From Siphonodentalium dalli (taxonomy: Eukaryota > Mollusca > Scaphopoda > Gadilida > Siphonodentaliidae): DNA of 64,000 nt. The stretch is from assembly GCA_032622095.1 (NCBI GenBank), contig CP136067.1:50321899-50385898 (forward strand), read 5' to 3'. The position numbers were made by a program, and so were the translations under genes. Of the stretch, positions 1-64,000 are shown piece after piece (the stretch's first letter is position 1; each line of letters starts with the position of its first letter). The notes beneath the pieces were generated by a model. The model made no database searches. It worked only from the letters and a program-made list of their open reading frames with translations, and was not told where the DNA came from.

Positions 1-1000
1 TCTTTGAAATGTGCCGACTGTCATCATGTTCAATGAACTGTATGTACTCACCCTTGATAGGACCAATGGGGAGTTGGCTATTCATAACACTGAAATTAAT
101 CACTACGTTCAGTCTAATGAACTCACAAATATCATAAACATGACATCACTGAGAACTGTGCTGGGATTGAATACATTGTGCTCATTAGTCATTGCCGGTG
201 GTTTATGATCAACTTTATTAACGTAACAATTACTTCAGCCGATCGATGCCTGAAACAACCAGCAACAGCAGTTAACCAGCACCAGGCCAATAGGCCATAT
301 TACAGAATACTTCCTCTGATGTTAAAAATATTAGGTACGATTAATCGATTATAATCTATATTCTGTTTAGATTTCTGTAATTTTATTGGCAGCTTTCCGC
401 AAATAAAACCCTTTTAAAGTGGGGATGTAGTGGGAAAAACATTTCATTTCATTTTCTTCCTGAATGTAGGTAGTCAAAACTTAGTGAAAAAATGTTTCGG
501 GAAGAAAGATAACTCTACTAGTGTGTCTCATGCACACGTGTTTAGAAAATGGCGGGAAATAGAACAGCCACCGATGGCAAACTATCTCTCACAATAGCGA
601 ACCAGTCTCATTTTAATCATCAATCTATAGCCTGTTTCTAAGCAGCAAATGTGTGCGCAAATAATACAGTTGAAGTACATTTGCAGACGAAACACAGGAA
701 GTCAATTAAATTGGGTAATTCATTGAAATCGTAACTATTAAATCTCATGACATTTCAGTTTGGGTGGGTGACAGATCAAGTTGTGACCTGAGCTATGGGT
801 ATAACCTTGAAAGATTATGTCAGATCAGACAATTGAACATCGTCCTTCATAGGGGCATTGTCGTACCAAAGTTTTTGTACATTATCCTGCATGTACGGAC
901 GCATAGGGAAACTTTCATGACAAACGATGATACATTGCCGTGTGCTACTATCCTACTCATGGCATCCCATCTCAACTCTGGCGCAAAGTGACCAAATCAA
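1..1000. other. no recognisable gene or repeat
   Basis: Only short open frames are present (longest 75 codons at 764-991) and none resembles a known protein. No splice-flanked exon stood out. The missing C-terminal exon of the minus-strand FKBP gene could lie here or beyond the left edge. I looked and found no convincing candidate. Confidence 0.5.
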
Positions 1001-1208
1001 TCTGAGTGAGCCCAGACTATGAGGTAGCAGGCTAGCATCACCAACTTCACCATCTGGGGACCTCATTCTGCTTAGGCATCAACTGCTGGGAGACCTACGA
1101 TCAGATTTAAGTTTCCCAGTTGAAGTTGGTGATGTTCACCCATTAGTCGCCTGATTATGCAATTTTATCTTCTGCAAATTATGGGATACAGAAACTTCCC
1201 AGAAGGAA
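1001..1208 (+). mobile_element. left half of a split GAATGAGGT-family MITE
   Basis: The sequence starts with CTGAGTGAGCCCAGACTAT, carries half of the family hairpin (CACCATCTGGGGACCTCATT) and the family's middle segment (CCCAGTTGAAGTTGGTGATG), then stops at the AGAAGG motif. The missing remainder reappears at 3755-3990 and ends with the inverse of the start (ATAGTCTGGGTTCACTCAG). One element therefore appears to have been split by the DNA at 1209-3754. Confidence 0.55.
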
Positions 1209-1390
1209 ACGAGAGGCCGATCACGATCGGCAGATGTCTAACCCATACCTTGGCGATAGTGATCAGCTATTTTCAGCTTGGATGATAAAATCCATAAGCC
1301 ATAACTCCATTTAAAAAAAAAACGAATCAAACCCAAATTCGAATTCTAACTGTATTTTGGGCTGAGAAACTCACATACCAAATATACATA
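1209..1390 (+). repeat. dispersed GGCCATAACTCC repeat, left part
   Basis: The stretch around 1295-1385 (CATAACTCC, then TGTATTTTGGGCTGAGAAAC and CACATACCAAAT) matches units at 3390-3530, 3540-3720, 53370-53670 and 56330-56530. It is cut by the TIR element at 1391 and appears to resume after 2780 with ATATCAGATGAAA. This is a non-coding dispersed repeat. Confidence 0.5.
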
Positions 1391-2780
1391 CCGTAAATTT
1401 TGGTGTATAAGTTGCATCTTTTTTACCTGAATATATAGCCCAGAATATTGGTGCGCCTTATACAACGGTAACTCAAAATGGGGGTGAAATCTTGACTCAT
1501 TTTCGGAGAGTTTGAGCTACGACCAGTAAGTACACAAGTGTCGGGAAGACAAGGAGATATTCACAGCAAATATCGGCGGAGATTCAGCCACAAAACTCTC
1601 CATAAAGAAGGATAATATTAATTGAATTAAAATATTGAACACAGTTATCTTACTCTTCACTATTATGAACATTTATTCACAAAATCCAGGAAAGAAAGTG
1701 TGATATAACCGGATATGTGTGAAACCGAAAGTACAAATTCTGAATAAACAACAAAATGGACTCGTCTTACAGTTTCACCTCTAAAAGAAATGGACTCATT
1801 ATTACACCATTTATTATACAAATAAACACCCCCATCTTCACTGTTATTTATCATATTATATGCATTAGTATCTGAGAATTCAACAGCAAACAGCAGCAAA
1901 TTCACAAACAGTTGGCGTCCTTGACCTTCATGACTGTGTAACAATACGTGCACAATTGACCCACATTCAATGACTGTGGTGTGATCGCTTTTATGTCTCC
2001 AGTGTTGCGACACAGTTAACTGTTTACAAGCTGCACGTGCTACAAACTTCTACCAGATTACGTCACATCGGAATGTTTATTTAAAGCCCGGGAATGAGCA
2101 TAATAAAAACTTTGACTCCAAATATTTTAATGAGGCTTCAGTGCGAAGCCGCAAACTCCTGTTGATATTACATAAACATTATTTTATGCTGTACGCTTCA
2201 GGTGCAAACATTTAATCCCCACATTGGGTATACTTGACACTTAATACTGAGGAGTGCATTGCATCACTATTAGCCCAAAGCGTTTGCATTCATGATCCGC
2301 GACAATTAGGCGACATCTAAATTAACGATGCCAGCATTATCCTAAAACAACAGTAAGCCGATTCTCAATTTTATATTCCTATAAATGATAGGATATTTTG
2401 TGTCTTTCCTCATACTGTAAATTTCTATATATATTCACATCCTTCGATCGTTATGGATAAACGTGGGATTAAGCTCAAACGTCAGAGTTACGAAACCAGA
2501 TTTTAGTTGGAAGTTGTTAAGTTTGCAGAACTTAACAGTAACCGTGCTGCCGAAAGAAAGCATTCTAACGTAAATAACTTTCTTCATTTCTTCTCCCCCC
2601 AAATGTGATGTGTGAATACTTGCTCTCAATACTTACATGTACCACGGCAGTTTTTTGAAATTCCAGCATCTAAAAATGGGTGCGTCTTATACAAAGGTAT
2701 TTCACAAAAGGCAGGATTTGGGGTTGAAAAATGGGGGTGCGTCTTATACACGCATGCGACTTATACACCGAAATTTACGG
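1391..2780. mobile_element. 1.39-kb TIR element with TA duplication (Tc1/mariner-like, non-autonomous)
   Basis: Left end CCGTAAATTTTGGTGTATAA and right end TTATACACCGAAATTTACGG are inverted copies with few mismatches, flanked by TA on both sides. Subterminal GTGCGTCTTATAC-type motifs repeat just inside the ends. The largest internal frame (116 codons, 1663-2013 minus) has no transposase features, so the element is probably non-autonomous. Related termini occur at 21305 and near 39985. Superfamily assignment rests only on the TA duplication. Confidence 0.6.
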
Positions 2781-3390
2781 TACATCTCAATAAAATGAGA
2801 TATATCAGATGAAAGGTATTTCTGTTAAAGTATCAGGAATGTTGAGAAGGGTTCATTTTTAACTACAAAAATCCATACAAGTGAAGGAGAAACCTGGCAA
2901 TATAATAGGAGAATGATTACATGAAAAATATACAAAAGCATAAAATTGATGACCAGGGTTAACAATTTTAACTCTATAAAATTAGGGGACTGTACCAGGT
3001 ATGTCCTTTGAATATTGCATTGATATACTAAACCAGAGAGCTATGCCAGAGTTGATAAACACTGGGCCAACACTGTCCACACACTATGGAAATGCAATAA
3101 ACAACAGACAGCTATTAAAGTCTGCTTAAATTCTAAAGAACATCCCTACAAATCAAAAATAGACTATTCCTATTTATACTTTTAGAACTGAATGGGAGAG
3201 TCTATTGATTCATGAATGGGTTACACCTTACACTGATGGCTAAAAATAACTATAATTCCATAATACACATTTAGCTCTTGTCTCTCTCTCTCAGAGCTAA
3301 ACTGATATCACTGGTAATTAATTATAGACTGCTATGGTTTTACTTGTGAGCTTAAAAATCTCAAATCTGTTCAATTCTTAGTTGAAAAAG
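2781..3390. other. no gene recognised
   Basis: AT-rich sequence between the TIR element and two GGCCATAACTCC repeat units. No long open frame, splice-flanked exon or RNA gene was seen. Confidence 0.4.
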
Positions 3391-3754
3391 GGCCATAATT
3401 CTGGTATAACATACCGGATCTAACCAATATTCAAACTCGATCTGTATTTTGAGTTGAGAAACTCACATACCAAATTTGGTTCCTATCAGATGAAAAATGG
3501 TTGATTTATCGAAGCATGCAAGAATTCTATGTCAAAGGGCCATAACTCCATTAAAAAAATTCAGATCAAACCCATATTCGAACTCGATCTGTATTTTGGG
3601 CTCAGAAACCCATATACAAAATTTGATTCCGAACGGATAGAAAATGTTTGAGTTATCGCAGTATGTGTAAGTGTCTATGGACAGACGGACGAACGAGTGG
3701 TCAATCCGGACGTCGACACTATGAGTTCCATACTATGGTATGGGTACACCTAAA
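3390..3754 (+). repeat. two tandem units of the GGCCATAACTCC repeat
   Basis: Two diverged units of about 150 bp share the motifs GGGCCATAA, TCGATCTGTATTTTG and AAATTTG(G)TTCC. The second runs into a segment with ACAGACGGACGAACG, the usual tail of such marine-invertebrate repeats. Comparable tandem pairs lie at 53370 and 56330. Confidence 0.5.
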
Positions 3755-3990
3755 AAGTAATTGCAAACAATGTTAATTTGAGACTATAGATACGTCCCAG
3801 AAGATGAGGCCTTAGCAGAATGAGCTCCCCAGAGGGTGAATTTGGTGATATTAGCCCGAAGAGCAGGGTAGCATAACTAAATTCACTCTCTGGGGACCCC
3901 ATTCTGCAAATGTCAAGACACACTGAATTCAGGCTTGTTTGGAACACGTAGCTGTTCGATAGTCTGGGTTCACTCAGACTGATCAAATAG
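3755..3990 (+). mobile_element. right half of the split GAATGAGGT-family MITE
   Basis: It begins inside the family's middle segment (AACAATGTTAATTTGAGACT), carries the terminal hairpin (arms around 3816-3912, GAATGAGCTCCCCAGAGGGT and its complement) and ends with ATAGTCTGGGTTCACTCAG, the inverse of the left half at 1001. The intact copy at 61595-62035 shows that the two halves join at the AGAAGG/AAAAGTAA point. Confidence 0.55.
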
Positions 3991-4950
3991 CTGGTGATTG
4001 ATATGTAATCAGGTCAGGCACATACAGGATTGACCAATTATAGCTATATTCAACTATTATAGGTGAACATGGATATCACTCTTTGTGAATACGATAAAAG
4101 AGGCATAACCCAATATCATAATTCGCAAACAAATTATTATAAAACAGTGTTGTACTAAATCGGTAGTGTTTATTTTCGTGATAAAATGACATGTCTAAAT
4201 CCATGCGAATGATTAATCATGACGGCACATGATAAGGAAGTAAACTAACATTCAATTGGTCTAAATAGGAGGAGCGATAGTGTACAATGTTACTGTCATT
4301 TAGAAATGTATACTTGTGCAATTATTAAATAAAATAAATTGGCACAAAATGTTTCAAAACAAATTTGATCTGGATACTTCTCAGTCTCTTTGAAAATCCG
4401 ACGAAAATCCAATATTGGATGTACGTCTCTAGAAGTGTCCATAACATTTCTAGGATGAAACGGCATTCCCAACATGACGTAATAAACCTTTTTCAAATAT
4501 GTAGTGCATTCCTGGCGTAGTAAATGTTTGTGAGAATCATAGTATATAGAAATAGTTATAAATACAACTAGATGTGAAAGAATAGTAAGTCATGAATATC
4601 TTTGACTGATAAAAAAATTGGAAGATGATGTCTCCTATATTGCGATGAGTAAATTGAATTATGGATATATCGCCTGTATTCAGTTTTCCAACAATAGTTG
4701 ATTTTACAATGCGTGGGAAAATTGTCAACACGCCATTGACCTCTGATCTCTGACGTGATCTGCTATGCCATAAACCAATGAAATCGCGCGCAGTCTGCAC
4801 CACTCTCCAATGAAATGGAGAGGGAATCCCTTCAATACAGAACCTAATTTTATTAGAGAGTTTTAGAGACGTACATCCGATATTGGATTTCCTCAGCTTT
4901 TCAAAGAGAGTGGATACTGGTCATTTGCTTCAGTTTTGTTAAGAGTTCAA
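3991..4950. other. no gene recognised
   Basis: Short frames only (66 codons at 4296-4496 minus, 88 codons at 4537-4803 minus), neither recognisable nor splice-flanked. It lies downstream of the last FKBP exon found, so an unrecognised terminal exon is possible. Confidence 0.4.
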
Positions 4951-4961
4951 TGTGGCTTGCA

Positions 4962-5225
4962 CTGGGCAAACCTTGAAATAGTGAGCCTGTCATTTGCAGA
5001 ATGAGGTCCCCAGAGGGTGAATTTAGTGATGCTACCCCGCATAGCGGGCTAGCATCACCAAATTCACCCTCTGGGGACCTCATTCTGCTTACACCTGAGC
5101 AGAATGAGGTTCCCAGACTGTGAATTTAGTGATGCTAGCCCACTATGTGGGGTAGCGTCACACTAAATTCACCCTCTGGGGACCTCATTCTGCAAATGAC
5201 AGGCACCCTATTTCAAGGCTTGGCA
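4962..5225. mobile_element. compact GAATGAGGT-family MITE, two back-to-back hairpins
   Basis: Terminal inverted repeats pair CCTTGAAATAGTGAGCCTGT with its near-complement around 5200-5219. Between them are two long palindromes (about 4999-5088 and 5100-5193). Each has a 35-45 bp stem (AGAATGAGGTCCCCAGAGGG and complement) and a short GC-rich loop around CCGCATAGCGG or CCACTATGTGG. It has no coding capacity. It sits 3' of the last FKBP exon found. Confidence 0.65.
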
Positions 5226-5346
5226 CTGGGATGCACGATCCCATAACTTCCACAAAACAGGGAAATAGTGGATTTCCCCTATGACAGTTGAATATAACTA
5301 CTATAATAGGTAAATCCAAGATGTGCTTGAACTGGTAATTAATTAC

Positions 5347-5535
5347 CTTTTCGTCTTCCTCTACAAATTTTTTGAACATGCCACTGTATACACGTCGTTC
5401 TCTTTCTTTATGCTTCCTCAGTATTTCATTGCACATTATAATTTTGTTTTTGGCTGCTTTATTGTTGGCATCAATTTGTAACACATGGTTGTAGTCGCTG
5501 ATGGCTGTATCATAATTGCCTAACTGAAAGTTTGC
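5347..5535 (-). CDS. FKBP4: FKBP4-like coding exon 7 (third TPR and C-terminal helix)
   Basis: The acceptor TTTGTTTCAG precedes GCAAACTTTCAG and the donor is GAAAAG|GTAATT. It has 63 codons in phase 0, residues 363-425. The peptide [20 protein letters not shown] continues the TPR array. It is followed by a charged helix ([20 protein letters not shown]) matching the family's position after the last TPR. The donor shows that at least one more exon follows. Confidence 0.9.
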
Positions 5536-8500
5536 CTGAAACAAAACATCGGAAGTCCTATATATTTTACAGACCTAATATTGCTTAAAGTTTTTCATTA
5601 ACATTATCCTCCCACTCCTAAACCAATCAATAGTGACGATGTAGATATCACATGACTGAGTGGAAGTATGGCATCAATTTGCTCACTTCTTAACGACGAT
5701 AAGTGATCGTCAGTATACAATGTAACATTATCTATTAATGGATCAAATGCATGTCAAACCAATTAAGTCCACATTCTTTGCGGCCATTTCTGTGAAGCCA
5801 GTAAGCATCCGCATTCACGCAGAAGTTCGACATACACATATATGAGAAATTTTGCTAGATCAGTTACATCAGTGCAAAAATGCTTTGGTGGTCTATAGTA
5901 CTACTCAGTGTTATTTGTATGTGTGGTCTTTCGTTGGTGTCATAATATATTATCGTGAAAAAGCAATGTGGTCTGTTTGAAGTAATGATAATGCAACTGG
6001 TGCCAATGATTCAATACAATTCGAAGGACAGCCAATTTTGAATCAAATCAAATCAGATAAAATATTCCAAATCGCATTGAATCGATTTGCAGGGACCTAG
6101 CGGAGGCAGGCTATGTCACTCTGATAGAGATGGGCGGTTAACCGTGGAATCAGTTCGGTTTCGGTTGTCGGGAAAAACCGGAAATGACAACCGTGGTAAG
6201 TTGGAAAAACCCGTAGTTTCGGTTGTCACAACTTCCTGTAATCATGGCAGAGCACGACGAACAAACGAGTCCTGTGTGGAAATATTTTTCAAAGAAAGAT
6301 AAGAAATTAAGTGTGCCGCCTGTAATATATGCAGAAAGGAGTTCGCATGGTGAAATCGCGCGACGAATTAATTACGTTGCTTCCGTGTACACCTATTTTC
6401 GCCGTAGTAAACACAACACAACTTGTCACAAGTCAGTTTATTTCTCATGATCTTTTAATCATTAAGGCCGTACAAATACTCTGAAAGGTGAATTTAATAA
6501 CGAGGATACGATATCAAAAGGTATCAATCATTGTTACCCGCATTCCCTATTAGTTTTTATCACTGTTTGGATGTTAAATCGTCAAATATATTTGTGCGCC
6601 GTTGATTAAAAATGTTATACCGGAATCGGAGCCGGAATGAATTATACCGTTTGTCGGTAAACTGTTGAGAAATAGCACTCATTCAGGTGACTTGTATTGG
6701 ATCAATTTGGATGCATGTATAGTGTGTACAGTATTATGTTCCCTAAATATGTTAAATTAGGCATATAGCCAGATAATGTGATTGAGAGATTCTAGTCATG
6801 TTTTATTTTAATTTTGTTTATTTCAAATTTTATTTTTCAAATCATAACTATACACATATATCTAGTCACACACATTAGTTTTATGCCAATATAAATGATC
6901 ATTATATTATTTCACACTTATGATCATATGATGCTGAATTGCAGTCATACACAATACACAGACTCACTTGCATTCTAGCACTGCCACTCGACATGGACAT
7001 TAACAATATACATGTAATAGTAACAATATGATACATAATTTACAATTATAAAAGGACATGTACCTCACAAGTTATGGTAATAAAATTGGTGTGTTTTCTT
7101 TGTAATATGATGAAGCATAATTAGATTTTGTTCACATTAGTCATTTTTATTAATAAAAACCGAAACCGAAACCGAGACTCAACTCTTTTTCCACAACCGA
7201 AACCGAAACCGAAACCGAGGCAAATTTTCACAACCGCCCATCTCTACTCTCTGAAGTAACACTTTTCATTATTCAACATGTACCTCACCACACCTGAAGT
7301 AACCCATTTCATTATTCACACTTATCTCACCATACCTGAAGTAACACTTTTCATTATTCAATACTTACCTCACCATGCCTGAAGTAACACTTTTCATTAT
7401 TGGAATCAAGTGTGATTGCCTTGTCGCACTGTTCTAATGATTTGACATAGTCCTGAAGTTTGAGATGACACAGAGCGAGGTTTGAGTGGGCTGCTGACAG
7501 CAAACACACCCTCTTCTTAGCCTGATTCTCCTCCAAAGTGGTCTCGCTCTCGAGGAATTTCGTGATTTTCTTGTATTGTGACATGGCTGACTTGTATTTT
7601 TGTTCCTGTAAGATTGAGAACACTACTTTAGAAAGAGCTGTGCTAGTCATATAATTAACCTTTTCTGTACCAAATTGGTTCTCCTATCAGTTACAATTTA
7701 CAAAAGTATATGTTGAAATGGTCTATTATTCATTTGGAAGGATGTTCACGAAATATAAGCAGATGACAGACAGGCGAGCAGTTAATACAAGTGCAGAAGT
7801 ATTCATTTTCGTTGGTGGGAAATGTTCAGATAATAAGTTCATGTGGCTGTTTGTTGAACTTATCGGTATTATATGAACTACTCATCATTGAGCATTTAGT
7901 AAAGAAAGGTTCGGCACATTTATATGGACAATATATTCCAATTTTAGAATAATATTCAAATCATGTTGTTTTAAAGGTTTGATATTATATTTTATGTTTC
8001 AAACAAATGCAATTCCGTTTAAAATTTAATTAGTTATTGCTTGTAATTCTTTTGACAACAATTAATACAGGCAATGAAAAGTTTCCAAAAATAAAACGAT
8101 TTTATACAGTTTGAAGATTATTCTAAAAATTACATCAAAGTGAAATCCCATTTTCAGTTAAAAAATTATTTCATCAAACATTTTCTAACAGAAATAAGTG
8201 CGCTCTCTGCTATAATAAAATATGATGACGACTGTTACATCTCGAATTGTACATTAAGAGTAATTTTGACAACATAGCTAGACCTATTAACCCTTCGATG
8301 ACTAGAGCTTCCTGAAATTTTGGGAAAACCCTGTGCCAATGCATTCCCTTATATGTGCGAGTCTCCCATAGGGAGCCTCGCATATATAAGAGAAAGCATT
8401 GGCCTAACAATATTTACCTGATATATGTAAGGATTCCTATGGGAGACTCACATATATCAGAGAATGCACTGGAACCGGATCTTTAATGCTGCACCAGTGC

Positions 8501-11500
8501 AGCTCCCATCATAAAAGGGCTAACAAACATGAAATTCAACTGTTCCGAGATCAAAGTAGATACATCAAATATATCTACGAAATTTATACACTCTAAAATG
8601 TTCTTTTAATATCTTTGCTGAAGGTAAAAGTAAAACGGACCAGCTATTTTTTGTTTTTGTGAGATGATAATTTTTATAATATCAATAAGGCATCTTGGGG
8701 CATCTATAGTCCCAGTCTGAGTCAATCCCAGACTATAGAACATGCTATGCATTCAATAGTCTGAAACGTTTCATTAAAAATGGTTTTATGATTGACAGAT
8801 ATCTACTTTTAGTTTTGTTTTTGCGAGTAACAAATTTTATCGGATGAGGGGTGTGCCAAAGGATTTAGTAATGCAAAGAGTAAAATCCAAGATGGCTGCC
8901 AGAGGCGTTCAAATTTGATAGCTCCCATCTAGAGGTGATCCCAAAAATGCCTGTAAATTTTCAAAAGAATTCTCCAATAAATGTGGGCTGCAGTATGTGT
9001 CGATGAGCAGGTTTTGATTCTGCATGCACTATGGTGTGCAAGCACAATCACGCACCTCAAAATCGAAGGACTGGAGATATGTTTCCATCTACGATAAAAA
9101 TGATAAACATAGGCCAAAAAAAATAAATGTTGACAGTGCCTGAGAAACAAATATTTATTTTCGGATGGCCTAAACAATTTTTATTACAAATCCCTGCACA
9201 AGAAATGGAGTCATGTCTAATTTTACCTTGAATAGTTTTGCGCCTTTATCTTTGACGATCTGCGACTGCTCAAGTTTTTCTTCAGCATTCATTTGCCAAG
9301 CATCTTTAGACTAAAACAGATTTAAAGAATTCATTACATAGGGTTGTCAATTAACCCATTAATGATTAACCTTTCAATTTGTCAAAAATAATTACAATAT
9401 TACAATTACAATTTCTTGACTTTATTAGGGATGGAAAGATATACTGATACATAGGTTCATCACGATACAGGAGGTCACAATACATGCACCGATACCAACA
9501 CCAAAATATCATTGAAGCACGATGCATATTACAACCATTATCTACCTACAATATAGGTCACATATCAGTACTTTTAAATTTAATTTTATTGCCAAGTGTT
9601 ATTCCCAAGCACAATTGAGAATGTACTTGCATACATCCTTGTGAGAAATCACTGACCTGTATAATATATCTGTATTGCATGCACTGTTAACCTACTTAAT
9701 ATATAAGGCAGTGTAGCTCAGTAATGCATGTGCATGCTTTGTTGCTTCTGACAATGTAATCATTGAGTCGTTTTAGACAACTTGTAAAGCCTTGCTGCTA
9801 TAAGATACATCAGTACTGTTGATAACAAGATCGCATTTTTGTTCCGCCTACCGCACAGGATATAAGAATAAAAAATAATAATGATAACCTGACAACTTTT
9901 CCACAGATGCACACGTGTAAAAGTTAACCATTTTTGCACTCTATTAATTCCAGTGACTAAATTTAGATTTATTTTCTTCTGTCGTCATTCACGATTCAAA
10001 GTATAGTCACTTACGGACACTGCCAGATGCATGTTACATAACCACAATGTGCACACCATCCTTGAACTTAAGTTAAATTAAATTTATATTGCACATGGGT
10101 CAACCCATGCAAGTCGGGCCATTGTGTATGATACATTTGTCCATATTTATAACACTATAACTTAAGAGTAGTAGTACTATTAGAGTCATAAATATACATT
10201 TATAATCTACTATACTATTGTCTATATTAAATATACATTTATAATCTACTATACTATTGTCTATATTAAATATACATTTATAATCTACTATACTATTGTC
10301 TATATTAAATATACATTTATAATCTACTATACTATTGTCTATATTAAATATACATTTATAATCTACTATACTATTGTCTATATTAAATATACATTTATAA
10401 TCTACTATACTATTGTCTACATTTATCGAGTTACACACTCGTATCACATACCAAGGTATGTATCATATCGTGACCTTATTAGCATATCTTTCCACCCTAG
10501 ACTTCATCTACTTTTATTACGGAGATGTTTAAACATTTCGGCTTAAATATGGGCTCATTTAGTAATACTAATCTAGAAAATCAGTTGGTTGCATGGACTG
10601 AGATCCCCCCCCCCCAAGAGCCTATTGGGGTCACATTCCCCCAACCCAGTCTTGTTACCTGAGAAAATGATTACTTGGGTTCTTCATGTACATGGACTTA
10701 TTGGACCAATGGGTGCAGAATAAATCTAACCAGTTTATAAAATAAAATAAAATAAATTGGGCAACCAAACCTACATGTACTCACTCTTGAAACATAAGAT
10801 TGGGTCAGGTGGAAAGAAGATATTTTTAATTGTGGCCCAGAGGAAACCCTGATTTAGATAAGTTTACCTCATGTTTCGAATCTCAATTAAACAGTAGTTT
10901 ACTAGACCAGCATGGGACCCTGTGAGACCCCAGACCAGGCCTCAAAATATGGTGTTGGACATTCAGAATTTGCAGAATGAGGTCCCCAGTGGGTGATTTA
11001 ATGTCACAAAATTCATCACCTGACCTCATTTTGAATGGCCTCATCTGCAATGGGAGACTTAAGATACAGATTTAAAATCCCAGATGGTGAAGATGGTAAT
11101 GTGCACCCATTGGGCACCTCGATTATGCATTATGTTGTCTGCCATTTTGGGGATATAGAGAAACTAAATTAAAAAAGAAAATTTGTTATATGGGGTATTG
11201 TCATTTAATTCACACTCCGGGGACATCTTTCTGCAAATGTCCAGCGCCATATTTTCAGGCCTGGAAGGCAAATACAGTAACCACAGCAGAATTATGGGTA
11301 ACTTTTCAGGATTTATTCGGAAATATGGCTTGTTGCCATTCATCGGAAAGCTCTCACTGAGAGCTTTTCGATGAATGGCAACAAGCCATATTTACGACTA
11401 AATCCTGAAAAGTTACCCATAATTCTGCTGTGGTTAAGGAGTCGATTACTTGGGGCATTACTGTATTTAAGCTGTGGAGGCCTAATGATAGTCACCTTCT

Positions 11501-14500
11501 CAAAGCTTTTGAGTTCCACCTCATACTCCACAGAAGCATTAGGTGGAATGTTAAGTTCAGGCTTGCCTTCCTCGCCGTATGCATATATCGAATTAACAAT
11601 TATCTTCGATTTCTCCTTCTCTGTGAACTTTCTCAGAGCTATCTCTAATCCTTCAACAACTCCTTGTTCACTACCATCGCCTAGTTCAAACTGTATTTCT
11701 CTGTCTTCAAAAACATTTCCCTCATATTTCCCCACATAATGAACTGGAAAATACATGAAAAACACACCTGAGTTAACCTTTTCTATACTAAATACTCATT
11801 GATGAGTAGTTCCCTTCTTAACCCTTTACCCAACAGAAGAGCCCTGTGCCAATGCATTCTCTTATATATGCGAGTCGACCATAGGTCGCCTCACATATAT
11901 AAGAGAATGCATTGGCTTAACACATTAAAAATTATATTGAGTTTTTTAGGCCAATGCATTCTCTTATATATGCGAGGCGACCTATGGTCGACTCGCATAT
12001 ATAAGAGAATGCATTGGCACAGGGCATAACTATAACCATCACAATGTGGTCAGGGAGCCGGTTCCAATGATATCCATATTTGTATGGTTCTATTGAGACA
12101 GACCGAAGATATTTTAGGCTGTTGAAGCTTTATTTGGCCGGTTTTGGCCGGTTTGTTGGGTAAAGGGTTAAGGGAAATGTTCAGATAAATAGTTCAACAT
12201 AGGTCATTTGTTGAACTTATTATCTAAACATTTCACACAAATGAATACAAATTCTTCTGTACTTGTATTACTAGTATCATTCCATCTGGCTGTTGTCTGC
12301 TCATATATCCTTTAAAGGCCTCCATATGAATAATAGACAAGTGTGAGCATTAGACTTATTTACTGACAACACACCATTTGTAAATAGGGAAGGCTAAAAT
12401 TTGAAAACCCCACAATAATTATATAAACATGAAATGAGAAGTTTTACTGGCAATGACTTTGATCAAATGTATTCGCTGTGGATTACAATCATTTGAATGT
12501 AATGCAATTTCATTGGTAAGTGATGTAGTACATTAACCCTTTACCCAACAGAAGGGCCCTGTGCCAATGCATTCTCTTATATATGCGAGTCGACCATAGG
12601 TCGCCTCGCATATATAAGAGAATGCATTGGCTTAACACATTAAAAATGATAAAATTGTTAAAGAATGTAAGAAAAAATGGTAAAAAGTGTTAAAAAAAGA
12701 TTTTTTTTAGGCCAATGCATTCTCTTATATATGCGAGGCGACCTATGGTCGACTCGCATATATAAGAGAATGCATTGGCACAGGGCATAACTGTAACTAT
12801 CACAATGTGGTCAAGGAGCCGTTTCCAATGATATCCATATTTGTATGGTTCTATTGAGACAGACCGAAGATATTTTAGGCTGTTGAAGCTTTATTTGGCC
12901 GGTTTTGGCCGGTTTGTAGGGTAAAGGGTTAACAGGTGGAATCCGGTCTCTTTGAGAAACCGACGGCAATTACAAACACAGCTTCATAATGTGTTGACAG
13001 TTTTCCCACTCATAGAGCGACACATAAATTTACAAATTTTATAATACAGATAACAAGCAACATATGAATGTGATAAAATAACTCACTGAAATCTAGAAGA
13101 CAATATCTTCCAGATTACATCGGGGCCTCGGTGGCTCAATCGGTTAGGGGTACAACTCCTAGCCGTTTCGCCTTCCAGCGCTGGCGATAAGGGTTCAAAT
13201 CCACATGTTTCCATCGTGGACTTTTTTGTAACTCGAAATCGTTATCTGGGAAAGTTGCCAGTTACTTGCCGATGGCCGGTGGTTTGCCGCACATGGTCGA
13301 CGAATTTATCAGCCATTGAAATCACTGTTAGATTAGCCGTAAGTGTGCGGATTTCCTCCACGATTAAAACTGGCAATGTCGTGATATGGCCTTAGTGGCT
13401 AAAACGACATAAAACCCCAATCAATCAATCAATCAATCAATCAATCCAGATTACATCAGCCAAGGATATGGTGATTTTGTTTGGATGATTGATTCACTGT
13501 GATCCATTCAACACCAAAAAATTGAGTGGCGATGATTAGCGAGCATTAAAATGGAATGTTGTAAACAACTTGGTATAGTTACAACCAAACTTTATTTAAG
13601 TTGGATCTCCCCAGTGTTTGGTGTTTTGCTTATCACACACTATTTACCCCACTGTAACAGAACAGATCCTCTGTTTACAAACACTGTGTGAACTTGACAA
13701 TACCATGATATTTATGCGATATTTATGATTGGTATAAGAATAATATCTGTCTATATTTTAATATTCTTTCAGTTTATGGTGGTTTTGATGGATGTGACTA
13801 TTTTAACAGCAATACCGTCGCAAAGGCCTCCCATGTCTTTAATGGAAAATCTAGGGAAGTAAATCTGAAATATTGTCGTCAGCTTTTTAAAGAGACTGAC
13901 GGTGAGCAGCAATCTGCAAAAGTGGTCATGTTGACTGAGTATAAACGTGGCAGTTCAATGTTCTTTTAGCATTTGTAATAAGATTTTATCTCTAAATATA
14001 ACCAACAACACATAAATTAAGTGATCCAAATATAGCATTTTGAAGTAAGAGACAAAATTACCCCAATAGGGTTGGAAGAAAATAATCTCTGCATTATGTG
14101 TATAATAGTGGTCAATAGCATACCATTAACAATCGCTCCCTCATTAGGATTCTTGTTACTAATTCCTTTGTGAATCTGGTGCCTAATTATACGGCCATCC
14201 TTCTCATCTGATAAATCTTCTCCTGTAAAAATATTTATATACATGTATCTTGTCTGTTATCCTGTAGGAGTTGTTAAAATAATAATAATGACAGTTTTAT
14301 ATAGCGCTTAACCAATTACTTGCTCTTAGACGCTAATGACAAAATGAACAATTCTGGATATAAAGTGTCTGACATTTACAGAATGAGTTCCTCAGAGGGT
14401 GAATTTAGGACGATATCCCACACAAACTTGTGACGAAGGGCTGCGTCACCAAGTTCCCCCTCTGGGAATCTCATTCTGCTTAGTTGCCAACTGCTATGGG

Positions 14501-17500
14501 AGACCTAGGATCAGATTGAAGTTCCCCAGTTGAAGTTAGTAACCTCAATAATGCATTTTATCTTCTGCAAATTAGGGGATACAGAAACAGAAGGGAATAA
14601 GTAACTAAAATCAGTGTTAATTTGAGACGATAGATACTTCCCAGAAGATGAGGCCGAAGAAGAATTTTTTAGTACTCTGTGTACTAACCTATCAAATTCA
14701 AAAAAAATTATTAATTTTGGGTCACTTGGGATACTCGTACAAAAATTAAAACAAGTGTTGCACATCAAAGATGGCTCTGGCTGAGTTTTTTTAGCCCATA
14801 AAGTGAATCTGTTCGACTGAGAATCACTCAAAATAAATGAACCAAAGAACCATACATGTGTCTCAGAACAAATGGTCTTAACTCAGGTAAATTAAAATGA
14901 AAGTGTCAAAATAGCTCAACTTGGGCAGGTGTTAATATTTTTATGCTGAGCAGTCAATAGAATGATAAAGAATGAAAGTCAAAAAGCAGGGTGTGCCAAT
15001 GTGAAATTCAAGATGGCTCCAGGCACCCATGTTTTTGTTTTTTTTATTTCGGAAGAATTGGTCACACCATAGAACCATATGAAATTTGGATGAGGGATGA
15101 GGGATGTGGCATATAGGGTGTGCCAAAGAATTTTAGCCACGAAAAGAGTAAAATCCAAGATGGCCACCCACTGCCACTCGAGACCATGTTTTTTAACAAA
15201 ATTCAGAAAATATCGTTGGCTCCCATCTAGAGGTTACCCTGAATATCCTTATGAAGTTTGGTGACAATCGGATGAGGGATGTGGCCTGTAGCTTGTGCCG
15301 AAAGATTTAGTCATGCAAAGAGTAAAATCAAAGATGGCCACTGGCAACCATGTTTTTCCACGAAATTCGGAAAATATCGTTGGCTCCCATCTAGAGGTCA
15401 CCATGAAGATGCATATAAAGTTTGGTGATGATCAGATGAGGGATGTCGTCTGTAGGGTGTGCCAAATTCAAAGAGTAAAATACAAGATGGCTGCTGGTGC
15501 CCTAGTCCAAGTCTTCTCGTACTAAAACCGGCTAAGATATTGGGATGGAGGTGCCGGTCTTTAGTCCGAGTTCCAGGCCCATGGTCTCCTTTGACACGAG
15601 TTAATCGTTAGTGACCCGCTCAAATAAAACCACAATTATATGAAATAAAATATCACAATTGCTACAATAAACGGATAGTTTCCGCAGAAGACATGCTATT
15701 TGATCTGAAACCCACATCGGTTGTGAATTGAAAGCGGTAATTTAATGTGAAAAGAAACTTTTGCCGCAGTGTTCAGCAGTGTTTACATATTTTTTAAAGT
15801 ATGCGAACTCAGTTGACCTTGCGAACTGCGTTCGGCATTTTCCGGTGAAAATATTCCGTAGATTTTCAATCAACCACGCACGATGAATTCTCCATTGTAA
15901 TCGTAATTATACGTGACAATAAATAAATTATTACATAGATTAAATACATATTGAAGATATAAATGTAATACATTAAATAAATTACGGGAATTATAACCAT
16001 CTCACAGTTTAAAACAGTGTAAACACAATGATCATTAGAATATCATGGGGGCCGCCATTTTGTTTGTATCGAAATTCGTCTCGGCCAAAACAAACACCGG
16101 ACAATGCCGAAGTTCTTCGGAACCTGAGTTCGGCTTTCAGTTAAGTAAACAAACAGAAAAAACAGCGATGTTGGTGACAATCAACCGGAATATTCTATGC
16201 GTAATTTAACATGAAAGTTAGATTATTATACACCATTATGACCATGATATGTCTCTCTTTCCGATGTATATAGCATCATGTATTGATTCATTAGGTAAAT
16301 CGAGTAAAATACACCACAGATTCCCGCCACAGATCGTGGGCGTAACTCGTGTGATATGATTGGTATGCAAGCGGGCTGGGACTAAAAACAGCAAATCGCC
16401 ATCCCAATATCTTAGCTGGTTTTAGTACAAGAAGACTGGGACTACTGGTGCCCATGTTTTTAATTGAAAATCATTCAAATTCGATAGCTCTCATCTAGAG
16501 GTGATCCTATTGATACCTCTAGATTTACAAATCATTCCTTAGATATATGCGGGCTGCAGCCATGTTTTCTTTTTAACGAATTTTAGAAATATTCGATGGC
16601 TCCCATCTAGAGGTCACCCGAAGATCCATATGAAGTTTGATGACAATTCGATGAGGGATGCCGCCCAAAGGGTGTGCCAAAGGATTTAGTCTTGCAAAGA
16701 GTAAAATCCAAGTTGCTGCTGGAGGCCATGTTTTTTAACGAATTTTGGGAAAAAATCAATGGTTCCCATGTAGAGGTCATCCCAAAGATCCATTTGAAGT
16801 TTGTGGATGCCTGTAAATTTTCAAAATATTTATTCAATATGATGGATCAAATATGAAATTCAAAATGGCTGCTGGTGACCATGATTTAAAAAAAATTCTG
16901 GAAAAATTGATGGCTCCCATCTACTAGTAGAAGAGGTCACCCCGATGATCCATATGAAGTTTGGTGATGACCGGTTGAGGGATGTGGCCTGTAGGGTGAG
17001 CCAAAGGAAATTGTTGACAGATGCACGGACAGATGCAAGCATGGAAGAGGCATTCGCCAACCCACGGTAATATAGCTCAAACTTTTAAGTAAAGTAAAGT
17101 TGAGCTAAAAATAGGACAAACCTGGTTTTTGAACTCAATCAAGATATTGTTGTGAAAGATCCATATACCCAATATGAAAAAATTAGTTGACGTTTACACG
17201 TTAATTTTTTTCGTATTATAAAATTGCTAAAAATTGAAAAACTAAGGGCCGTAACTCAGGTAAAACGGATCGGACAAATCTGGTTTTCGAACTTGTCCGA
17301 GATCTTGTAAAAGATCAATAAATCGAATATGGATGAAATTGGTAGGTGTTTGTTCTAGTTATCGGGCTAATGAAGATAACATTTCCTAAAATTGCTAAAA
17401 ATAGACAAACTAAGGGCTGTAATTCAGGTAAAAAGGATCGGACAAATTTGGTATTCACCATATACTAAATATGAATGAAATTGGTTGATGATTGTTAAAG

Positions 17501-20500
17501 TTATCACGCTAATGGACATAAAATTTCCTAAAATTGCTAAACTTTGACAAACTATGGGTCATACATAACTCAGATAAAAGAAATCGAACAAAACCGATTT
17601 TCGATCTTGATTGAGAAATTGTTATGAAAGATCCATATACCAAATACGAATGAAATTGATTAACCTTTGTTCAAGTTATCATGCTAGTACAGCTGTCGCA
17701 CATGACAATTAGCTCACGTACCAAACATTGTCAGAATCCATCAATAAATGGCGATGTTATATAGGTTTGATGCCGCTGCCCGCTAACCATCCCTTGCCAT
17801 ACCAATAGTTTTGATAAAAGAGATACTCTTGGCTTTGGGAAGTGGCCAACTAAAATATTCTCAAATCTCATAACTTGTAACCTCAGTAAAACAGTATAAA
17901 CACATGATGTGATTTAGAATTGATTACCGTAACATCTTTGCCATATTCTCAATGTATTAGTCAATGTTAACCTGGTGATATGTAATCGGAAATTCATTTG
18001 TTGCACTGAAGGCCTCTATCCAAAAGCTATGCACCAAGCAATGAGCGTTATTATTCCAATTATTTGGAAAATTAAAGAGTTTGAAATTAAAATGGATGAA
18101 AGCATACCTTCCCATCTATACAGCTCTATTTCAAAGATGAGAGTGGCATTGGGTGCAATTTTTGGAGGGGAGCCCTTCTCCCCGTAAGCATATTCTGCTT
18201 TACATGTCACTCTAGCCTTCTCTCCTCTTTTCATCGTGGCCACAGCGAGGTCCCATCCTCTGATGACACTTCCTGAAAAAGCAGAGATAATTTTTTTGTC
18301 AAATACAAAAGTCTGTAACAAGCATGCAAATTTTGCAATATATGTGAATTTTGATAAAGATGATACTGAGTCTGATGAGTCACATTCTAAGAAATTTCAG
18401 CCGAAAATTTACATGACGGGGAAGTCATGTGAGATTGCCATTTTCTGCAACATCTCTTTGGTATGATATTAGGCTCATTTAAATTTAGTTAGAGTCAGAC
18501 GGTTTGTAACACTCAGTCCAACACTAACAAGTCGCCTGATTTTATAAAGTTTGAAGATTACAAAACTGTCCCAAAGTATGTCCAAAGTAATCATCAAAAG
18601 TCCATTTTTGGTTAAAAAATTTATTCATGCTGGAAAATATTGATTATTCTCATATAAATATATTGAAATCAAACATTAGGTAAGAGAAATAACTATGATC
18701 TTTGTACGGTAGCCAGTGATTTCGACCCACTGTGACTTCGACCCAAAGTAATTTCGACCCAATTTGGTGATCTCATCCCACTGCAGGTATTTTTCCCATA
18801 AGCAGGGTTTCCGCCAGGGGAGAATTAATGAGTCCGTATTGGGGAAAACCACCATGGTTCGTCCTGTCGGGCAAAAATTTTGTAATTTGATACTGAAAAG
18901 AAGCCATTTCCTTGCACCTGAGTGTCCCACAAAGCAATCCAAAGCTATGTATATTATGCAAGTCGATCATTTCCGTGGGTGCATTAATTCTGTTGATGGT
19001 ATCCAAATAGTTAGTCATTTAATTACGTACGTAAGACTGCCGTCTGATTGAAGACTATTTATATAAATGAACGATCTACGAGTTTAATACAGTGTTAACT
19101 GTTTACAAATTTATAACTTACAATAAGATTCCAACAGGTATAATGAATCTAAACACTAAAAAGAATCTACGCATTTGACCAATAATACCTAGCAAGGAGA
19201 ATTGAATAAAGTATTTCTTAGAATTTCAAGTAGCGTCAGTGAAAATGAAACTGACAGGATTATATATTCTGTCAATCGTAAAACTATTTGTGCGCGGTGA
19301 CGTCATACTGCAGGGTTTTTCTGCAGGAGATATTTATAGCGGCGAAATAGGAATGGTAGCGAAATCTTTCACTCGGAACGCGTAACTTGTTCAATAGTCT
19401 GTATTAGTCCAACAACTGATGACCGCAGCTATAGAACAGAGTTTTAGCCAACGTGTTATAAAATATAATTGAGTTTTTGGTGGGAAATGTGAACATGTGG
19501 CGGGACAACGTTACTATTATTGACCATACTTTGACAAAATCTCCATATTGGGGGGGGGGGGGGGGGGGGGGGGGGTATGTGTTCGTGTTTATCCTCCATG
19601 CATGTAATATGGCTCAAATGAATGGTGTTCTCACTGTGAATTCCCGCTATAAAGACTGATTTGGGACAGGTTCCATATTATTGTGAAATAAATCACTTTG
19701 GGATTTTGTTAAGTATGCATGGCAATATACGCATAATAATCAACACACGTAGAGAATTACATGTATTTTTCAAGAACTTCACTTACCGGTACATCGAACT
19801 CAAAACAAATGATAATACAGCAACAAGATAAAGGATCAACATTGAGTAGTTTCATCCACGAAAATCCTGTGCATAAAAATATCCCCGACTCAGTAATTGG
19901 GTGTTCTTTGATCCAATTATGTAATCGTACGATAGCACGGGGTCTTTGAGCGTGAATAGTTTCATCCATGGAATCCCGTGCACAAAAATATCCGCACTCA
20001 GCGGTCCGGCATTCTTTGATGTTACCGCGACATGTATTACGCTGTATCTAATGTCGCTATTTGACACGCTCTTTCTTATTGTTTTTTCGGGAGATGGACT
20101 GTGTCGATTTCATTTTGTCAATATTAATGAAAATAAGTGTAGATATATAGCCTGTCGACACAGACAAGACTGAAAAAGTTTTTAATAACGTCATTTATTT
20201 GTGTATGAGTGGGATTTCGTGCAACGACCGACGGGGGGATTGGGTCCGTAGGACGGACCCGCAGCCGGCCTGGCGGAAACCCTGCCATAAGTCACCTCGA
20301 CCTACTAATTAGTAGTCGTTATTTTGAACTGTTTTCACAATTTTATTCACCAGGTTTCAGTCATGGCGTGGAATCCGTGGATCGTATTTTCACACAGTAA
20401 ATCTACAAGCTGCCAGCTGAATTGAGCACTGCTCGTGTCAGTCAGATGAGTACAGTAGCCGTGAACAAGCGTCTAACTGTATATATACCTAGGTTATATG

Positions 20501-23500
20501 GCTGTGGAATCATACATTCAACCATTACTTTATATCACAATGACCATTTTGTTAGTTGTAATGGTTACATTAGTGAATGACAAGAATCAATAGAATGTGA
20601 CATTTGCTGCAAATTTACACATAGAACTTGCAACACAGGTACATGTATGTGCATTTTAAGCTTAAGCTTAAATTTAAGCATATAGACCAATTCAATTTTA
20701 ATTTAAATACATTTAACAAATTTAACAAATTATAAACACATGCTGATTTCAAGTATTCTCTCTTGTAGGAATCACACAAGAATACAGAACTGCAGCCAAA
20801 ACAAATGCACCAATTCCTGGTGTGTCTTCAACCAATCATCCGGACAAACAACGACGTTGAAGGGTAGCACAACAGAATAAATGGGAAGACATCCGCAAAT
20901 AGTGGATTCTATATGCTCACCAAAGCCATGTACACAGAAATCCAGTTTGTGACAATCGGATGTAAGCTTGTCAGCATGAGAAAGGTGAAACAAAGGCAAA
21001 AAGAGAATTATAGACAATTCCAGGAGAAAATAGGGGAGGGGATACTGTCATTCTTTCTCTGGGATGATTTTATTGACGGCGATATCTATATCATAGAACT
21101 TCCGGGGGAAATCGCAAGCATCAACGGGCCAGTGGAGTGAAATTACAAAGATTTTTCTGCCTATCAAGTATCTTGGGAATGGATCCGGGTCCCTTCGAAT
21201 TGGGAAAAATGTGTATTTACAGACCAAAATTGGGAATTTTCCATGTTTTAGAAAAATTCAATTAATCACTGTTACACACAAGTAAATAGTACTAATAGTC
21301 TAATACCGTAATTTTCGGTGTATAACGTGACTTAAACACAGGTAACTCAAAGATGGAGTAAAATGATAAAATCCCAGCCCATTCAGCCTAAAGAGGTCCA
21401 TTTATCAGCCTCAGTTAAGTTGAAAATTCACAGATAACAATGGAAGGAATCAAGCCATCCACCAAACTTCGACAGAAAAACGGTAATGAAACACTCAAGG
21501 ATGGATAGGTATCTAGTTGTAATTCAATAAATAAAAATAAAAATTAAATAATTAATACCAAATCAATGTGTCTGTGTTATCATTCCCATATTGAGCTAAC
21601 TATTGCGGCTGTATCGCGTCGCAGAAACTTTGTGATAGTCTGCTCCGGCTTGTTTCCCCGCTTTTTTCACGTAGTATTTTGAATTGTGCGACATGACAAG
21701 TATTTACTGTACACTTGTTTTATATAAATCAGCAAATTATTTAGAGTTATCCTCCCTCTTTCATAAATGCACTGACTGGTAGATGGGAGGTAATTCGCAT
21801 GTTAAGCTAATAGTTAGTTCGCCGCTTGTATATTAAACGATGCGGGCTCCCGATGTCGCCGATTTATTACGGGTTTTCAGCCGTTTATCGATCGACTGAG
21901 TGCACAAAACGTCGGAAAAAATTTATAATTATTCAATAAACCCAATGGTATTATATACCTGTCTGCAATTGGTAATTTGGTGGTTGATAATTACGAATAA
22001 AGGTGCCTTTTTCCCATTGGGAATGGGGCCGATTACCGGACCCTGAGGACACCTAAAATTATCCCTGAATTAATATATATTAGATTATGTCATGTCAATA
22101 ATCATGTGATTATATTTTATATATATATATATATATATGTTATTTTGTACCATGTTAAATCTTATGTTAAATACGAAATAATTTATTTTTTTTAAACTGG
22201 TCGAAGTCACTCCTTCAAAAAATCCAAATAATGGGTCAAGGTCACCATATGGCATATCGGGTGGAAATCACTATGGGTCGAGGTCACTGGTAATCATTTG
22301 TACTAGTACTAATAAAATAAAATAAAAATGATAAACTGATATAGCTAGATTTGCATATTATGTTCAAATCGGACTATAGTATATAGGCAGATCTGCACAA
22401 TGAGACATCTGCGAAGATATATCCGCAAATACATACATGTACATCCTTCAAAAATTCTAACCGGTATTCAAATAGCTAGTACGTTTTTTAATCACATTTT
22501 AATCACACATCGCCTCGCAGTATACACATATATGGCATAATAACTTACTATATTAAAGATGTAAGTTCCAAGAAAAACAAGTTCCAAGATCCTATGCAAT
22601 ACATGTAGGTAAAAATTCGGTGTGACGATTTGCAGTAGGTCCCTATTTGCGGAGGTCACTTTGCGGAGGTCTCCGAATTCGCGGAGGTCCCCTAAAATGG
22701 GCGAAATATGTTGATTTTAATGAGGGAATGGGTGCGTATATGTCAATTGATACGCATTTTAAATCAAATAATATTATTCATTACCTAGCGCATATACATA
22801 TATATAAATAACATGCGGGCATGCGATTCAATGCCAAGGAGGTCTATATCATGTTCATGAGCAAAACAACATCTTTCACATACCAGCTATTAAACAACTG
22901 CCTACTGGAAGAAGTAGATGAAAACCCATACCTGGGGGTGACACTCTCCAAGGACATGAAATGGTCATCTCACATCAACAAAATCACACAGAAGGTGAAG
23001 AGTACGCTAGGCTTCATTAGAAGAAACCTAAAGAAGGCTCCAGCAAAAAGCAAGCTGATCGCATACGAAACCTTAGTGCGACAAAGTTGGAATATGCATC
23101 AGTTGTCTGGGACCCCCACCTGATAGGAGACATTGACAAACTAGAGAGGATACAGAAGAGAGCAGGGAGATTCCTAACAGGGTACTATACATCACAAGAG
23201 GCAGGAACAATTACCAACATTCTGCGTGAATTACAACTACAAACACTAGAAGGCCGAAGGTATGACCACCAACTCCAGTGTTTAGCAAGGTAGTGGACGG
23301 GCTGGTCCCGGCTATCGACACAAATGACCTGTTGAGTAGGGGTGTAACGATACGGGGTATGGGGTGTATCGATGTTTATCGCGATACAGAGGTCACGATA
23401 CGATACGTATCGCGATTTTACTTACCTAAAATTATAGTGATATTGCCGAGTCTTCATACGGACTGTATATACACTGATATATAGCGATAACGGCGGGTGG

Positions 23501-25924
23501 GTATGTCCTTTGCATGGCTATATGTAGGCCTACATGAACTCGCTAAAATATGTGTACTAGATGTTCGTCTAAAATGTTTGTTGTTGCAACTTGTATTGTA
23601 TTGCCTAAGAAGAAAAAAAAACTAATTAAAACCTCGTTGATGTATCGACTATCAGTGATATCCTATCGGCCCGGAAGCATAAAGATGCCGACATTGAGCC
23701 CATTGTTGCACTGCGTTATCTGAACAAAATTAATTAGAGAGTACAAACACTACCTGTTGACCAATGAGGAACGTCCTCTCCGAAAATCTCTCAGTCAATG
23801 TCACGAGATTGACAGTTAAATGGGAGGGGCTTTATATTAATAACTCATGTCAAGTTGTCAACTTTATAACGGGAATTGGGGGGATGTCTGTTGGCAAGTT
23901 TATTCCGGGAAGTTTAAGAATTGCTCAGCAACCCACACGGGCCATTGCACAGAGTGCAGTGTCCAGTGTTTACGTGGCAGTCACATGGGGAAAGACATAC
24001 ATGAAGATTGATATTATTAGGTTGAGACTACAGCAGCTGCATCACTCTGGTTAACAGTGAAATAAAATTGCAGCAATAGCAGTGAGACAGGCATCAAAGG
24101 TTTGCCGCCGGTTGTAAACGACATGTCATTGACAAAGTAGGTCACTTGCTGCATGACGTGTACTATTGAAATAGGTCATTAAAATTGAGGTCACTCAGGT
24201 CAGGTCTGTGCTTTGATCAGTGGACCACTAGCGACTGATCTATTAATACAATGTGTTTCAAGAAGATGGCATCGTATTGTCCACACATGCAAATTGATAC
24301 AATGCGGTCTGTTGGCCTAAGGGTTACTCTGTGATAAATAGGGAATGCTTATCACTTTTATTACTTATTGTGGGGGATTACCTTAATTTTGTGTTAGATA
24401 CTGATTCAACATTGACCTTTCTCGTTCGTGACGACCGCTAAAACAATCAAGGACTGGAATACTGGAAGAAGACAACAGTCAGCCCTGGGAATTAAGGACA
24501 ATTTTCCTAGACAATATTTTTGCCTAGGTGAAAGAAATCGGCCTAGGCAAAAAACAGATTTTACCTAGGCAATTTTGCAACAATATTGCCATCTCAAATC
24601 AATGTGATTCAATAATAACCTGAAAGCTTAGTTATTTTGGAGAACATTTCCAGGCCACTACTCATCATACATTCCACAAATCATCTCCAAAACTAGTGCC
24701 CTTATGCAGCCTTCATAATTGGCTACGGCAATCAGCATTGCCGAAGCAATTTGCTGAAGCAAACTGGACCACGACATACTGTTGCCGTAGCGGATTGCCG
24801 AAGCCAAACAATCTGAATTAAGAGGGCTGCCTTATGGGTAGCTAGTTAATGGCCCAGTGCCATGGAAACAATTTTAGGACAATATATGTAAAGAGTGATT
24901 TAAGGAAGTCATTTTGGCTAAAGAGGTTCTATTTCTGATAGACACAAATCAATTTTAGTAACCCAATGAACTTGTTTTACTTAGGCAATATAATTGCCTA
25001 GGCAAACTGATTTTGCCTCTGCTTTTACCTAGGCATTGCCTATTGCCTAGGCTAATTCCCAGGGCTGTCAACATGCGATCCATCCAAATGACAATGGACA
25101 GAGAACCAGCCGAAAACAACAAAACGTCCTAATCATCCCATCCCACGCGCTTATACATCCGAACGGATCCTGCGCGCATACCAATACAGATACACAACAT
25201 CTAATAAATATTCTTCATCTTATTCACAAATTTAAGGAGTCCTTCTGGCATACCGGTACAAGGACAATATATAGATCTATATAGTGCTAATTTACCGTTG
25301 TTTGATTTGCACCATGTGAACTCGGCGCAAATATAATTGATAGAACAAACCACTAATTTGACTAAATATTATGATGACCGTGTCGTTATTTATTTAAAAT
25401 GCGTATCAATTGACATATACGCACCCGTTCCCTCATTAAAATCAACATATTTCGCCCATTTTAGGGGACCTCCGCGAATTCGGAGACCTCCGCAAATAGG
25501 GAACTACTGCAAATCGTCGCACCCTAAAAAATTCCAAAAACATTGTTCAAGATCATGAAGATGTTTATCATTATTATATGACATTAAAATTTAAATTGAT
25601 TAATTTAATCACATTATGAATTTATGTTATTTTATTATTGAGTCTTACGGCACTAAGTAATAAGACCTCACCTCGTCCTAACTGAAATTCAAATAATTCA
25701 CCCCTACGTCTTGAGGAATCGAATTCTTCCCCATTCGTAAGGGTGCCCACATAATGGACGTAGACTTTATCGCCGGGGTAAGGTGCTATGTCTCCTTCAC
25801 CGGGTTCCAAAACTTCTTTGAGAACACCGCCGTCTTGCGTTGGCGTGAGATCGACCGCATTAGATTCAGTTTCCATTTGATCAGCGCTCTCAGGTCCGCT
25901 CACTTCGTCTTTTTGTTCTGCCAT
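5347..25924 (-). CDS. FKBP4: FKBP4/5-type HSP90 co-chaperone (FK506-binding immunophilin), last exon missing
   Basis: This is a peptidyl-prolyl isomerase and HSP90 co-chaperone; vertebrate relatives act in cytosolic steroid-receptor/HSP90 complexes. Seven exons join in consistent phase: 25672-25924, 18108-18272, 14124-14222, 11496-11743, 9227-9310, 7369-7605, 5347-5535. All have GT-AG borders and give 425 codons. FK1 (about residues 33-138) keeps the catalytic/drug-pocket signature EEFDSS, VIRGWD and [11 protein letters not shown]2 (about 165-253, [18 protein letters not shown]) is catalytically degenerate, as usual in this family. A TPR region (about 270-425) keeps [15 protein letters not shown] and YFRHGE, the expected carboxylate-clamp positions for the HSP90 tail. 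Human FKBP4 has 459 residues, so some 30-40 C-terminal residues are missing: the final exon was not found between 1 and 5346. The introns are almost wholly transposon-derived. FKBP4 versus FKBP5 cannot be decided; this is probably the single pre-duplication invertebrate gene. Confidence 0.93.
5536..6116. other. FKBP intron 6, no feature recognised
   Basis: Intronic sequence between exons 6 and 7, left of a hAT insertion. No repeat family known from the rest of the window was identified in it. Confidence 0.4.
6125..7246 (+). mobile_element. hAT element remnant with 8-bp target duplication
   Basis: The ends TAGAGATGGGCGGTT and AACCGCCCATCTCTA are perfect inverted repeats. They are flanked by CACTCTGA (6117-6124) and CTCTCTGA (7247-7254), an 8-bp duplication with one mismatch, diagnostic of hAT elements. 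Subterminal GAAACCGAAACC arrays occur on both sides (GGTTTCGGTTG near 6158; repeats at 7157-7218). The left part holds a broken BED zinc finger; most of the transposase is missing. It lies in FKBP intron 6. Confidence 0.8.
6241..6440 (+). pseudogene. BED zinc-finger remnant of a hAT transposase
   Basis: From 6244 the frame reads [20 protein letters not shown], the typical start of a BED domain (SxVWxyF). The metal-binding CxxC follows only in a shifted frame (near 6309-6350: [14 protein letters not shown]), so a frameshift separates them. A degraded FRRSKHN-like segment at about 6395-6415 occupies the place of the final His motif. BED fingers bind the ends of hAT transposons. This one is broken and lacks the RNase-H-like catalytic domain. 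Confidence 0.6.
7251..7421 (-). repeat. 43-bp tandem repeat duplicating the 3' end and donor site of FKBP exon 6
   Basis: The motif CTGAAGTAACAC or a variant recurs at 7251, 7294, 7336 and 7379, a period of 42-43 bp. The last copy is the real end of exon 6 (GTGTTACTTCAGGCATGGTGAG, donor GTAAGT). The others lie in the intron and carry GGTGAG followed by ATAAGT, GTACAT and so on. Translation past the first donor meets a stop within a few codons. The array abuts the hAT element's right target duplication. Confidence 0.75.
7369..7605 (-). CDS. FKBP4: FKBP4-like coding exon 6 (first two TPRs)
   Basis: The acceptor CAATCTTACAG precedes GAACAAAAATAC and the donor is GAG|GTAAGT. It has 79 codons in phase 0, residues 284-362. 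It contains [20 protein letters not shown] and [13 protein letters not shown], with the Asn, Lys and Arg expected for the TPR carboxylate clamp. Its 3' 40 bp are tandemly repeated in the following intron. Confidence 0.93.
7606..8286. other. FKBP intron 5, dispersed TTCAGATAATAAGTTCA repeat
   Basis: At about 7740-7880 the motifs AAATATAAGCAGATGACAGA and GAAATGTTCAGATAATAAGT match stretches at 12177-12310, 50700-50800, 57010-57040 and 60045-60090. This is a dispersed non-coding repeat. Nothing else was recognised. Confidence 0.4.
8291..8519 (+). mobile_element. TTAA-flanked hairpin MITE, subfamily 2
   Basis: It starts after TTAA (8287-8290) with CCCTTCGATGACTAGAGCTT and ends with a diverged complement before CTAA. 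It contains two hairpins. The first (about 8335-8403) has the CCAATGCATTC / GCATTGG stem shared with subfamilies 1 and 3, but with CTCCC-ATAG-GGGAG at the tip. Precise TTAA duplication suggests piggyBac-type mobilisation. It lies in FKBP intron 5. Confidence 0.7.
8850..8945 (+). repeat. fragment of the CAAGATGGC satellite-type repeat
   Basis: GTGCCAAAGGATTTAGTAAT, then GAGTAAAATCCAAGATGGCT and TAGCTCCCATCTAGAGGTGA, match the monomers at 14990-17000. A single diverged fragment in intron 5. Confidence 0.6.
9227..9310 (-). CDS. FKBP4: FKBP4-like coding exon 5 (FK2-TPR linker and start of TPR1)
   Basis: The acceptor CTGTTTTAG precedes TCTAAAGATGCTTGG and the donor is TTCAAG|GTAAAA. It has 28 codons in phase 0, residues 256-283: [20 protein letters not shown], then KGAKLFK. 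This is the most conserved linker of the FKBP51/52 family (human ESWEMNSEEKLEQSTIVKER). Confidence 0.92.
9426..10499. mobile_element. non-autonomous hAT element with 8-bp target duplication
   Basis: Left end TAGGGATGGAAAGATAT and right end ATATCTTTCCACCCTA are inverted repeats with one mismatch. Flanks are GACTTTAT (9418-9425) and GACTTCAT (10500-10507), an 8-bp duplication with one difference. Subterminal sequences carry ATACATAGGTTCATCACGAT-type motifs. There is no transposase; most of the right half is a 39-bp minisatellite. Inserted in FKBP intron 4. Confidence 0.8.
10190..10425. repeat. 39-bp minisatellite, about six near-identical copies
   Basis: The unit ATACATTTATAATCTACTAT plus 19 more bases (...ACTATTGTCTATATTAA) repeats six times with almost no divergence. 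The period is a multiple of three, so the minus strand shows a repeated open frame ([13 protein letters not shown]). This is a by-product of the period, not a gene. The homogeneity implies recent expansion inside an older hAT element. Confidence 0.9.
10960..11262 (+). mobile_element. degraded GAATGAGGT-family MITE
   Basis: It begins with ATTTGCAGAATGAGGTCCCC, then the CATCACCTGACCTCATT arm and the family's middle segment (GTGCACCCATTGGGCACCT). It closes near 11243 with TCTGCAAATGTCC. It abuts the fold-back element at 11273. Intron 4. Confidence 0.55.
11273..11465. mobile_element. fold-back palindromic MITE (TACAGTA ends), copy 1
   Basis: Two arms of about 80 bp (CCACAGCAGAATTATGGGTA ... and its complement) meet at AAAGCTCTCACTGAGAGCTT near 11350. 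The right end is GGGCATTACTGTA; the left arm lacks about 25 bp after TACAGTA. Copies lie at 51278-51499 and 55065-55283. The TA-type termini suggest Tc1/mariner mobilisation. The right end is 30 bp from the FKBP exon-4 donor. Confidence 0.85.
11496..11743 (-). CDS. FKBP4: FKBP4-like coding exon 4 (FK2 domain)
   Basis: The acceptor GTATTTTCCAG precedes TTCATTATGTGG and the donor is GAGAAG|GTGACT. It has 248 nt and completes the split codon from exon 3, giving residues 173-255. The peptide shows [39 protein letters not shown] and [12 protein letters not shown]2 lacks the FDSS and W pocket residues of FK1, as is normal for this non-catalytic domain. Confidence 0.93.
11822..12167 (+). mobile_element. 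TTAA-flanked hairpin MITE, subfamily 1 (copy A)
   Basis: TTAA at 11818-11821 and 12168-12171 flank CCCTTTACCCAACA ... TGTTGGGTAAAGGG, perfect 14-bp inverted ends starting CCC, as in piggyBac. Two hairpins of about 70 bp (11850-11915 and 11952-12018) share the stem CCAATGCATTCTCTTATATA. The tip is TCGACCATAGGTCG in one and its complement in the other. A short spacer and a tail with GGCCGGTTTTGGCCGG complete it. It lies in FKBP intron 3. Confidence 0.85.
12172..12536. other. FKBP intron 3, dispersed TTCAGATAATAAGTTCA-type repeat
   Basis: GGGAAATGTTCAGATAAATA and its nearby inverse TTGTTGAACTTATTATCTAA (12207-12230) match the repeat seen at 7820, 50790, 57015 and 60050. Nothing coding was seen. 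Confidence 0.4.
12537..12928 (+). mobile_element. TTAA-flanked hairpin MITE, subfamily 1 (copy B)
   Basis: TTAA at 12533-12536 and 12929-12932. Left terminus CCCTTTACCCAACA; right terminus has one change (TGTAGGGTAAAGGG). Both hairpins are intact, with a longer T-rich spacer (AAAAATGGTAAAAAGTGTTA) than copy A. It lies 366 bp from copy A in the same intron. Confidence 0.85.
13122..13445 (+). mobile_element. tRNA-derived SINE with perfect 12-bp target duplication
   Basis: The head GGGGCCTCGGTGGCTCAATC has a tRNA-like A box (TGGCTCAATCGG) and B box (GGTTCAAATCC near 13193). A conserved body follows, with GATTTCCTCCACGATTAAAA, ending in (CAAT)n-type repeats. CCAGATTACATC is duplicated exactly at 13110-13121 and 13446-13457. 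The body and tail resemble the bivalve RUDI/Meta-type SINEs from memory; no search was made. It is antisense to the FKBP gene in intron 3. Confidence 0.85.
13458..14123. other. FKBP intron 3, with a dispersed 160-bp repeat
   Basis: The segment around 13685-13850 (TCTGTCTATATTTTAATATT, TTTATGGTG, TATTTTAACAGCAAT) is shared with 52645-52795. No gene was seen. The remainder has no recognised feature. Confidence 0.45.
14124..14222 (-). CDS. FKBP4: FKBP4-like coding exon 3 (FK1-FK2 linker)
   Basis: The acceptor ATTTTTACAG precedes GAGAAGATTTATC and the donor is GTTAATG|GTATGC. It has 99 nt, completes the Gly codon of exon 2 and leaves one base for exon 4, giving residues 140-172: [20 protein letters not shown] and NPNEGAIVN. 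This matches the acidic EDLTEEEDGGIIR linker of vertebrate FKBP52, the regulatory phosphorylation region there. The human CK2 threonine is replaced by Ser here. Confidence 0.92.
14370..14665 (+). mobile_element. GAATGAGGT-family MITE, diverged
   Basis: TCTGACATTTACAGAATGAG opens a hairpin closing at TCTCATTCTGCTTAG (about 14380-14482). The middle segment follows (GTTCCCCAGTTGAAGTTAGT, CTTCTGCAAATTAGGGGATA), then TTCCCAGAAGATGAGGCC. The right hairpin is missing. It lies just upstream of exon 3. Confidence 0.6.
14912..17107. mobile_element. TAGCTCAACTT-ended element carrying CAAGATGGC monomers, interrupted
   Basis: Left end TAGCTCAACTTGGG and right end AAGTAAAGTTGAGCTA are inverted, as in the larger element at 57064-60036. 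The interior holds diverged monomers (CCAAGATGGC, CTCCCATCTAGAGGT, GAGGGATGTGGCC) starting near 14990, 15140, 15290, 15450, 16670, 16850. A 942-bp transposon splits the array at 15503-16444. No open frame. FKBP intron 2. Confidence 0.65.
15503..16444. mobile_element. 942-bp Mutator-like TIR element with 9-bp target duplication
   Basis: The ends begin TAGTCC(A/C)AGTCTTCT and remain inverted for about 45 bp (ACTAAAACC, GCTAAGATATTGGGATGG on both). CTGGTGCCC is duplicated exactly at 15494-15502 and 16445-16453. Long TIRs with a 9-bp duplication are typical of Mutator-like elements. No transposase frame; non-autonomous. The host copy of the satellite monomer reads through when it is removed. Confidence 0.8.
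17108..17720 (+). repeat. about four tandem units of 155 bp
   Basis: Each unit carries ACTAAGGGCCGTAACTCAGG, GGACAAATCTGGTTTTCGA, AAAGATCCATATACC, ATGAAATTGGTTGA and TTTCCTAAAATTGCTAAA, at about 17100, 17245, 17405 and 17555. Diverged, no coding capacity. It abuts the preceding element. Intron 2. Confidence 0.6.
17721..18107. other. FKBP intron 2 start region, nothing recognised
   Basis: Intronic AT-rich sequence on the 3' side of exon 2 (minus strand). No repeat family from this window was identified. Confidence 0.4.
18108..18272 (-). CDS. FKBP4: FKBP4-like coding exon 2 (FK1 core)
   Basis: The acceptor CTGCTTTTTCAG precedes GAAGTGTCATC and the donor is GGGAAG|GTATGC. It has 165 nt, residues 85-139 plus one base. 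It contains [40 protein letters not shown] and FEIELYRWE. The pocket Trp and Tyr are kept. Ser stands where many FKBPs have Glu just before VI. Confidence 0.94.
18273..18707. other. FKBP intron 1, 3' end, nothing recognised
   Basis: Intronic sequence between exon 2 and the first large transposon. Short frames only. Confidence 0.4.
18803..20284. mobile_element. nested 1.48-kb TIR element (CAGGGTTTCCGCCAGG)
   Basis: Left CAGGGTTTCCGCCAGG and right CCTGGCGGAAACCCTG are perfect 16-bp inverted repeats, flanked by CCATAAG on both sides. An internal duplication of about 105 bp (AGTTTCATCCA..., 19848 and 19957) and a 26-nt G run (19550-19575) lie inside. No transposase was recognised. Confidence 0.7.
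19550..19575 (+). repeat. poly-G tract, 26 nt
   Basis: An uninterrupted G run; the length may be affected by sequencing slippage. It could form G-quadruplexes, and on the transcribed strand of the FKBP pre-mRNA it appears as poly-C. Confidence 0.9.
21305..21420 (+). mobile_element. fragment of the CCGTAAATTT-ended TIR family
   Basis: ACCGTAATTTTCGGTGTATA followed by ACAGGTAACTCAAAGATGG matches the left end of the element at 1391 (TAACTCAAAATGG). No matching right end was seen nearby. Confidence 0.45.
22297..22618. other. host sequence between two large transposons in FKBP intron 1
   Basis: Only about 300 bp separate the two large insertions. It contains AT-rich sequence and one copy of each target duplication. 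No feature was recognised. Confidence 0.4.
22815..23334 (+). pseudogene. LINE reverse-transcriptase C-terminal fragment
   Basis: Two overlapping frames (22821-23100 and 23087-23292) give [30 protein letters not shown], then [20 protein letters not shown] and [13 protein letters not shown]. This is the standard region after the RT catalytic motif in jockey/CR1-type non-LTR retrotransposons. A single frameshift near 23085 separates them. No catalytic motif, no 5' part. Dead fragment inside the Mutator-like element. Confidence 0.75.
23337..23430 (+). mobile_element. end of a GGGGTGTAACGATAC hAT-type element
   Basis: GTAGGGGTGTAACGATACGG is followed by repeated ATCGATG, CGCGATAC and GTATCGCGATT motifs, the familiar subterminal pattern of this animal hAT group. 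No opposite end was found inside the surrounding element, so it is a fragment or a strongly deleted copy. Confidence 0.45.
24480..25067. mobile_element. hAT-like element with repeated TTGCCTAGGCAA motifs
   Basis: Left CAGCCCTGGGAATTA and right TAATTCCCAGGGCTG are perfect 15-bp inverted ends. Near both ends a GCCTAGGCAA palindrome recurs about nine times with variants. The flanks share only CAACA within the 8-bp windows (ACAACAGT and TCAACATG), so the target duplication is weak. A smaller TIR element is inserted at 24707. Confidence 0.6.
24707..24829. mobile_element. nested 123-bp palindromic MITE
   Basis: CAGCC ... GGCTG ends, with internal inverted motifs GGCTACGGCAATC / GATTGCCGAAGCC and ATTGCCGAAGCAATTTGC. 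CCTTATG flanks both sides (24700-24706 and 24830-24836). This is the third level of nesting in FKBP intron 1. Confidence 0.6.
25672..25924 (-). CDS. FKBP4: FKBP4-like coding exon 1 (start codon and first half of FK1)
   Basis: The ATG at 25924 opens [20 protein letters not shown], an acidic N-terminus as in FKBP52. It continues [40 protein letters not shown] and FEFQLGR, ending at the donor GGACGAG|GTGAGG. It has 84 codons plus one base. Reading past the donor meets a stop after some 15 codons. The start is supported by the in-frame FKBP N-terminus and the lack of upstream homology. Confidence 0.94.
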
Positions 25925-26500
25925 TGTTCAAAATTTGTGCAGATTGTCAATTTATTGTGGAAAATCAAGGAATGAAGGGATCCTTGCAGCTTTCGAGAAA
26001 ATTCCAGCCGGCAATAACCACGTGACTGCATAAACAGACCGGTGATACGATAATTAAGTAATTGAAAAATAAGTTCCATTAGCAGGGACGTCCCATCCCA
26101 ACCGGACACCTCGGTACTATCCGTCGATTCCGCGGAATTGTCTGAAATAGGTAAGCCGATTCGACGATGGTTCCATTCCCATTGGCAGGGACGTAAAGAG
26201 TATCGATAACACCATCGACCCCGCACCTTTCCCTAAACTAGTTCAAGATAACCAGAGTTCAGACCAAAATGTTGCAGATCCCCTGCTCCTTTACGTTAGA
26301 ATTTTCCAATGTGTGTATTCATAGAATTTCTCGGCGTTCTGCAGTTGAATTTGAGTGATAGGTGGGCATCTAAATGTGTAACACTATAGTATACGGATGC
26401 AACATTGAACATTTGTGGGAGGATTGGAATTTGTGTTGGCATGACTAAATATGCCTAGGCCTACTCACTTATATCAAGTTAGCAGAAACATAATTATGGT
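25925..26500. other. upstream region of the FKBP gene
   Basis: This should hold the 5' UTR and promoter (minus strand), but no TATA box or other core element at a credible distance was recognised. A 30-bp stretch (CTCGGTACTATCCGTCGATT at 26110) has a close relative at 31479 (CTCGGTACTTTCCGTCTATT). Confidence 0.4.
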
Positions 26501-26519
26501 TAATTTACAATAAGTAATC

Positions 26520-27215
26520 TCTAATAAGGAATATTCTTATTGTGCTTAAGTGCAATAAGAAATATTTTAGAGATTCCTTATTGCGCTTAAGCTCAATTAG
26601 TTATTAAGTGTCAATATGGCTTCCCACACAAACGCGGCCTTTTCGGTATTTAAAAAAAAAACGATAATCTTGCATTTCCACAACTACCCCATTTACTGCA
26701 CAAAAAAATCAGCAGCATAAAACTATGAAGACCCCTTCCGTAGGCTAACTTCCTTCTAAACAAAAATGAATGTCTTATTTACGTAGCCTGTAATTTTCTG
26801 TTCACGATTAGGGAATTTTCCCTCAATGATAATCAACCAATCATCAGCCAGATTCTGTTTTATGCGCACTCGAGTTCAAGAACCGTAACTCTATATAGAG
26901 TGACTTCGAGATCGGCTTGCAGCCAGCTGCAGCCAAGATGGAGCCTCGAAGTTACCGATGGCCAGGATAATTATGTGACGTGACGTTCCCACCAAATCCT
27001 GGATTCGTGGTTCATTCTCCGTTCGTCGATATCTGGCATTAAGCGACAAAATCAGATAAGACGAAGTACATGAGTTAAGTTTGAGCTATTGAACATAAAA
27101 AGTAAAGAGCCTCGATACTATGGGAAGCCAAATTGACATTTAATAAATAATTGAGCTTAAGCGCAATAAGGAATCTCTTATTGCGCTTTTAAAGTGCAAT
27201 AAGGGAAGATCTAAT
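26520..27215. mobile_element. TIR element with AATAAGGAATCT-type arms
   Basis: The arm at 26567-26635 (GATTCCTTATTGCGCTTAAG ... CAATATGGCTTCCCA) is inverted at 27119-27178 (TGGGAAGCCAAATTGACATT ... CTTAAGCGCAATAAGGAATC). Further GCGCAATAAG/CTTATTGCGC copies lie outside on each side. No coding region; exact ends and target duplication are unresolved. Confidence 0.55.
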
Positions 27216-27249
27216 TGCCCTTAAGCGAGGTTGCAGAAATTTTTACGGT

Positions 27250-27614
27250 GAATTCATAAAAGCGACTAAAATAGGACAATCATCGTCGCAAATGAAATGG
27301 GAAAATGAATTAAGGTGTTCCCTTCACTGGAAACATATATTTTCACAAAACTACGCTGGTTTCAATACCGAATAGGCCTACTAACAAGAATTATAGGCAC
27401 GAACAGACTTTTGAACATAATGCGAATTCGGTCAGACGGCCTATGTCTCAGATGTTACGTCGCAAATGAATCAATTTCGCATATTTTCTTTGACTGTCCA
27501 TGCATTTGTAAGAACGTTTGTAAATACCACTCAGGCCTGGCTATAGATCGCTATCAACTGGGCATCTCGCTTTCTCGGAAAAAACATTCTTTTTGGGATT
27601 GGTGCTCACAATAA
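27250..27614 (+). pseudogene. LINE fragment with a zf-RVT-type zinc-binding motif
   Basis: The frame reads LRWFQYRIGLLTRIIGTNR, then MRIRSDGLCLRCYVANESIS and HIFFDCPCICKNV. This matches the pattern W.QYR....I..TN..L..M.I..S..C..C...ES..H.F..C found C-terminal to the RT domain of many LINEs. There is no RT domain upstream, so it is a truncated fragment. Confidence 0.6.
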
Positions 27615-27938
27615 AAACAACAAACTAAACTTTCTTATATAGGAGATATATATAGCACAGTAGCAATGTTATATTTTTATGCCTCCGAAACATGCGCCTA
27701 TTTTTAGAAGCAAATTTGATTTTTGAGACAGTGCAAATTTTTTTGGATTGGGTGGGAAAAAACATTCTTTTTGGGATTGGTGCTCACAATAAAAACAACA
27801 AACTAAACTTTCTTATATAGGAGATATATATAGCACAGTAGCAATGTTATATTTTTATGCCTCCGAAACATGCGCCTATTTTTAGAAGCAAATTTGATTT
27901 TTGAGACAGTGCAAATTTTTTTGGATTGGGTGGGATAC
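27583..27938 (+). repeat. 178-bp tandem duplication
   Basis: AACATTCTTTTTGGGATTGG recurs at 27583 and 27761, and the two units are nearly identical throughout. A third partial copy (GAGATATAGCACAGTAGCAA) lies at 28057-28105. An inverted piece (GCACTGTCTCAAAAATCAAA) follows at 28163-28195. Confidence 0.85.
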
Positions 27939-28390
27939 GAATACCACACGGCCACCGAAGCTCGAATGGCCGCTGTATTCTGACGTCGCACTTAGGACAC
28001 TATATGCACCTTTTTTTCTTTTTTTTAAGGTCTCTATAGTATATATATATATATAGGAGATATAGCACAGTAGCAATGTTATATTTGTATGCCTCCGAAA
28101 CATGCCCTTTGAACATGCTTGGGACTATACAACACACCAGGCGCCTATTTATATAAAATTTGCACTGTCTCAAAAATCAAATTTGCTTCTAAACTTTCTT
28201 ATACTATCAATTTTGAAATATTATCTGTATAGAACAAAATTTAACCCCGACGAATTCTCTCTGAAATTACTCATTCGAGAATTTGAAATACGATATAAGT
28301 CGTATCGATATATTGCACTGAACTCCGACGATCTCCGTGTGTGCATATGTGTGCGTCCGTCAACAATCTTCTATATCTATATTTGCGAAT

Positions 28391-28416
28391 GTCTGTCTGT
28401 CTGTCTGTCTGTCTGT
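28391..28416 (+). repeat. (GTCT)n microsatellite
   Basis: Six to seven GTCT units. A matching, interrupted tract with the same downstream sequence (TTCACRSGG, GATGGCACAAAGG) recurs at 29707-29732, so each marks the start of a larger repeat block. Confidence 0.85.
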
Positions 28417-28439
28417 GTTCTATAGAAATTCACAGGGGA

Positions 28440-30130
28440 CCATCTAGATGATGACAAAGGGGTCTACTAGGAGTAGCTTTTTACGAGAAAGATAATGGTC
28501 GGGGTTAGAATTTTCTAAAGTGACGCCGTTGTTGTCAGGGGCAGAAAAGGGGGAGGGGCAGAACAAAAATTGTCGCCGATTGCCACCAAACTTATATATA
28601 ATCATCCCCATAATATGAGGAATCTAATGTCGTGGTTTAATTATGGCAAAAGTCCGCCGTTCGCGTCAGGGGTGCCCGGAAGGGGGGGGGGCATATTTTT
28701 CTCTCTCGCCGATTGCCACGAAACTTACATATAATCATCACCATGATATGAAGAATCCAACGGTGTGGTTTAAATATGTCAAATGTGGCGTCGTTTGAGT
28801 CAGGGATGAACGGAAGGGGAGAGGGGCACCAAAATTGATAAAACTAATTTTAGCGCCAATTTCCACCAAATTGATATATATTCTTCTTCATGATACAAGG
28901 AATCTAATTGTGCGATTTAACAACGTCAAACTGTTGTTTTTGGATGAGAGATTGGGAGGGGTGGGCACTAAATTTGATAATAAGTCGCCGATTGCCACCA
29001 CACTTATACAAAATCATCCCCACGGTATGAGGAGTCTAATGTTGTGGCTTTTATCTGTCACACAGGGGCACCAAAATTGATGCACAATTGTTTTAGCGCC
29101 AATTTTCACCAAATTGATACACGTTCTTATCAATGATACGAGGAATCTAATCGTGATTTAAAGACGCCATAGTGGTGCTGTTTGGGTGAGAGATGGAGAG
29201 GGGAGGGATTGGCACCAAATTTGATAAAAAAAAATTGTTTAGTCGCCGATTATTACCAAACTTATAAACAATCATCTCCATGATATCAGAAGTGTAATCG
29301 TGTGGTTTAAGGATGTCACAAGTGGGGCCATTCGAGTCAGTGGTGTATAGAGATGAGAGGGACACACAAAAAATTATATCTATATGTTTAGTGCCGATTT
29401 CCACCAGATTGAAACATATTCTTCTCCGTCATACGAGGAATCTTATCGTGTGGTTTAGATATACCAAATTGGTGCCCTATGGGTGAGAGATATGGGGACC
29501 TTAAATTTGATACGAATTTGTATACTCGCCAATTTTCACCAATTTCATATATATGCATCTCTAATCTCTAATGAGTCTTAGTGTGTGCAGCTTGAGTCCG
29601 AAATAGGGACGGGAGGGTCACCAAAACTGATACAAAATATTTTTAGTACCAATTACCATCAAATTCAGACACGTTCTTCTCAAATGATACAAGAAATAAA
29701 TCGTGCTGTCTGTCTGTCTTTTTGTCTGTCTGTGTGCGTTCTATATATAACTTCACGCGGTACAATCGAGATGGCACAAAGGCGTTCTAAGAGGGGTAAC
29801 TTTTTACAAGGAAGATAATGGTGCGGGTTAAAATTTTCTAAAATGACGCTGTTGGTGGGAGGGGAAATTAAAAAAATATGGTGAAATAGTTTTGTCGCTG
29901 ATTTCCACCAAGCGAATACATAATCACCTTCGCAATATGGTGTTGTTCGAGTCAGCGTTGCATCAACAATTGATTTAATAAACCAAATTCCACCAAATTC
30001 ATACAAGTTTTTCTCTAATGATATACCATGAATTAAATCACATTTGGTGTCGTTTGCGTCACGGATGGCGAGCGGATATGCACTATCATTGATAAGATTG
30101 CTATTCGCCGATATCCACATATAAGTTATA
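28440..30130 (+). repeat. degenerate tandem array of about 140-bp units
   Basis: Units carry TCGCCGATTGCCACCAAACT, ATAATCATCCCCATGATATG, AGGAATCTAATGGTGTGGTT and GAGTCAGGGGTGNNCGG, then a purine-rich GGGAGGGGCACCAAA. They recur near 28575, 28705, 28850, 28985, 29095, 29245, 29395, 29525, 29650 and 29895. Two variants alternate: NNTTGCCACCAAACTTATA and NNTTTCACCAAATTGATA. The block restarts after the microsatellite at 29707. No coding content. Confidence 0.7.
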
Positions 30131-31130
30131 TACAGTCACCAGGCCATCTCCATATCATTTTAAGTAGTTGGGCGTTCACATTTCACAACCCCGACATATG
30201 GTGACCCACATAAGTCACTTGAACAATTATATCTTCTTAACAGTCATATTTATATGGGAATGGCAATCAAGGCATTCACACAATGAGCTAGCAAAAAAGA
30301 GATAACTAGAAGAAGCATTAAACGTATATTTATCATTCAATTGAAGAGATACATATATTCGTGCAAACTGAGAGACCTCGAACCGTCAGAGGATTGCATA
30401 TATATAATAAAAAAAATTAGTCTGTTCCATTCAATACAGTTTCCACAAAAAGTTACAATTTGTCAAGAGATATGGAAGGCCTGTTCAAAAATAGTGGCCA
30501 CAGTGTGCAGTCAAATATAGTTTCTTCTGATATACAAGAAAATGCAGTTAGTAGCACAAGACTTTTCAGGATCCTACCAATACTGACATCTGACAAGGGT
30601 TTTAGAACAGACTCATCGACTGACATAAACAACTCAAAATCTCGCGCTGTGCCTGGCACATGTAGCTGATATATATGCGCAGCAATATTTCGTTTAAACT
30701 AAGAATATTTAGCCAATATATAGCACCATGAACAGAGGAGCACCTGGAAATTTCTTTGAAACATCTGTATCTTCGTGGAGATATGATAGCCAGGTGTCCT
30801 CGAGATCTTAGTCCAACCCACTAGATTGATTGATACATCTCAATATGCAAAACCCAATTATCATCTTTTATCGAACTAATGTGTTTATGATGTTCATGTA
30901 TCATATTATAACGTCTAATGTATACGCAGTTGTAAATAAATAAATACTTCATTATTGGTGGAACGGATTAATCGCGATAAACAATGACAATTGACAAGGT
31001 GAGCCACTACTTATATTCCATGACTGTAATAATCATGTTTTGTGATGCTATTTGAATATACAATTTATGAGAAAACGTATAACACTTTAAGCAAGAGCAT
31101 TCTCTATTCCCAACAAATATTCACAGCATA
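30131..31130. other. no gene recognised
   Basis: Sequence between the tandem array and the Helitron-like end. A 65-69 codon open frame exists on both strands at 30453-30669 without recognisable homology. It probably belongs to the same Helitron-type unit. Confidence 0.35.
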
Positions 31131-31134
31131 CATT

Positions 31135-31164
31135 AACCTGGGCAACGCCGGGTAACCCTGCTAG
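31135..31164 (+). mobile_element. Helitron-like 3' terminus
   Basis: ACCTGGGCAACGCCGGGT forms a short GC-rich hairpin (CCTGG/CCGGG). A few bases later comes CTAG followed by T (31161-31165). This is the classical Helitron 3' end (hairpin, then CTRR, inserted before T). The matching 5' TC end was not located with confidence; the array at 28440-30130 may be its body. Confidence 0.5.
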
Positions 31165-31174
31165 TTTCCTTTAA

Positions 31175-31450
31175 AATAGCATGGGCTACAGGTCGTTTCT
31201 TTGGTCGGATCATTATTCAATGTGTCTACAGGTAGTTCCTTTGGTCGGATCATTATTCAATGTGTCTACAGGTCGTTCCTTTGGTCGGATCATTATTCAA
31301 TGTGTCATATAGCTGTTGACATTATTGACATGTAGATGGGAACGAGTCATTTTGGGTCATTCGGCAAAAAAAACATGGCAACCAGCGCCCATGTTGGATT
31401 TCAAAATTCAATCCATAAGCACGGGCTACATGTCGTACTCTCCGTCTGAT
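31175..31450 (-). repeat. CAAGATGGC-family fragment with a 40-bp triplication
   Basis: GGTCGGATCATTATTCAATG plus TGTCTACAGGT occurs three times (31212, 31253, 31294 region). It then continues as the inverse of the CAAGATGGC monomer (ACATGTAGATGGGAACGAGT, CCCATGTTGGATTTCAAAAT). It is a copy in reverse orientation to the 57-60 kb array. Confidence 0.65.
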
Positions 31451-31980
31451 CACCAAGCAATTTGTTATGGATGTTAACCTCGGTACTTTCCGTCTATTCC
31501 ACGGAATATAAACTCGGAAGCACAAAGCGATATGATATTGTGATATTGGAAAACCACCTTGCCCTTCTGAATATTGATTATTGATATATCACCGAGCACT
31601 CACCTTCGAGTGTGTGGTGGCTGTACAAAAACAGTCTATTCGCCTATATTCATATATGTTTGGAGTGTTGGCAACGTTCCTCTTATTCTTAATATTTTCT
31701 GACATTCCGTCATGTTGCCTTTGGAATGCATATTTCAATCGGGTTTGAAATAGGTGGAATATCTCTACCTGGCATCTACAGGTTTAACATTATATAGTGT
31801 TGTTGTAACATTTTCGTAAATGAAACACGACGGAATTGGAAACATTTATTCACAACATGTCTTGTATCATTATCCATCATTTTTGCTATTTAAAACTTGC
31901 TATGCAAATCCAATCAACTAAGATGATCTGTTGCTCTCACGCACAACACATATAAAGTATCCAAGTCAGGCAAAGTGACT
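31451..31980. other. nothing recognised
   Basis: No long frame, exon or repeat family apart from the 30-bp CTCGGTACTTTCCGTCTATT piece shared with 26110. Confidence 0.4.
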
Positions 31981-31984
31981 GCTT

Positions 31985-32830
31985 GTCATTTAGTATAATA
32001 GAAGATACTCCAGTAGAACTAACAAAAGTGGTATGGAATAATGCGAGATAATGGGCTGTTGACAGACTAAGCAGGAAATAGTTAGATATTATGTATGGAA
32101 TTGTGTGTATCCTACACAATGACCTAGGTTTGCAAATATCAGCAAGTTATAAAATAATTGCAGCCTGGTAAATATCCTCTCTATATGTATAATAATAAAA
32201 TAATTGCAGCCTGGTAAATATCCTCTCTATGTATAATATGTCATGGATATGTCTACAACACAGTGACTTGAAAGTCATGATAAAGGTTCACTGTTCTTAT
32301 ATAGATAACAGCTTAAAATGTAGTACAGCCAAATAGCCAGAACACATTCGGACCATGTAATATAGCTTGCAGGGGATATACTGGGATCTGTATCATTTGT
32401 TTTTGTAAAATTGGCTGCATACCATATAATAGTGTTTTATGTGCACCTGTCAGCTTCCGGTGGATTGCTGTATTTGTCCACTATATCGATGGATTAGAAT
32501 TTCCACTTAGCAGTATGGAATTCGACCACACAGGAAGATCTATAGAATACTCTCATCACACACTGACATGGAAACGCCAATGCATATATACATGATTGTA
32601 TGCGGTAGACAAATGCCTATCAAACATTATTTGGAAAACAATCTTCATATTTACCTGTATTAAAAATATGTTAAATTAAAACAGCTTCTCAGTGAAACAG
32701 GTTAAACTGCCATTTGATCTAAAGGAGATAATTTCCCAGTCATATGAGTGATATCAATAGGGTTTTTATCATACTTTTATGCGGGTTTTAGACCAAAATT
32801 AGTAAAATTTGAGGGGGGGGGGGGTAAAAA
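31985..32830 (+). repeat. left arm of a distant inverted duplication
   Basis: 31985-32150 (e.g. GTGGTATGGAATAATGCGAG, GGGCTGTTGACAGACTAA) and 32640-32830 (AAACAGCTTCTCAGTGAAAC, CAGTCATATGAGTGATATCA) are inverse to 42440-42585 and 42185-42410. The right arm lacks the intervening 490 bp. Both arms contain an A/T plus poly-G/C stretch (32812-32842; 42255-42290). A nearby 45-bp direct repeat (ATAATTGCAGCCTGGTAAAT) lies at 32153 and 32202. Confidence 0.6.
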
Positions 32831-32934
32831 AAAAATTTTGCAGGTTTGGGGTGGTGGTACCGAAAGTGCCAGAAGCAAAAAAAAAACCGCATACCTTCCT
32901 GCTTATTTTTACTACCCCCCCCCCACGGTTTAGC

Positions 32935-33510
32935 CTCGACATTAAATGTATTGTTTATTTAGTCCTTTGGGCATGACAATTCTCTTTGGTGGGACAGGGT
33001 CTATGGAAAGTACATATTACCTTAAGGTCTTCATCGCATTTATGCATTCATCATCATTAAAAGATATCATTCTTGATATAGAAAATCACGACTTCGTGGC
33101 ACATCAATGAAGACAAACATCACACATCATCGCCATCCACAGGCAAGCATAGTCTGGATACATAGCAAGTAGTAAACACACAAACCCTGCAGTATTCATA
33201 ACAAAGAAACATTGCATATAAATATATATACTAGGCCCACATATGTGCGCACACAAATATATTAAAGGAACTTGAGGAGTTCCTGCAAACACTATAGATG
33301 CCAGATCTAATCTATATCTATCTGATTGAGACATCAACAAACTGGCATCGAAAGATATAGCCTCACAATTTACTGTTAACCATATTAAAATAGGAAATAT
33401 ACTCCCAGCTATCGGTCCATATATGCTTTATATCAAAACGGGTCATACCTACTCGACTGATTTACTTGAAGACATAAATTATTATAAAAAAATCAAGGTA
33501 CGTGACATGA
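32935..33510. other. nothing recognised
   Basis: Short frames only. No repeat shared with the rest of the window was identified. Confidence 0.4.
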
Positions 33511-33524
33511 TGAATCCTACTTAT

Positions 33525-33810
33525 GCCCAACTCACCTTGTGAATGTTATGAGTCACCGTTAGTGGCACGTGGATTTCCTTGGTATTCTGTTCATGCCATT
33601 ATGCAAATTCTTACATTGATATATATTACAAATTAATTTAGCTAGATACATGGCTAGATATGACTAATTATACTGATGTCCAACTCACCTTGGGGCCAAT
33701 CACACTCACCGTTAGTGACATACGCTGATTTAACGCTGAACGTACGTGTGGTTCCTTGGTAAACGTATCGGAAAACGACGTGGACATCAATAGGATTATG
33801 CTCATCTATG
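33525..33810 (-). other. duplicated exon-like segment
   Basis: Two related stretches (33525-33600 and 33680-33805) share CCAACTCACCTTG, TCACCGTTAGTG, and TTCCTTGGTA. On the minus strand the larger one fits an exon 33689-33805: acceptor-like TGCCATAG, donor CAAG|GTGAGT. It has an open frame (EHNPIDVHVVFRYVYQGTTR, then TFSVKSAYVTNGECDWPQ). The smaller one is shorter and disabled in that frame. A second frame is also open, so coding status is unproven. Not recognised. Confidence 0.25.
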
Positions 33811-34660
33811 GCATGTAAATAGTTTTTACGGTATATTAAAAGAATAATAATAATAATTTCAAGTTTTATTTCAGGGTTTTTTAAGGTTTTTCAAGTTCAT
33901 TTCAGGTGAAGTTCTCCATAACGAAGAAGGTGGAAGTCTACATCAACTTCATCAAGATAAAAAAAGAGGCCCTATTCACAATTTCTCTCAATTAAAAGAA
34001 TACCGGTAATCTCTAAAATTGCTAAAACACCATAATGTTTAAAAAAACACATGCCATTGTTTGCTCTTATTCTCACTACATTTTTGGGGACCATAATCAA
34101 GGAAATAAATGGTCTTAGAACTGTTTTATTATGCCATCCCCGATGGTTTTTGGTCACCTATTAGTGCCGGACAACTCCTTTACAGTCTCATACCCTGTAT
34201 AAACGCCATACTCATGCTGGGAATTTGTCAACTGCGGAAGTGGTAATGTACCATATGGTACATCACATCCTTAATTCCGCAGGTGCTATGTCCAGTAATA
34301 AATCAAATAATTTGATATTCTACATCTTTACAATTTCTGTTAATCTGTTAGGCATACTTGTTACGTACATGTAGGCCTATATCACATAATTATATATACC
34401 ATGTATTCCTGTTTATTTTTATCTATACATGTAGGTTGTCCTACACCAATATATGTCTTAAAGACCATTAAAACGTATCTTATCTTATCTACCGGTAGGC
34501 CTACTTGTCCTTTGATAGATCTGCATGTAAATTAAATACCACTAACTTAATCCAGTTAGCACCTAATTAACGAACCGGCGGCTGACTCAGCTGTCTCCGA
34601 CTATACAACTTTTAGTGTGCTGCAAAACGAAAAATGTCGATAAAAGTTGAAATATAAGAC
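33811..34660. other. intergenic sequence upstream of ATP5F1C
   Basis: No exon or element recognised. Near 34598 and 34739 a short direct repeat occurs (GACTA(TA)CAACTTTTAG). The promoter of the ATP synthase gene is expected in or after this region but shows no clear core motif. Confidence 0.35.
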
Positions 34661-34895
34661 TTACAAATTATCTTTTTAATTTCTTTTGGTAATTGCCATG
34701 GCTTATCACAAATAAAAAATCTAAATCAACTCGGCCCGGACTACAACTTTTAGAGTGTCTCGCTGTGGACATCGTCGTTCCAGATTCCTCTAAAATAGAC
34801 ATGCGCAGAATTACTTCCGATATCTGCTATAACCAAAGCTGCAGCCGATCTCGAAGTCGCTCATTTAGTCGCTTGTCGCCTATAACCTTGGCATC

Positions 34896-34915
34896 AACCT
34901 TTTTTATTTTTACAG
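34896..34915 (+). promoter_or_regulatory. possible 5'-UTR splice acceptor upstream of the ATP5F1C start
   Basis: The stretch CCTTTTTTATTTTTACAG ends about 30 bp before the ATG and looks like a polypyrimidine tract plus AG. If used, the 5' UTR is split and the apparent upstream in-frame extension (from 34693) is partly intronic, not coding. Confidence 0.45.
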
Positions 34916-34944
34916 GATTGTCACACTCTCCTGTACATGCGACC

Positions 34945-35823
34945 ATGTTTTCCAGGACAGTTTTGATTTTATCTCCACCTTCAACATGTGTCAACACACG
35001 TGGTATGGCTACTCTGAAAGATATCAGAAACCGGTTGAAGTCAGTAAAAAATATTCAGAAGATTACCAAGTCAATGCAGATGGTTTCTGCAGCAAAATTT
35101 GCCAAAGCTGAGAGAGAGCTTAGACCTGCTCGACCATACGGTCATGGAGCACAGGCATTTTTTGAAAAAGCAGATGTGGCAAATGATGAAACCAAGCCTC
35201 AGCACCTTGTTGTCGCTGTATCATCAGACAGAGGCCTCTGTGGAGCTATCCATTCAAGCATTGCAAAGACCATCAAACTGAAAATTGCTGATAGGGGCCA
35301 AGGAGTAGATACAAAGATTGTTGCAGTTGGCGATAAAGCAAGACTATTAATGCAGAAGGGATATGCATCTAATATCCTGATGCACTTCACAGAAATTGGA
35401 AAGAAACCACCTGTATTTCAAGATGCTGCAATAGTTAGCAAAGCCATACTTGATTCTGGATATGAGTATGACTTTGGGGAGTTGTATTTCAACACATTCA
35501 GGTCAGTGGTGTCCTATAGAACAACTGCTGTTCCTCTGCACTCATTAAATAATGTTAGTAAGGCAGAAAACATTGGAGTCTATGACAGCTTGGATGAAGA
35601 GGTGCTGCGCTGTTACAATGAGTTTGCAATGACCAGTCTGATCTACTTTGCTATGAAAGAGAATGCAACAAGTGAGCAGAGCTCAAGGATGACTTCTATG
35701 GATAGCGCCACCAAGAACGCAGGTGAAATGATAGACAAACTGACCTTGGCTTTCAACAGAACCAGACAAGCTGTTATCACCAGAGAACTGATCGAAATCA
35801 TATCTGGAGCAGCAGCCCTATGA
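34945..35823 (+). CDS. ATP5F1C: ATP synthase F1 subunit gamma, mitochondrial
   Basis: This is the central rotor shaft of mitochondrial F1Fo-ATP synthase; the gamma subunit turns inside the alpha3beta3 ring. The 292-codon frame has a basic mitochondrial targeting peptide (MFSRTVLILSPPSTCVNTRG). It is followed by the conserved N-terminal helix (MATLKDIRNRLKSVKNIQKI, TKSMQMVSAAKFAKAER), the SSDRGLCGAIHSS motif, and the C-terminal helix SEQSSRMTSMDSATKNA ... TFNRTRQAVITRELIEIISG, ending GAAAL exactly as in other animals. Human is 298 residues, so it is full-length. The open frame begins at 34693, but the first 84 codons are unlike any targeting peptide; I take Met at 34945. The whole coding region has no intron. 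A polyadenylation-like ATTAAA and an A tract lie 250-270 bp after the stop, so a retrocopy origin is possible. No disabling change is visible. Confidence 0.95.
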   Translation: MFSRTVLILSPPSTCVNTRGMATLKDIRNRLKSVKNIQKITKSMQMVSAAKFAKAERELRPARPYGHGAQAFFEKADVANDETKPQHLVVAVSSDRGLCGAIHSSIAKTIKLKIADRGQGVDTKIVAVGDKARLLMQKGYASNILMHFTEIGKKPPVFQDAAIVSKAILDSGYEYDFGELYFNTFRSVVSYRTTAVPLHSLNNVSKAENIGVYDSLDEEVLRCYNEFAMTSLIYFAMKENATSEQSSRMTSMDSATKNAGEMIDKLTLAFNRTRQAVITRELIEIISGAAAL

Positions 35824-36067
35824 GCCAATTCAGAATAGTTGTTTTAATTTACATTTATTCAAGTTCAACTCCATGGATAATAACAACCAAGAAGAACTTT
35901 AACTAATGTAGGAGGAAGTGAATAACTGTCAATAGTGTGACCATTCTACGGTAGTTTCTTTATTGTTAAGTTCTAAATTTACAAATCATTCAGCTGTTTT
36001 TAGGCTATGACACTTTCAGCAGCTGTTTGGAAGGATTGTCCTTTTGTCATTCTTCTGAAGACATGGC

Positions 36068-36095
36068 TATTAAAATGTAAACACTAAAAAAAAAA
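36068..36095 (+). terminator. polyadenylation signal and A tract after ATP5F1C
   Basis: ATTAAA at 36069 is followed about 16 bp later by nine or ten A (36085-36095). This is either a genomic poly(A) site region or the tail of a retroposed transcript. Confidence 0.5.
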
Positions 36096-36114
36096 TTACA
36101 CTTATCTTCCATCA

Positions 36115-36275
36115 GTACCAGGTACATACTAGTAGCAGTCCTTCCCAGGAGACGGGAGCGACTGCTCATGCACCCGTACACACTCGCAATTTTCAATTTA
36201 CGGGTGCTAAAAGGCGCACTCGTCCCTCTTGTCAAAATGATTATGATGACTGTCATAGTTGATTCAATATTGAAT
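36115..36275 (-). mobile_element. fragment inverse to the CCTTCCCAGGAG repeat at 40820-40970
   Basis: GTCCTTCCCAGGAGACGGGA, CACTCGCAATTTTCAATTTA and GTTGATTCAATATTGAAT are the inverse of 40820-40965. The longer element at 40637-41064 shows what family this belongs to. It begins directly beyond the ATP5F1C A tract. Confidence 0.6.
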
Positions 36276-37050
36276 TATTTGAAGGTTTATTTTTATCCTT
36301 TTCTGTTTCAATTCAATTATGGGCATGTGAAAGTGTGACTAGGCCAAAGAAAAAAATGCTGTGTTTCCGCACATCGACCTACCCTAAAAATAACCCACCG
36401 ACCCTAAACTTTTTATAGATATTTTGAGAAAAAGTTTTTAAAAAAATTAAAAAATTTTTTTTTACTGTTTTTACCACTAATGATCCTAAATATTGATCAT
36501 TAGTGTGCAACTAACTAGCAAAACACATGGTTTCTAACATATCCCTGTGAAAAGTGACCTTGAAGTGACAGTTGTCTCAAAAGCCCCAGGTGTGTGATGG
36601 GTTGTGGATCGATGGGCATGGATTTTGCAATTTTAATTCTCTGCATAGACTGGAATAGGGCGTGTGCTTCAAACTCATAAATGGGAATTTCAAACTAATA
36701 GTTGTGAGAAAACAACCACTAATCAGTTAATGATTTATTGTGTCGCCTATTCGACCCAAAGAAACAAGTTACATGAATATGAACACATAAGGACACAGAC
36801 AAATAATGAAAACAAGGCAAATAAATACATGCAATAACATAAATGACACACACACTAAGAATCATGCAGACAAACAAATTCAAATCAAATAAATAATCAT
36901 CCGACAATGTTTTCTAGATTGGTGAACCAGAACTACAAGCAAATGATGCAATTGAAGTCATAGCCTTCATTTGATTTACTGCTATGTACACGTAAACTTT
37001 ACTGTTAAAGTCAGCAATTTATTGTTGAATCACCTGATTAAATGGTAGTT
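36276..37050. other. nothing recognised
   Basis: AT-rich intergenic sequence with homopolymer A/T stretches (36430-36470). No exon or element was recognised. Confidence 0.4.
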
Positions 37051-37066
37051 TAATACTGGCGCAAAG

Positions 37067-37312
37067 GTGTTATTAATTGAAATAAATGCCCTATCTATAA
37101 CTTTCATGCCGCCAAGCCGAAGGCCGCCAAAAAGGAGAACTGAGACCAGAGAAATAGCATACTCCGAGACGACCAAGCCAGAGTTGGACCCAAATCGGGG
37201 ATCTCTCTCTCTGGAAGACCCACAAACGCCAATGCCTTTGTGCAGTCTTACCGACTCGGAGCCAAACATTTCCTCAGCACCACTCAGTAATACTAATTTG
37301 TTAACAACATGA
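37067..37312 (+). CDS. possible 3'-terminal coding exon, unidentified
   Basis: An open frame that is GC-richer than its surroundings encodes a basic-acidic low-complexity peptide (MPPSRRPPKRRTETREIAYS, PELDPNRGSLSLEDPQTPMP, LTDSEPNISSAPLSNTNLLT). It stops at 37310-37312. AATAAA at 37379 could serve as a polyadenylation signal. A 3' exon of a plus-strand gene would fit, but no clear acceptor or upstream exon was found, and ATP5F1C ends 1.2 kb earlier. It may be chance or a transposon remnant. Low confidence. Confidence 0.2.
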   Translation: MLLIEINALSITFMPPSRRPPKRRTETREIAYSETTKPELDPNRGSLSLEDPQTPMPLCSLTDSEPNISSAPLSNTNLLTT

Positions 37313-37515
37313 ATTACTTGTCTATTTTTATGCTGCCACTGGCCACCTAAATACTAGTATATGTGTGTGTTTATATACAATAAAGAACTGAATGACTGAT
37401 AATGAATTATGCATGGCTGACTGCCCCAAATGAGAAACTGATATGAGTGAAGGATCTGGAGGTGCATACTAGTCAGAAATTGAACATCACCAACATGTAC
37501 AAGATATAAATCATT

Positions 37516-38387
37516 TTACTCCAATCTGTTGACCACCTGTATGAGAAAGGATCTCAATCTACGCGTACCTTCAAAATTAAGATGTAAACCATCCTCAGCG
37601 TATAATATATCTTTGGGAGATCCTTTCTCAAAGAATACTCTGTATGTTTTGAGAAACTGCATGTGATTATGCGAACAAATGTTTGATAGAATATTGTTCA
37701 CTTCCATTACTCTTTTTCCAAGATTTTTGAAATCTTTTGGTCGGGGGATGATTGATGACATGATAATCTTGCTTGTGGTATGCTTGTGAGTTGCTCTTAT
37801 CAAATCTTGATATAGTTTTTTGAACTGCTTGTCTGTCAAGCTCAAATCTTCGATGTTATTTGTACCCACGTGGTATATGATATGAGAGAAAGAAGCTAAA
37901 TTAGTACCTTTAAGCTTCTTGTTGCTTACTCTCCTTGTGAGGGTTTGAATGTCAGTACCTCTGAATGGTAGCACCTCCAGATCAAAAATACTCGCTATGT
38001 ATTTACATATTGAGTCACTCACCAAAAGAACCTTCCGGTTTTTCTTGGCTCTACTTGATCTGTGTCGCGCCGAATAGCCGACAAATCTTCTCTCAACTGT
38101 CTTATCTCCAGCTGTTTCCTATCGTGATTCAGAGTAAGCTTTGCCTATCTAACTTGCTCCTGCAGCATTGCGATCTCACCGTCGCCATTGGCTGTCGCAC
38201 CGTAAACACTACTCTCTACACCATCGTCAAACACCTCAGACTTCTTGTCTTCGAAACCCATGAAATCCTGAGATGGCAAGCCCTTTTCTTTTTCATTATC
38301 CACTTTAGATCGTTGGTCTTTTCCTTTGCTAAACGCATCATAGTCCAGCACTTTAACATCCCTTTTGGGTCGACCTGTTTCTGACAT
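37516..38387 (-). pseudogene. SGNH-esterase domain ORF, broken copy 1
   Basis: From ATG at 38387 it reads MSETGRPKRDVKVLDYDAFS, a coiled-coil-like segment (AMLQEQVR), then a stop and a frameshift (a base missing near 38051). After that come the esterase blocks VSDSICKYI (Ser block), YHVGTNNIEDLS (Asn block) and EDGLHLNFEGTRRL (Asp-His block), ending at 37516. SGNH/GDSL hydrolase domains of this kind occur in ORF1 of CR1-type LINEs and related mobile elements; that link is inference. Copy 2 lies 1.07 kb away with different lesions. Confidence 0.65.
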
Positions 38388-39990
38388 TCCTAAATACCGG
38401 AACCGTTATCTTTATAGGCCGGACCAATTTCGTGGCGGGTGTGCGCTCGCTGGTCGTTCAAATCTCATGTATAATTCAAATCAAATCCAAAAAAAAATTG
38501 TTGCCTAAATCGGCTTTCAAATCAAAACTGAACTTGTTTCTTCGGAGTCAAATAATAGAATGCACACACAAAGGAATTTCGCGCGCGAAATATTACTCAC
38601 TCATTAATGAAACCCACCAATGATACTGTCGATAAGAATAACCAATCAGTAGCCGTAAACTAATTACTACGACTAAATCAACACAACAGAGATATATTTA
38701 GTTAAAGTGACATACCAAATGAGAAACTGCATGTGATTATGCGAAAAATTGTTTGATAGAATATTGTTCACTTCCATTACTCTTTTTCCAAGATTTTTGA
38801 AATCTTTTGGTCGGGGGATGATTGATGACATGATAATCTTGCTTGTGGTATGCTTGTGAGTTGCTCTTATCAAATCTTGATATAGTTTTTTGAACTGCTT
38901 GTCTGTCAAGCTCAAATCTTCGATGTTATTTGTACCCACGTGGTATATGATATTAGAGAAGGAAGCTAAATTAGTACCTTTAAGCTTCTTGTTGCTTACT
39001 CTCCTTGTGAGGGTTTGAATGTCAGTACCTCTGAATGGTAGCACCTCCAGATCAAAAATACTCGCTATGTATTTACATATTGAGTCACTCACCAAAAGAA
39101 CCTTCCGGTTTTTCTTGGCTCTTACTTGATCTGTGTCGCGCCGAATAGCCGACAAATCTTCTCTCAACTGTCTTATCTCCAGCTGTTTCCTATCGTGATT
39201 CAGAGTATAAAGCTTTGCCTCTCTAACTTGCTCCTGCAGCATTGTGATCTCACCGTCGCCATTGGCTGTCGCACCGTAAACACTACTCTCTACACCATCG
39301 TCAAACACCTCAGACTTCTTGTCTTCGAAACCCATGAAATCCTGAGATGGCAAGCCCTTTTCCTTTTCATTATCCACTTTAAATAGATCGTTGGTCTTTT
39401 CCGTTGCTAAACGCATCATACATAGTCCAGCACTTTAACATCCCTTTTGGGTCGACCTGTTTCTGACATTCCTAAATACCGGAACCATTATCTTCATAGG
39501 CCGGACCAATTTCGTGCTCTAATTCAAATCAAAAAAAATTTGTTGCCTAAATCGGCTTTCAAATAAAAACTGAACTTGTTTCTTCGGAGTCAAATAATAG
39601 AATGCACACACAAAGGAATTTTACTCACTCATTAATGAAACCCGCCAATGATACCGTTGATATGAATAACCAATCAGTAGCCGTAAACTAATTACTACGA
39701 CTAAATCAATACAACAGAGATATATTTATATATAAAATAAAGACAAAGTACATATGAGGATGGGGTATTTATTTATTTTTTGTATACCGAATTGTATTAT
39801 TTTATCGCGTTGCAGTTAGTTTGCGTCGGCATTTTGTCCCGTTATTTACCTGTGATCGCAGTTGATTCCTCAAAATTCGGCTGAAAATATGCCCATCATT
39901 GACTTACCGATCTATAAGTCGCAGGAGGATTTTAATAGGGCAAATTGGGTTAAAAAGATGCGACTTATCCACCGGCCGGTACGGTAGTTA
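37651..39990. repeat. 1.07-kb tandem duplication
   Basis: The unit 37651-38718 (from GAGAAACTGCATGTGATTAT to GACATACCAAAT) is repeated at 38719-39990 with small differences. The junction is at ACCAAAT/GAGAAACTG. Copy 2 also holds a 255-bp insertion (39731-39985) whose right end CCGGCCGGTACGG is followed by TA. Copy 1 has about 27 bp more near 38418-38460. Confidence 0.85.
38673..39470 (-). pseudogene. SGNH-esterase domain ORF, broken copy 2
   Basis: The coiled-coil and Ser and Asn blocks are in one open frame (39419-38673), without the stop and frameshift of copy 1. Two 4-bp insertions near the N-terminus (39378-39420) shift the start relative to MSETGRP..., and the 3' part with the Asp-His block is cut off by the duplication junction. 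Neither copy encodes a complete protein. Confidence 0.65.
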
Positions 39991-40630
39991 AAGTAACATA
40001 CCAAATGGTGAACGATTTAAATCCAAAGGCTTTCCTATTCTAATAGCGAATTATGTAATTTGTAAACAAATTGTACAATTTCATGAGAGAGGATCTCATG
40101 CCTGCTTTATTCCTTGTTTGGGACTTGTGGAACATAGGAACACTATCAACAGATGGTGGGTGTGTTTCTGTATATACATGTATAGATGTTATCATCACAT
40201 ATGTTAGGGGTACAGCTACTGTTTCCAAAAACCAGGCATGCTAGGTTGGGTGTACTGCCTAACTGGCTATCTCCAGACAATGGGATGTAGTCGTCACAAT
40301 ACAAGTATGGTATAATGGCGGTATTATGGATAAAATTCTTTTAAAAAGTTAGTGACATCAATTTCGTTCCAAGTTTATAGCCAAATTTATGAAAATGTGG
40401 TATGTGAATAATAAAAAACATACTTCAGCATGAAGTAAGTTTGATCTTTTATCAATCTTAATGTATATTTCCACTGTGTTGATCAAGTAATACTTTCCCC
40501 ACAACACGAGTTGGCATTTTATGTAACTTCGGTCGAGGTAGTTCAATATTTCTGCAGCTGGATAAAAACATACAATCTTTTTTTTTTGGCCCTACATATA
40601 GACAGACAGTATATTTTTGTTTGAGAAACA
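39991..40630. other. nothing recognised
   Basis: AT-rich, only short open frames. No repeat family from this window was identified. Confidence 0.4.
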
Positions 40631-40636
40631 CCCTAT

Positions 40637-41064
40637 CTTTCCCACGAGGAAAACACAGCGAGAGCACTTATTTACTCTCGCAATTCAGAAGACCGTTAGA
40701 CGGGTGTAATTGCGGCCATAATATAAGTTGGGTTTTTCTCAAACAAAATAGTCAACTTAAACTTTCACATGTCCATAATTTAACTGAGATGGGAAAGGTT
40801 CTAAATATACCTTCAGAAAGTTCAATATTGAATCAACTATTTATACAGTGACCATGAACATTTTGACAAGATCTCGAGACGAGTGCAGATTTTTTCACCC
40901 GTGAATTAAAAATTGCAAGTGCATACGGGTGAGAGAGCAATTGCTCCCGTCTCCTGGGAAGGATTGAACACCAACTTATGATTATATTACTGGGTGCAAT
41001 TACACCCGTCTTATGAATTGCGGGAGCAAATAAGTGCTCTTGTTGTGTTTTCCTCCTGGGAAGG
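40637..41064. mobile_element. inverted-repeat element with CCCACGAGGAAAACACA arms
   Basis: CTTTCCCACGAGGAAAACAC ... CGGGTGTAATTG (40637-40710) is inverse to CAATTACACCCGTCTTATGA ... TCCTGGGAAGG (40998-41064). The centre (40820-40970) matches the fragment at 36115-36275 in opposite orientation. No coding region. Confidence 0.6.
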
Positions 41065-42180
41065 ACAGCTAGTAGCAAATGAAATTTTTAATGAATTGTT
41101 GTTATCGACAAATTAGCATCTGACCGATGAATGTTTGTTCACCATCTGTGAATAATCAGGCTGAATCCCTGCATGAGTGCACTGGGCCTTTAATAGACAT
41201 GTAGTAATGTAGTTGATAAGGCATTTATTTTTTATAACTTCAAGTCTTGGTTTACAGATTTTTTTGTCTCGGAGGTAGGGGAGGTTGGAGGAAAAAAAAA
41301 TAAAAAAATTTAAAGATATGATTTAAAAAACAATTCAAATTATATAAAAATAGGGTCGGGATAACTAAAATATTTGCTGTATAATAAAATATCCTCATCT
41401 AAAACAGAAGCCACCAGATCGCCTATATGGCTATATATGCTTTGCTCATGTCCGCTTGCACAGGTAAATATACCGGTATATATATATATATATAATTTTT
41501 TGGAAGTGTCTTCAGGCCTGCAAATTTGAGGCAAACAACTGTTCAGTTTGCCTGGAGATTATCTAAAATGAAAATGCCGCGAACGAAAAAAAGGTTGCGC
41601 CGAAGTTTTTTGCAGGTCTCGTGATTTATAAACTGAATCTCACCTCAATTTGAGACATTCAAAATTATTATGGTACATGTATTTCAATGAGTTGCCAGAT
41701 GCCCATCTGTAGTTAATAATACCAGTTGTAGTGATTTAATATAACAGATTGTGTAACTCTTCTGCTAACCTGTGGTATGGGTTACCTAAACACAAACCAG
41801 GTGAACAAAAAATAGGTTACACATAATTTTGAAACGTGCAGGCCTGGTCTTTAAGGCAAGATACGGAGAGATCAGATAGATGAGAAAAAAATATCACCAA
41901 TATCGGCATCCACCATGCATGTGGCATTACATTCAAATTTAATACCCACCGGAAAAGCCGGTAATTATAGCTGTCTTCCTTGTGTATAATTTACTATTAT
42001 TAACCTACTTACTAGATCTGTAGCATACCATAAACATGCCAGGATGCTTCGCTGTTCAATTAATTTTGTTGGCATATTTTACGCAAACTTTAAAAATTGT
42101 TTTTTCTAATTTATATTTTTTTTATGTCTGGATTAATATTCCCATCGACATGAGGAATATAAATAAAAAACGATAAATAA
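41065..42180. other. nothing recognised
   Basis: AT-rich, with a (TA)n tract at 41472-41494. No coding exon or repeat family was identified. Confidence 0.4.
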
Positions 42181-42184
42181 AATT

Positions 42185-42585
42185 ATTTTTTTGGGTAGGG
42201 AAATTTGCATCTGGCATTTTCGGGGACACACCACCCCCAAACCTGCACAAAATTTTTTTTTTAGTCCCAATTTTTTGACACCCACCCCCCAAATTTCACT
42301 AAAATTGGTATAAAATCGCATAAAACTCTACTGATATCACTCATATGACTGGGAATGATCTCAATTAGTTCAAATAACAGTTTAACCTATTTCAGAAGCT
42401 GTTTTAATTGAAAAAAAAAAGTTTTATAAATTGCTGATCATCTGTAAACCTAGGTCATTGTGCAGAAAACACAAAATTTCATAATTTATAACTATTTCCT
42501 GATTAGTCTGTCAACCAGCCCATTATCTAACATATTCCATACCACTTATGTTAGTCTACTGGAGCAACTTACTTCTATTTCACTA
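42185..42585 (-). repeat. right arm of the distant inverted duplication
   Basis: Inverse of 31985-32150 and 32640-32830: CATATGACTGGGAATGATCT, AACCTATTTCAGAAGCTGTT, GTCTGTCAACCAGCCCATTA. It differs by the absence of a 490-bp block found in the left arm. An adjacent short palindrome (GGCTCCCTTTGGGAGCC) lies at 42600-42616. Confidence 0.6.
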
Positions 42586-42639
42586 AACTAGCTGAAACAG
42601 GCTCCCTTTGGGAGCCTATATTCAGCATCGGGCATACCT

Positions 42640-43260
42640 GTGGCCCCGTTTGTTGGACTTCGCAGGACTTCTTGTCCATAACCATTGTGCCGATTTAGCT
42701 AATATTTGGTATGGAGGGTCCTTGGGTGACTGGTGTTCAGATTTGTTCAAATGAGGTCACCCGGTCAATTAGTTGAGAAACCAGGGCCATAACTCATAGT
42801 AATTCTTACAATGACTTCTTCTACAAAAATATTCGGCCGAATTAGCTTATATTTGGTACTGAGGGACCTTGGGTGACTGGGAATCAGATTTGTTCAAATT
42901 GGGTCACTGGGTCAATTATGGGCAGAGCCAGGGACATAACCTAAAAACCAAAAAATTACATTTTTGCATTTTGATCATATTTGGGGTTGATGTTCCCTAG
43001 GTGACTGTCATTAATATTTGTTCAAATGAGGTCACTGTGTCAAACAGTTGCGAAACCAGGGCCATAACTATATTCCTCCTTGGTAATTCTTATAACGACT
43101 TCTTGTCAATAACCATTAAGTCGATTTAGTTTATATTTGGTATGTGGGGTCATTGAATGACTGGGGTTCAGATTTGTTCAAATGGGGTCACTGGGTCAAA
43201 TAGTGGTGGAGCCAGGGCCATAATTCCCCAAAAAATAATAAAAAATTCAGGAACTCCTTG
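42640..43260 (+). repeat. about four tandem units of 150-180 bp (GGTGACTGG ... GGGCCATAAC)
   Basis: Each unit has CCGATTTAGCTAATATTTGG, GGTGACTGGTGTTCAGATTT, GTTCAAATGAGGTCAC, GTCAATTAG and CCAGGGCCATAACT. Starts are near 42685, 42835, 42960, 43120. The array continues at 44730 after a MITE cluster. Confidence 0.7.
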
Positions 43261-43611
43261 ATCAATTTAACATACAAACAAAAAATATCACCCCCCACAT
43301 GACCCAGAACCCCACCCCCAACCAACAGCATTCCACCCTATCTCATATCCTAACTCACAGGTAAATAAAGTATATTTATTTAAATTCCCATTACAAGGCA
43401 ACTCTCCTATGAACTGATAGACATGACACATGGCAAGGCAGATAGAGAGATAAAGAGAGCTTCTGCAGCCTTAGACAGAGTCCCCAGGGAGTGTATTCAT
43501 GTCATCCATAATTTAAATGAGATTAATGGTGTTATCAATGAAGCACCCTTGTTGTTTATATTATCACTCAGTGGTCATTAAAATCAGATTAATTTCATTT
43601 TCTCAAAGAGT
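43261..43611. other. nothing recognised
   Basis: Spacer between the tandem array and the MITE cluster. No feature identified. Confidence 0.4.
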
Positions 43612-44725
43612 GCCTGGCATTTGTAGAATGAGGTTCCCAGAGGGTGAATTTAGTGACGCTATCCTACACAGCAGGCTAGCATAACCAAATACACCCTCTG
43701 AGAACCTTATTCCGCTTAGGCCTCATCTTCTGGGAAGTATCTAGAGTCTCAAGATCTCATTCTGCTTAGGCCTCATCTTCTGGGAAGTATCTATAGTATC
43801 AAATTTACATTGTTGTTAGTTAAATTTCCCTTCTAGGAAGTTTCTGTATCCCTTAATTTGCAGAAGATAAAATTCATGATTGAGGTGCCCAATGGGTGAA
43901 CATCACCAATTTCAACTGGGGAACTTCAATCTTATTCTAGGTCTTCCATAGCAGTTGAGGGCCTTATCAGAATGAGGTCCCCAGAGGGTGAATTTAGTGA
44001 TACTAGCCCTCTGTGCAGGATAGCCTCACTAAATTCACCCTCTGGGTACCTCATTCTGCAAATAACAGACAGACTATTTCAAAGCTTGATTCAAGGCTAG
44101 CATCACCAAATTCACCATTTGGGGACCTCATTCTGCTTAGGCCTCATCTTCTGGGAAGTATCTATAGTATCAAATTTACATTGTTGTTAGTTAAATTTCC
44201 CTTCTAGGAAGTTTCTATATCCCCTAATTTGCAGAAGATAAAATTCATAATTGAGGGGCCCAATGGGTGAACATCACCAACTTCAACTGGGGAAATTCAA
44301 TTTTATTCTAGGTCTTCCATAGCAGTTGAGGACTTTATCAGAATGAGGTCCCCAGAGGGTGAATTTAACGTCACTAAATTCACCCTCTGGGGACCTCACT
44401 CTGCAAATGACAGACACACTATTTCAAGGCTTGTTGTATAATACATTGTGTTGCTTGAGGCCAGGCATACACAATGTAGGAACAGACACGCTTTTTGTGA
44501 TGCTATCCGGCACAGCAGGCTAGCATCACCAAATTCACCCTCTGACGACCTCATTCTGCTTAGGCCTCATCTTCTGGGAAGTATCTATAGTATCAAATTT
44601 ACATTGTTGTTAGTTAAATTTCCGTTCTAGGAAGTTTCTATATCCCCTAATTTGCAGAAGATAAAATTCATAAATGAGGTGCCCAATGGGTGAATATCAC
44701 CAACTTCAACTGGGGAACTTAATTT
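43612..44725 (+). mobile_element. cluster of three tandem GAATGAGGT-family MITEs
   Basis: The block CCTCATCTTCTGGGAAGTAT ... CAAATTTACATTGTTGTTAG ... GCAGAAGATAAAATTCATAA ... CAACTTCAACTGGGG occurs three times (about 43770, 44140, 44560; spacing near 370 and 420 bp). Each is preceded or followed by family hairpins (e.g. 43975-44056, 44340-44405). The pattern suggests unequal exchange or repeated insertion into the same element. It splits the GGTGACTGG array. Confidence 0.65.
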
Positions 44726-44729
44726 TTAT

Positions 44730-45340
44730 CCTTATCAGATTTGTGAAAATGGGATCACAAAGTCAAATAAGGGCAGAGCAAGAGACTTAACTATTTCACT
44801 ACATAGTAATTCTTAAAATATGTTTGCAAGAACTAGTTGGCTTATATAGAATGGAATGTTCTTCCTTGACTGCAATTCAGATTTTTTTAATGGGGTCACC
44901 TGGTCAAATAGGGGCCAAGCGAAGGCAGTTTCCCTCTTAATATGCTTCCTTCACAAGGACCATCAGGTCTATTTGACTGATATTTATGATATGTATGAAG
45001 GGTTCTTTGGTGTCTGGGATTCAAATTTATTCAGATGGGGTCACCAGGTTAAAAGGGTGGGACCAGGGACATAACTATATGTCTCTATAGTAATTCTTAA
45101 AATGTCTTCTCAAGGGATTTTGGACTATTTAGCTTACATATAGTATGGAGGAATCAGGAAGATCCTTTAGTGACTGAGATACAGATTTATTAAAATGAGG
45201 TCAACCTGTCAAGAAATGGCAGTCTATGGGGAGTTAACACTTTTGTGTCCAATAAAATCATAGAAATACCAAATTCATTAAAACATCTACCTTGGAACCA
45301 CCTGACTGATTGGTCTGACATACATGTATTGTGTTTTGGG
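44730..45340 (+). repeat. continuation of the GGTGACTGG tandem repeat
   Basis: Diverged units with AATGGGATCACAAAGTCAAA, GGGGTCACCTGGTCAAATAG, GGGGTCACCAGGTTAAAAGG and CCAGGGACATAACTAT. They resume the array interrupted at 43612. Confidence 0.55.
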
Positions 45341-45719
45341 TCCATGGATAATTGGGCTTCAAACATGTTTAAATGGTTTTAGAAAAAGGCGCTTGTGAGA
45401 TTGGAAATTTCGAACAATTGAGAAAGTTTGAGGTGTCGGTTGTGAAATTCCAACCTAAGACTTGGGAGTCTGGATCCCGGTCGGGAGGGGACTTGTTGAG
45501 CTGGAGGAGGGGGATGATCAGTAGTGTACAGTTGGCAATTTCAAGGTGGTTTTTTACCAAGCTACATACTTGAAGTCTCTCTAGCCACATATCCTGTTTA
45601 AATCTACTTCTTTTAAAGTGATTATGAAAAGTGCTCACTGTTTTGGTCTCCAGAGTCCCAGTCTTTGCAGTCTGGTGAGCGACCCCACAGTCATTGACTG
45701 TCTTGTTGTGTATAAATAG

Positions 45720-45900
45720 TAAAAACAATGTGCGTTTAATGTGTAAAATCATTTGAACTTTCCTCCTAAGATACTTTAGTGTTCAAATAATAGCCTTATA
45801 TTGGATATGTCAATGAATGAACTGAATTTCACTCATTTTTCTGGAAACTGACGCCAAATTTGAATATCTGAAAAATGGGGTAGGGGAAACCATATTGACA
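45720..45900 (-). repeat. left arm of an inverted repeat around the LINE
   Basis: Inverse of 48490-48640: shared motifs AATGTGTAAAATCATTTGAA, TTTCCTCCTAAGA and AAACTGACGCCAAATTTGAA. The 384-bp open frame overlapping it (45369-45752, minus) has no recognisable domain and is not called as a gene. Confidence 0.5.
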
Positions 45901-46140
45901 AAATCTCAGAAAACATGGGCTTTGATGCATAAAACTTTACTATCACCGGCTCCTACAATAATTATTCTTTAATACAGAGTATAGTACTATACTGCTTCCT
46001 GTTTTGGTGTTCATATTTAGAGCTACAATCCTTTTTGTTGCAACTTGATGGCGAAATGGTGTATCATTATTTCGGGGTTGTTCTACATAACATGCTCATA
46101 AAGTTCAAAATAAACCTCCACTGAAGTACTAAACTTTATT
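45901..46140. other. nothing recognised
   Basis: Sequence between the inverted-repeat arm and the first detectable LINE codons. Confidence 0.35.
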
Positions 46141-46216
46141 ATGCAAGAATAATCTACACAAACTGGAATAAAACAACCATTTGTCTCCAATGACATATAA
46201 TATATCTCGACTTTAA

Positions 46217-46609
46217 CCCTTTACCCAACAGAAGGGCCCTGTGCCAATGCATTCTCTTATATATGCGAGTCGACCATAGGTCGCCTCGCATATATAAGAG
46301 AATGCATTGGCTTAACACATTAAAAATTATAAAATTGTTAAAGAATGTAAGAAAAAATGGTAAAAAGTGTTAAAAACAAGTTTTTTATTAGGCCAATGCA
46401 TTCTCTTATATATGCGAGGCGACCTATGGTCGACTCGCATATATAAGAGAATGCATTGGCACAGGGCATAACTGTAACTATCACAATGTGGTCAAGGAGC
46501 CGGTTCCAATGATATCCATATTTGTATGGTTCTATTGAGACAGACCGAAGATATTTTAGGCTGTTGAAGCTTTATTTGGCCGGTTTTGGCCGGTTTGTTG
46601 GGTAAAGGG
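46217..46609 (+). mobile_element. TTAA-flanked hairpin MITE, subfamily 1 (copy C), in the LINE
   Basis: TTAA at 46213-46216 and 46610-46613. Perfect CCCTTTACCCAACA ends and two intact hairpins. It sits in the LINE codons for the RT motif LDFKKAFD: CTCGACTT-TAAG reads L-D-F-K when one TTAA and the insert are removed. Confidence 0.9.
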
Positions 46610-47138
46610 TTAAGAAAGCTTTCGATACCATTCCGCATGTAAGACTTCTGAGGAAACTTGAATCATATGGCTTCAGCAGCAAGATTCTTTGCTGGATTGA
46701 AACTTTCTTGAGAAATCGAAAACAGAGAGTTGTAGTGAATGAAAGCCCGTCAACTTGGAAGAAAGTAACAAGCGGAGTTCCTCAAGGAAGTGTGATTTGA
46801 CCGTCATTGTTCTTGATATATATAAACAATATACCCGAAAGTGTTTCATGCATGTGCAAGATATTCGCCAATGATACGAAACTCATTGCCAATCCCATCA
46901 CAAATAATATTCAAGGCGCCATCGATTCAGTTTGCCGGTGGTCTCTAAAATGGCAGTTACGGTTCAACTCGTCAAAAATTCACATAATGCACTACGGATA
47001 CAATAACCCGAAAAAGCAATATATAATGACAGATACACCGGAAGCACCTACTATAATAGTATCACAGTGTGAAAAAGATTTGGGAATCCATATAGATGAT
47101 CAGTTAAAATTTGAGAAGTATGTCAGCACCACCATTAA

Positions 47139-47487
47139 CCCTTTACCCAACAGAACTGCCCTGTGCAGGTCGCCTCGCATATATAAGAGAATGCATTGGC
47201 TTAACACATTAAAAATTATAAAATTGTTAAAGAATGTAAGAAAAAATGGTAAAAAGTGTTAAAAAAAGATTTTTTTTAGGCCAATGCATTCTCTTATATA
47301 TGCGAGGCGACCTATGGTCGACTCGCATATATAAGAGAATGCATTGGCACAGGGCATAACTGTAACTATCACAATGTGGTCAATGAGCCGGTTCCAATGA
47401 TATCCATATTTGTATGGTTTTATTGAGACAGACCGAAGATATTTTAGGCTGTTGAATCTTGTTTTGGCCGGTTTGTTGGGTAAAGGG
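47139..47487 (+). mobile_element. TTAA-flanked hairpin MITE, subfamily 1 (copy D), in the LINE
   Basis: TTAA at 47135-47138 and 47488-47491. The left arm of hairpin 1 is deleted (CCCTGTGCAGGTCGCC); hairpin 2 is intact. Removing it joins ACCACCATTAA to TAAATCAAATCAG, which reads T-T-I-N-K-S-N-Q in the LINE frame. Confidence 0.9.
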
Positions 47488-48036
47488 TTAATAAATCAAA
47501 TCAGATCCTTGGTGTCATATACAGGACTTTTACCGAACTAAATTCAGATACTTTCACGAGACTTCACTCTTCAATGGTGCAGCCAATAATAGATTATGGT
47601 CACTGCATATGGAGCCCTCACCTGCTTAGACATTCGAGGGCATTAGAAAGTGTACAAAGACGCGCAACCCGCATGATCCTGTGGCTGCTGAAATATCCAT
47701 ATGAACACCGGCTCATTATCCTAGAACTTATGTCACTAAAATACAGGAGACTTCGTGGTGACAAGGTGTACAAGATAAAAAGGGGACATTACAATATCGA
47801 CCGCAATACGCTATTTCCTGCTGCGACTTATACAGCAACGAGGGGACATGATCAAAAACTTATGATCAACCGCAGTAGCAGAGACATAAGTACTTTTTCA
47901 CCCAGAGAATCCGACCTGTGCGGAATGCTCTTCCAAGCCAAATAGTTAATGCAAAATCATTGGACCAATTTAAGGAATTAGTGGACTATCATTTCACCAG
48001 TATAAAATATCAAACAGACTTCACATGAACATTTAA

Positions 48037-48404
48037 CCCTTTACCCAACAAACCGGCCAAATAAAGCTTCAACAGCCTAAAATATCTTCGGTCTGTCTCA
48101 ATAGAACCATACAAATATGGATATCATTGGAACCGGCTCCTTGACCACATTGTGATAGTTAGTTATGCCCTGTGCCAATGCATGCTCTTATATATGCGAG
48201 TCGACCATAGGTCGCCTCGCATATATAAGAGAATGCATTGGCCTAAAAAAACACTTTTTACCATTTTTTCTTACATTCTTTAACAATTTTATAATTTTTA
48301 ATGTGTTAAGCCAATGCATTCTCTTATATATGCGAGGCGACCTATGGTCGACTCGCATATATAAGAGAATGCATTGGCACAGGGCCCTTCTGTTGGGTAA
48401 AGGG
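48037..48404 (-). mobile_element. TTAA-flanked hairpin MITE, subfamily 1 (copy E), LINE 3' UTR
   Basis: TTAA at 48033-48036 and 48405-48408; inserted in the opposite orientation to copies C and D (GGCCGG tail first). Both hairpins are present. It lies between the LINE stop codon and its (ATG)n tail. Confidence 0.9.
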
Positions 48405-48489
48405 TTAAAGCACCGGAACTGAGAGTCAGTCAGACTCTTTCCATGAAATATATGATGATGATGACTAGAATATGGTGACAAGATCATAG

Positions 48490-48640
48490 CCTTTTGTGAT
48501 TTCCTACCCCAGTATCAATGTTCAAATTTGGAGTCAGTTTCCTATTTTTTTTCAACACTATGTGTTTTAGGAGGAACGTTCAAACGATTTTACATATTAA
48601 ACACTAATCGTATTCATTGTTGTTTACTATTGGTGCAAAA
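48490..48640 (+). repeat. right arm of the inverted repeat around the LINE
   Basis: Inverse of 45720-45900 (TTCAAATTTGGAGTCAGTTT, TTTTAGGAGGAACGTTCAAA, ATTTTACATATTAAACAC). Confidence 0.5.
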
Positions 48641-49719
48641 ATTAAAAATGGACAAAACCAGTCCAAAATGGCATTTTTTGGAAAAGAGTCAATACTAAGG
48701 ATTCATAGGGCCATAAGTTGATTTTGGCACATATGTGTTTAGCAATTCCAGCACAGCGTAATTAACCAAGTACACTTAAGAGGTTATGAGAAATACAGGG
48801 CATATGCATATCAATTTATTGAGTTGTATGACCTCAAATATGGTAAGGGAAATTTGGCAAAGTCCATACAATGGGACACACATTTTGTTTAAGAATATTT
48901 TTGTCTTCTCGATCATAGATGCGTGAAGTAATAATTTTTTGTGCACAGTATAGTGAGGAAATTAATACAACAGCAAGATATCCCTTCATTATTCTCTAGT
49001 TTTTAAAATACTAGACCATAAAATATGGATTTTAGCTAATTCTTGGAAATTGAGGCTCAGAAATTAGACAATCTCCCAATTTTGGAGGCACATAACTCGA
49101 AAAATACTCAACGTATCTGGAAAATGTTTTCTGTTCTGTAATCGTGATTGTGTACTCAACAAAATTGATATATATAAATGAAAGGACATGTGAAATGAAG
49201 TTTTTTATAAACATCCTTGAAAAGCTATAAATTGAGTCTTTTACCAAATTTTAACAAATTCATTTCACAAAATTTACCAATTTCGCCTTTCTTGATCCTT
49301 TTTGATTTTTAGTATGTTGTTTATAATTGGTTAATAGACATAATCCTGCTAAGAAACATTGTGTTGCAATTAGTTTGAGGTTTGGGACTTTTTTCTCATA
49401 AATGCACTGGACTAATAGTTCACTCCCCTCTTTCTTTGACATGTGTTTAATGCATAATTTTAGCTTTTCTCCCCAAGAAAAAACAAAACTTAAATGGTTT
49501 TAAAACATAATACATTTGTATTATTTTTAAACTTTGATATAATGTTTATGTTTTCCATGGTTTATTCTGTTTCATGCAGATAACTCTTTCAAATTTCAAT
49601 CTTAAATTTTAGTGAAAGAAAAATATTTGAATATTGATCTAAATCGATATTTCATAAGTTCTATTATGTTGCGTCAGGCATGACATTTTCAACTGTTGTA
49701 AATCTTGGCCAAAAGTGCT

Positions 49720-49751
<32 letters not shown>

Positions 49752-50358
49752 CTATATGGACTAGACACCCCATGGCTACCCACTGCCCTGTCCCTGTCTA
49801 TCAGTCGAGATATAGCGGTATATTTAATGTGTGCCCCCAATAGCTACAGATATCCATGATGGGTATAGGGTTCTGAAAGTGTTCTTCATTCTGGAAGTTC
49901 TTTATTCCGAGATAGGTAATGGAGGATTCTTTATTATGAAGATTTTATATTCCAATTACCGCAAGATATATATAAAAACGGGCATATCAAAATGTGTTTG
50001 GAAGAGACTTGCATTGCATGATTGAAACAGACAAAATATTGAAACTGGGTGTTGAATTCTCTTTAAAAAAATCAGCCAATTGAGCATAAATGTAAAAAAA
50101 AAATAGATATTTATTCTATTTAAATTCATGGAGTAAATGGATGCAAGTTAGTTTGAAATATTTTACTTATGTTGACAATTGTCCAGAGGGACATTCTGTT
50201 ATTGAATAAAATGACAACTCTTTTGTTGGTAATTTATTTTGGGAATGCTGTCAGACCATAATTCATGGAATGCAACAAAATCAACATCCAAAAGCAGAGG
50301 ACAGATACATGTACATGCAGAGAAACATTCTATGAATTCCCATTCATTCATCCTTTCT
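48641..50358. other. no gene recognised; contains a 32-nt poly-G
   Basis: AT-rich sequence with short frames only (71 codons at 49032-49247 and 60 at 49260-49442, both minus), none recognised. Confidence 0.45.
49720..49751 (+). repeat. poly-G tract, 32 nt
   Basis: A continuous G run; a second of 26 nt is at 19550. The length may be uncertain because of sequencing or assembly slippage. Confidence 0.9.
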
Positions 50359-50362
50359 TTAA

Positions 50363-50642
50363 CCCTTCCATGACTGGAGCTTCCTGAAATTTTGCGAAAA
50401 CCCTGTATCAATGCATTCTCTTTATACATATGCGAGTCTCCCATTGAGTCTCCCATTGAGTCTCCCATTGAGTCTCGCATATATAAAAGAATACATTGGC
50501 CTAACAATACTTACCTTGAACCTTGTAAGGCAGTGCATTCTCTTATATATGATATGTGAGGCTCCGTATGGAAGACTCACATATATAAGAGAATGCATGG
50601 CCCAGGATCTTTAATGCTGCACCAGTGCAGCTCATGAAAGTG
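50363..50642 (+). mobile_element. TTAA-flanked hairpin MITE, subfamily 2, with triplicated loop
   Basis: After TTAA (50359-50362) it begins CCCTTCCATGACTGGAGCTT, and TTAA recurs at 50643-50646. The tip of hairpin 1 is expanded: GAGTCTCCCATT is repeated three times (50434-50470). The second hairpin (about 50525-50600) has the CATTCTCTTATATATG stem with GGCTCCGTATGGAAG at the tip. Confidence 0.7.
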
Positions 50643-50646
50643 TTAA

Positions 50647-51277
50647 AGAATGGATTATCCCATTTGGTTATAAAATTATACATTAGAATGGTCTACTGTC
50701 TATTATTCATTATTGAGGAGTGTTCATGAAATATAAGTAGATGACAGACAAACAGATAATACAAATGCAAAAGGATATGTTCAGATAATAAGTTCAACAT
50801 TTCCTAAAGCCAAATGAAATTAGTTATCTGGTTGGAGTTACATGTTAAAATAAAATATGGTCTTGTAGGTAGGCGTAATATGTTATTATTATAAATAGTT
50901 TATTATTAAGCTATTTTTATGGCTCTCATTTATTCCTTGAAATTCAATTAAATTTAGGGGGTGGAGTTATAATAGGGTTGGTAGGGAAATCCCAACCACA
51001 AATATTTTTTCATTGGCCTAATTAGTGAACTACTCATCAGTCAGTATTTAGTAATGCTAGGGTTAATTTTCAAGAGATTAATATTATTCAACATAAGGTG
51101 TCTGACCTGTTCGTGCCCTCTGGATATAATGTCCTTGGTAGGAACATCCAGTTATGTTGTTCACTGGTGTCGAGTGTTGGTCTCGATATATGGGTCAGTA
51201 TATGCGACTTGTACGACACCGTATGAGAGGTCACAGATGTTGTGTTCTCCTTTATTTATGGTAACTTTGTATACAGG
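50647..51277. other. dispersed repeat and possible degenerate minus-strand reading frame
   Basis: The TTCAGATAATAAGTTCA repeat lies at 50700-50800. At about 51090-51275 the minus strand reads YKVTINKGEHNICDLSYGVV then QVAYTDPYIET before stops, possibly an old coding remnant. Not recognised. Confidence 0.3.
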
Positions 51278-51499
51278 TACAGCAATGCCCTAAATATTCA
51301 ACTCCTTAACCACAGCAGAATTATGGGTAACATTTCAGGATTTAGTCGGAAATATGGCTTCAAATGTTGCCATTCATCGGAAAGCTCTCCCCGAGAGCTT
51401 TCCGATGAATGGCAACAAGCCATATTTCCGACTAAATCCTGAAAAGTTACCCATAATTCTGTTGTGGTTAAGGAGTCGATTACTTTGGGCATTACTGTA
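51278..51499. mobile_element. fold-back palindromic MITE, copy 2
   Basis: TACAGCAATGCCCTAA ... TTGGGCATTACTGTA, with arms of about 100 bp meeting at AAAGCTCTCCCCGAGAGCTTT. Same family as 11273 and 55065. It is inserted at TA. Confidence 0.85.
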
Positions 51500-51832
51500 G
51501 CCTAATTTGTGTTGGGGGATATTGACCTTCACGTGTGGAAGTTGTCTGGGCAGGAACGGTTAGTCATTTTGGCGTTCCTAAACTCTGTATGTGTTAGGTT
51601 CACATTGCTGTGTCGGATTGTTCGACTTAGGTTTCTGAAGTGAGCCATACATTGATGGAGGATGGTGTGGGTGTAATGTGTGTAGCCATATACTAAGTAG
51701 TTGGGTAATTAATTACAAGATTATAGTTTAGTTTAGTATAGTTTGGGAAGCCTAACTGTCTTAATTAGTAAAGCGTGTAATTAGTTATTAGGTGTACCAA
51801 TACTTTTTGTATTAAAATATAGTGTAACTTAC
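51500..51832. other. nothing firm
   Basis: About 37 open codons on the minus strand at 51560-51690 are not recognisable. The rest is AT-rich. Confidence 0.3.
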
Positions 51833-51867
51833 CTTCTTTCTGGTCGCGTTTGCGATTTCTCTGCCAT
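51833..51867 (-). CDS. possible first coding exon of an unidentified gene
   Basis: ATG at 51867 in a good context (CTCAATATGG) opens MAEKSQTRPER. After 35 nt it ends at a consensus donor AGAAG|GTAAGT. No downstream exon with matching phase was found in the remaining sequence to the left, so this could be a chance resemblance. Confidence 0.3.
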
Positions 51868-54399
51868 ATTGAGTGTAAGATATTCATCAACTCGGAACCA
51901 CGTGATTCCCCACCGTGATTTAGAAATTAGGTTCAACAAACATCATAAGGCTTATTATCTGAACATCAATTCCAATGAATGAATGGGAATCAAGTGACTA
52001 CTCGGTCTGGTATCTAGTTACTAAAGAAGACAAAACTAGTCAGTTCACTTGTGTAAATCTTTAATGTATACATTAGATTGTAGAACATCTTTGCAAAAAT
52101 ATCACAGTAGATTTCACGGAGATATACAACTTACATTCAGCGTCATAGTCACAAGCTACTGCACACTGAAAGAGCATGAGACAATGAGAACATTCACAAA
52201 TGAAGGAAGGAAGGAAACATTGATCCATGATGAATTTGTGAAAAAGGTTGCTTGTTAGAAACATGAATCTTGAAAGGCACGGGTGGCGTTCGTTGCAGAA
52301 ATATTCATATTTGTTCAAATCGCCATCAACAGAAGGAATATTAAAATATATATAGTTTTGTTCATATGCCAAACATAATCAGCGGGTGAATAGTATATTG
52401 TCGTCAAGACGTACGATGGTGTACGTAATCAAGAGCCTGCCCATGTTAATACAGAAGTTGTGCTTCTGTTTACATAACACAGCGCAATTCTATTGGTTAA
52501 TCACACAAAAATGATATAAACGCTCTATAGTATTTCCATATCAGGAAAACAGTAACAAATAACGCTCTTTATGTTTAATACCCGGATCTAAAGAAAAGTC
52601 AAGAAACGTAACGTTTTTTGCTTTTGTTTACATAAGGGAAAATATTGACAATAACATACTGTTTATGGCATATTTCTTATTGGTATAAGAACAAAGTCTG
52701 TCTATATTTTAATATTCTTTCTGTTTATGGTGTTTTTTGACGGAGGTGAATATTTTAACAGCATTCCCACCGCCAACGCCGCCCGTATCTTTAAAAAATT
52801 TTTTTTTTACTATTCTCAATAACGTTAACTTTGTCAATGATATCACTAGCAGTAGACAGGAAATGAAATACATTTTGTATGTCTAGATGTTTTATTACTG
52901 TTACTGTTAATAATAAACTACATATTAAGTAGAGAGCCAACTCCAAATTATACACTGCTGGATAAGATCAATTTTCAAATTTTTCAAAAAGATTTCAAAC
53001 TAATCATTTCTCCCATCTGAAGTTCATGTAAAATTAGTGGATTTCAAGCAATCTTCAACACTTTTTGTTATGTTATGATGGGGGGGGGGGGAATCAGTCA
53101 GTAACATCCACATGAAATTAAGTAACAAAATATAAATGTCCATTTAGATGTGTTCAGTGCATGTCATGAAGATGGAGATTTAGAATAGCACTAGACAGTT
53201 GCCACAATGAATACCTTGACTGTATAGCAAGTACGGTAAAAACACGTTGGCAAAATATTGCCTTGTGAGGCATCCTCCCTGATATTACGAAGCCATGAAC
53301 ATGACTTTTGAGTATAAATGTAATTGACAACAGGAGCATCGCTTGGGCATGGTAAAATGCCAGTGGTAATTCCAACAAAGGGTCATAACACTGGTGAAAA
53401 TAGGTGGGCTGAACCAAATTCAAACTTGACCTGTATTATGGGCTAGTAAACTCATACCAAATTTAATTCCATTCAGTTCAGACTTTATACTGAAGATATC
53501 TGGAAACGAAAATTGAGTGCAAATTCCAACCAAAAGGGCCATATCTCTGGTGAAAATTGACGGGCGAAACCCAAATTTGAACTTGACCTGTATATTCCAA
53601 ATTTCATTCCATTCAGTTGAGACTATCTAAAGTTATAATCTGGAAACCAAAAGCGAATGACTGACCAATAACACAATACCTCCCATTTTTTTAAAACAGG
53701 CCAACAAAAAAGCATCACATACCTGTACATCTAAATGGACAACAAAACAAAAATAAAAATATGGAATAACAACTATTGATGCATTTTAAACGGCTGCCTG
53801 ATGTCATATATAAAGTGAATGTACATCAACTATGGAGGATATCTGATCTTCTTTGGCTATTTCTTTACTGAATATATTCTCCAATTCAGTAATAAAAGCA
53901 TATATGTGGGAAAGGTCAGTTTTTCATCTTTAGGGATGTTTAGGAAATCCTATCAGATGACAGATAGACAAACGAGGGCAGGTATAAAAGGAGGGTAACA
54001 CATGGATTCCCATACTGCACTTTGGATTCCCATACTGCACTTATGTTTATGGCAACAATTTAAGGACTATACATACTCAAATTAGAGAACAGGAAGTAGT
54101 GGCATGCCTTGAACACTGGCAACACAATATTATTTAAGGCAAAACTTACATTTTAAAGAAATGAACCGTACTAAGTTTCATTTTACCATATTTAGTTCAT
54201 AACAATTGAAAACGTACTCAGGTATAGCTGGTAGTATTGGCAAAAAATTCACCTTTAGAAAACAAATTTTGTTACTGTAATATAAAAAAATTTGACTCGA
54301 CCACATGTCTACCTCAGAGATAGGCAACTTGAAATTGGAGGACTGCTAATTTGTGTATATAATATATTTATACAGTTAAAATTTTATAAATTGATATTA
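51868..54399. other. no gene recognised; two dispersed repeats
   Basis: 52645-52795 is a copy of the repeat at 13685 (TCTGTCTATATTTTAATATT). 53370-53670 holds two tandem units of the GGCCATAACTCC repeat (AAATTTGAACTTGACCTGTA, ATTCCATTCAGTT). A 23-bp direct duplication (GGATTCCCATACTGCACTT) lies at 54004-54045. Short frames only. Confidence 0.5.
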
Positions 54400-54403
54400 T
54401 TAA

Positions 54404-54626
54404 CCCTTTGAGTGCCAGGTCTTTGTATCAACCCATATACCCTGTGCCAATGCATTCTCTTATATATGCGAGTCGACCATAGGTCGTCTCGCATATATAA
54501 GAGAATGCATTGGCCTAACAATTTTTTTTTTTTTTTTACAATTTTATTAATTTATTCTTATATTCTTTAACAGACTTATTTTGTAGGTTTAGGGCCGATT
54601 AGATCGGCCCCTGGCACTCAAAAGGG
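54404..54626 (+). mobile_element. TTAA-flanked hairpin MITE, subfamily 3
   Basis: TTAA at 54400-54403 and 54627-54630. The termini CCCTTTGAGTGCCAGG and CCTGGCACTCAAAAGGG differ from the other subfamilies. It has only one hairpin (54443-54512), with the same CCAATGCATTCTCTTATATA stem and TCGACCATAGGTCG tip as subfamily 1. A second small palindrome GGGCCGATTAGATCGGCCC lies near the right end. Confidence 0.85.
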
Positions 54627-54630
54627 TTAA

Positions 54631-55064
54631 GCCAGAAGGCACATATTAGTGATGATTATTTCAATATTTCCATACATTGTAGTTTATCCATTATTTCCCA
54701 AAAATTGAGTATCTATAGCCCTTAACAGGACTTCCTTCAACTGACATCTATCATCGTTTCAGCCGAATTACTGCTAAAATATTTCCACAAAAAATAGTTT
54801 TCCACATAAATCAGATGTTGCCAACTGCACGAATAAATATTGATTCTCGCCAGTGTTTGTCACACGAATCTCTACGCGAGTTCATTCAGTAATTCACATG
54901 GAAAATTAAGCCCTGGTATAACATAACTCATATAATCCAAATTCCCAATTGACCGGCTTTTGACCAGGCAAGCCACAGGACAGGTTATGAAGGCAAAACA
55001 AACATAAAATTTGACTTTTGAAATAATACTAGTACAGATAACAAACAGGTCATGTCACATGAAG
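54631..55064. other. nothing recognised
   Basis: AT-rich sequence between two MITEs. Confidence 0.4.
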
Positions 55065-55283
55065 TACAGTAATGCCCTAAGTAATCGACTCCTTAACCAC
55101 AGCAGAATTATGGGTAACTTTTCAGGATTTAGTTGGAAATATGGCTTGTTGCCATTCATCGGAAAGCTCTCAGTGACAGCTTTTTCCGATGAATGGCAAT
55201 AAGCCATATTTCCGACTAAATCCTGAAAAGTTACCCATAATTCTGCTGTGGTTAAGGAGTCGATTACTTAGGGCATTACTGTA
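55065..55283. mobile_element. fold-back palindromic MITE, copy 3 (most complete)
   Basis: TACAGTAATGCCCTAAGTAA ... TTACTTAGGGCATTACTGTA: both arms are about 105 bp and nearly identical, with the centre at AGCTCTCAGTGACAGCTTTT. It has TA-type ends. A perfect-length reference for copies 1 and 2. Confidence 0.9.
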
Positions 55284-55965
55284 TATTGTCAGATCATACA
55301 CAGAGATTTATACAAGTTTTTAATCGGTACTATTGCATTTAAATTGGGCCATTAAAATAAATACATAGGTCTCAGGTAATTATATATGGGAAAACTGGTG
55401 CAGGCTTTTTGTTTCTTATTTCTTCATGGCGCCTTATGTAAACATAATTAAACAAAGAGGTTGAACCATGGGTGCTGTCATACCCCCATGGTGCCAACTG
55501 AAACATGGGCAGGACAGAACTCAAATTTAAAATAATCAAATGGAAAATGTGAATGTCACCACTTTATTTAAAACCATTGTGATGGTGAACATCCATATCA
55601 AATGTCTTTGACATTCTATAAACCATGGCTGAAGGACCAAAAAAATATATTTAAGGTAAACAAAGAAGGATAACTCTAGAATACAAAGTGCAAATTGCGC
55701 ACTATTTTGAAAGGACCCCGATGGCAATCCATACATACAATTGAGATACATGTACAATAAATCATGGCTGATATATCTGCATGGATGGACAAATAACTGT
55801 TATTTTCAGATAAAAATTTCCTCAGTAAAATATGTCAGCCCAAAATACATTTGGAGCTGTTTCGAGTGGGAATTATCATTGACTATTGGGAATATTCACA
55901 GCAAAGTTGCAATGATGTTGCATGCTGCCACAACGAAACACCTGTGCCCAATATTCACTCCTGCC
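55284..55965. other. nothing recognised
   Basis: No exon or repeat family was identified. Frames up to 79 codons lack homology. Confidence 0.4.
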
Positions 55966-55969
55966 TTAA

Positions 55970-56198
55970 CCCTTCCATGACTGAAGCTTCCTGATATTTT
56001 GCGAAAACCCTGTGCCAATGCCATATGGATCCTCGTATATATAAGAGAATACATTGGCCTAACAATATTTGCCTTGACCTTAAAGCCAGTTCATTCTCTT
56101 TTATATGCGAGGCTTCCAATGGAAGACTCTCATATATAAGAGAATGCACTGGCATAATATCTTAATGCTGCACCAGCACAGCTCCAGTCATGAAAGGC
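55970..56198 (+). mobile_element. TTAA-flanked hairpin MITE, subfamily 2, deleted hairpin 1
   Basis: It starts CCCTTCCATGACTGAAGCTT after TTAA (55966-55969) and ends before TTAA at 56199-56202. The left arm of hairpin 1 is mostly lost (CCAATGCCATATGGATCC). Hairpin 2 (56090-56152) is intact with GAGGCTTCCAATGGAAGACTC at its tip. Confidence 0.7.
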
Positions 56199-56202
56199 TT
56201 AA

Positions 56203-57060
56203 AGATTTCCTTTCCGATTTAACACCCATAAACTATTATTTCTTTGAAGCTCAGAGCTATTATATTTCGATGCTATTAGAATTCCCCAGTGTGCTTTCAT
56301 CAAAATGTACACAAAAATAATTGGCAAATTCTAAGTCAACAAGGATCATAACTCCAGTAAAAATGGGTGGACCTCACCCATATTCAAACTTGACCTGTAC
56401 CCCTAAACAATAATATCACATACCAAATATCGTTTAATTTCATTAATTATTACATGACTGAAGATATTTTCCGGAAACCATCTGGGATGGACATATGGAT
56501 GGATGAAACAATGGCCGGGCAGATTTCGGGACACAACAAATATCTTCTTTCATGTGTGATCGGCAAGGTATTAAAACTTGTCTATTTTCATGCATAAAAC
56601 ATGATTACTGAGTTGGGAATAAGTATACTTATGTATAAAACATCTGGTTTCTGATGATAATTTTTGTTGTCTTTTATTTCAAGAATAATTTACAATTTCC
56701 AAAGCTACCGCGACTTGAGTGACCTCCCAAACTCTCATTGCGGCATCCTCGTATGTCGGTAGATATTTCCAGTAGAATTTTTACTGGGCTGACAACAAAA
56801 ACTCGAGGTGGTGAAAATAGATCGATTTAAAAAATTTAATTTGAACGGTGGGTTTTTCGACTCAAATCAAATATTGTTCACACCTGAACCCGAAGAAATA
56901 GTAACTTAGGGGGGTTAAAATCGGACACAGTATCTTTAATAATTACAGATATTGGTCATCTTTAATGCATTTAACCCTTTCTATACTACCAAAGCATCAT
57001 TGATGAGTAGTTACAATAGGAAATGTTCAGATAATAAGTTCAATGAAAGTGTCAATGACA
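56203..57060. other. GGCCATAACTCC repeat unit, otherwise nothing
   Basis: 56335-56530 carries ATCATAACTCCAGTAAAAAT, CAAACTTGACCTGTACC and a GGATGGACATATGGATGGAT tail. 57010-57040 has the GAAATGTTCAGATAATAAGT repeat. No gene was recognised. Confidence 0.45.
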
Positions 57061-57063
57061 CTG

Positions 57064-60036
57064 TAGCTCAACTTAGGTAGGGGAATAATTTAATGGTTGA
57101 CAGTAAATGGAGGAATAGGAAAGGTGCTAATTGAAATGTCTAACATGCGCCAAAGGATTTAGTGATGCAAAGAGTAAAATACAAGATGGCTGCTGGTGGC
57201 CATTTTTTTTGGCCAATTGACCCCAAAAGAACTCGTTCCCATCTACGTATAATTGTTAACATCCATGACAAATTTTATGAAGATCTGACCAAAGCTACGA
57301 CATACAAATTTCATGATGATCAGACGAACAGTACGACCTGTAGACCGCGCCAATGGATTGAATTTTAAAATCCAAGATGGCCGCTGGCAGCCATGTTTTT
57401 TGGCCGAATGACCCCACAATGATTCGTTCCCATCTACATGTCAATGTCAACATTCATGACAAATTTAATAAATATCAGACCAAAGGTATGACCTGTAGCC
57501 CACGCCAAAGGATTTAGTCATGCAAAAAGTAAAATGCTGGTGGCAATGTTTTTTGACCGAATGACCCCAAAACGACTCGTTCCCATCTACATGTCATTGT
57601 TATAATTAATGACAAATTTCATGACCATTTGACCAAAGCTACGACCTGTAGCCCGCACCAAAGGATTTAGTCATGCAAAGAGTAAAATCCAAGATGGCTG
57701 CTGGCGGCCATGTTTTTTGACCAAATGACCCCATAACGACTCGATCCCATCTACATGTCATTGTTATCATTCATGACAAATTTCATGATGATCAGACGAA
57801 CAGTACGACCTGTAGCCCGCGCCAATGGATTGAATTTTGAAATCCAAGATGGCCGCCAGCAGCCATGTTTTTTGGCCGAATGACCCGACAATGATTCGTT
57901 CCCATCTACATGTCAATGTCAACGTTCATGACAAATTTTATAAAGATTAGACCAAAGGCAACCTATAGCCCGCGCCAAAGGATTTAGTCATGCAAAGAGT
58001 AAAATCCAAGATGGCGGCCATGTTTTTTGGCCGAACGACTCCAAAATCACTCGTTCCCATCTACATGTCAGTGTTAACATCCATGACAAATTTCATAAAC
58101 TTCCGACCAACACAACGACCTGTAGCCCGCGCCAAAGGATTTAGTCATGCAAAGAGTAAAATCCAAGATGGCTGCTGGCGGCCATGTTTTTTGGCCGAAC
58201 GACCCCAAAATCACTCGTTCCCATCTACATGTCATTATTAACATCAATGACAAATTTCATGATGATCAGACGAACAGTACGACCTGTAGCCTGCGCCAAT
58301 GGATTGAATCTTGAAATCCAAGATGGCTGCCAGCGGCCATGTTTTTTGGCCGAATGACCCCAAAATGACTCGTTCCCATCTACATGTCAATGTCAACATT
58401 CATGACAAATTTCATAAAGATCAGACCAAAGGTACGACCTGTAGCCCGGGCCAAAGGATTTAGTCATGCAAAGAGTAAAATCCAAGATGGCTGCTGGCGG
58501 CCATGTTTTTCGGCCGAACGACCCCAAAATCATTCGTTCCCATCTACATGTCATTGTTAACATCCATGACAAATTTCATGATGTTCCGATCGAAGCTACG
58601 ACCTGTAGCCCGCGCCAAAGGATTTAGTCATGCAAAGAGTAAAATCCAAGATGTCTGCTGGTGGCCATGTTTATTGGCCGAACAACCCCAAAATGACTCG
58701 TTCCCATCTACATGTCAATATTAACATCCATGACAAATTTCATGATGATCAGACGAACAGTACGACCTGTAGCCCGCGCCAATGGATTGAATCTTGAAAT
58801 CCAAGATGGCTGCCAGCGGCCATGTTTTTTGGCAGAATGACCCCAAAATGACTCGTTCCCATCTACATGTCAATGTCAACATTCATGACAAATTTCATAA
58901 AGATCAGACCAAAGGTACGACCTGTAGCCCGGGCCAAAGGATTTAGTCATGCAAAGAGTAAAATCCAAGATGGCTGCTGGCGGCCATGTTTTTCGGCCGA
59001 ACGACCCCAAAATCACTCGTTCCCATCTACATGTCATTGTTAACATCCATGACCAATTTCATGATGTTCCGATCGAAGCTACGACCTGTAGCCCGCGCCA
59101 AAGGATTTAGTCATGCAAAGAGTAAAATCCAAGATGGCTGCTGGTGGCCATGTTTATTGGCCGAACAACCCCAAAATGACTCGTTCCCATCTACATGTCA
59201 ATATTAACATCCATGACAAATTTCATGATGATCAGACGAACAGTACGACCTGTAGCCCGCGCCAATGGATTGAATTTTGAAATCTAAGATGGCCACCAGC
59301 GGCCATGTTTTTTGGCAGAATGACCCCACATTGATTCGTTCCCATCTACATGTCAATGTCAACATTCATGACAAATTTCATAAATATTAGACCAAAGGTA
59401 CAACCTGTAGCCCGCGCCAAAGGATTTAGTCATGCAAAGAGTAAAATCCAAGATGGCTGCTGGCAGCCATGTTTTTTGGCCGAACGACCCCAAAATCACT
59501 CGTTCCCATCTACATGACAGTGTTAACATCCATGACAAATTTCATAAACTTCCGACCAAAACAACGACCTGTAGCCCGCGCCAAAGGATTTAGTCATGCA
59601 AAGAGTAAAATCCAAGATGGCTACTGGCAGCCATGTTTTTTGGCCGAACGACCCCAAAATCACTCGTTCCCATCTACATGTCATTATTAACATCAATGAC
59701 AAATTTCATGATGATCAGATGAACAGTACGACCTGTAGGCCGCGCCAATGGATTGAATCTTGAAATCCAAGATGGCTGCCAGCGGCCATGTTTTTTGGCC
59801 GAATGACCCAAAAATGACTCGTTCCCATCTACATGTCAATGTCAACATTCATGACAAATTTCACGAAGATCAGACCAAAGGTACAACCTGTAGCCCGCGC
59901 CAAAGGAAATTGTTGACGGACACACGGACACACGGACACACGGACACACGGACACACGCACACACGCACACACGCACACACGGACGACGGACGCCAAACC
60001 ATGGCAATAGCTCAAACTTACAAGTAAGTTGAGCTA
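57064..60036. mobile_element. TAGCTCAACTTA-ended element containing a higher-order satellite
   Basis: Left TAGCTCAACTTAGG and right CAAGTAAGTTGAGCTA are inverted ends. The interior is a tandem array (57140-59905) plus a (GGACACAC)n stretch (59918-59985) and the motif GACGGACGCCAAACCATGGC before the right end. The same ends and monomers occur at 14912-17107. No coding capacity, so it is presumably mobilised in trans or amplified as a satellite. Confidence 0.7.
57140..59905 (+). repeat. 161-bp satellite with a three-monomer (483-bp) higher-order period
   Basis: About 17 monomers share ATCCAAGATGGC, GGCCATGTTTTTTGGCCGAA, CTCGTTCCCATCTACATGTC, CATGACAAATTTCAT and CGACCTGTAGCCCGCGCCAA. Type A begins AGGATTTAGTCATGCAAAGA; type B begins TGGATTGAATCTTGAAATCC. 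From 57355 the order is B-A-A repeated. Open frames at 58503, 58986 and 59469 are spaced by exactly 483 bp. These 73-codon frames are by-products and not genes. Confidence 0.85.
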
Positions 60037-60039
60037 ATA

Positions 60040-60605
60040 ATACTAGTAGGTCATTTGTTGAACTTATTATCTGAATATTTCCCACCTGTGGATATAAATC
60101 ATTCTGTTCTCCAATTTTCTGTGTTTCTGTCTTATGCTTTTATCACCTGAACCTCCTAATGAATAACATAAGTTCCAATGTATACTTTTTTATTATGTCA
60201 GCTCTTGCGATGATAAATAGTGACGGTATATGGAATAAATAATAGGTGCTTATCCACCATCTTGTTTTTCTGGGATATTTTTGTGTATTTTGGTGCCAAG
60301 AAAGAGGATATCTGTCGGAAATAAATTTTTTTGAATTTAAAGACATAGTACCATGTACCAAAACCTGCATGCGATATATTTGAGGAATTATAAAGACTCA
60401 TAAATAAACTATCAAACTCAACAAGTTGTTCTACTTCTGGTGATTATTCATTGACTCAGTGCGTTGACGTTCAACGCCCATGGCGCGTCACTGTGACGTT
60501 ACATAAGTTAATGACCATAGGGACACATTTAACTTACCCAATTAAATAAATTACAGAGATGATTAATTAAAGGGATAAGCTGGATTTTGTCCACTGACAT
60601 AATAA
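60040..60605. other. nothing recognised
   Basis: It includes a short inverse copy of the TTCAGATAATAAGTTCA repeat (60045-60090). No coding exon. Confidence 0.4.
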
Positions 60606-60609
60606 ATAC

Positions 60610-60756
60610 GTTACGGGACGCTTAGTGGTCAGATATGGTGTCATGTGAGTCTCAGCGAGATCAATATTAGGCTCGGCCTACAGCCTCGCCTAATATTGAT
60701 CTCACTTCGCCTCACATTCATATGACACCATATCCGAACACTAAGCGTCCCGTAAC
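60610..60756. mobile_element. 147-bp fold-back palindrome
   Basis: GTTACGGGACGCTTAGTG ... CACTAAGCGTCCCGTAAC, with arms of about 65 bp (ATATGGTGTCAT, GAGATCAATATTAGGC and complements) meeting at CTCGGCCTACAGCCTCG. Probably a MITE. No other copy was noticed in the window. Confidence 0.75.
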
Positions 60757-61002
60757 TTATAATATCTGAATGGGAGAATCCATTTCGTATAGAAAGGGTT
60801 AAACACATTAGGTTTTTGGAACATAAGAAAAAGAATTGGATATAAATATTTCTGGATAACACAAAAAATAGTGACACGTGACTCATGAAATCAGCAACAA
60901 ATAATAAGTTAGAGGGTATTTACATCTGGAAGGCCTATGTACAATAGATGATGTATGCCTGACTGTGTCCTGACACATAGGGAGGTCTTTGATCATATGG
61001 TG
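60757..61002. other. nothing recognised
   Basis: Short spacer without features. Confidence 0.4.
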
Positions 61003-61006
61003 TTAA

Positions 61007-61256
61007 CCCTTTCATTAATGGAGCTGTGCTGGTGCAGCATTAAATATCATGTGCTAGTGCATTCTCTTATATATGTGAGTCTCCCCATTGGGAGGCTCGC
61101 ATATATAAGAGAATGCACTGACATAAAAGGTCAAGGTAAATATTGTTAGGCCAATGTATTCTGTTATATATGCTAGGCTCCCAACAGGAGACTCGCATAT
61201 ATAAGAGAATGCATTCGCACATGTTTTCACAAATTTCAGGAAGCTCCAATCATGGA
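61007..61256 (-). mobile_element. TTAA-flanked hairpin MITE, subfamily 2, inverted
   Basis: TTAA at 61003-61006, then CCCTTTCATTAATGGAGCTG. Two hairpins (61055-61118 and 61150-61215) with tips CTCCCCATTGGGAG and GGCTCCCAACAGGAG. The right end (AGGAAGCTCCAATCATGGAT) has lost the terminal GGGTTAA. Confidence 0.65.
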
Positions 61257-61594
61257 TGAGTCATACCAGAAACGACATTCAAGAGAGCCCACATTATATT
61301 GTGATAAATTTCAAAATGTATGCACTTGGGTAGTCTTGTCTAAATTGCATGACAATAGTTGTGCATGAATGACTGCATTCAATTTCTGTTAACTGTTATA
61401 ATGATTTTGCTAAACCTGTCACCAGCACAACATTAATTTTAACCAATTTTACATATTCAGACAGGACCTTGTTTTAAAACATTAAAATTTATGCCCAGCA
61501 TACTGAATAGAGCTGCATGTAATTCACAAACAAAATTCATTAATATAATAAGATTTGTCTGTCAGATTGCATGAGGACAAGTCTGTATATAGTG
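61257..61594. other. nothing recognised
   Basis: No coding exon or repeat was identified. Confidence 0.4.
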
Positions 61595-62030
61595 TTCTGA
61601 CATTTACAGAATGAGGTCCCCAAAGGGTGAATGTAGTGATGCTATCCCTCACAGCGGGTTAATGTCACCAAATTCACCCTCTGGAAAAAAAATTTCTGCT
61701 TACGTCTTAATTGATATAGGAGACCTAAGATCATATTGAAGTTCCCCAGTTGAAGTTGGTGATGTTCACCAATTAGTCACCTTGATTATGCAATTTAACT
61801 TCTGCAAATTAGGGGATATAGAAACTGAACAGAAGGGGAAAAAGTAACTAAAAACAATGTTAATTTGAGACTATAGATACTTCCCAGAAGATGAGACCTA
61901 AGTGGAATAGGTCCCCAGAAGGTGAATTTGGTGACGCTAGTCAGCTGTGCGGGATAGATTCAATAAATTCTCCCTCTGGGAACCTCATTCTGCAAATGTC
62001 AGACACAATCTATCCAGGCATGGGGACTAA
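61595..62030 (+). mobile_element. near-complete GAATGAGGT-family MITE
   Basis: It opens with GTTCTGACATTTACAGAATG and the first hairpin (to 61690). The middle segment follows (AGTTGAAGTTGGTGATGTTC, CTTCTGCAAATTAGGGGATA, AACAATGTTAATTTGAGACT, TTCCCAGAAGATGAGACC). The second hairpin ends at CCTCATTCTGCAAATGTCAG (62004). It is a useful reference for the split copy at 1001/3755. Confidence 0.65.
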
Positions 62031-62159
62031 CTTGCAGACTTGAGATACGGTGCCAGGGTTCATATATGTCCCATGCATAAATAGTACACTTCAAAATTTG
62101 TTCATATGTCAGAGCGGGAACCAGTATATCTTACGATTTTTTCCATTGTAACAAGTTAA

Positions 62160-62550
62160 CCCTTTACCCAACAGAAGGGCCCTGTGCCAATGCATTCTCT
62201 TATATATGCGAGTCGACCATAGGTCGCCTCGCATATATAAGAGAATGCATTGGCTTAATACATTAAAAATTATAAAATTGTTAAAGAATGTAAGAAAAAA
62301 TGGTAAAAAGTGTTAAAAAAAGATTTTTTTTAGGCCAATGCATTCTCTTATATATGCGAGGCGACCTATGGTCGACTCGCATATATAAGAGAATGCATTG
62401 GCACAGGGCATAACTGTAACTATCACAATGTGGTCAAGGAGCTGGTTCCAATGATACCCATATTTGTATGGTTCTATTGAGACAGACCGAAGATATTTTA
62501 GGCTGTTGAAGCTTTTTTGGCCGGTTTTGGCCGGTTTGTTGGGTAAAGGG
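62160..62550 (+). mobile_element. TTAA-flanked hairpin MITE, subfamily 1 (copy F)
   Basis: TTAA at 62156-62159 and 62551-62554, perfect CCCTTTACCCAACA ends, both hairpins intact (62187-62255 and 62334-62402). Confidence 0.9.
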
Positions 62551-62554
62551 TTAA

Positions 62555-63130
62555 GGAATATGGAATCTTGATTTTCAAATGTGTCAACAGTGATTGAAAA
62601 GAGTCAGCACAGTCAGAGGGCCATGGTCACAAGTGTGTATCATAGTGTTGTAAAGAGATCACTTATAGTGGACATGCATGCTTTCCTAGTCACCTAATCC
62701 AATCAGAGGAGTGGTCGGTTGCATGTGTCAGACAGACTAATCTAATCAAGATATTCCTGTGTTGTGATCTGCCTGCCATCTGGTCTGGTTGTAAGATATC
62801 CATGACATGTTTTATTGGGCCAATTTGTGACACATGTTTACATTGAATCTGAGGAAACATGAAATTTCAAAGTCTTAAAATTGGGATACGTTGGTAGTCT
62901 CAGATGTAAAAAGTATCAATTATAATGTTTTATCTAGCTTGTTTAAAATGTAACACTTGGATACAGCTAAAAGTTGTTATTATTTATATTTTTTGTTTAG
63001 AAATTTTCAAAATTTGAGATTCCATAGTCCTTAATTTACTTGAATCAGTATGTAAAAGATCAGTTATTGTATGAACCCTGTATATATTTTTCACATATAA
63101 ATCCTTCCATCTGACCCTCCTATATGACCC
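62555..63130. other. nothing recognised; expected 3' flank of the right-edge gene
   Basis: No coding exon found. The 3' UTR of the minus-strand gene ending at 63136 would run into this region. Confidence 0.4.
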
Positions 63131-63136
63131 TTTATT
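63131..63136 (-). terminator. AATAAA overlapping the stop codon of the right-edge gene
   Basis: On the minus strand the proposed stop TGA is immediately followed by ATAAA, so AATAAA shares the stop's last base. If used, the 3' UTR would be only some 20 nt. A more distal signal is equally possible. Confidence 0.35.
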
Positions 63137-63208
63137 CATAGATTCTTTACTAGTCCTCTGGCACTTGGGTAGATGTTAGAGTTATCCGTCTTCTTCCCTG
63201 TCCTTGGT
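63136..63208 (-). CDS. unidentified gene, proposed last coding exon
   Basis: The acceptor GATTCTATTTTTAG precedes ACCAAGGACAGG. In the phase left by the exon at 63656-63715, the codons read PRTGKKTDNSNIYPSARGLV then KNL and a stop. The two other frames are not compatible with the upstream exon. The encoded tail is basic and Ser-rich and I do not recognise the family. Confidence 0.5.
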
Positions 63209-63655
63209 CTAAAAATAGAATCAAAACTGATAGAAATGAGACTTCCGTAGAATTCCTTGATTTAATTGATAGGTGAACACATAAATATTGCCAAATTTTC
63301 ATTTTGAATTTACATTCTGCCGGAGTAATTAATCTCGTGCGTGGCATTGGAGAGGCCATTTTATAAGCTCCGTAAAGTAAAACAAAAATAGATAACAGTT
63401 CATGAACATGCGAAGAGTAAACAATGATATAAGATCTCTTTTTCAAACTTCTTAAACACAGATTATTTTGGTACGTACATGATTCATGATTTGTGTTTCT
63501 TCCATCCAAAAAATTGACATAGTGATCAGATATTTGTGCTGAACAACATTGAACCCCTAGCAACCAACAAACTTAATCATGATTAACTGAGTCAAAATGC
63601 TTTTCATACTCTATACTAAATAGTGTAACTCATTTGTTACAAAATATTCTCATAC
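63209..63655. other. intron of the right-edge gene
   Basis: Intron between the two proposed exons. The open frame 63150-63563 reads through the acceptor and is not coding in its 5' part. No repeat was recognised. Confidence 0.4.
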
Positions 63656-63715
63656 CTTGCTGACTTTTCTCTTTTACCACTTTTCATTCTGCCCTTGTTG
63701 GTGAATACGGACGGT
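63656..63715 (-). CDS. unidentified gene, proposed penultimate coding exon
   Basis: The acceptor TTACCCTTTGCAG precedes ACCGTCCGTATTC and the donor is AGCAAG|GTATGA. It is 60 nt. Two frames contain stops; the open one reads PSVFTNKGRMKSGKREKSA and leaves AG, which pairs with the A of the next exon to give Arg. The gene continues beyond the right edge. Family unknown; basic residues suggest a nucleic-acid-associated or disordered tail, but this is only inference. Confidence 0.5.
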
Positions 63716-63859
63716 CTGCAAAGGGTAAGAGAATATTCAGTTGGTCATCATAAAAGCACATAAACCCACATAACATTCGCTGTTCAAATCTCGTGCCAAG
63801 TTGTGACCCTTCAGGATGGCCATTCATACTGTGAGTGCTTCGCACCACTCATGTGATAA

Positions 63860-64000
63860 CCCTTTACCCAACAGAAGGGCCCTGTGCCAATGCATTCTCT
63901 TATATATGCGAGTCGACCATAGGTCGCCTCGCATATATAAGAGAATGCATTGGCTTAACACATTAAAAATTATAAAATTGTTAAAGAATGTAAGAAAAAA
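63860..64000 (+). mobile_element. TTAA-type hairpin MITE, subfamily 1 (copy G), cut by window end
   Basis: CCCTTTACCCAACAGAAGGG and hairpin 1 (63887-63955) are present, and the window ends in the spacer. The flank reads GATAA, not TTAA, so its target site has mutated or was atypical. Confidence 0.8.

Follow-up and report, generated by a model that had tools for sequence, protein, structure and literature searches.

The closest described systems are the CMITE families of Acropora corals (Wang et al. 2010, PMC2872659). As portrayed in the passages of that paper used here, they are TTAA/CC[C/T]T MITEs with differing ends and one internal region more conserved than the ends; piggyBac-like transposons are present, tandem arrays occur, and both the origin of the internal region and the reason why the families share their insides and not their ends are left open. 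Palindromes of the piggyBac ends and the piggyBat left end are bound by transposase dimers via cysteine-rich domains (excerpt of PMC11707139). Kolobok, the other TTAA class, is given 5'-RR ends (excerpt of PMC9587614), and for Galileo and Foldback-like elements ectopic recombination between copies and template switching have been invoked for structure changes (excerpt of PMC4168063).

The window analysed here is a whole stretch of 64,000 nucleotides from the mollusc Siphonodentalium dalli, and its elements were compared with copies sampled from the rest of the genome. Together they show one core common to unrelated ends, with an abrupt border between core and ends; two duplication classes; an insertion that splits a LINE-like frame; a pair of mixed copies; and a single crossover located within a hairpin. 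With a probability of about 0.6, we read the elements as nonautonomous transposons whose palindromic core recombines and whose ends can be exchanged, and the coral CMITEs are a precedent. As in the CMITEs, several MITE families differ in their ends and conserve one internal region. However, the cited passages of PMC2872659 give CMITEs a length of ~100 bp, a 75-bp internal region and the TTAA class, whereas here a 32-bp palindrome occurs, mostly twice in inverted order, and one family (family 4) lies outside the TTAA class. The 60-bp CMITE consensus does not fold into a strong hairpin (z -0.65), and its sequence shows no clear relation to the core, given that 0.058 of 500 mononucleotide shuffles reach the same score. 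Families 1-3 resemble nonautonomous piggyBac elements in their CCC/CCT ends, which differ from the Kolobok ends (PMC9587614, in part), and in their TTAA duplication; family 4 does not fit. Galileo likewise has dynamic inverted repeats, but the exchanges described in that excerpt (PMC4168063) are between copies of one superfamily, whereas here ends of different target classes share a core. A literature search with element sequence strings returned nothing relevant.

A preliminary description had sorted twelve element starts in the window into three terminus types, and all twelve coordinates indeed hold such elements, as follows.

8291..8519, + strand: family-2 element; hairpin A 8335-8403, hairpin B 8413-8473 truncated; TTAA left, CTAA right
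11822..12167, + strand: family-1 element, 346 bp; hairpins 11848-11916 and 11950-12018; both flanks TTAA
12537..12928, + strand: family-1 element, 392 bp; hairpins 12563-12631 and 12711-12779; both flanks TTAA
46217..46609, + strand: family-1 element, 393 bp, reference copy; hairpins 46243-46311 and 46392-46460; both flanks TTAA
46237..46467, no strand: shared core in the reference element (CCCTGT, hairpin, AT-rich spacer, inverted hairpin, ACAGGG)
47139..47487, + strand: family-1 element, 349 bp, in a reverse-transcriptase-like (LINE) frame; hairpin A with outer arm deleted, hairpin B 47280-47348
48037..48404, - strand: family-1 element, 368 bp, inverted; hairpins 48174-48242 and 48310-48378; both flanks TTAA
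50363..50642, + strand: family-2 element; hairpin A with tip enlarged by a 12-bp tandem repeat (50434-50480), hairpin B 50529-50602; both flanks TTAA; right end GTG-TTAA
54404..54626, + strand: family-3 element, 223 bp; single hairpin 54446-54514; both flanks TTAA
55970..56198, + strand: family-2 element; hairpin A with outer arm deleted, hairpin B 56085-56153; both flanks TTAA; right end GGC-TTAA
61007..61260, - strand: family-2 element, inverted; hairpins 61053-61122 and 61150-61218; TTAA left only; right end an estimate
62160..62550, + strand: family-1 element, 391 bp; hairpins 62186-62254 and 62334-62402; both flanks TTAA
63860..64000, + strand: family-1 element cut at the window end; hairpin 63886-63954; left flank ATAA

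Of the TTAA flanks ascribed to these elements, both are present at each of the six complete family-1 elements and at the family-3 element, and the left one at all four family-2 elements; the right one is present at two of these four (50363 and 55970), and the left flank of 63860 is not TTAA. The family-2 terminus quoted for all copies is exact at 50363 only. In families 1 and 2 the cassette recurs, as described, in reverse-complement form, and the family-3 element holds one cassette. Three hairpins are incomplete, one arm being deleted in 47139A and 55970A and 8291B being truncated. The inverted arms of the reference element (46236-46315 and 46388-46467) are 99% complementary over 80 nt. When 120 nt from each flank of the 47139 element are joined with one TTAA, one open frame runs across the site; the piece to the left of the element matches RVT_1 with an E-value of 1.2e-4, below the Pfam cut-off. 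The joined flanks of the 11822 element match the left end of an element at 56975 (79% over 78 columns), and there is no clean empty TTAA there. A tRNA scan of the window returned none, and Rfam gave no family at gathering scores.

The stem is present in all twelve elements, as had been stated, yet its real length is 27 bp rather than 26, followed by a T·C mismatch and 5 bp, and the family-2 copies are old and diverged. A search for 27-nt arms with at most 7 mismatches returned 40 in the window, all within the twelve elements, and none in five mononucleotide shuffles of it. The exact string CCAATGCATTCTCTTATATA is absent from every family-2 arm in the window, where the 13 arms found carry 1-5 mismatches each to the 27-nt arm. 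Folded as DNA, all four hairpins tested were far more stable than dinucleotide shuffles (z -8.4 to -14.9). The stem 20-mer occurs 432,440 times in the 2.23-Gb genome with at most one mismatch, and the same search with the 20-mer written backwards gave 0. An exact 22-mer had no match in GTDB genomes. Kin in viral contigs were sought with an exact 18-mer and rejected: none of the 17 matches has the hairpin and, by eye, 16 of them lie in one flanking context resembling a phage coding region. The TTAA element at 56975-60798 has a hairpin that holds a facing TGTGAGTC/GCCTCACA pair with, by eye, the identical T·C mismatch.

The common part exceeds the hairpin: it begins at the border CCCTGT and, in families 1, 3 and 4, extends into the spacer. 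On the inner sides of sampled genome copies, family 1 against family 4 scored 71 and family 3 against family 4 scored 80 (shuffle maximum 42 in each case), and 4 of 1000 shuffles reached the score of family 1 against family 3, for which window copies gave 0 of 500 in both tests. The spacer of the family-3 element at 54404 matches the family-1 spacer in inverted order. Family 2 shares the hairpin and the CCCTGT border with the other families; its spacers have no significant similarity to theirs (0.085-0.35), and those of the window copies are at most weakly similar to family 3 (0.034, 0.126). On the outer sides past CCCTGT, none of eight cross-family pairs rose above shuffles (0.54-1.0), whereas both same-family pairs exceeded all of them; nor did any of nine cross-family pairs of window ends (0.24-0.94), although left and right ends match one another within each family. 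Alignment outside the stem, the check initially proposed, gives ends that are unrelated up to an abrupt border beside a conserved core, and simple descent over the whole length is not seen. Median within-family identity is 97.1% for family 1 (16 copies), 96.8% for family 3 (7), 94.3% for family 4 (10) and 83.3% for family 2 (5). Overlapping loci L020, L023 and L025 were left out of the genome-locus counts, and L050 and L053 also out of the identity and size figures; part of L051 reads N.

Family 4, which comes in addition to the three families of the window and brings the unrelated sets of ends around this core to at least four, has the ends GTGACCC/GGGTCAC and is not TTAA-type: eight of ten copies have a 4-bp duplication of ATAT, AAAT or ATTT. 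The ends of families 1-3 begin with CC[C/T]T and are accompanied by a TTAA target-site duplication, the two marks of a piggyBac MITE, which family 4 does not carry. The piggyBac frame set at the outset thus fits families 1-3 and is too narrow for the whole. Families 1, 2 and 4 have the same layout of end, CCCTGT, hairpin, spacer, inverted hairpin and end. Two mixed copies were found, one joining a family-2 end to a CGACC hairpin (L047:400) and the other a family-4 end to a family-2-type tip (L027:9345). The notion of a shared hairpin module gains from the unrelated ends, the single core, the fourth family of another target-site class and the mixed copies; it needs amending in that families 1, 3 and 4 share the spacer too. 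With 68 hairpins in the set, the two mixed copies might have arisen by local rearrangement. One crossover was mapped, inside the hairpin and within GACTC, between a family-2 and a family-4 element, and is seen as a 520-bp tandem duplication. It produced this local duplication and not a new mobile element with matched ends.

Under the preferred reading of a recombining core, the elements would be short non-coding, MITE-like DNA transposons assembled from two kinds of part. The ends (CCCTT... with a TTAA duplication, piggyBac-type, in families 1-3; GTGACCC... with a 4-bp AT-rich duplication in family 4) would determine which transposase acts, the transposases probably being supplied in trans. 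The core, common to all, is built from CCCTGT, a palindrome of 69 nt and an AT-rich spacer, in most cases followed by another palindrome in inverted orientation. Recombination or template switching within the long palindromes may reshuffle core and ends, the usual route presumably being an excision gap copied from another element, with template switching during gap repair. One core fitted with several ends could thereby spread under several transposases; an older CTCCC core would have been followed by a younger CGACC core spreading through families 1, 3 and 4. We tentatively suggest that the palindromic core may be a recombination hub, that is, a non-coding hairpin module which changes transposon ends, even across superfamilies with different target sites, and which by new ends might escape the loss of any one transposase. 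The CGACC version, with more than 126,000 exact tips in the genome, may recently have swept at least three end types and be entering a fourth (L047). Such exchange of core and ends suggests how a non-coding element could outlive its transposase. Given the same core under two target-site classes, a very high copy number and a mapped hairpin crossover, end-swapping by palindrome-mediated recombination is directly testable in one assembly.

A single ancestral family, whose ends diverged past recognition while function conserved the inside, would explain the identical layout of families 1, 2 and 4 and the CCCTT and TTAA kept by three families. Such simple common descent is nevertheless quite improbable: the ends show no relationship until a sharp border is reached, and yet match left to right within families, family 4 differs in both end type and target class, and mixed copies exist. 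Somewhat better placed, though still improbable, are nested MITEs, in which the core is itself mobile and inserted independently into four unrelated transposon families. The core does have long inverted repeats of its own (80 nt, 99%) starting CCCTGT, and all 14 family-4 and all 11 family-3 outer flanks have TA at the border of the core, which would allow for a true TA insertion in those two families. On the other hand, families 1 and 2 lack a duplication at the core border, and the spacer is also common to families 1, 3 and 4. An independent TTAA element was rejected, since among ten loci read none of the eight with both borders seen has TTAA at both; one-sided matches to TTAA-CCCTGTGCC... 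number 327 genome-wide.

The tips bear on two further explanations. The covariation reported between CGACC/GGTCG (families 1 and 3) and CTCCC/GGGAG (family 2) holds between lineages, family-2 tips being mostly CTCCC/GGGAG or its decayed form. Genome-wide, the two paired types account for 126,828 and 10,119 of 138,967 tips, and 14 other combinations for 2,020. Within the window, copy-specific arm changes were unpaired in 18 cases, G·T in 6, paired in 2 and with partner missing in 2; these counts of shared and private changes leave out row 47139A, and two entries in them, at pairs 9 and 28, are artefacts of aligning truncated arms. The genome set of 68 hairpins excludes those with deleted arms or a spacing outside 38-47 nt, and 3 of the 68, of odd tip length, were dropped for the private-change count. 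The proposed count of compensatory changes is divided, with pairing kept between lineages and mostly lost in copy-specific changes. Frequent arm-to-arm copying (quasi-palindrome correction) as what maintains pairing in resident copies, one of the initial suggestions, is highly improbable. It has in its favour a private double change at pair 16 in 8291B; it is contradicted by the mostly unpaired private changes, by the scarcity of other tip combinations and by the T·C mismatch next to the tip, which speaks against routine conversion in that 126,828 of 127,660 tips matching GAGKCGACCATAGGTCGMCTC retain it. Rare conversion may occur within an active lineage. Pairing may persist by inheritance of whole tips in active lineages, and the tip double change may have arisen by selection on pairing or by occasional copying between arms. 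That function keeps the palindrome, as a putative transposase binding or synapsis site or a putative hairpin RNA feeding small RNAs, seems unlikely, if less so than the foregoing. By analogy, it would accord with the dimer-bound palindromes in the excerpt of PMC11707139, with the tip altered on both sides at two pairs and with the facing pair in the 56975-60798 hairpin. However, the 19-bp piggyBac palindrome does not account for 32 paired positions, all seven two-ended family-3 copies are 212-251 bp long and those read hold one cassette, and the hairpin recurs in families of two target-site classes, which makes a binding site specific to a single transposase less likely.

The search for a piggyBac transposase with matching ends, also proposed beforehand, gave transposases in the genome but no such ends in the 1-1.2 kb around the domain of the 12 copies inspected. 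These 12 come from 128 DDE_Tnp_1_7 matches listed, many of them open (of 649 candidates, 116 were scored). The 79 window ORFs scanned, out of 105 with 75 aa or more, included no piggyBac transposase; those omitted, 26 in number, lie mostly in repeats or overlap a named ORF. Elsewhere in the genome, facing family-4 ends stand 1.4 kb apart at C1:4495975-4497384 and at C1:4549552-4550937 and may also belong to separate elements, as may two facing family-1 ends 2.4 kb apart at C1:6269628-6272033.

All twelve element starts named in the preliminary description are genuine, and the 40 stem arms found in the window by scanning with a 27-nt arm at up to seven mismatches all lie inside these elements, the same scan finding none in five mononucleotide shuffles of the window. 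The full hairpin has a 27-bp stem, a T·C mismatch, a further 5 bp at the tip (CGACC/GGTCG or CTCCC/GGGAG) and a 3-nt loop, and a reference copy folded as DNA gives -36.3 kcal/mol (z -12.7). One hairpin is common to the three families of TTAA elements, told apart by their ends. Stems are near-perfect in families 1 and 3, and family 2 has diverged: its arms found in the scan carry 1-5 mismatches each, two cassettes have an arm deleted or truncated, and one tip is expanded.

The elements are a genuine group of modular transposons, present in very many copies. In the assembly of nine contigs (2,226,750,531 bases), the stem 20-mer has at least 432,440 matches with up to one mismatch, and the exact ends of family 1 and of family 4 occur at least 91,612 and 20,012 times, all three counts being lower bounds for repeats; the 20-mer written backwards, used as control in the same search, has no match. 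Twenty 10-kb stretches at preset positions contain 53 arms, found in six of them. Regularly spaced 20-mer matches at C1:742214-785961 and C1:820024-926242 on one contig (about 14.5 kb, and alternating about 6.2 and 5.0 kb) suggest large tandem arrays containing hairpin elements.

What the families share is a core of CCCTGT border, palindromic hairpin, AT-rich spacer and, mostly, a second inverted hairpin, and its border with the unrelated ends is sharp at CCCTGT. Past this motif, outer sides of different families align no better than shuffles in 8 of 8 pairs with genome copies included (where the family-1 short end takes in about 18 nt of host flank) and in 9 of 9 pairs of window ends, and same-family pairs align better than shuffles, which supports the earlier idea of a shared hairpin module. 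On the inner sides, family 4 scores 71 against family 1 and 80 against family 3, with a shuffle maximum of 42 in both cases; 4 of 1000 shuffles score as high as family 1 against family 3, and for window copies no score is reached by any of 500 shuffles in either test. No match to family 4 is seen for the family-1 inner side that adjoins the short end (0.27), which is what one would expect with the spacer read from its other side. The spacers of family 2 show no significant similarity to those of other families (0.085-0.35), and among window copies at most a weak one to family 3 (0.034 and 0.126).

Family 4 is an end type absent from the window, which in genome copies runs from GTGACCCGCCATATCAAATCC via TTTTTTTA into CCCTGTGCC and then into the common hairpin. 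Eight of ten copies with both ends have an exact 4-bp target duplication (ATAT in four, AAAT or ATTT in four), one end base being changed in three of the eight. Family 4 thus lacks both the TTAA and the CC[C/T]T ends of piggyBac-type elements, so the core is common to different target-site classes.

All six complete family-1 elements, and also the family-3 element, are flanked by TTAA at both ends. The family-1 element at 47139 interrupts a reverse-transcriptase-like frame, the left piece of which has an RVT_1 match (E 1.2e-4, below Pfam's cut-off), and joining its 120-nt flanks through a single TTAA gives a continuous open frame over the insertion site. The repeat in which the 11822 element sits is a relative of the TTAA element 56975-60798, which itself shows no clean empty TTAA at the corresponding position. 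The 56975-60798 element, 3.8 kb long with CCCTTTCTATAC ends, contains an array of a 164-bp satellite and, at 60606-60760, a long hairpin of its own. This hairpin has a facing TGTGAGTC/GCCTCACA pair, by eye with the T·C mismatch of the core; the resemblance may be due to chance.

The borders of the core were read to see if it is an element in its own right. TTAA immediately 5' of CCCTGTGCCAATGCATTC occurs 327 times in the genome, and seven of ten such loci read have a family-4 end, with the T run mutated to TTAA or the other end alone kept. None of the eight loci with both borders readable has TTAA at both (L069 and L071 were left out, as their second border lies outside the stretch printed), and the core was rejected as a separate TTAA element. 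TA borders the core in 14 of 14 family-4 and 11 of 11 family-3 flanks, so in these two families the core may derive from an old insertion at TA. The best-supported mechanism is the exchange of ends via recombination in the palindromic core, which one local case shows and whose general role we infer.

This case comes from 68 two-armed hairpins, of which the window supplies 18 and other genome loci 50. By the position of the mismatched T, their outer flanks are of family 1 (28 hairpins), family 4 (14), family 3 (11), family 2 (11) or another kind (4). Of the last four, three come from the window and are diverged copies of family 2, and one, L055, has ends of no known family. The flank so defined agrees with a known end in 64 of 68 hairpins, which in these puts the T on the arm closer to the end of the element; opposite the T stands C in 66 of the 68 hairpins, with T and G in one each. 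The tip is CGACC in all 28 family-1 hairpins. Two copies are mixed: L047:400 has a CGACC hairpin behind a family-2 end, and L027:9345 a family-2-type tip behind a family-4 end. The left half of the latter equals the family-2 copy at 9865 and the right half the family-4 copy at 8825, with the switch point inside GACTC, adjoining the tip. A 520-bp tandem duplication accounts for this mixture; it shows recombination inside the hairpin and alone makes no new mobile element. On the inner side of the L047 hairpin, the spacer appears by eye to have grown to contain several degenerate units in tandem, each roughly TTTTTTCTTACATTCTTTAACAATTTT.

The suggestion that the tip differs yet stays paired holds between lineages: two paired types dominate among the tips of the genome. 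Among 138,967 tips in a space of 16 combinations, 126,828 are CGACC/GGTCG and 10,119 CTCCC/GGGAG; all other combinations, two of them also paired, account for 2,020 (1.45%). Two inherited lineages would explain this distribution without present selection. In the window alignment, 94.4% of cells are paired (0 of 500 shuffles) and five pairs have double-sided changes, a number reached by 17 of 500 shuffles; further pair types do not stand out (65 of 500). Changes common to several copies comprise 32 paired double-change cells, 10 unpaired, 3 G·T and 4 with the partner missing, and private changes 2, 18, 6 and 2, respectively. In a wider set of 65 full-length hairpins, reduced to the 27 distinct ones, 93.1% of cells are paired, more than in any of 1000 reshufflings of the inner arms (at most 91.9%); shared changes are paired in 44, G·T in 9 and unpaired in 35 cells, and private changes in 2, 7 and 30, a weaker contrast than in the window. 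Against covariation stand pair 8, with a one-sided change in three family-2 first cassettes, and pair 24, which lies within a CpG, so that its double change may represent two independent decays. The T·C mismatch beside the tip is present in 126,828 of 127,660 tips (those with T or G on one side and C or A on the other, T·T and T·G being outside the count), the other three combinations totalling 832 (0.65%); this argues against routine arm-to-arm copying, which should have erased the mismatch and was rejected for resident copies.

Median identity is 97.1% within family 1 (16 copies), 96.8% within family 3 (7), 94.3% within family 4 (10) and 83.3% within family 2 (5). The CTCCC core is therefore that of the oldest family, and three younger families have the CGACC core; in which direction one changed into the other we infer.

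Scoring of 116 of the 649 first-look candidates gives at least 128 genome matches to the PF13843 transposase, many of which have an open frame 500-722 aa long. The anticipated piggyBac transposase with matching ends was not found: no family ends or hairpin arms lie within 1-1.2 kb of the domain in 12 copies. Family-1 ends face each other across 2.4 kb at C1:6269628-6272033, as do family-4 ends across 1.4 kb at C1:4495975-4497384 and C1:4549552-4550937; these are possible longer or autonomous relatives. According to PMC2872659, the CMITEs of Acropora corals are conserved inside under different TTAA ends, which makes them the closest precedent for one inside with several ends, although the inside described there has no strong hairpin, unlike the present core, and no clear sequence relation to it. 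The ends of piggyBac and piggyBat contain transposase-bound palindromes (PMC11707139), by analogy a possible lead for the function of the core, weakened by the non-TTAA family 4. Kolobok is the second TTAA class, with 5'-RR ends (PMC9587614), and ectopic recombination is treated for Galileo elements (PMC4168063).

Other features of the window are:
11278-11436, 51278-51499 and 55065-55283: long-hairpin repeat in three copies, arms of 79-101 nt, 92-98% complementary
4967-5222, 43960-44143 and 61596-62003: second repeat built of hairpins (CAGAATGAGGTCCCC...), also present at locus L067
34693-35823: mitochondrial ATP synthase gamma open frame, closest to animal mitochondrial chains and thus a pointer to animal DNA

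One copy of the first repeat overlaps the end of an FKBP-like ORF (11340-11795). The second repeat at 4967-5222 has two consecutive hairpins between inverted ends, a layout much like that of family 1. The ATP synthase gamma frame contains the conserved domain without an intron and, judged by its sequence, would be either a retrocopy or an intronless gene.
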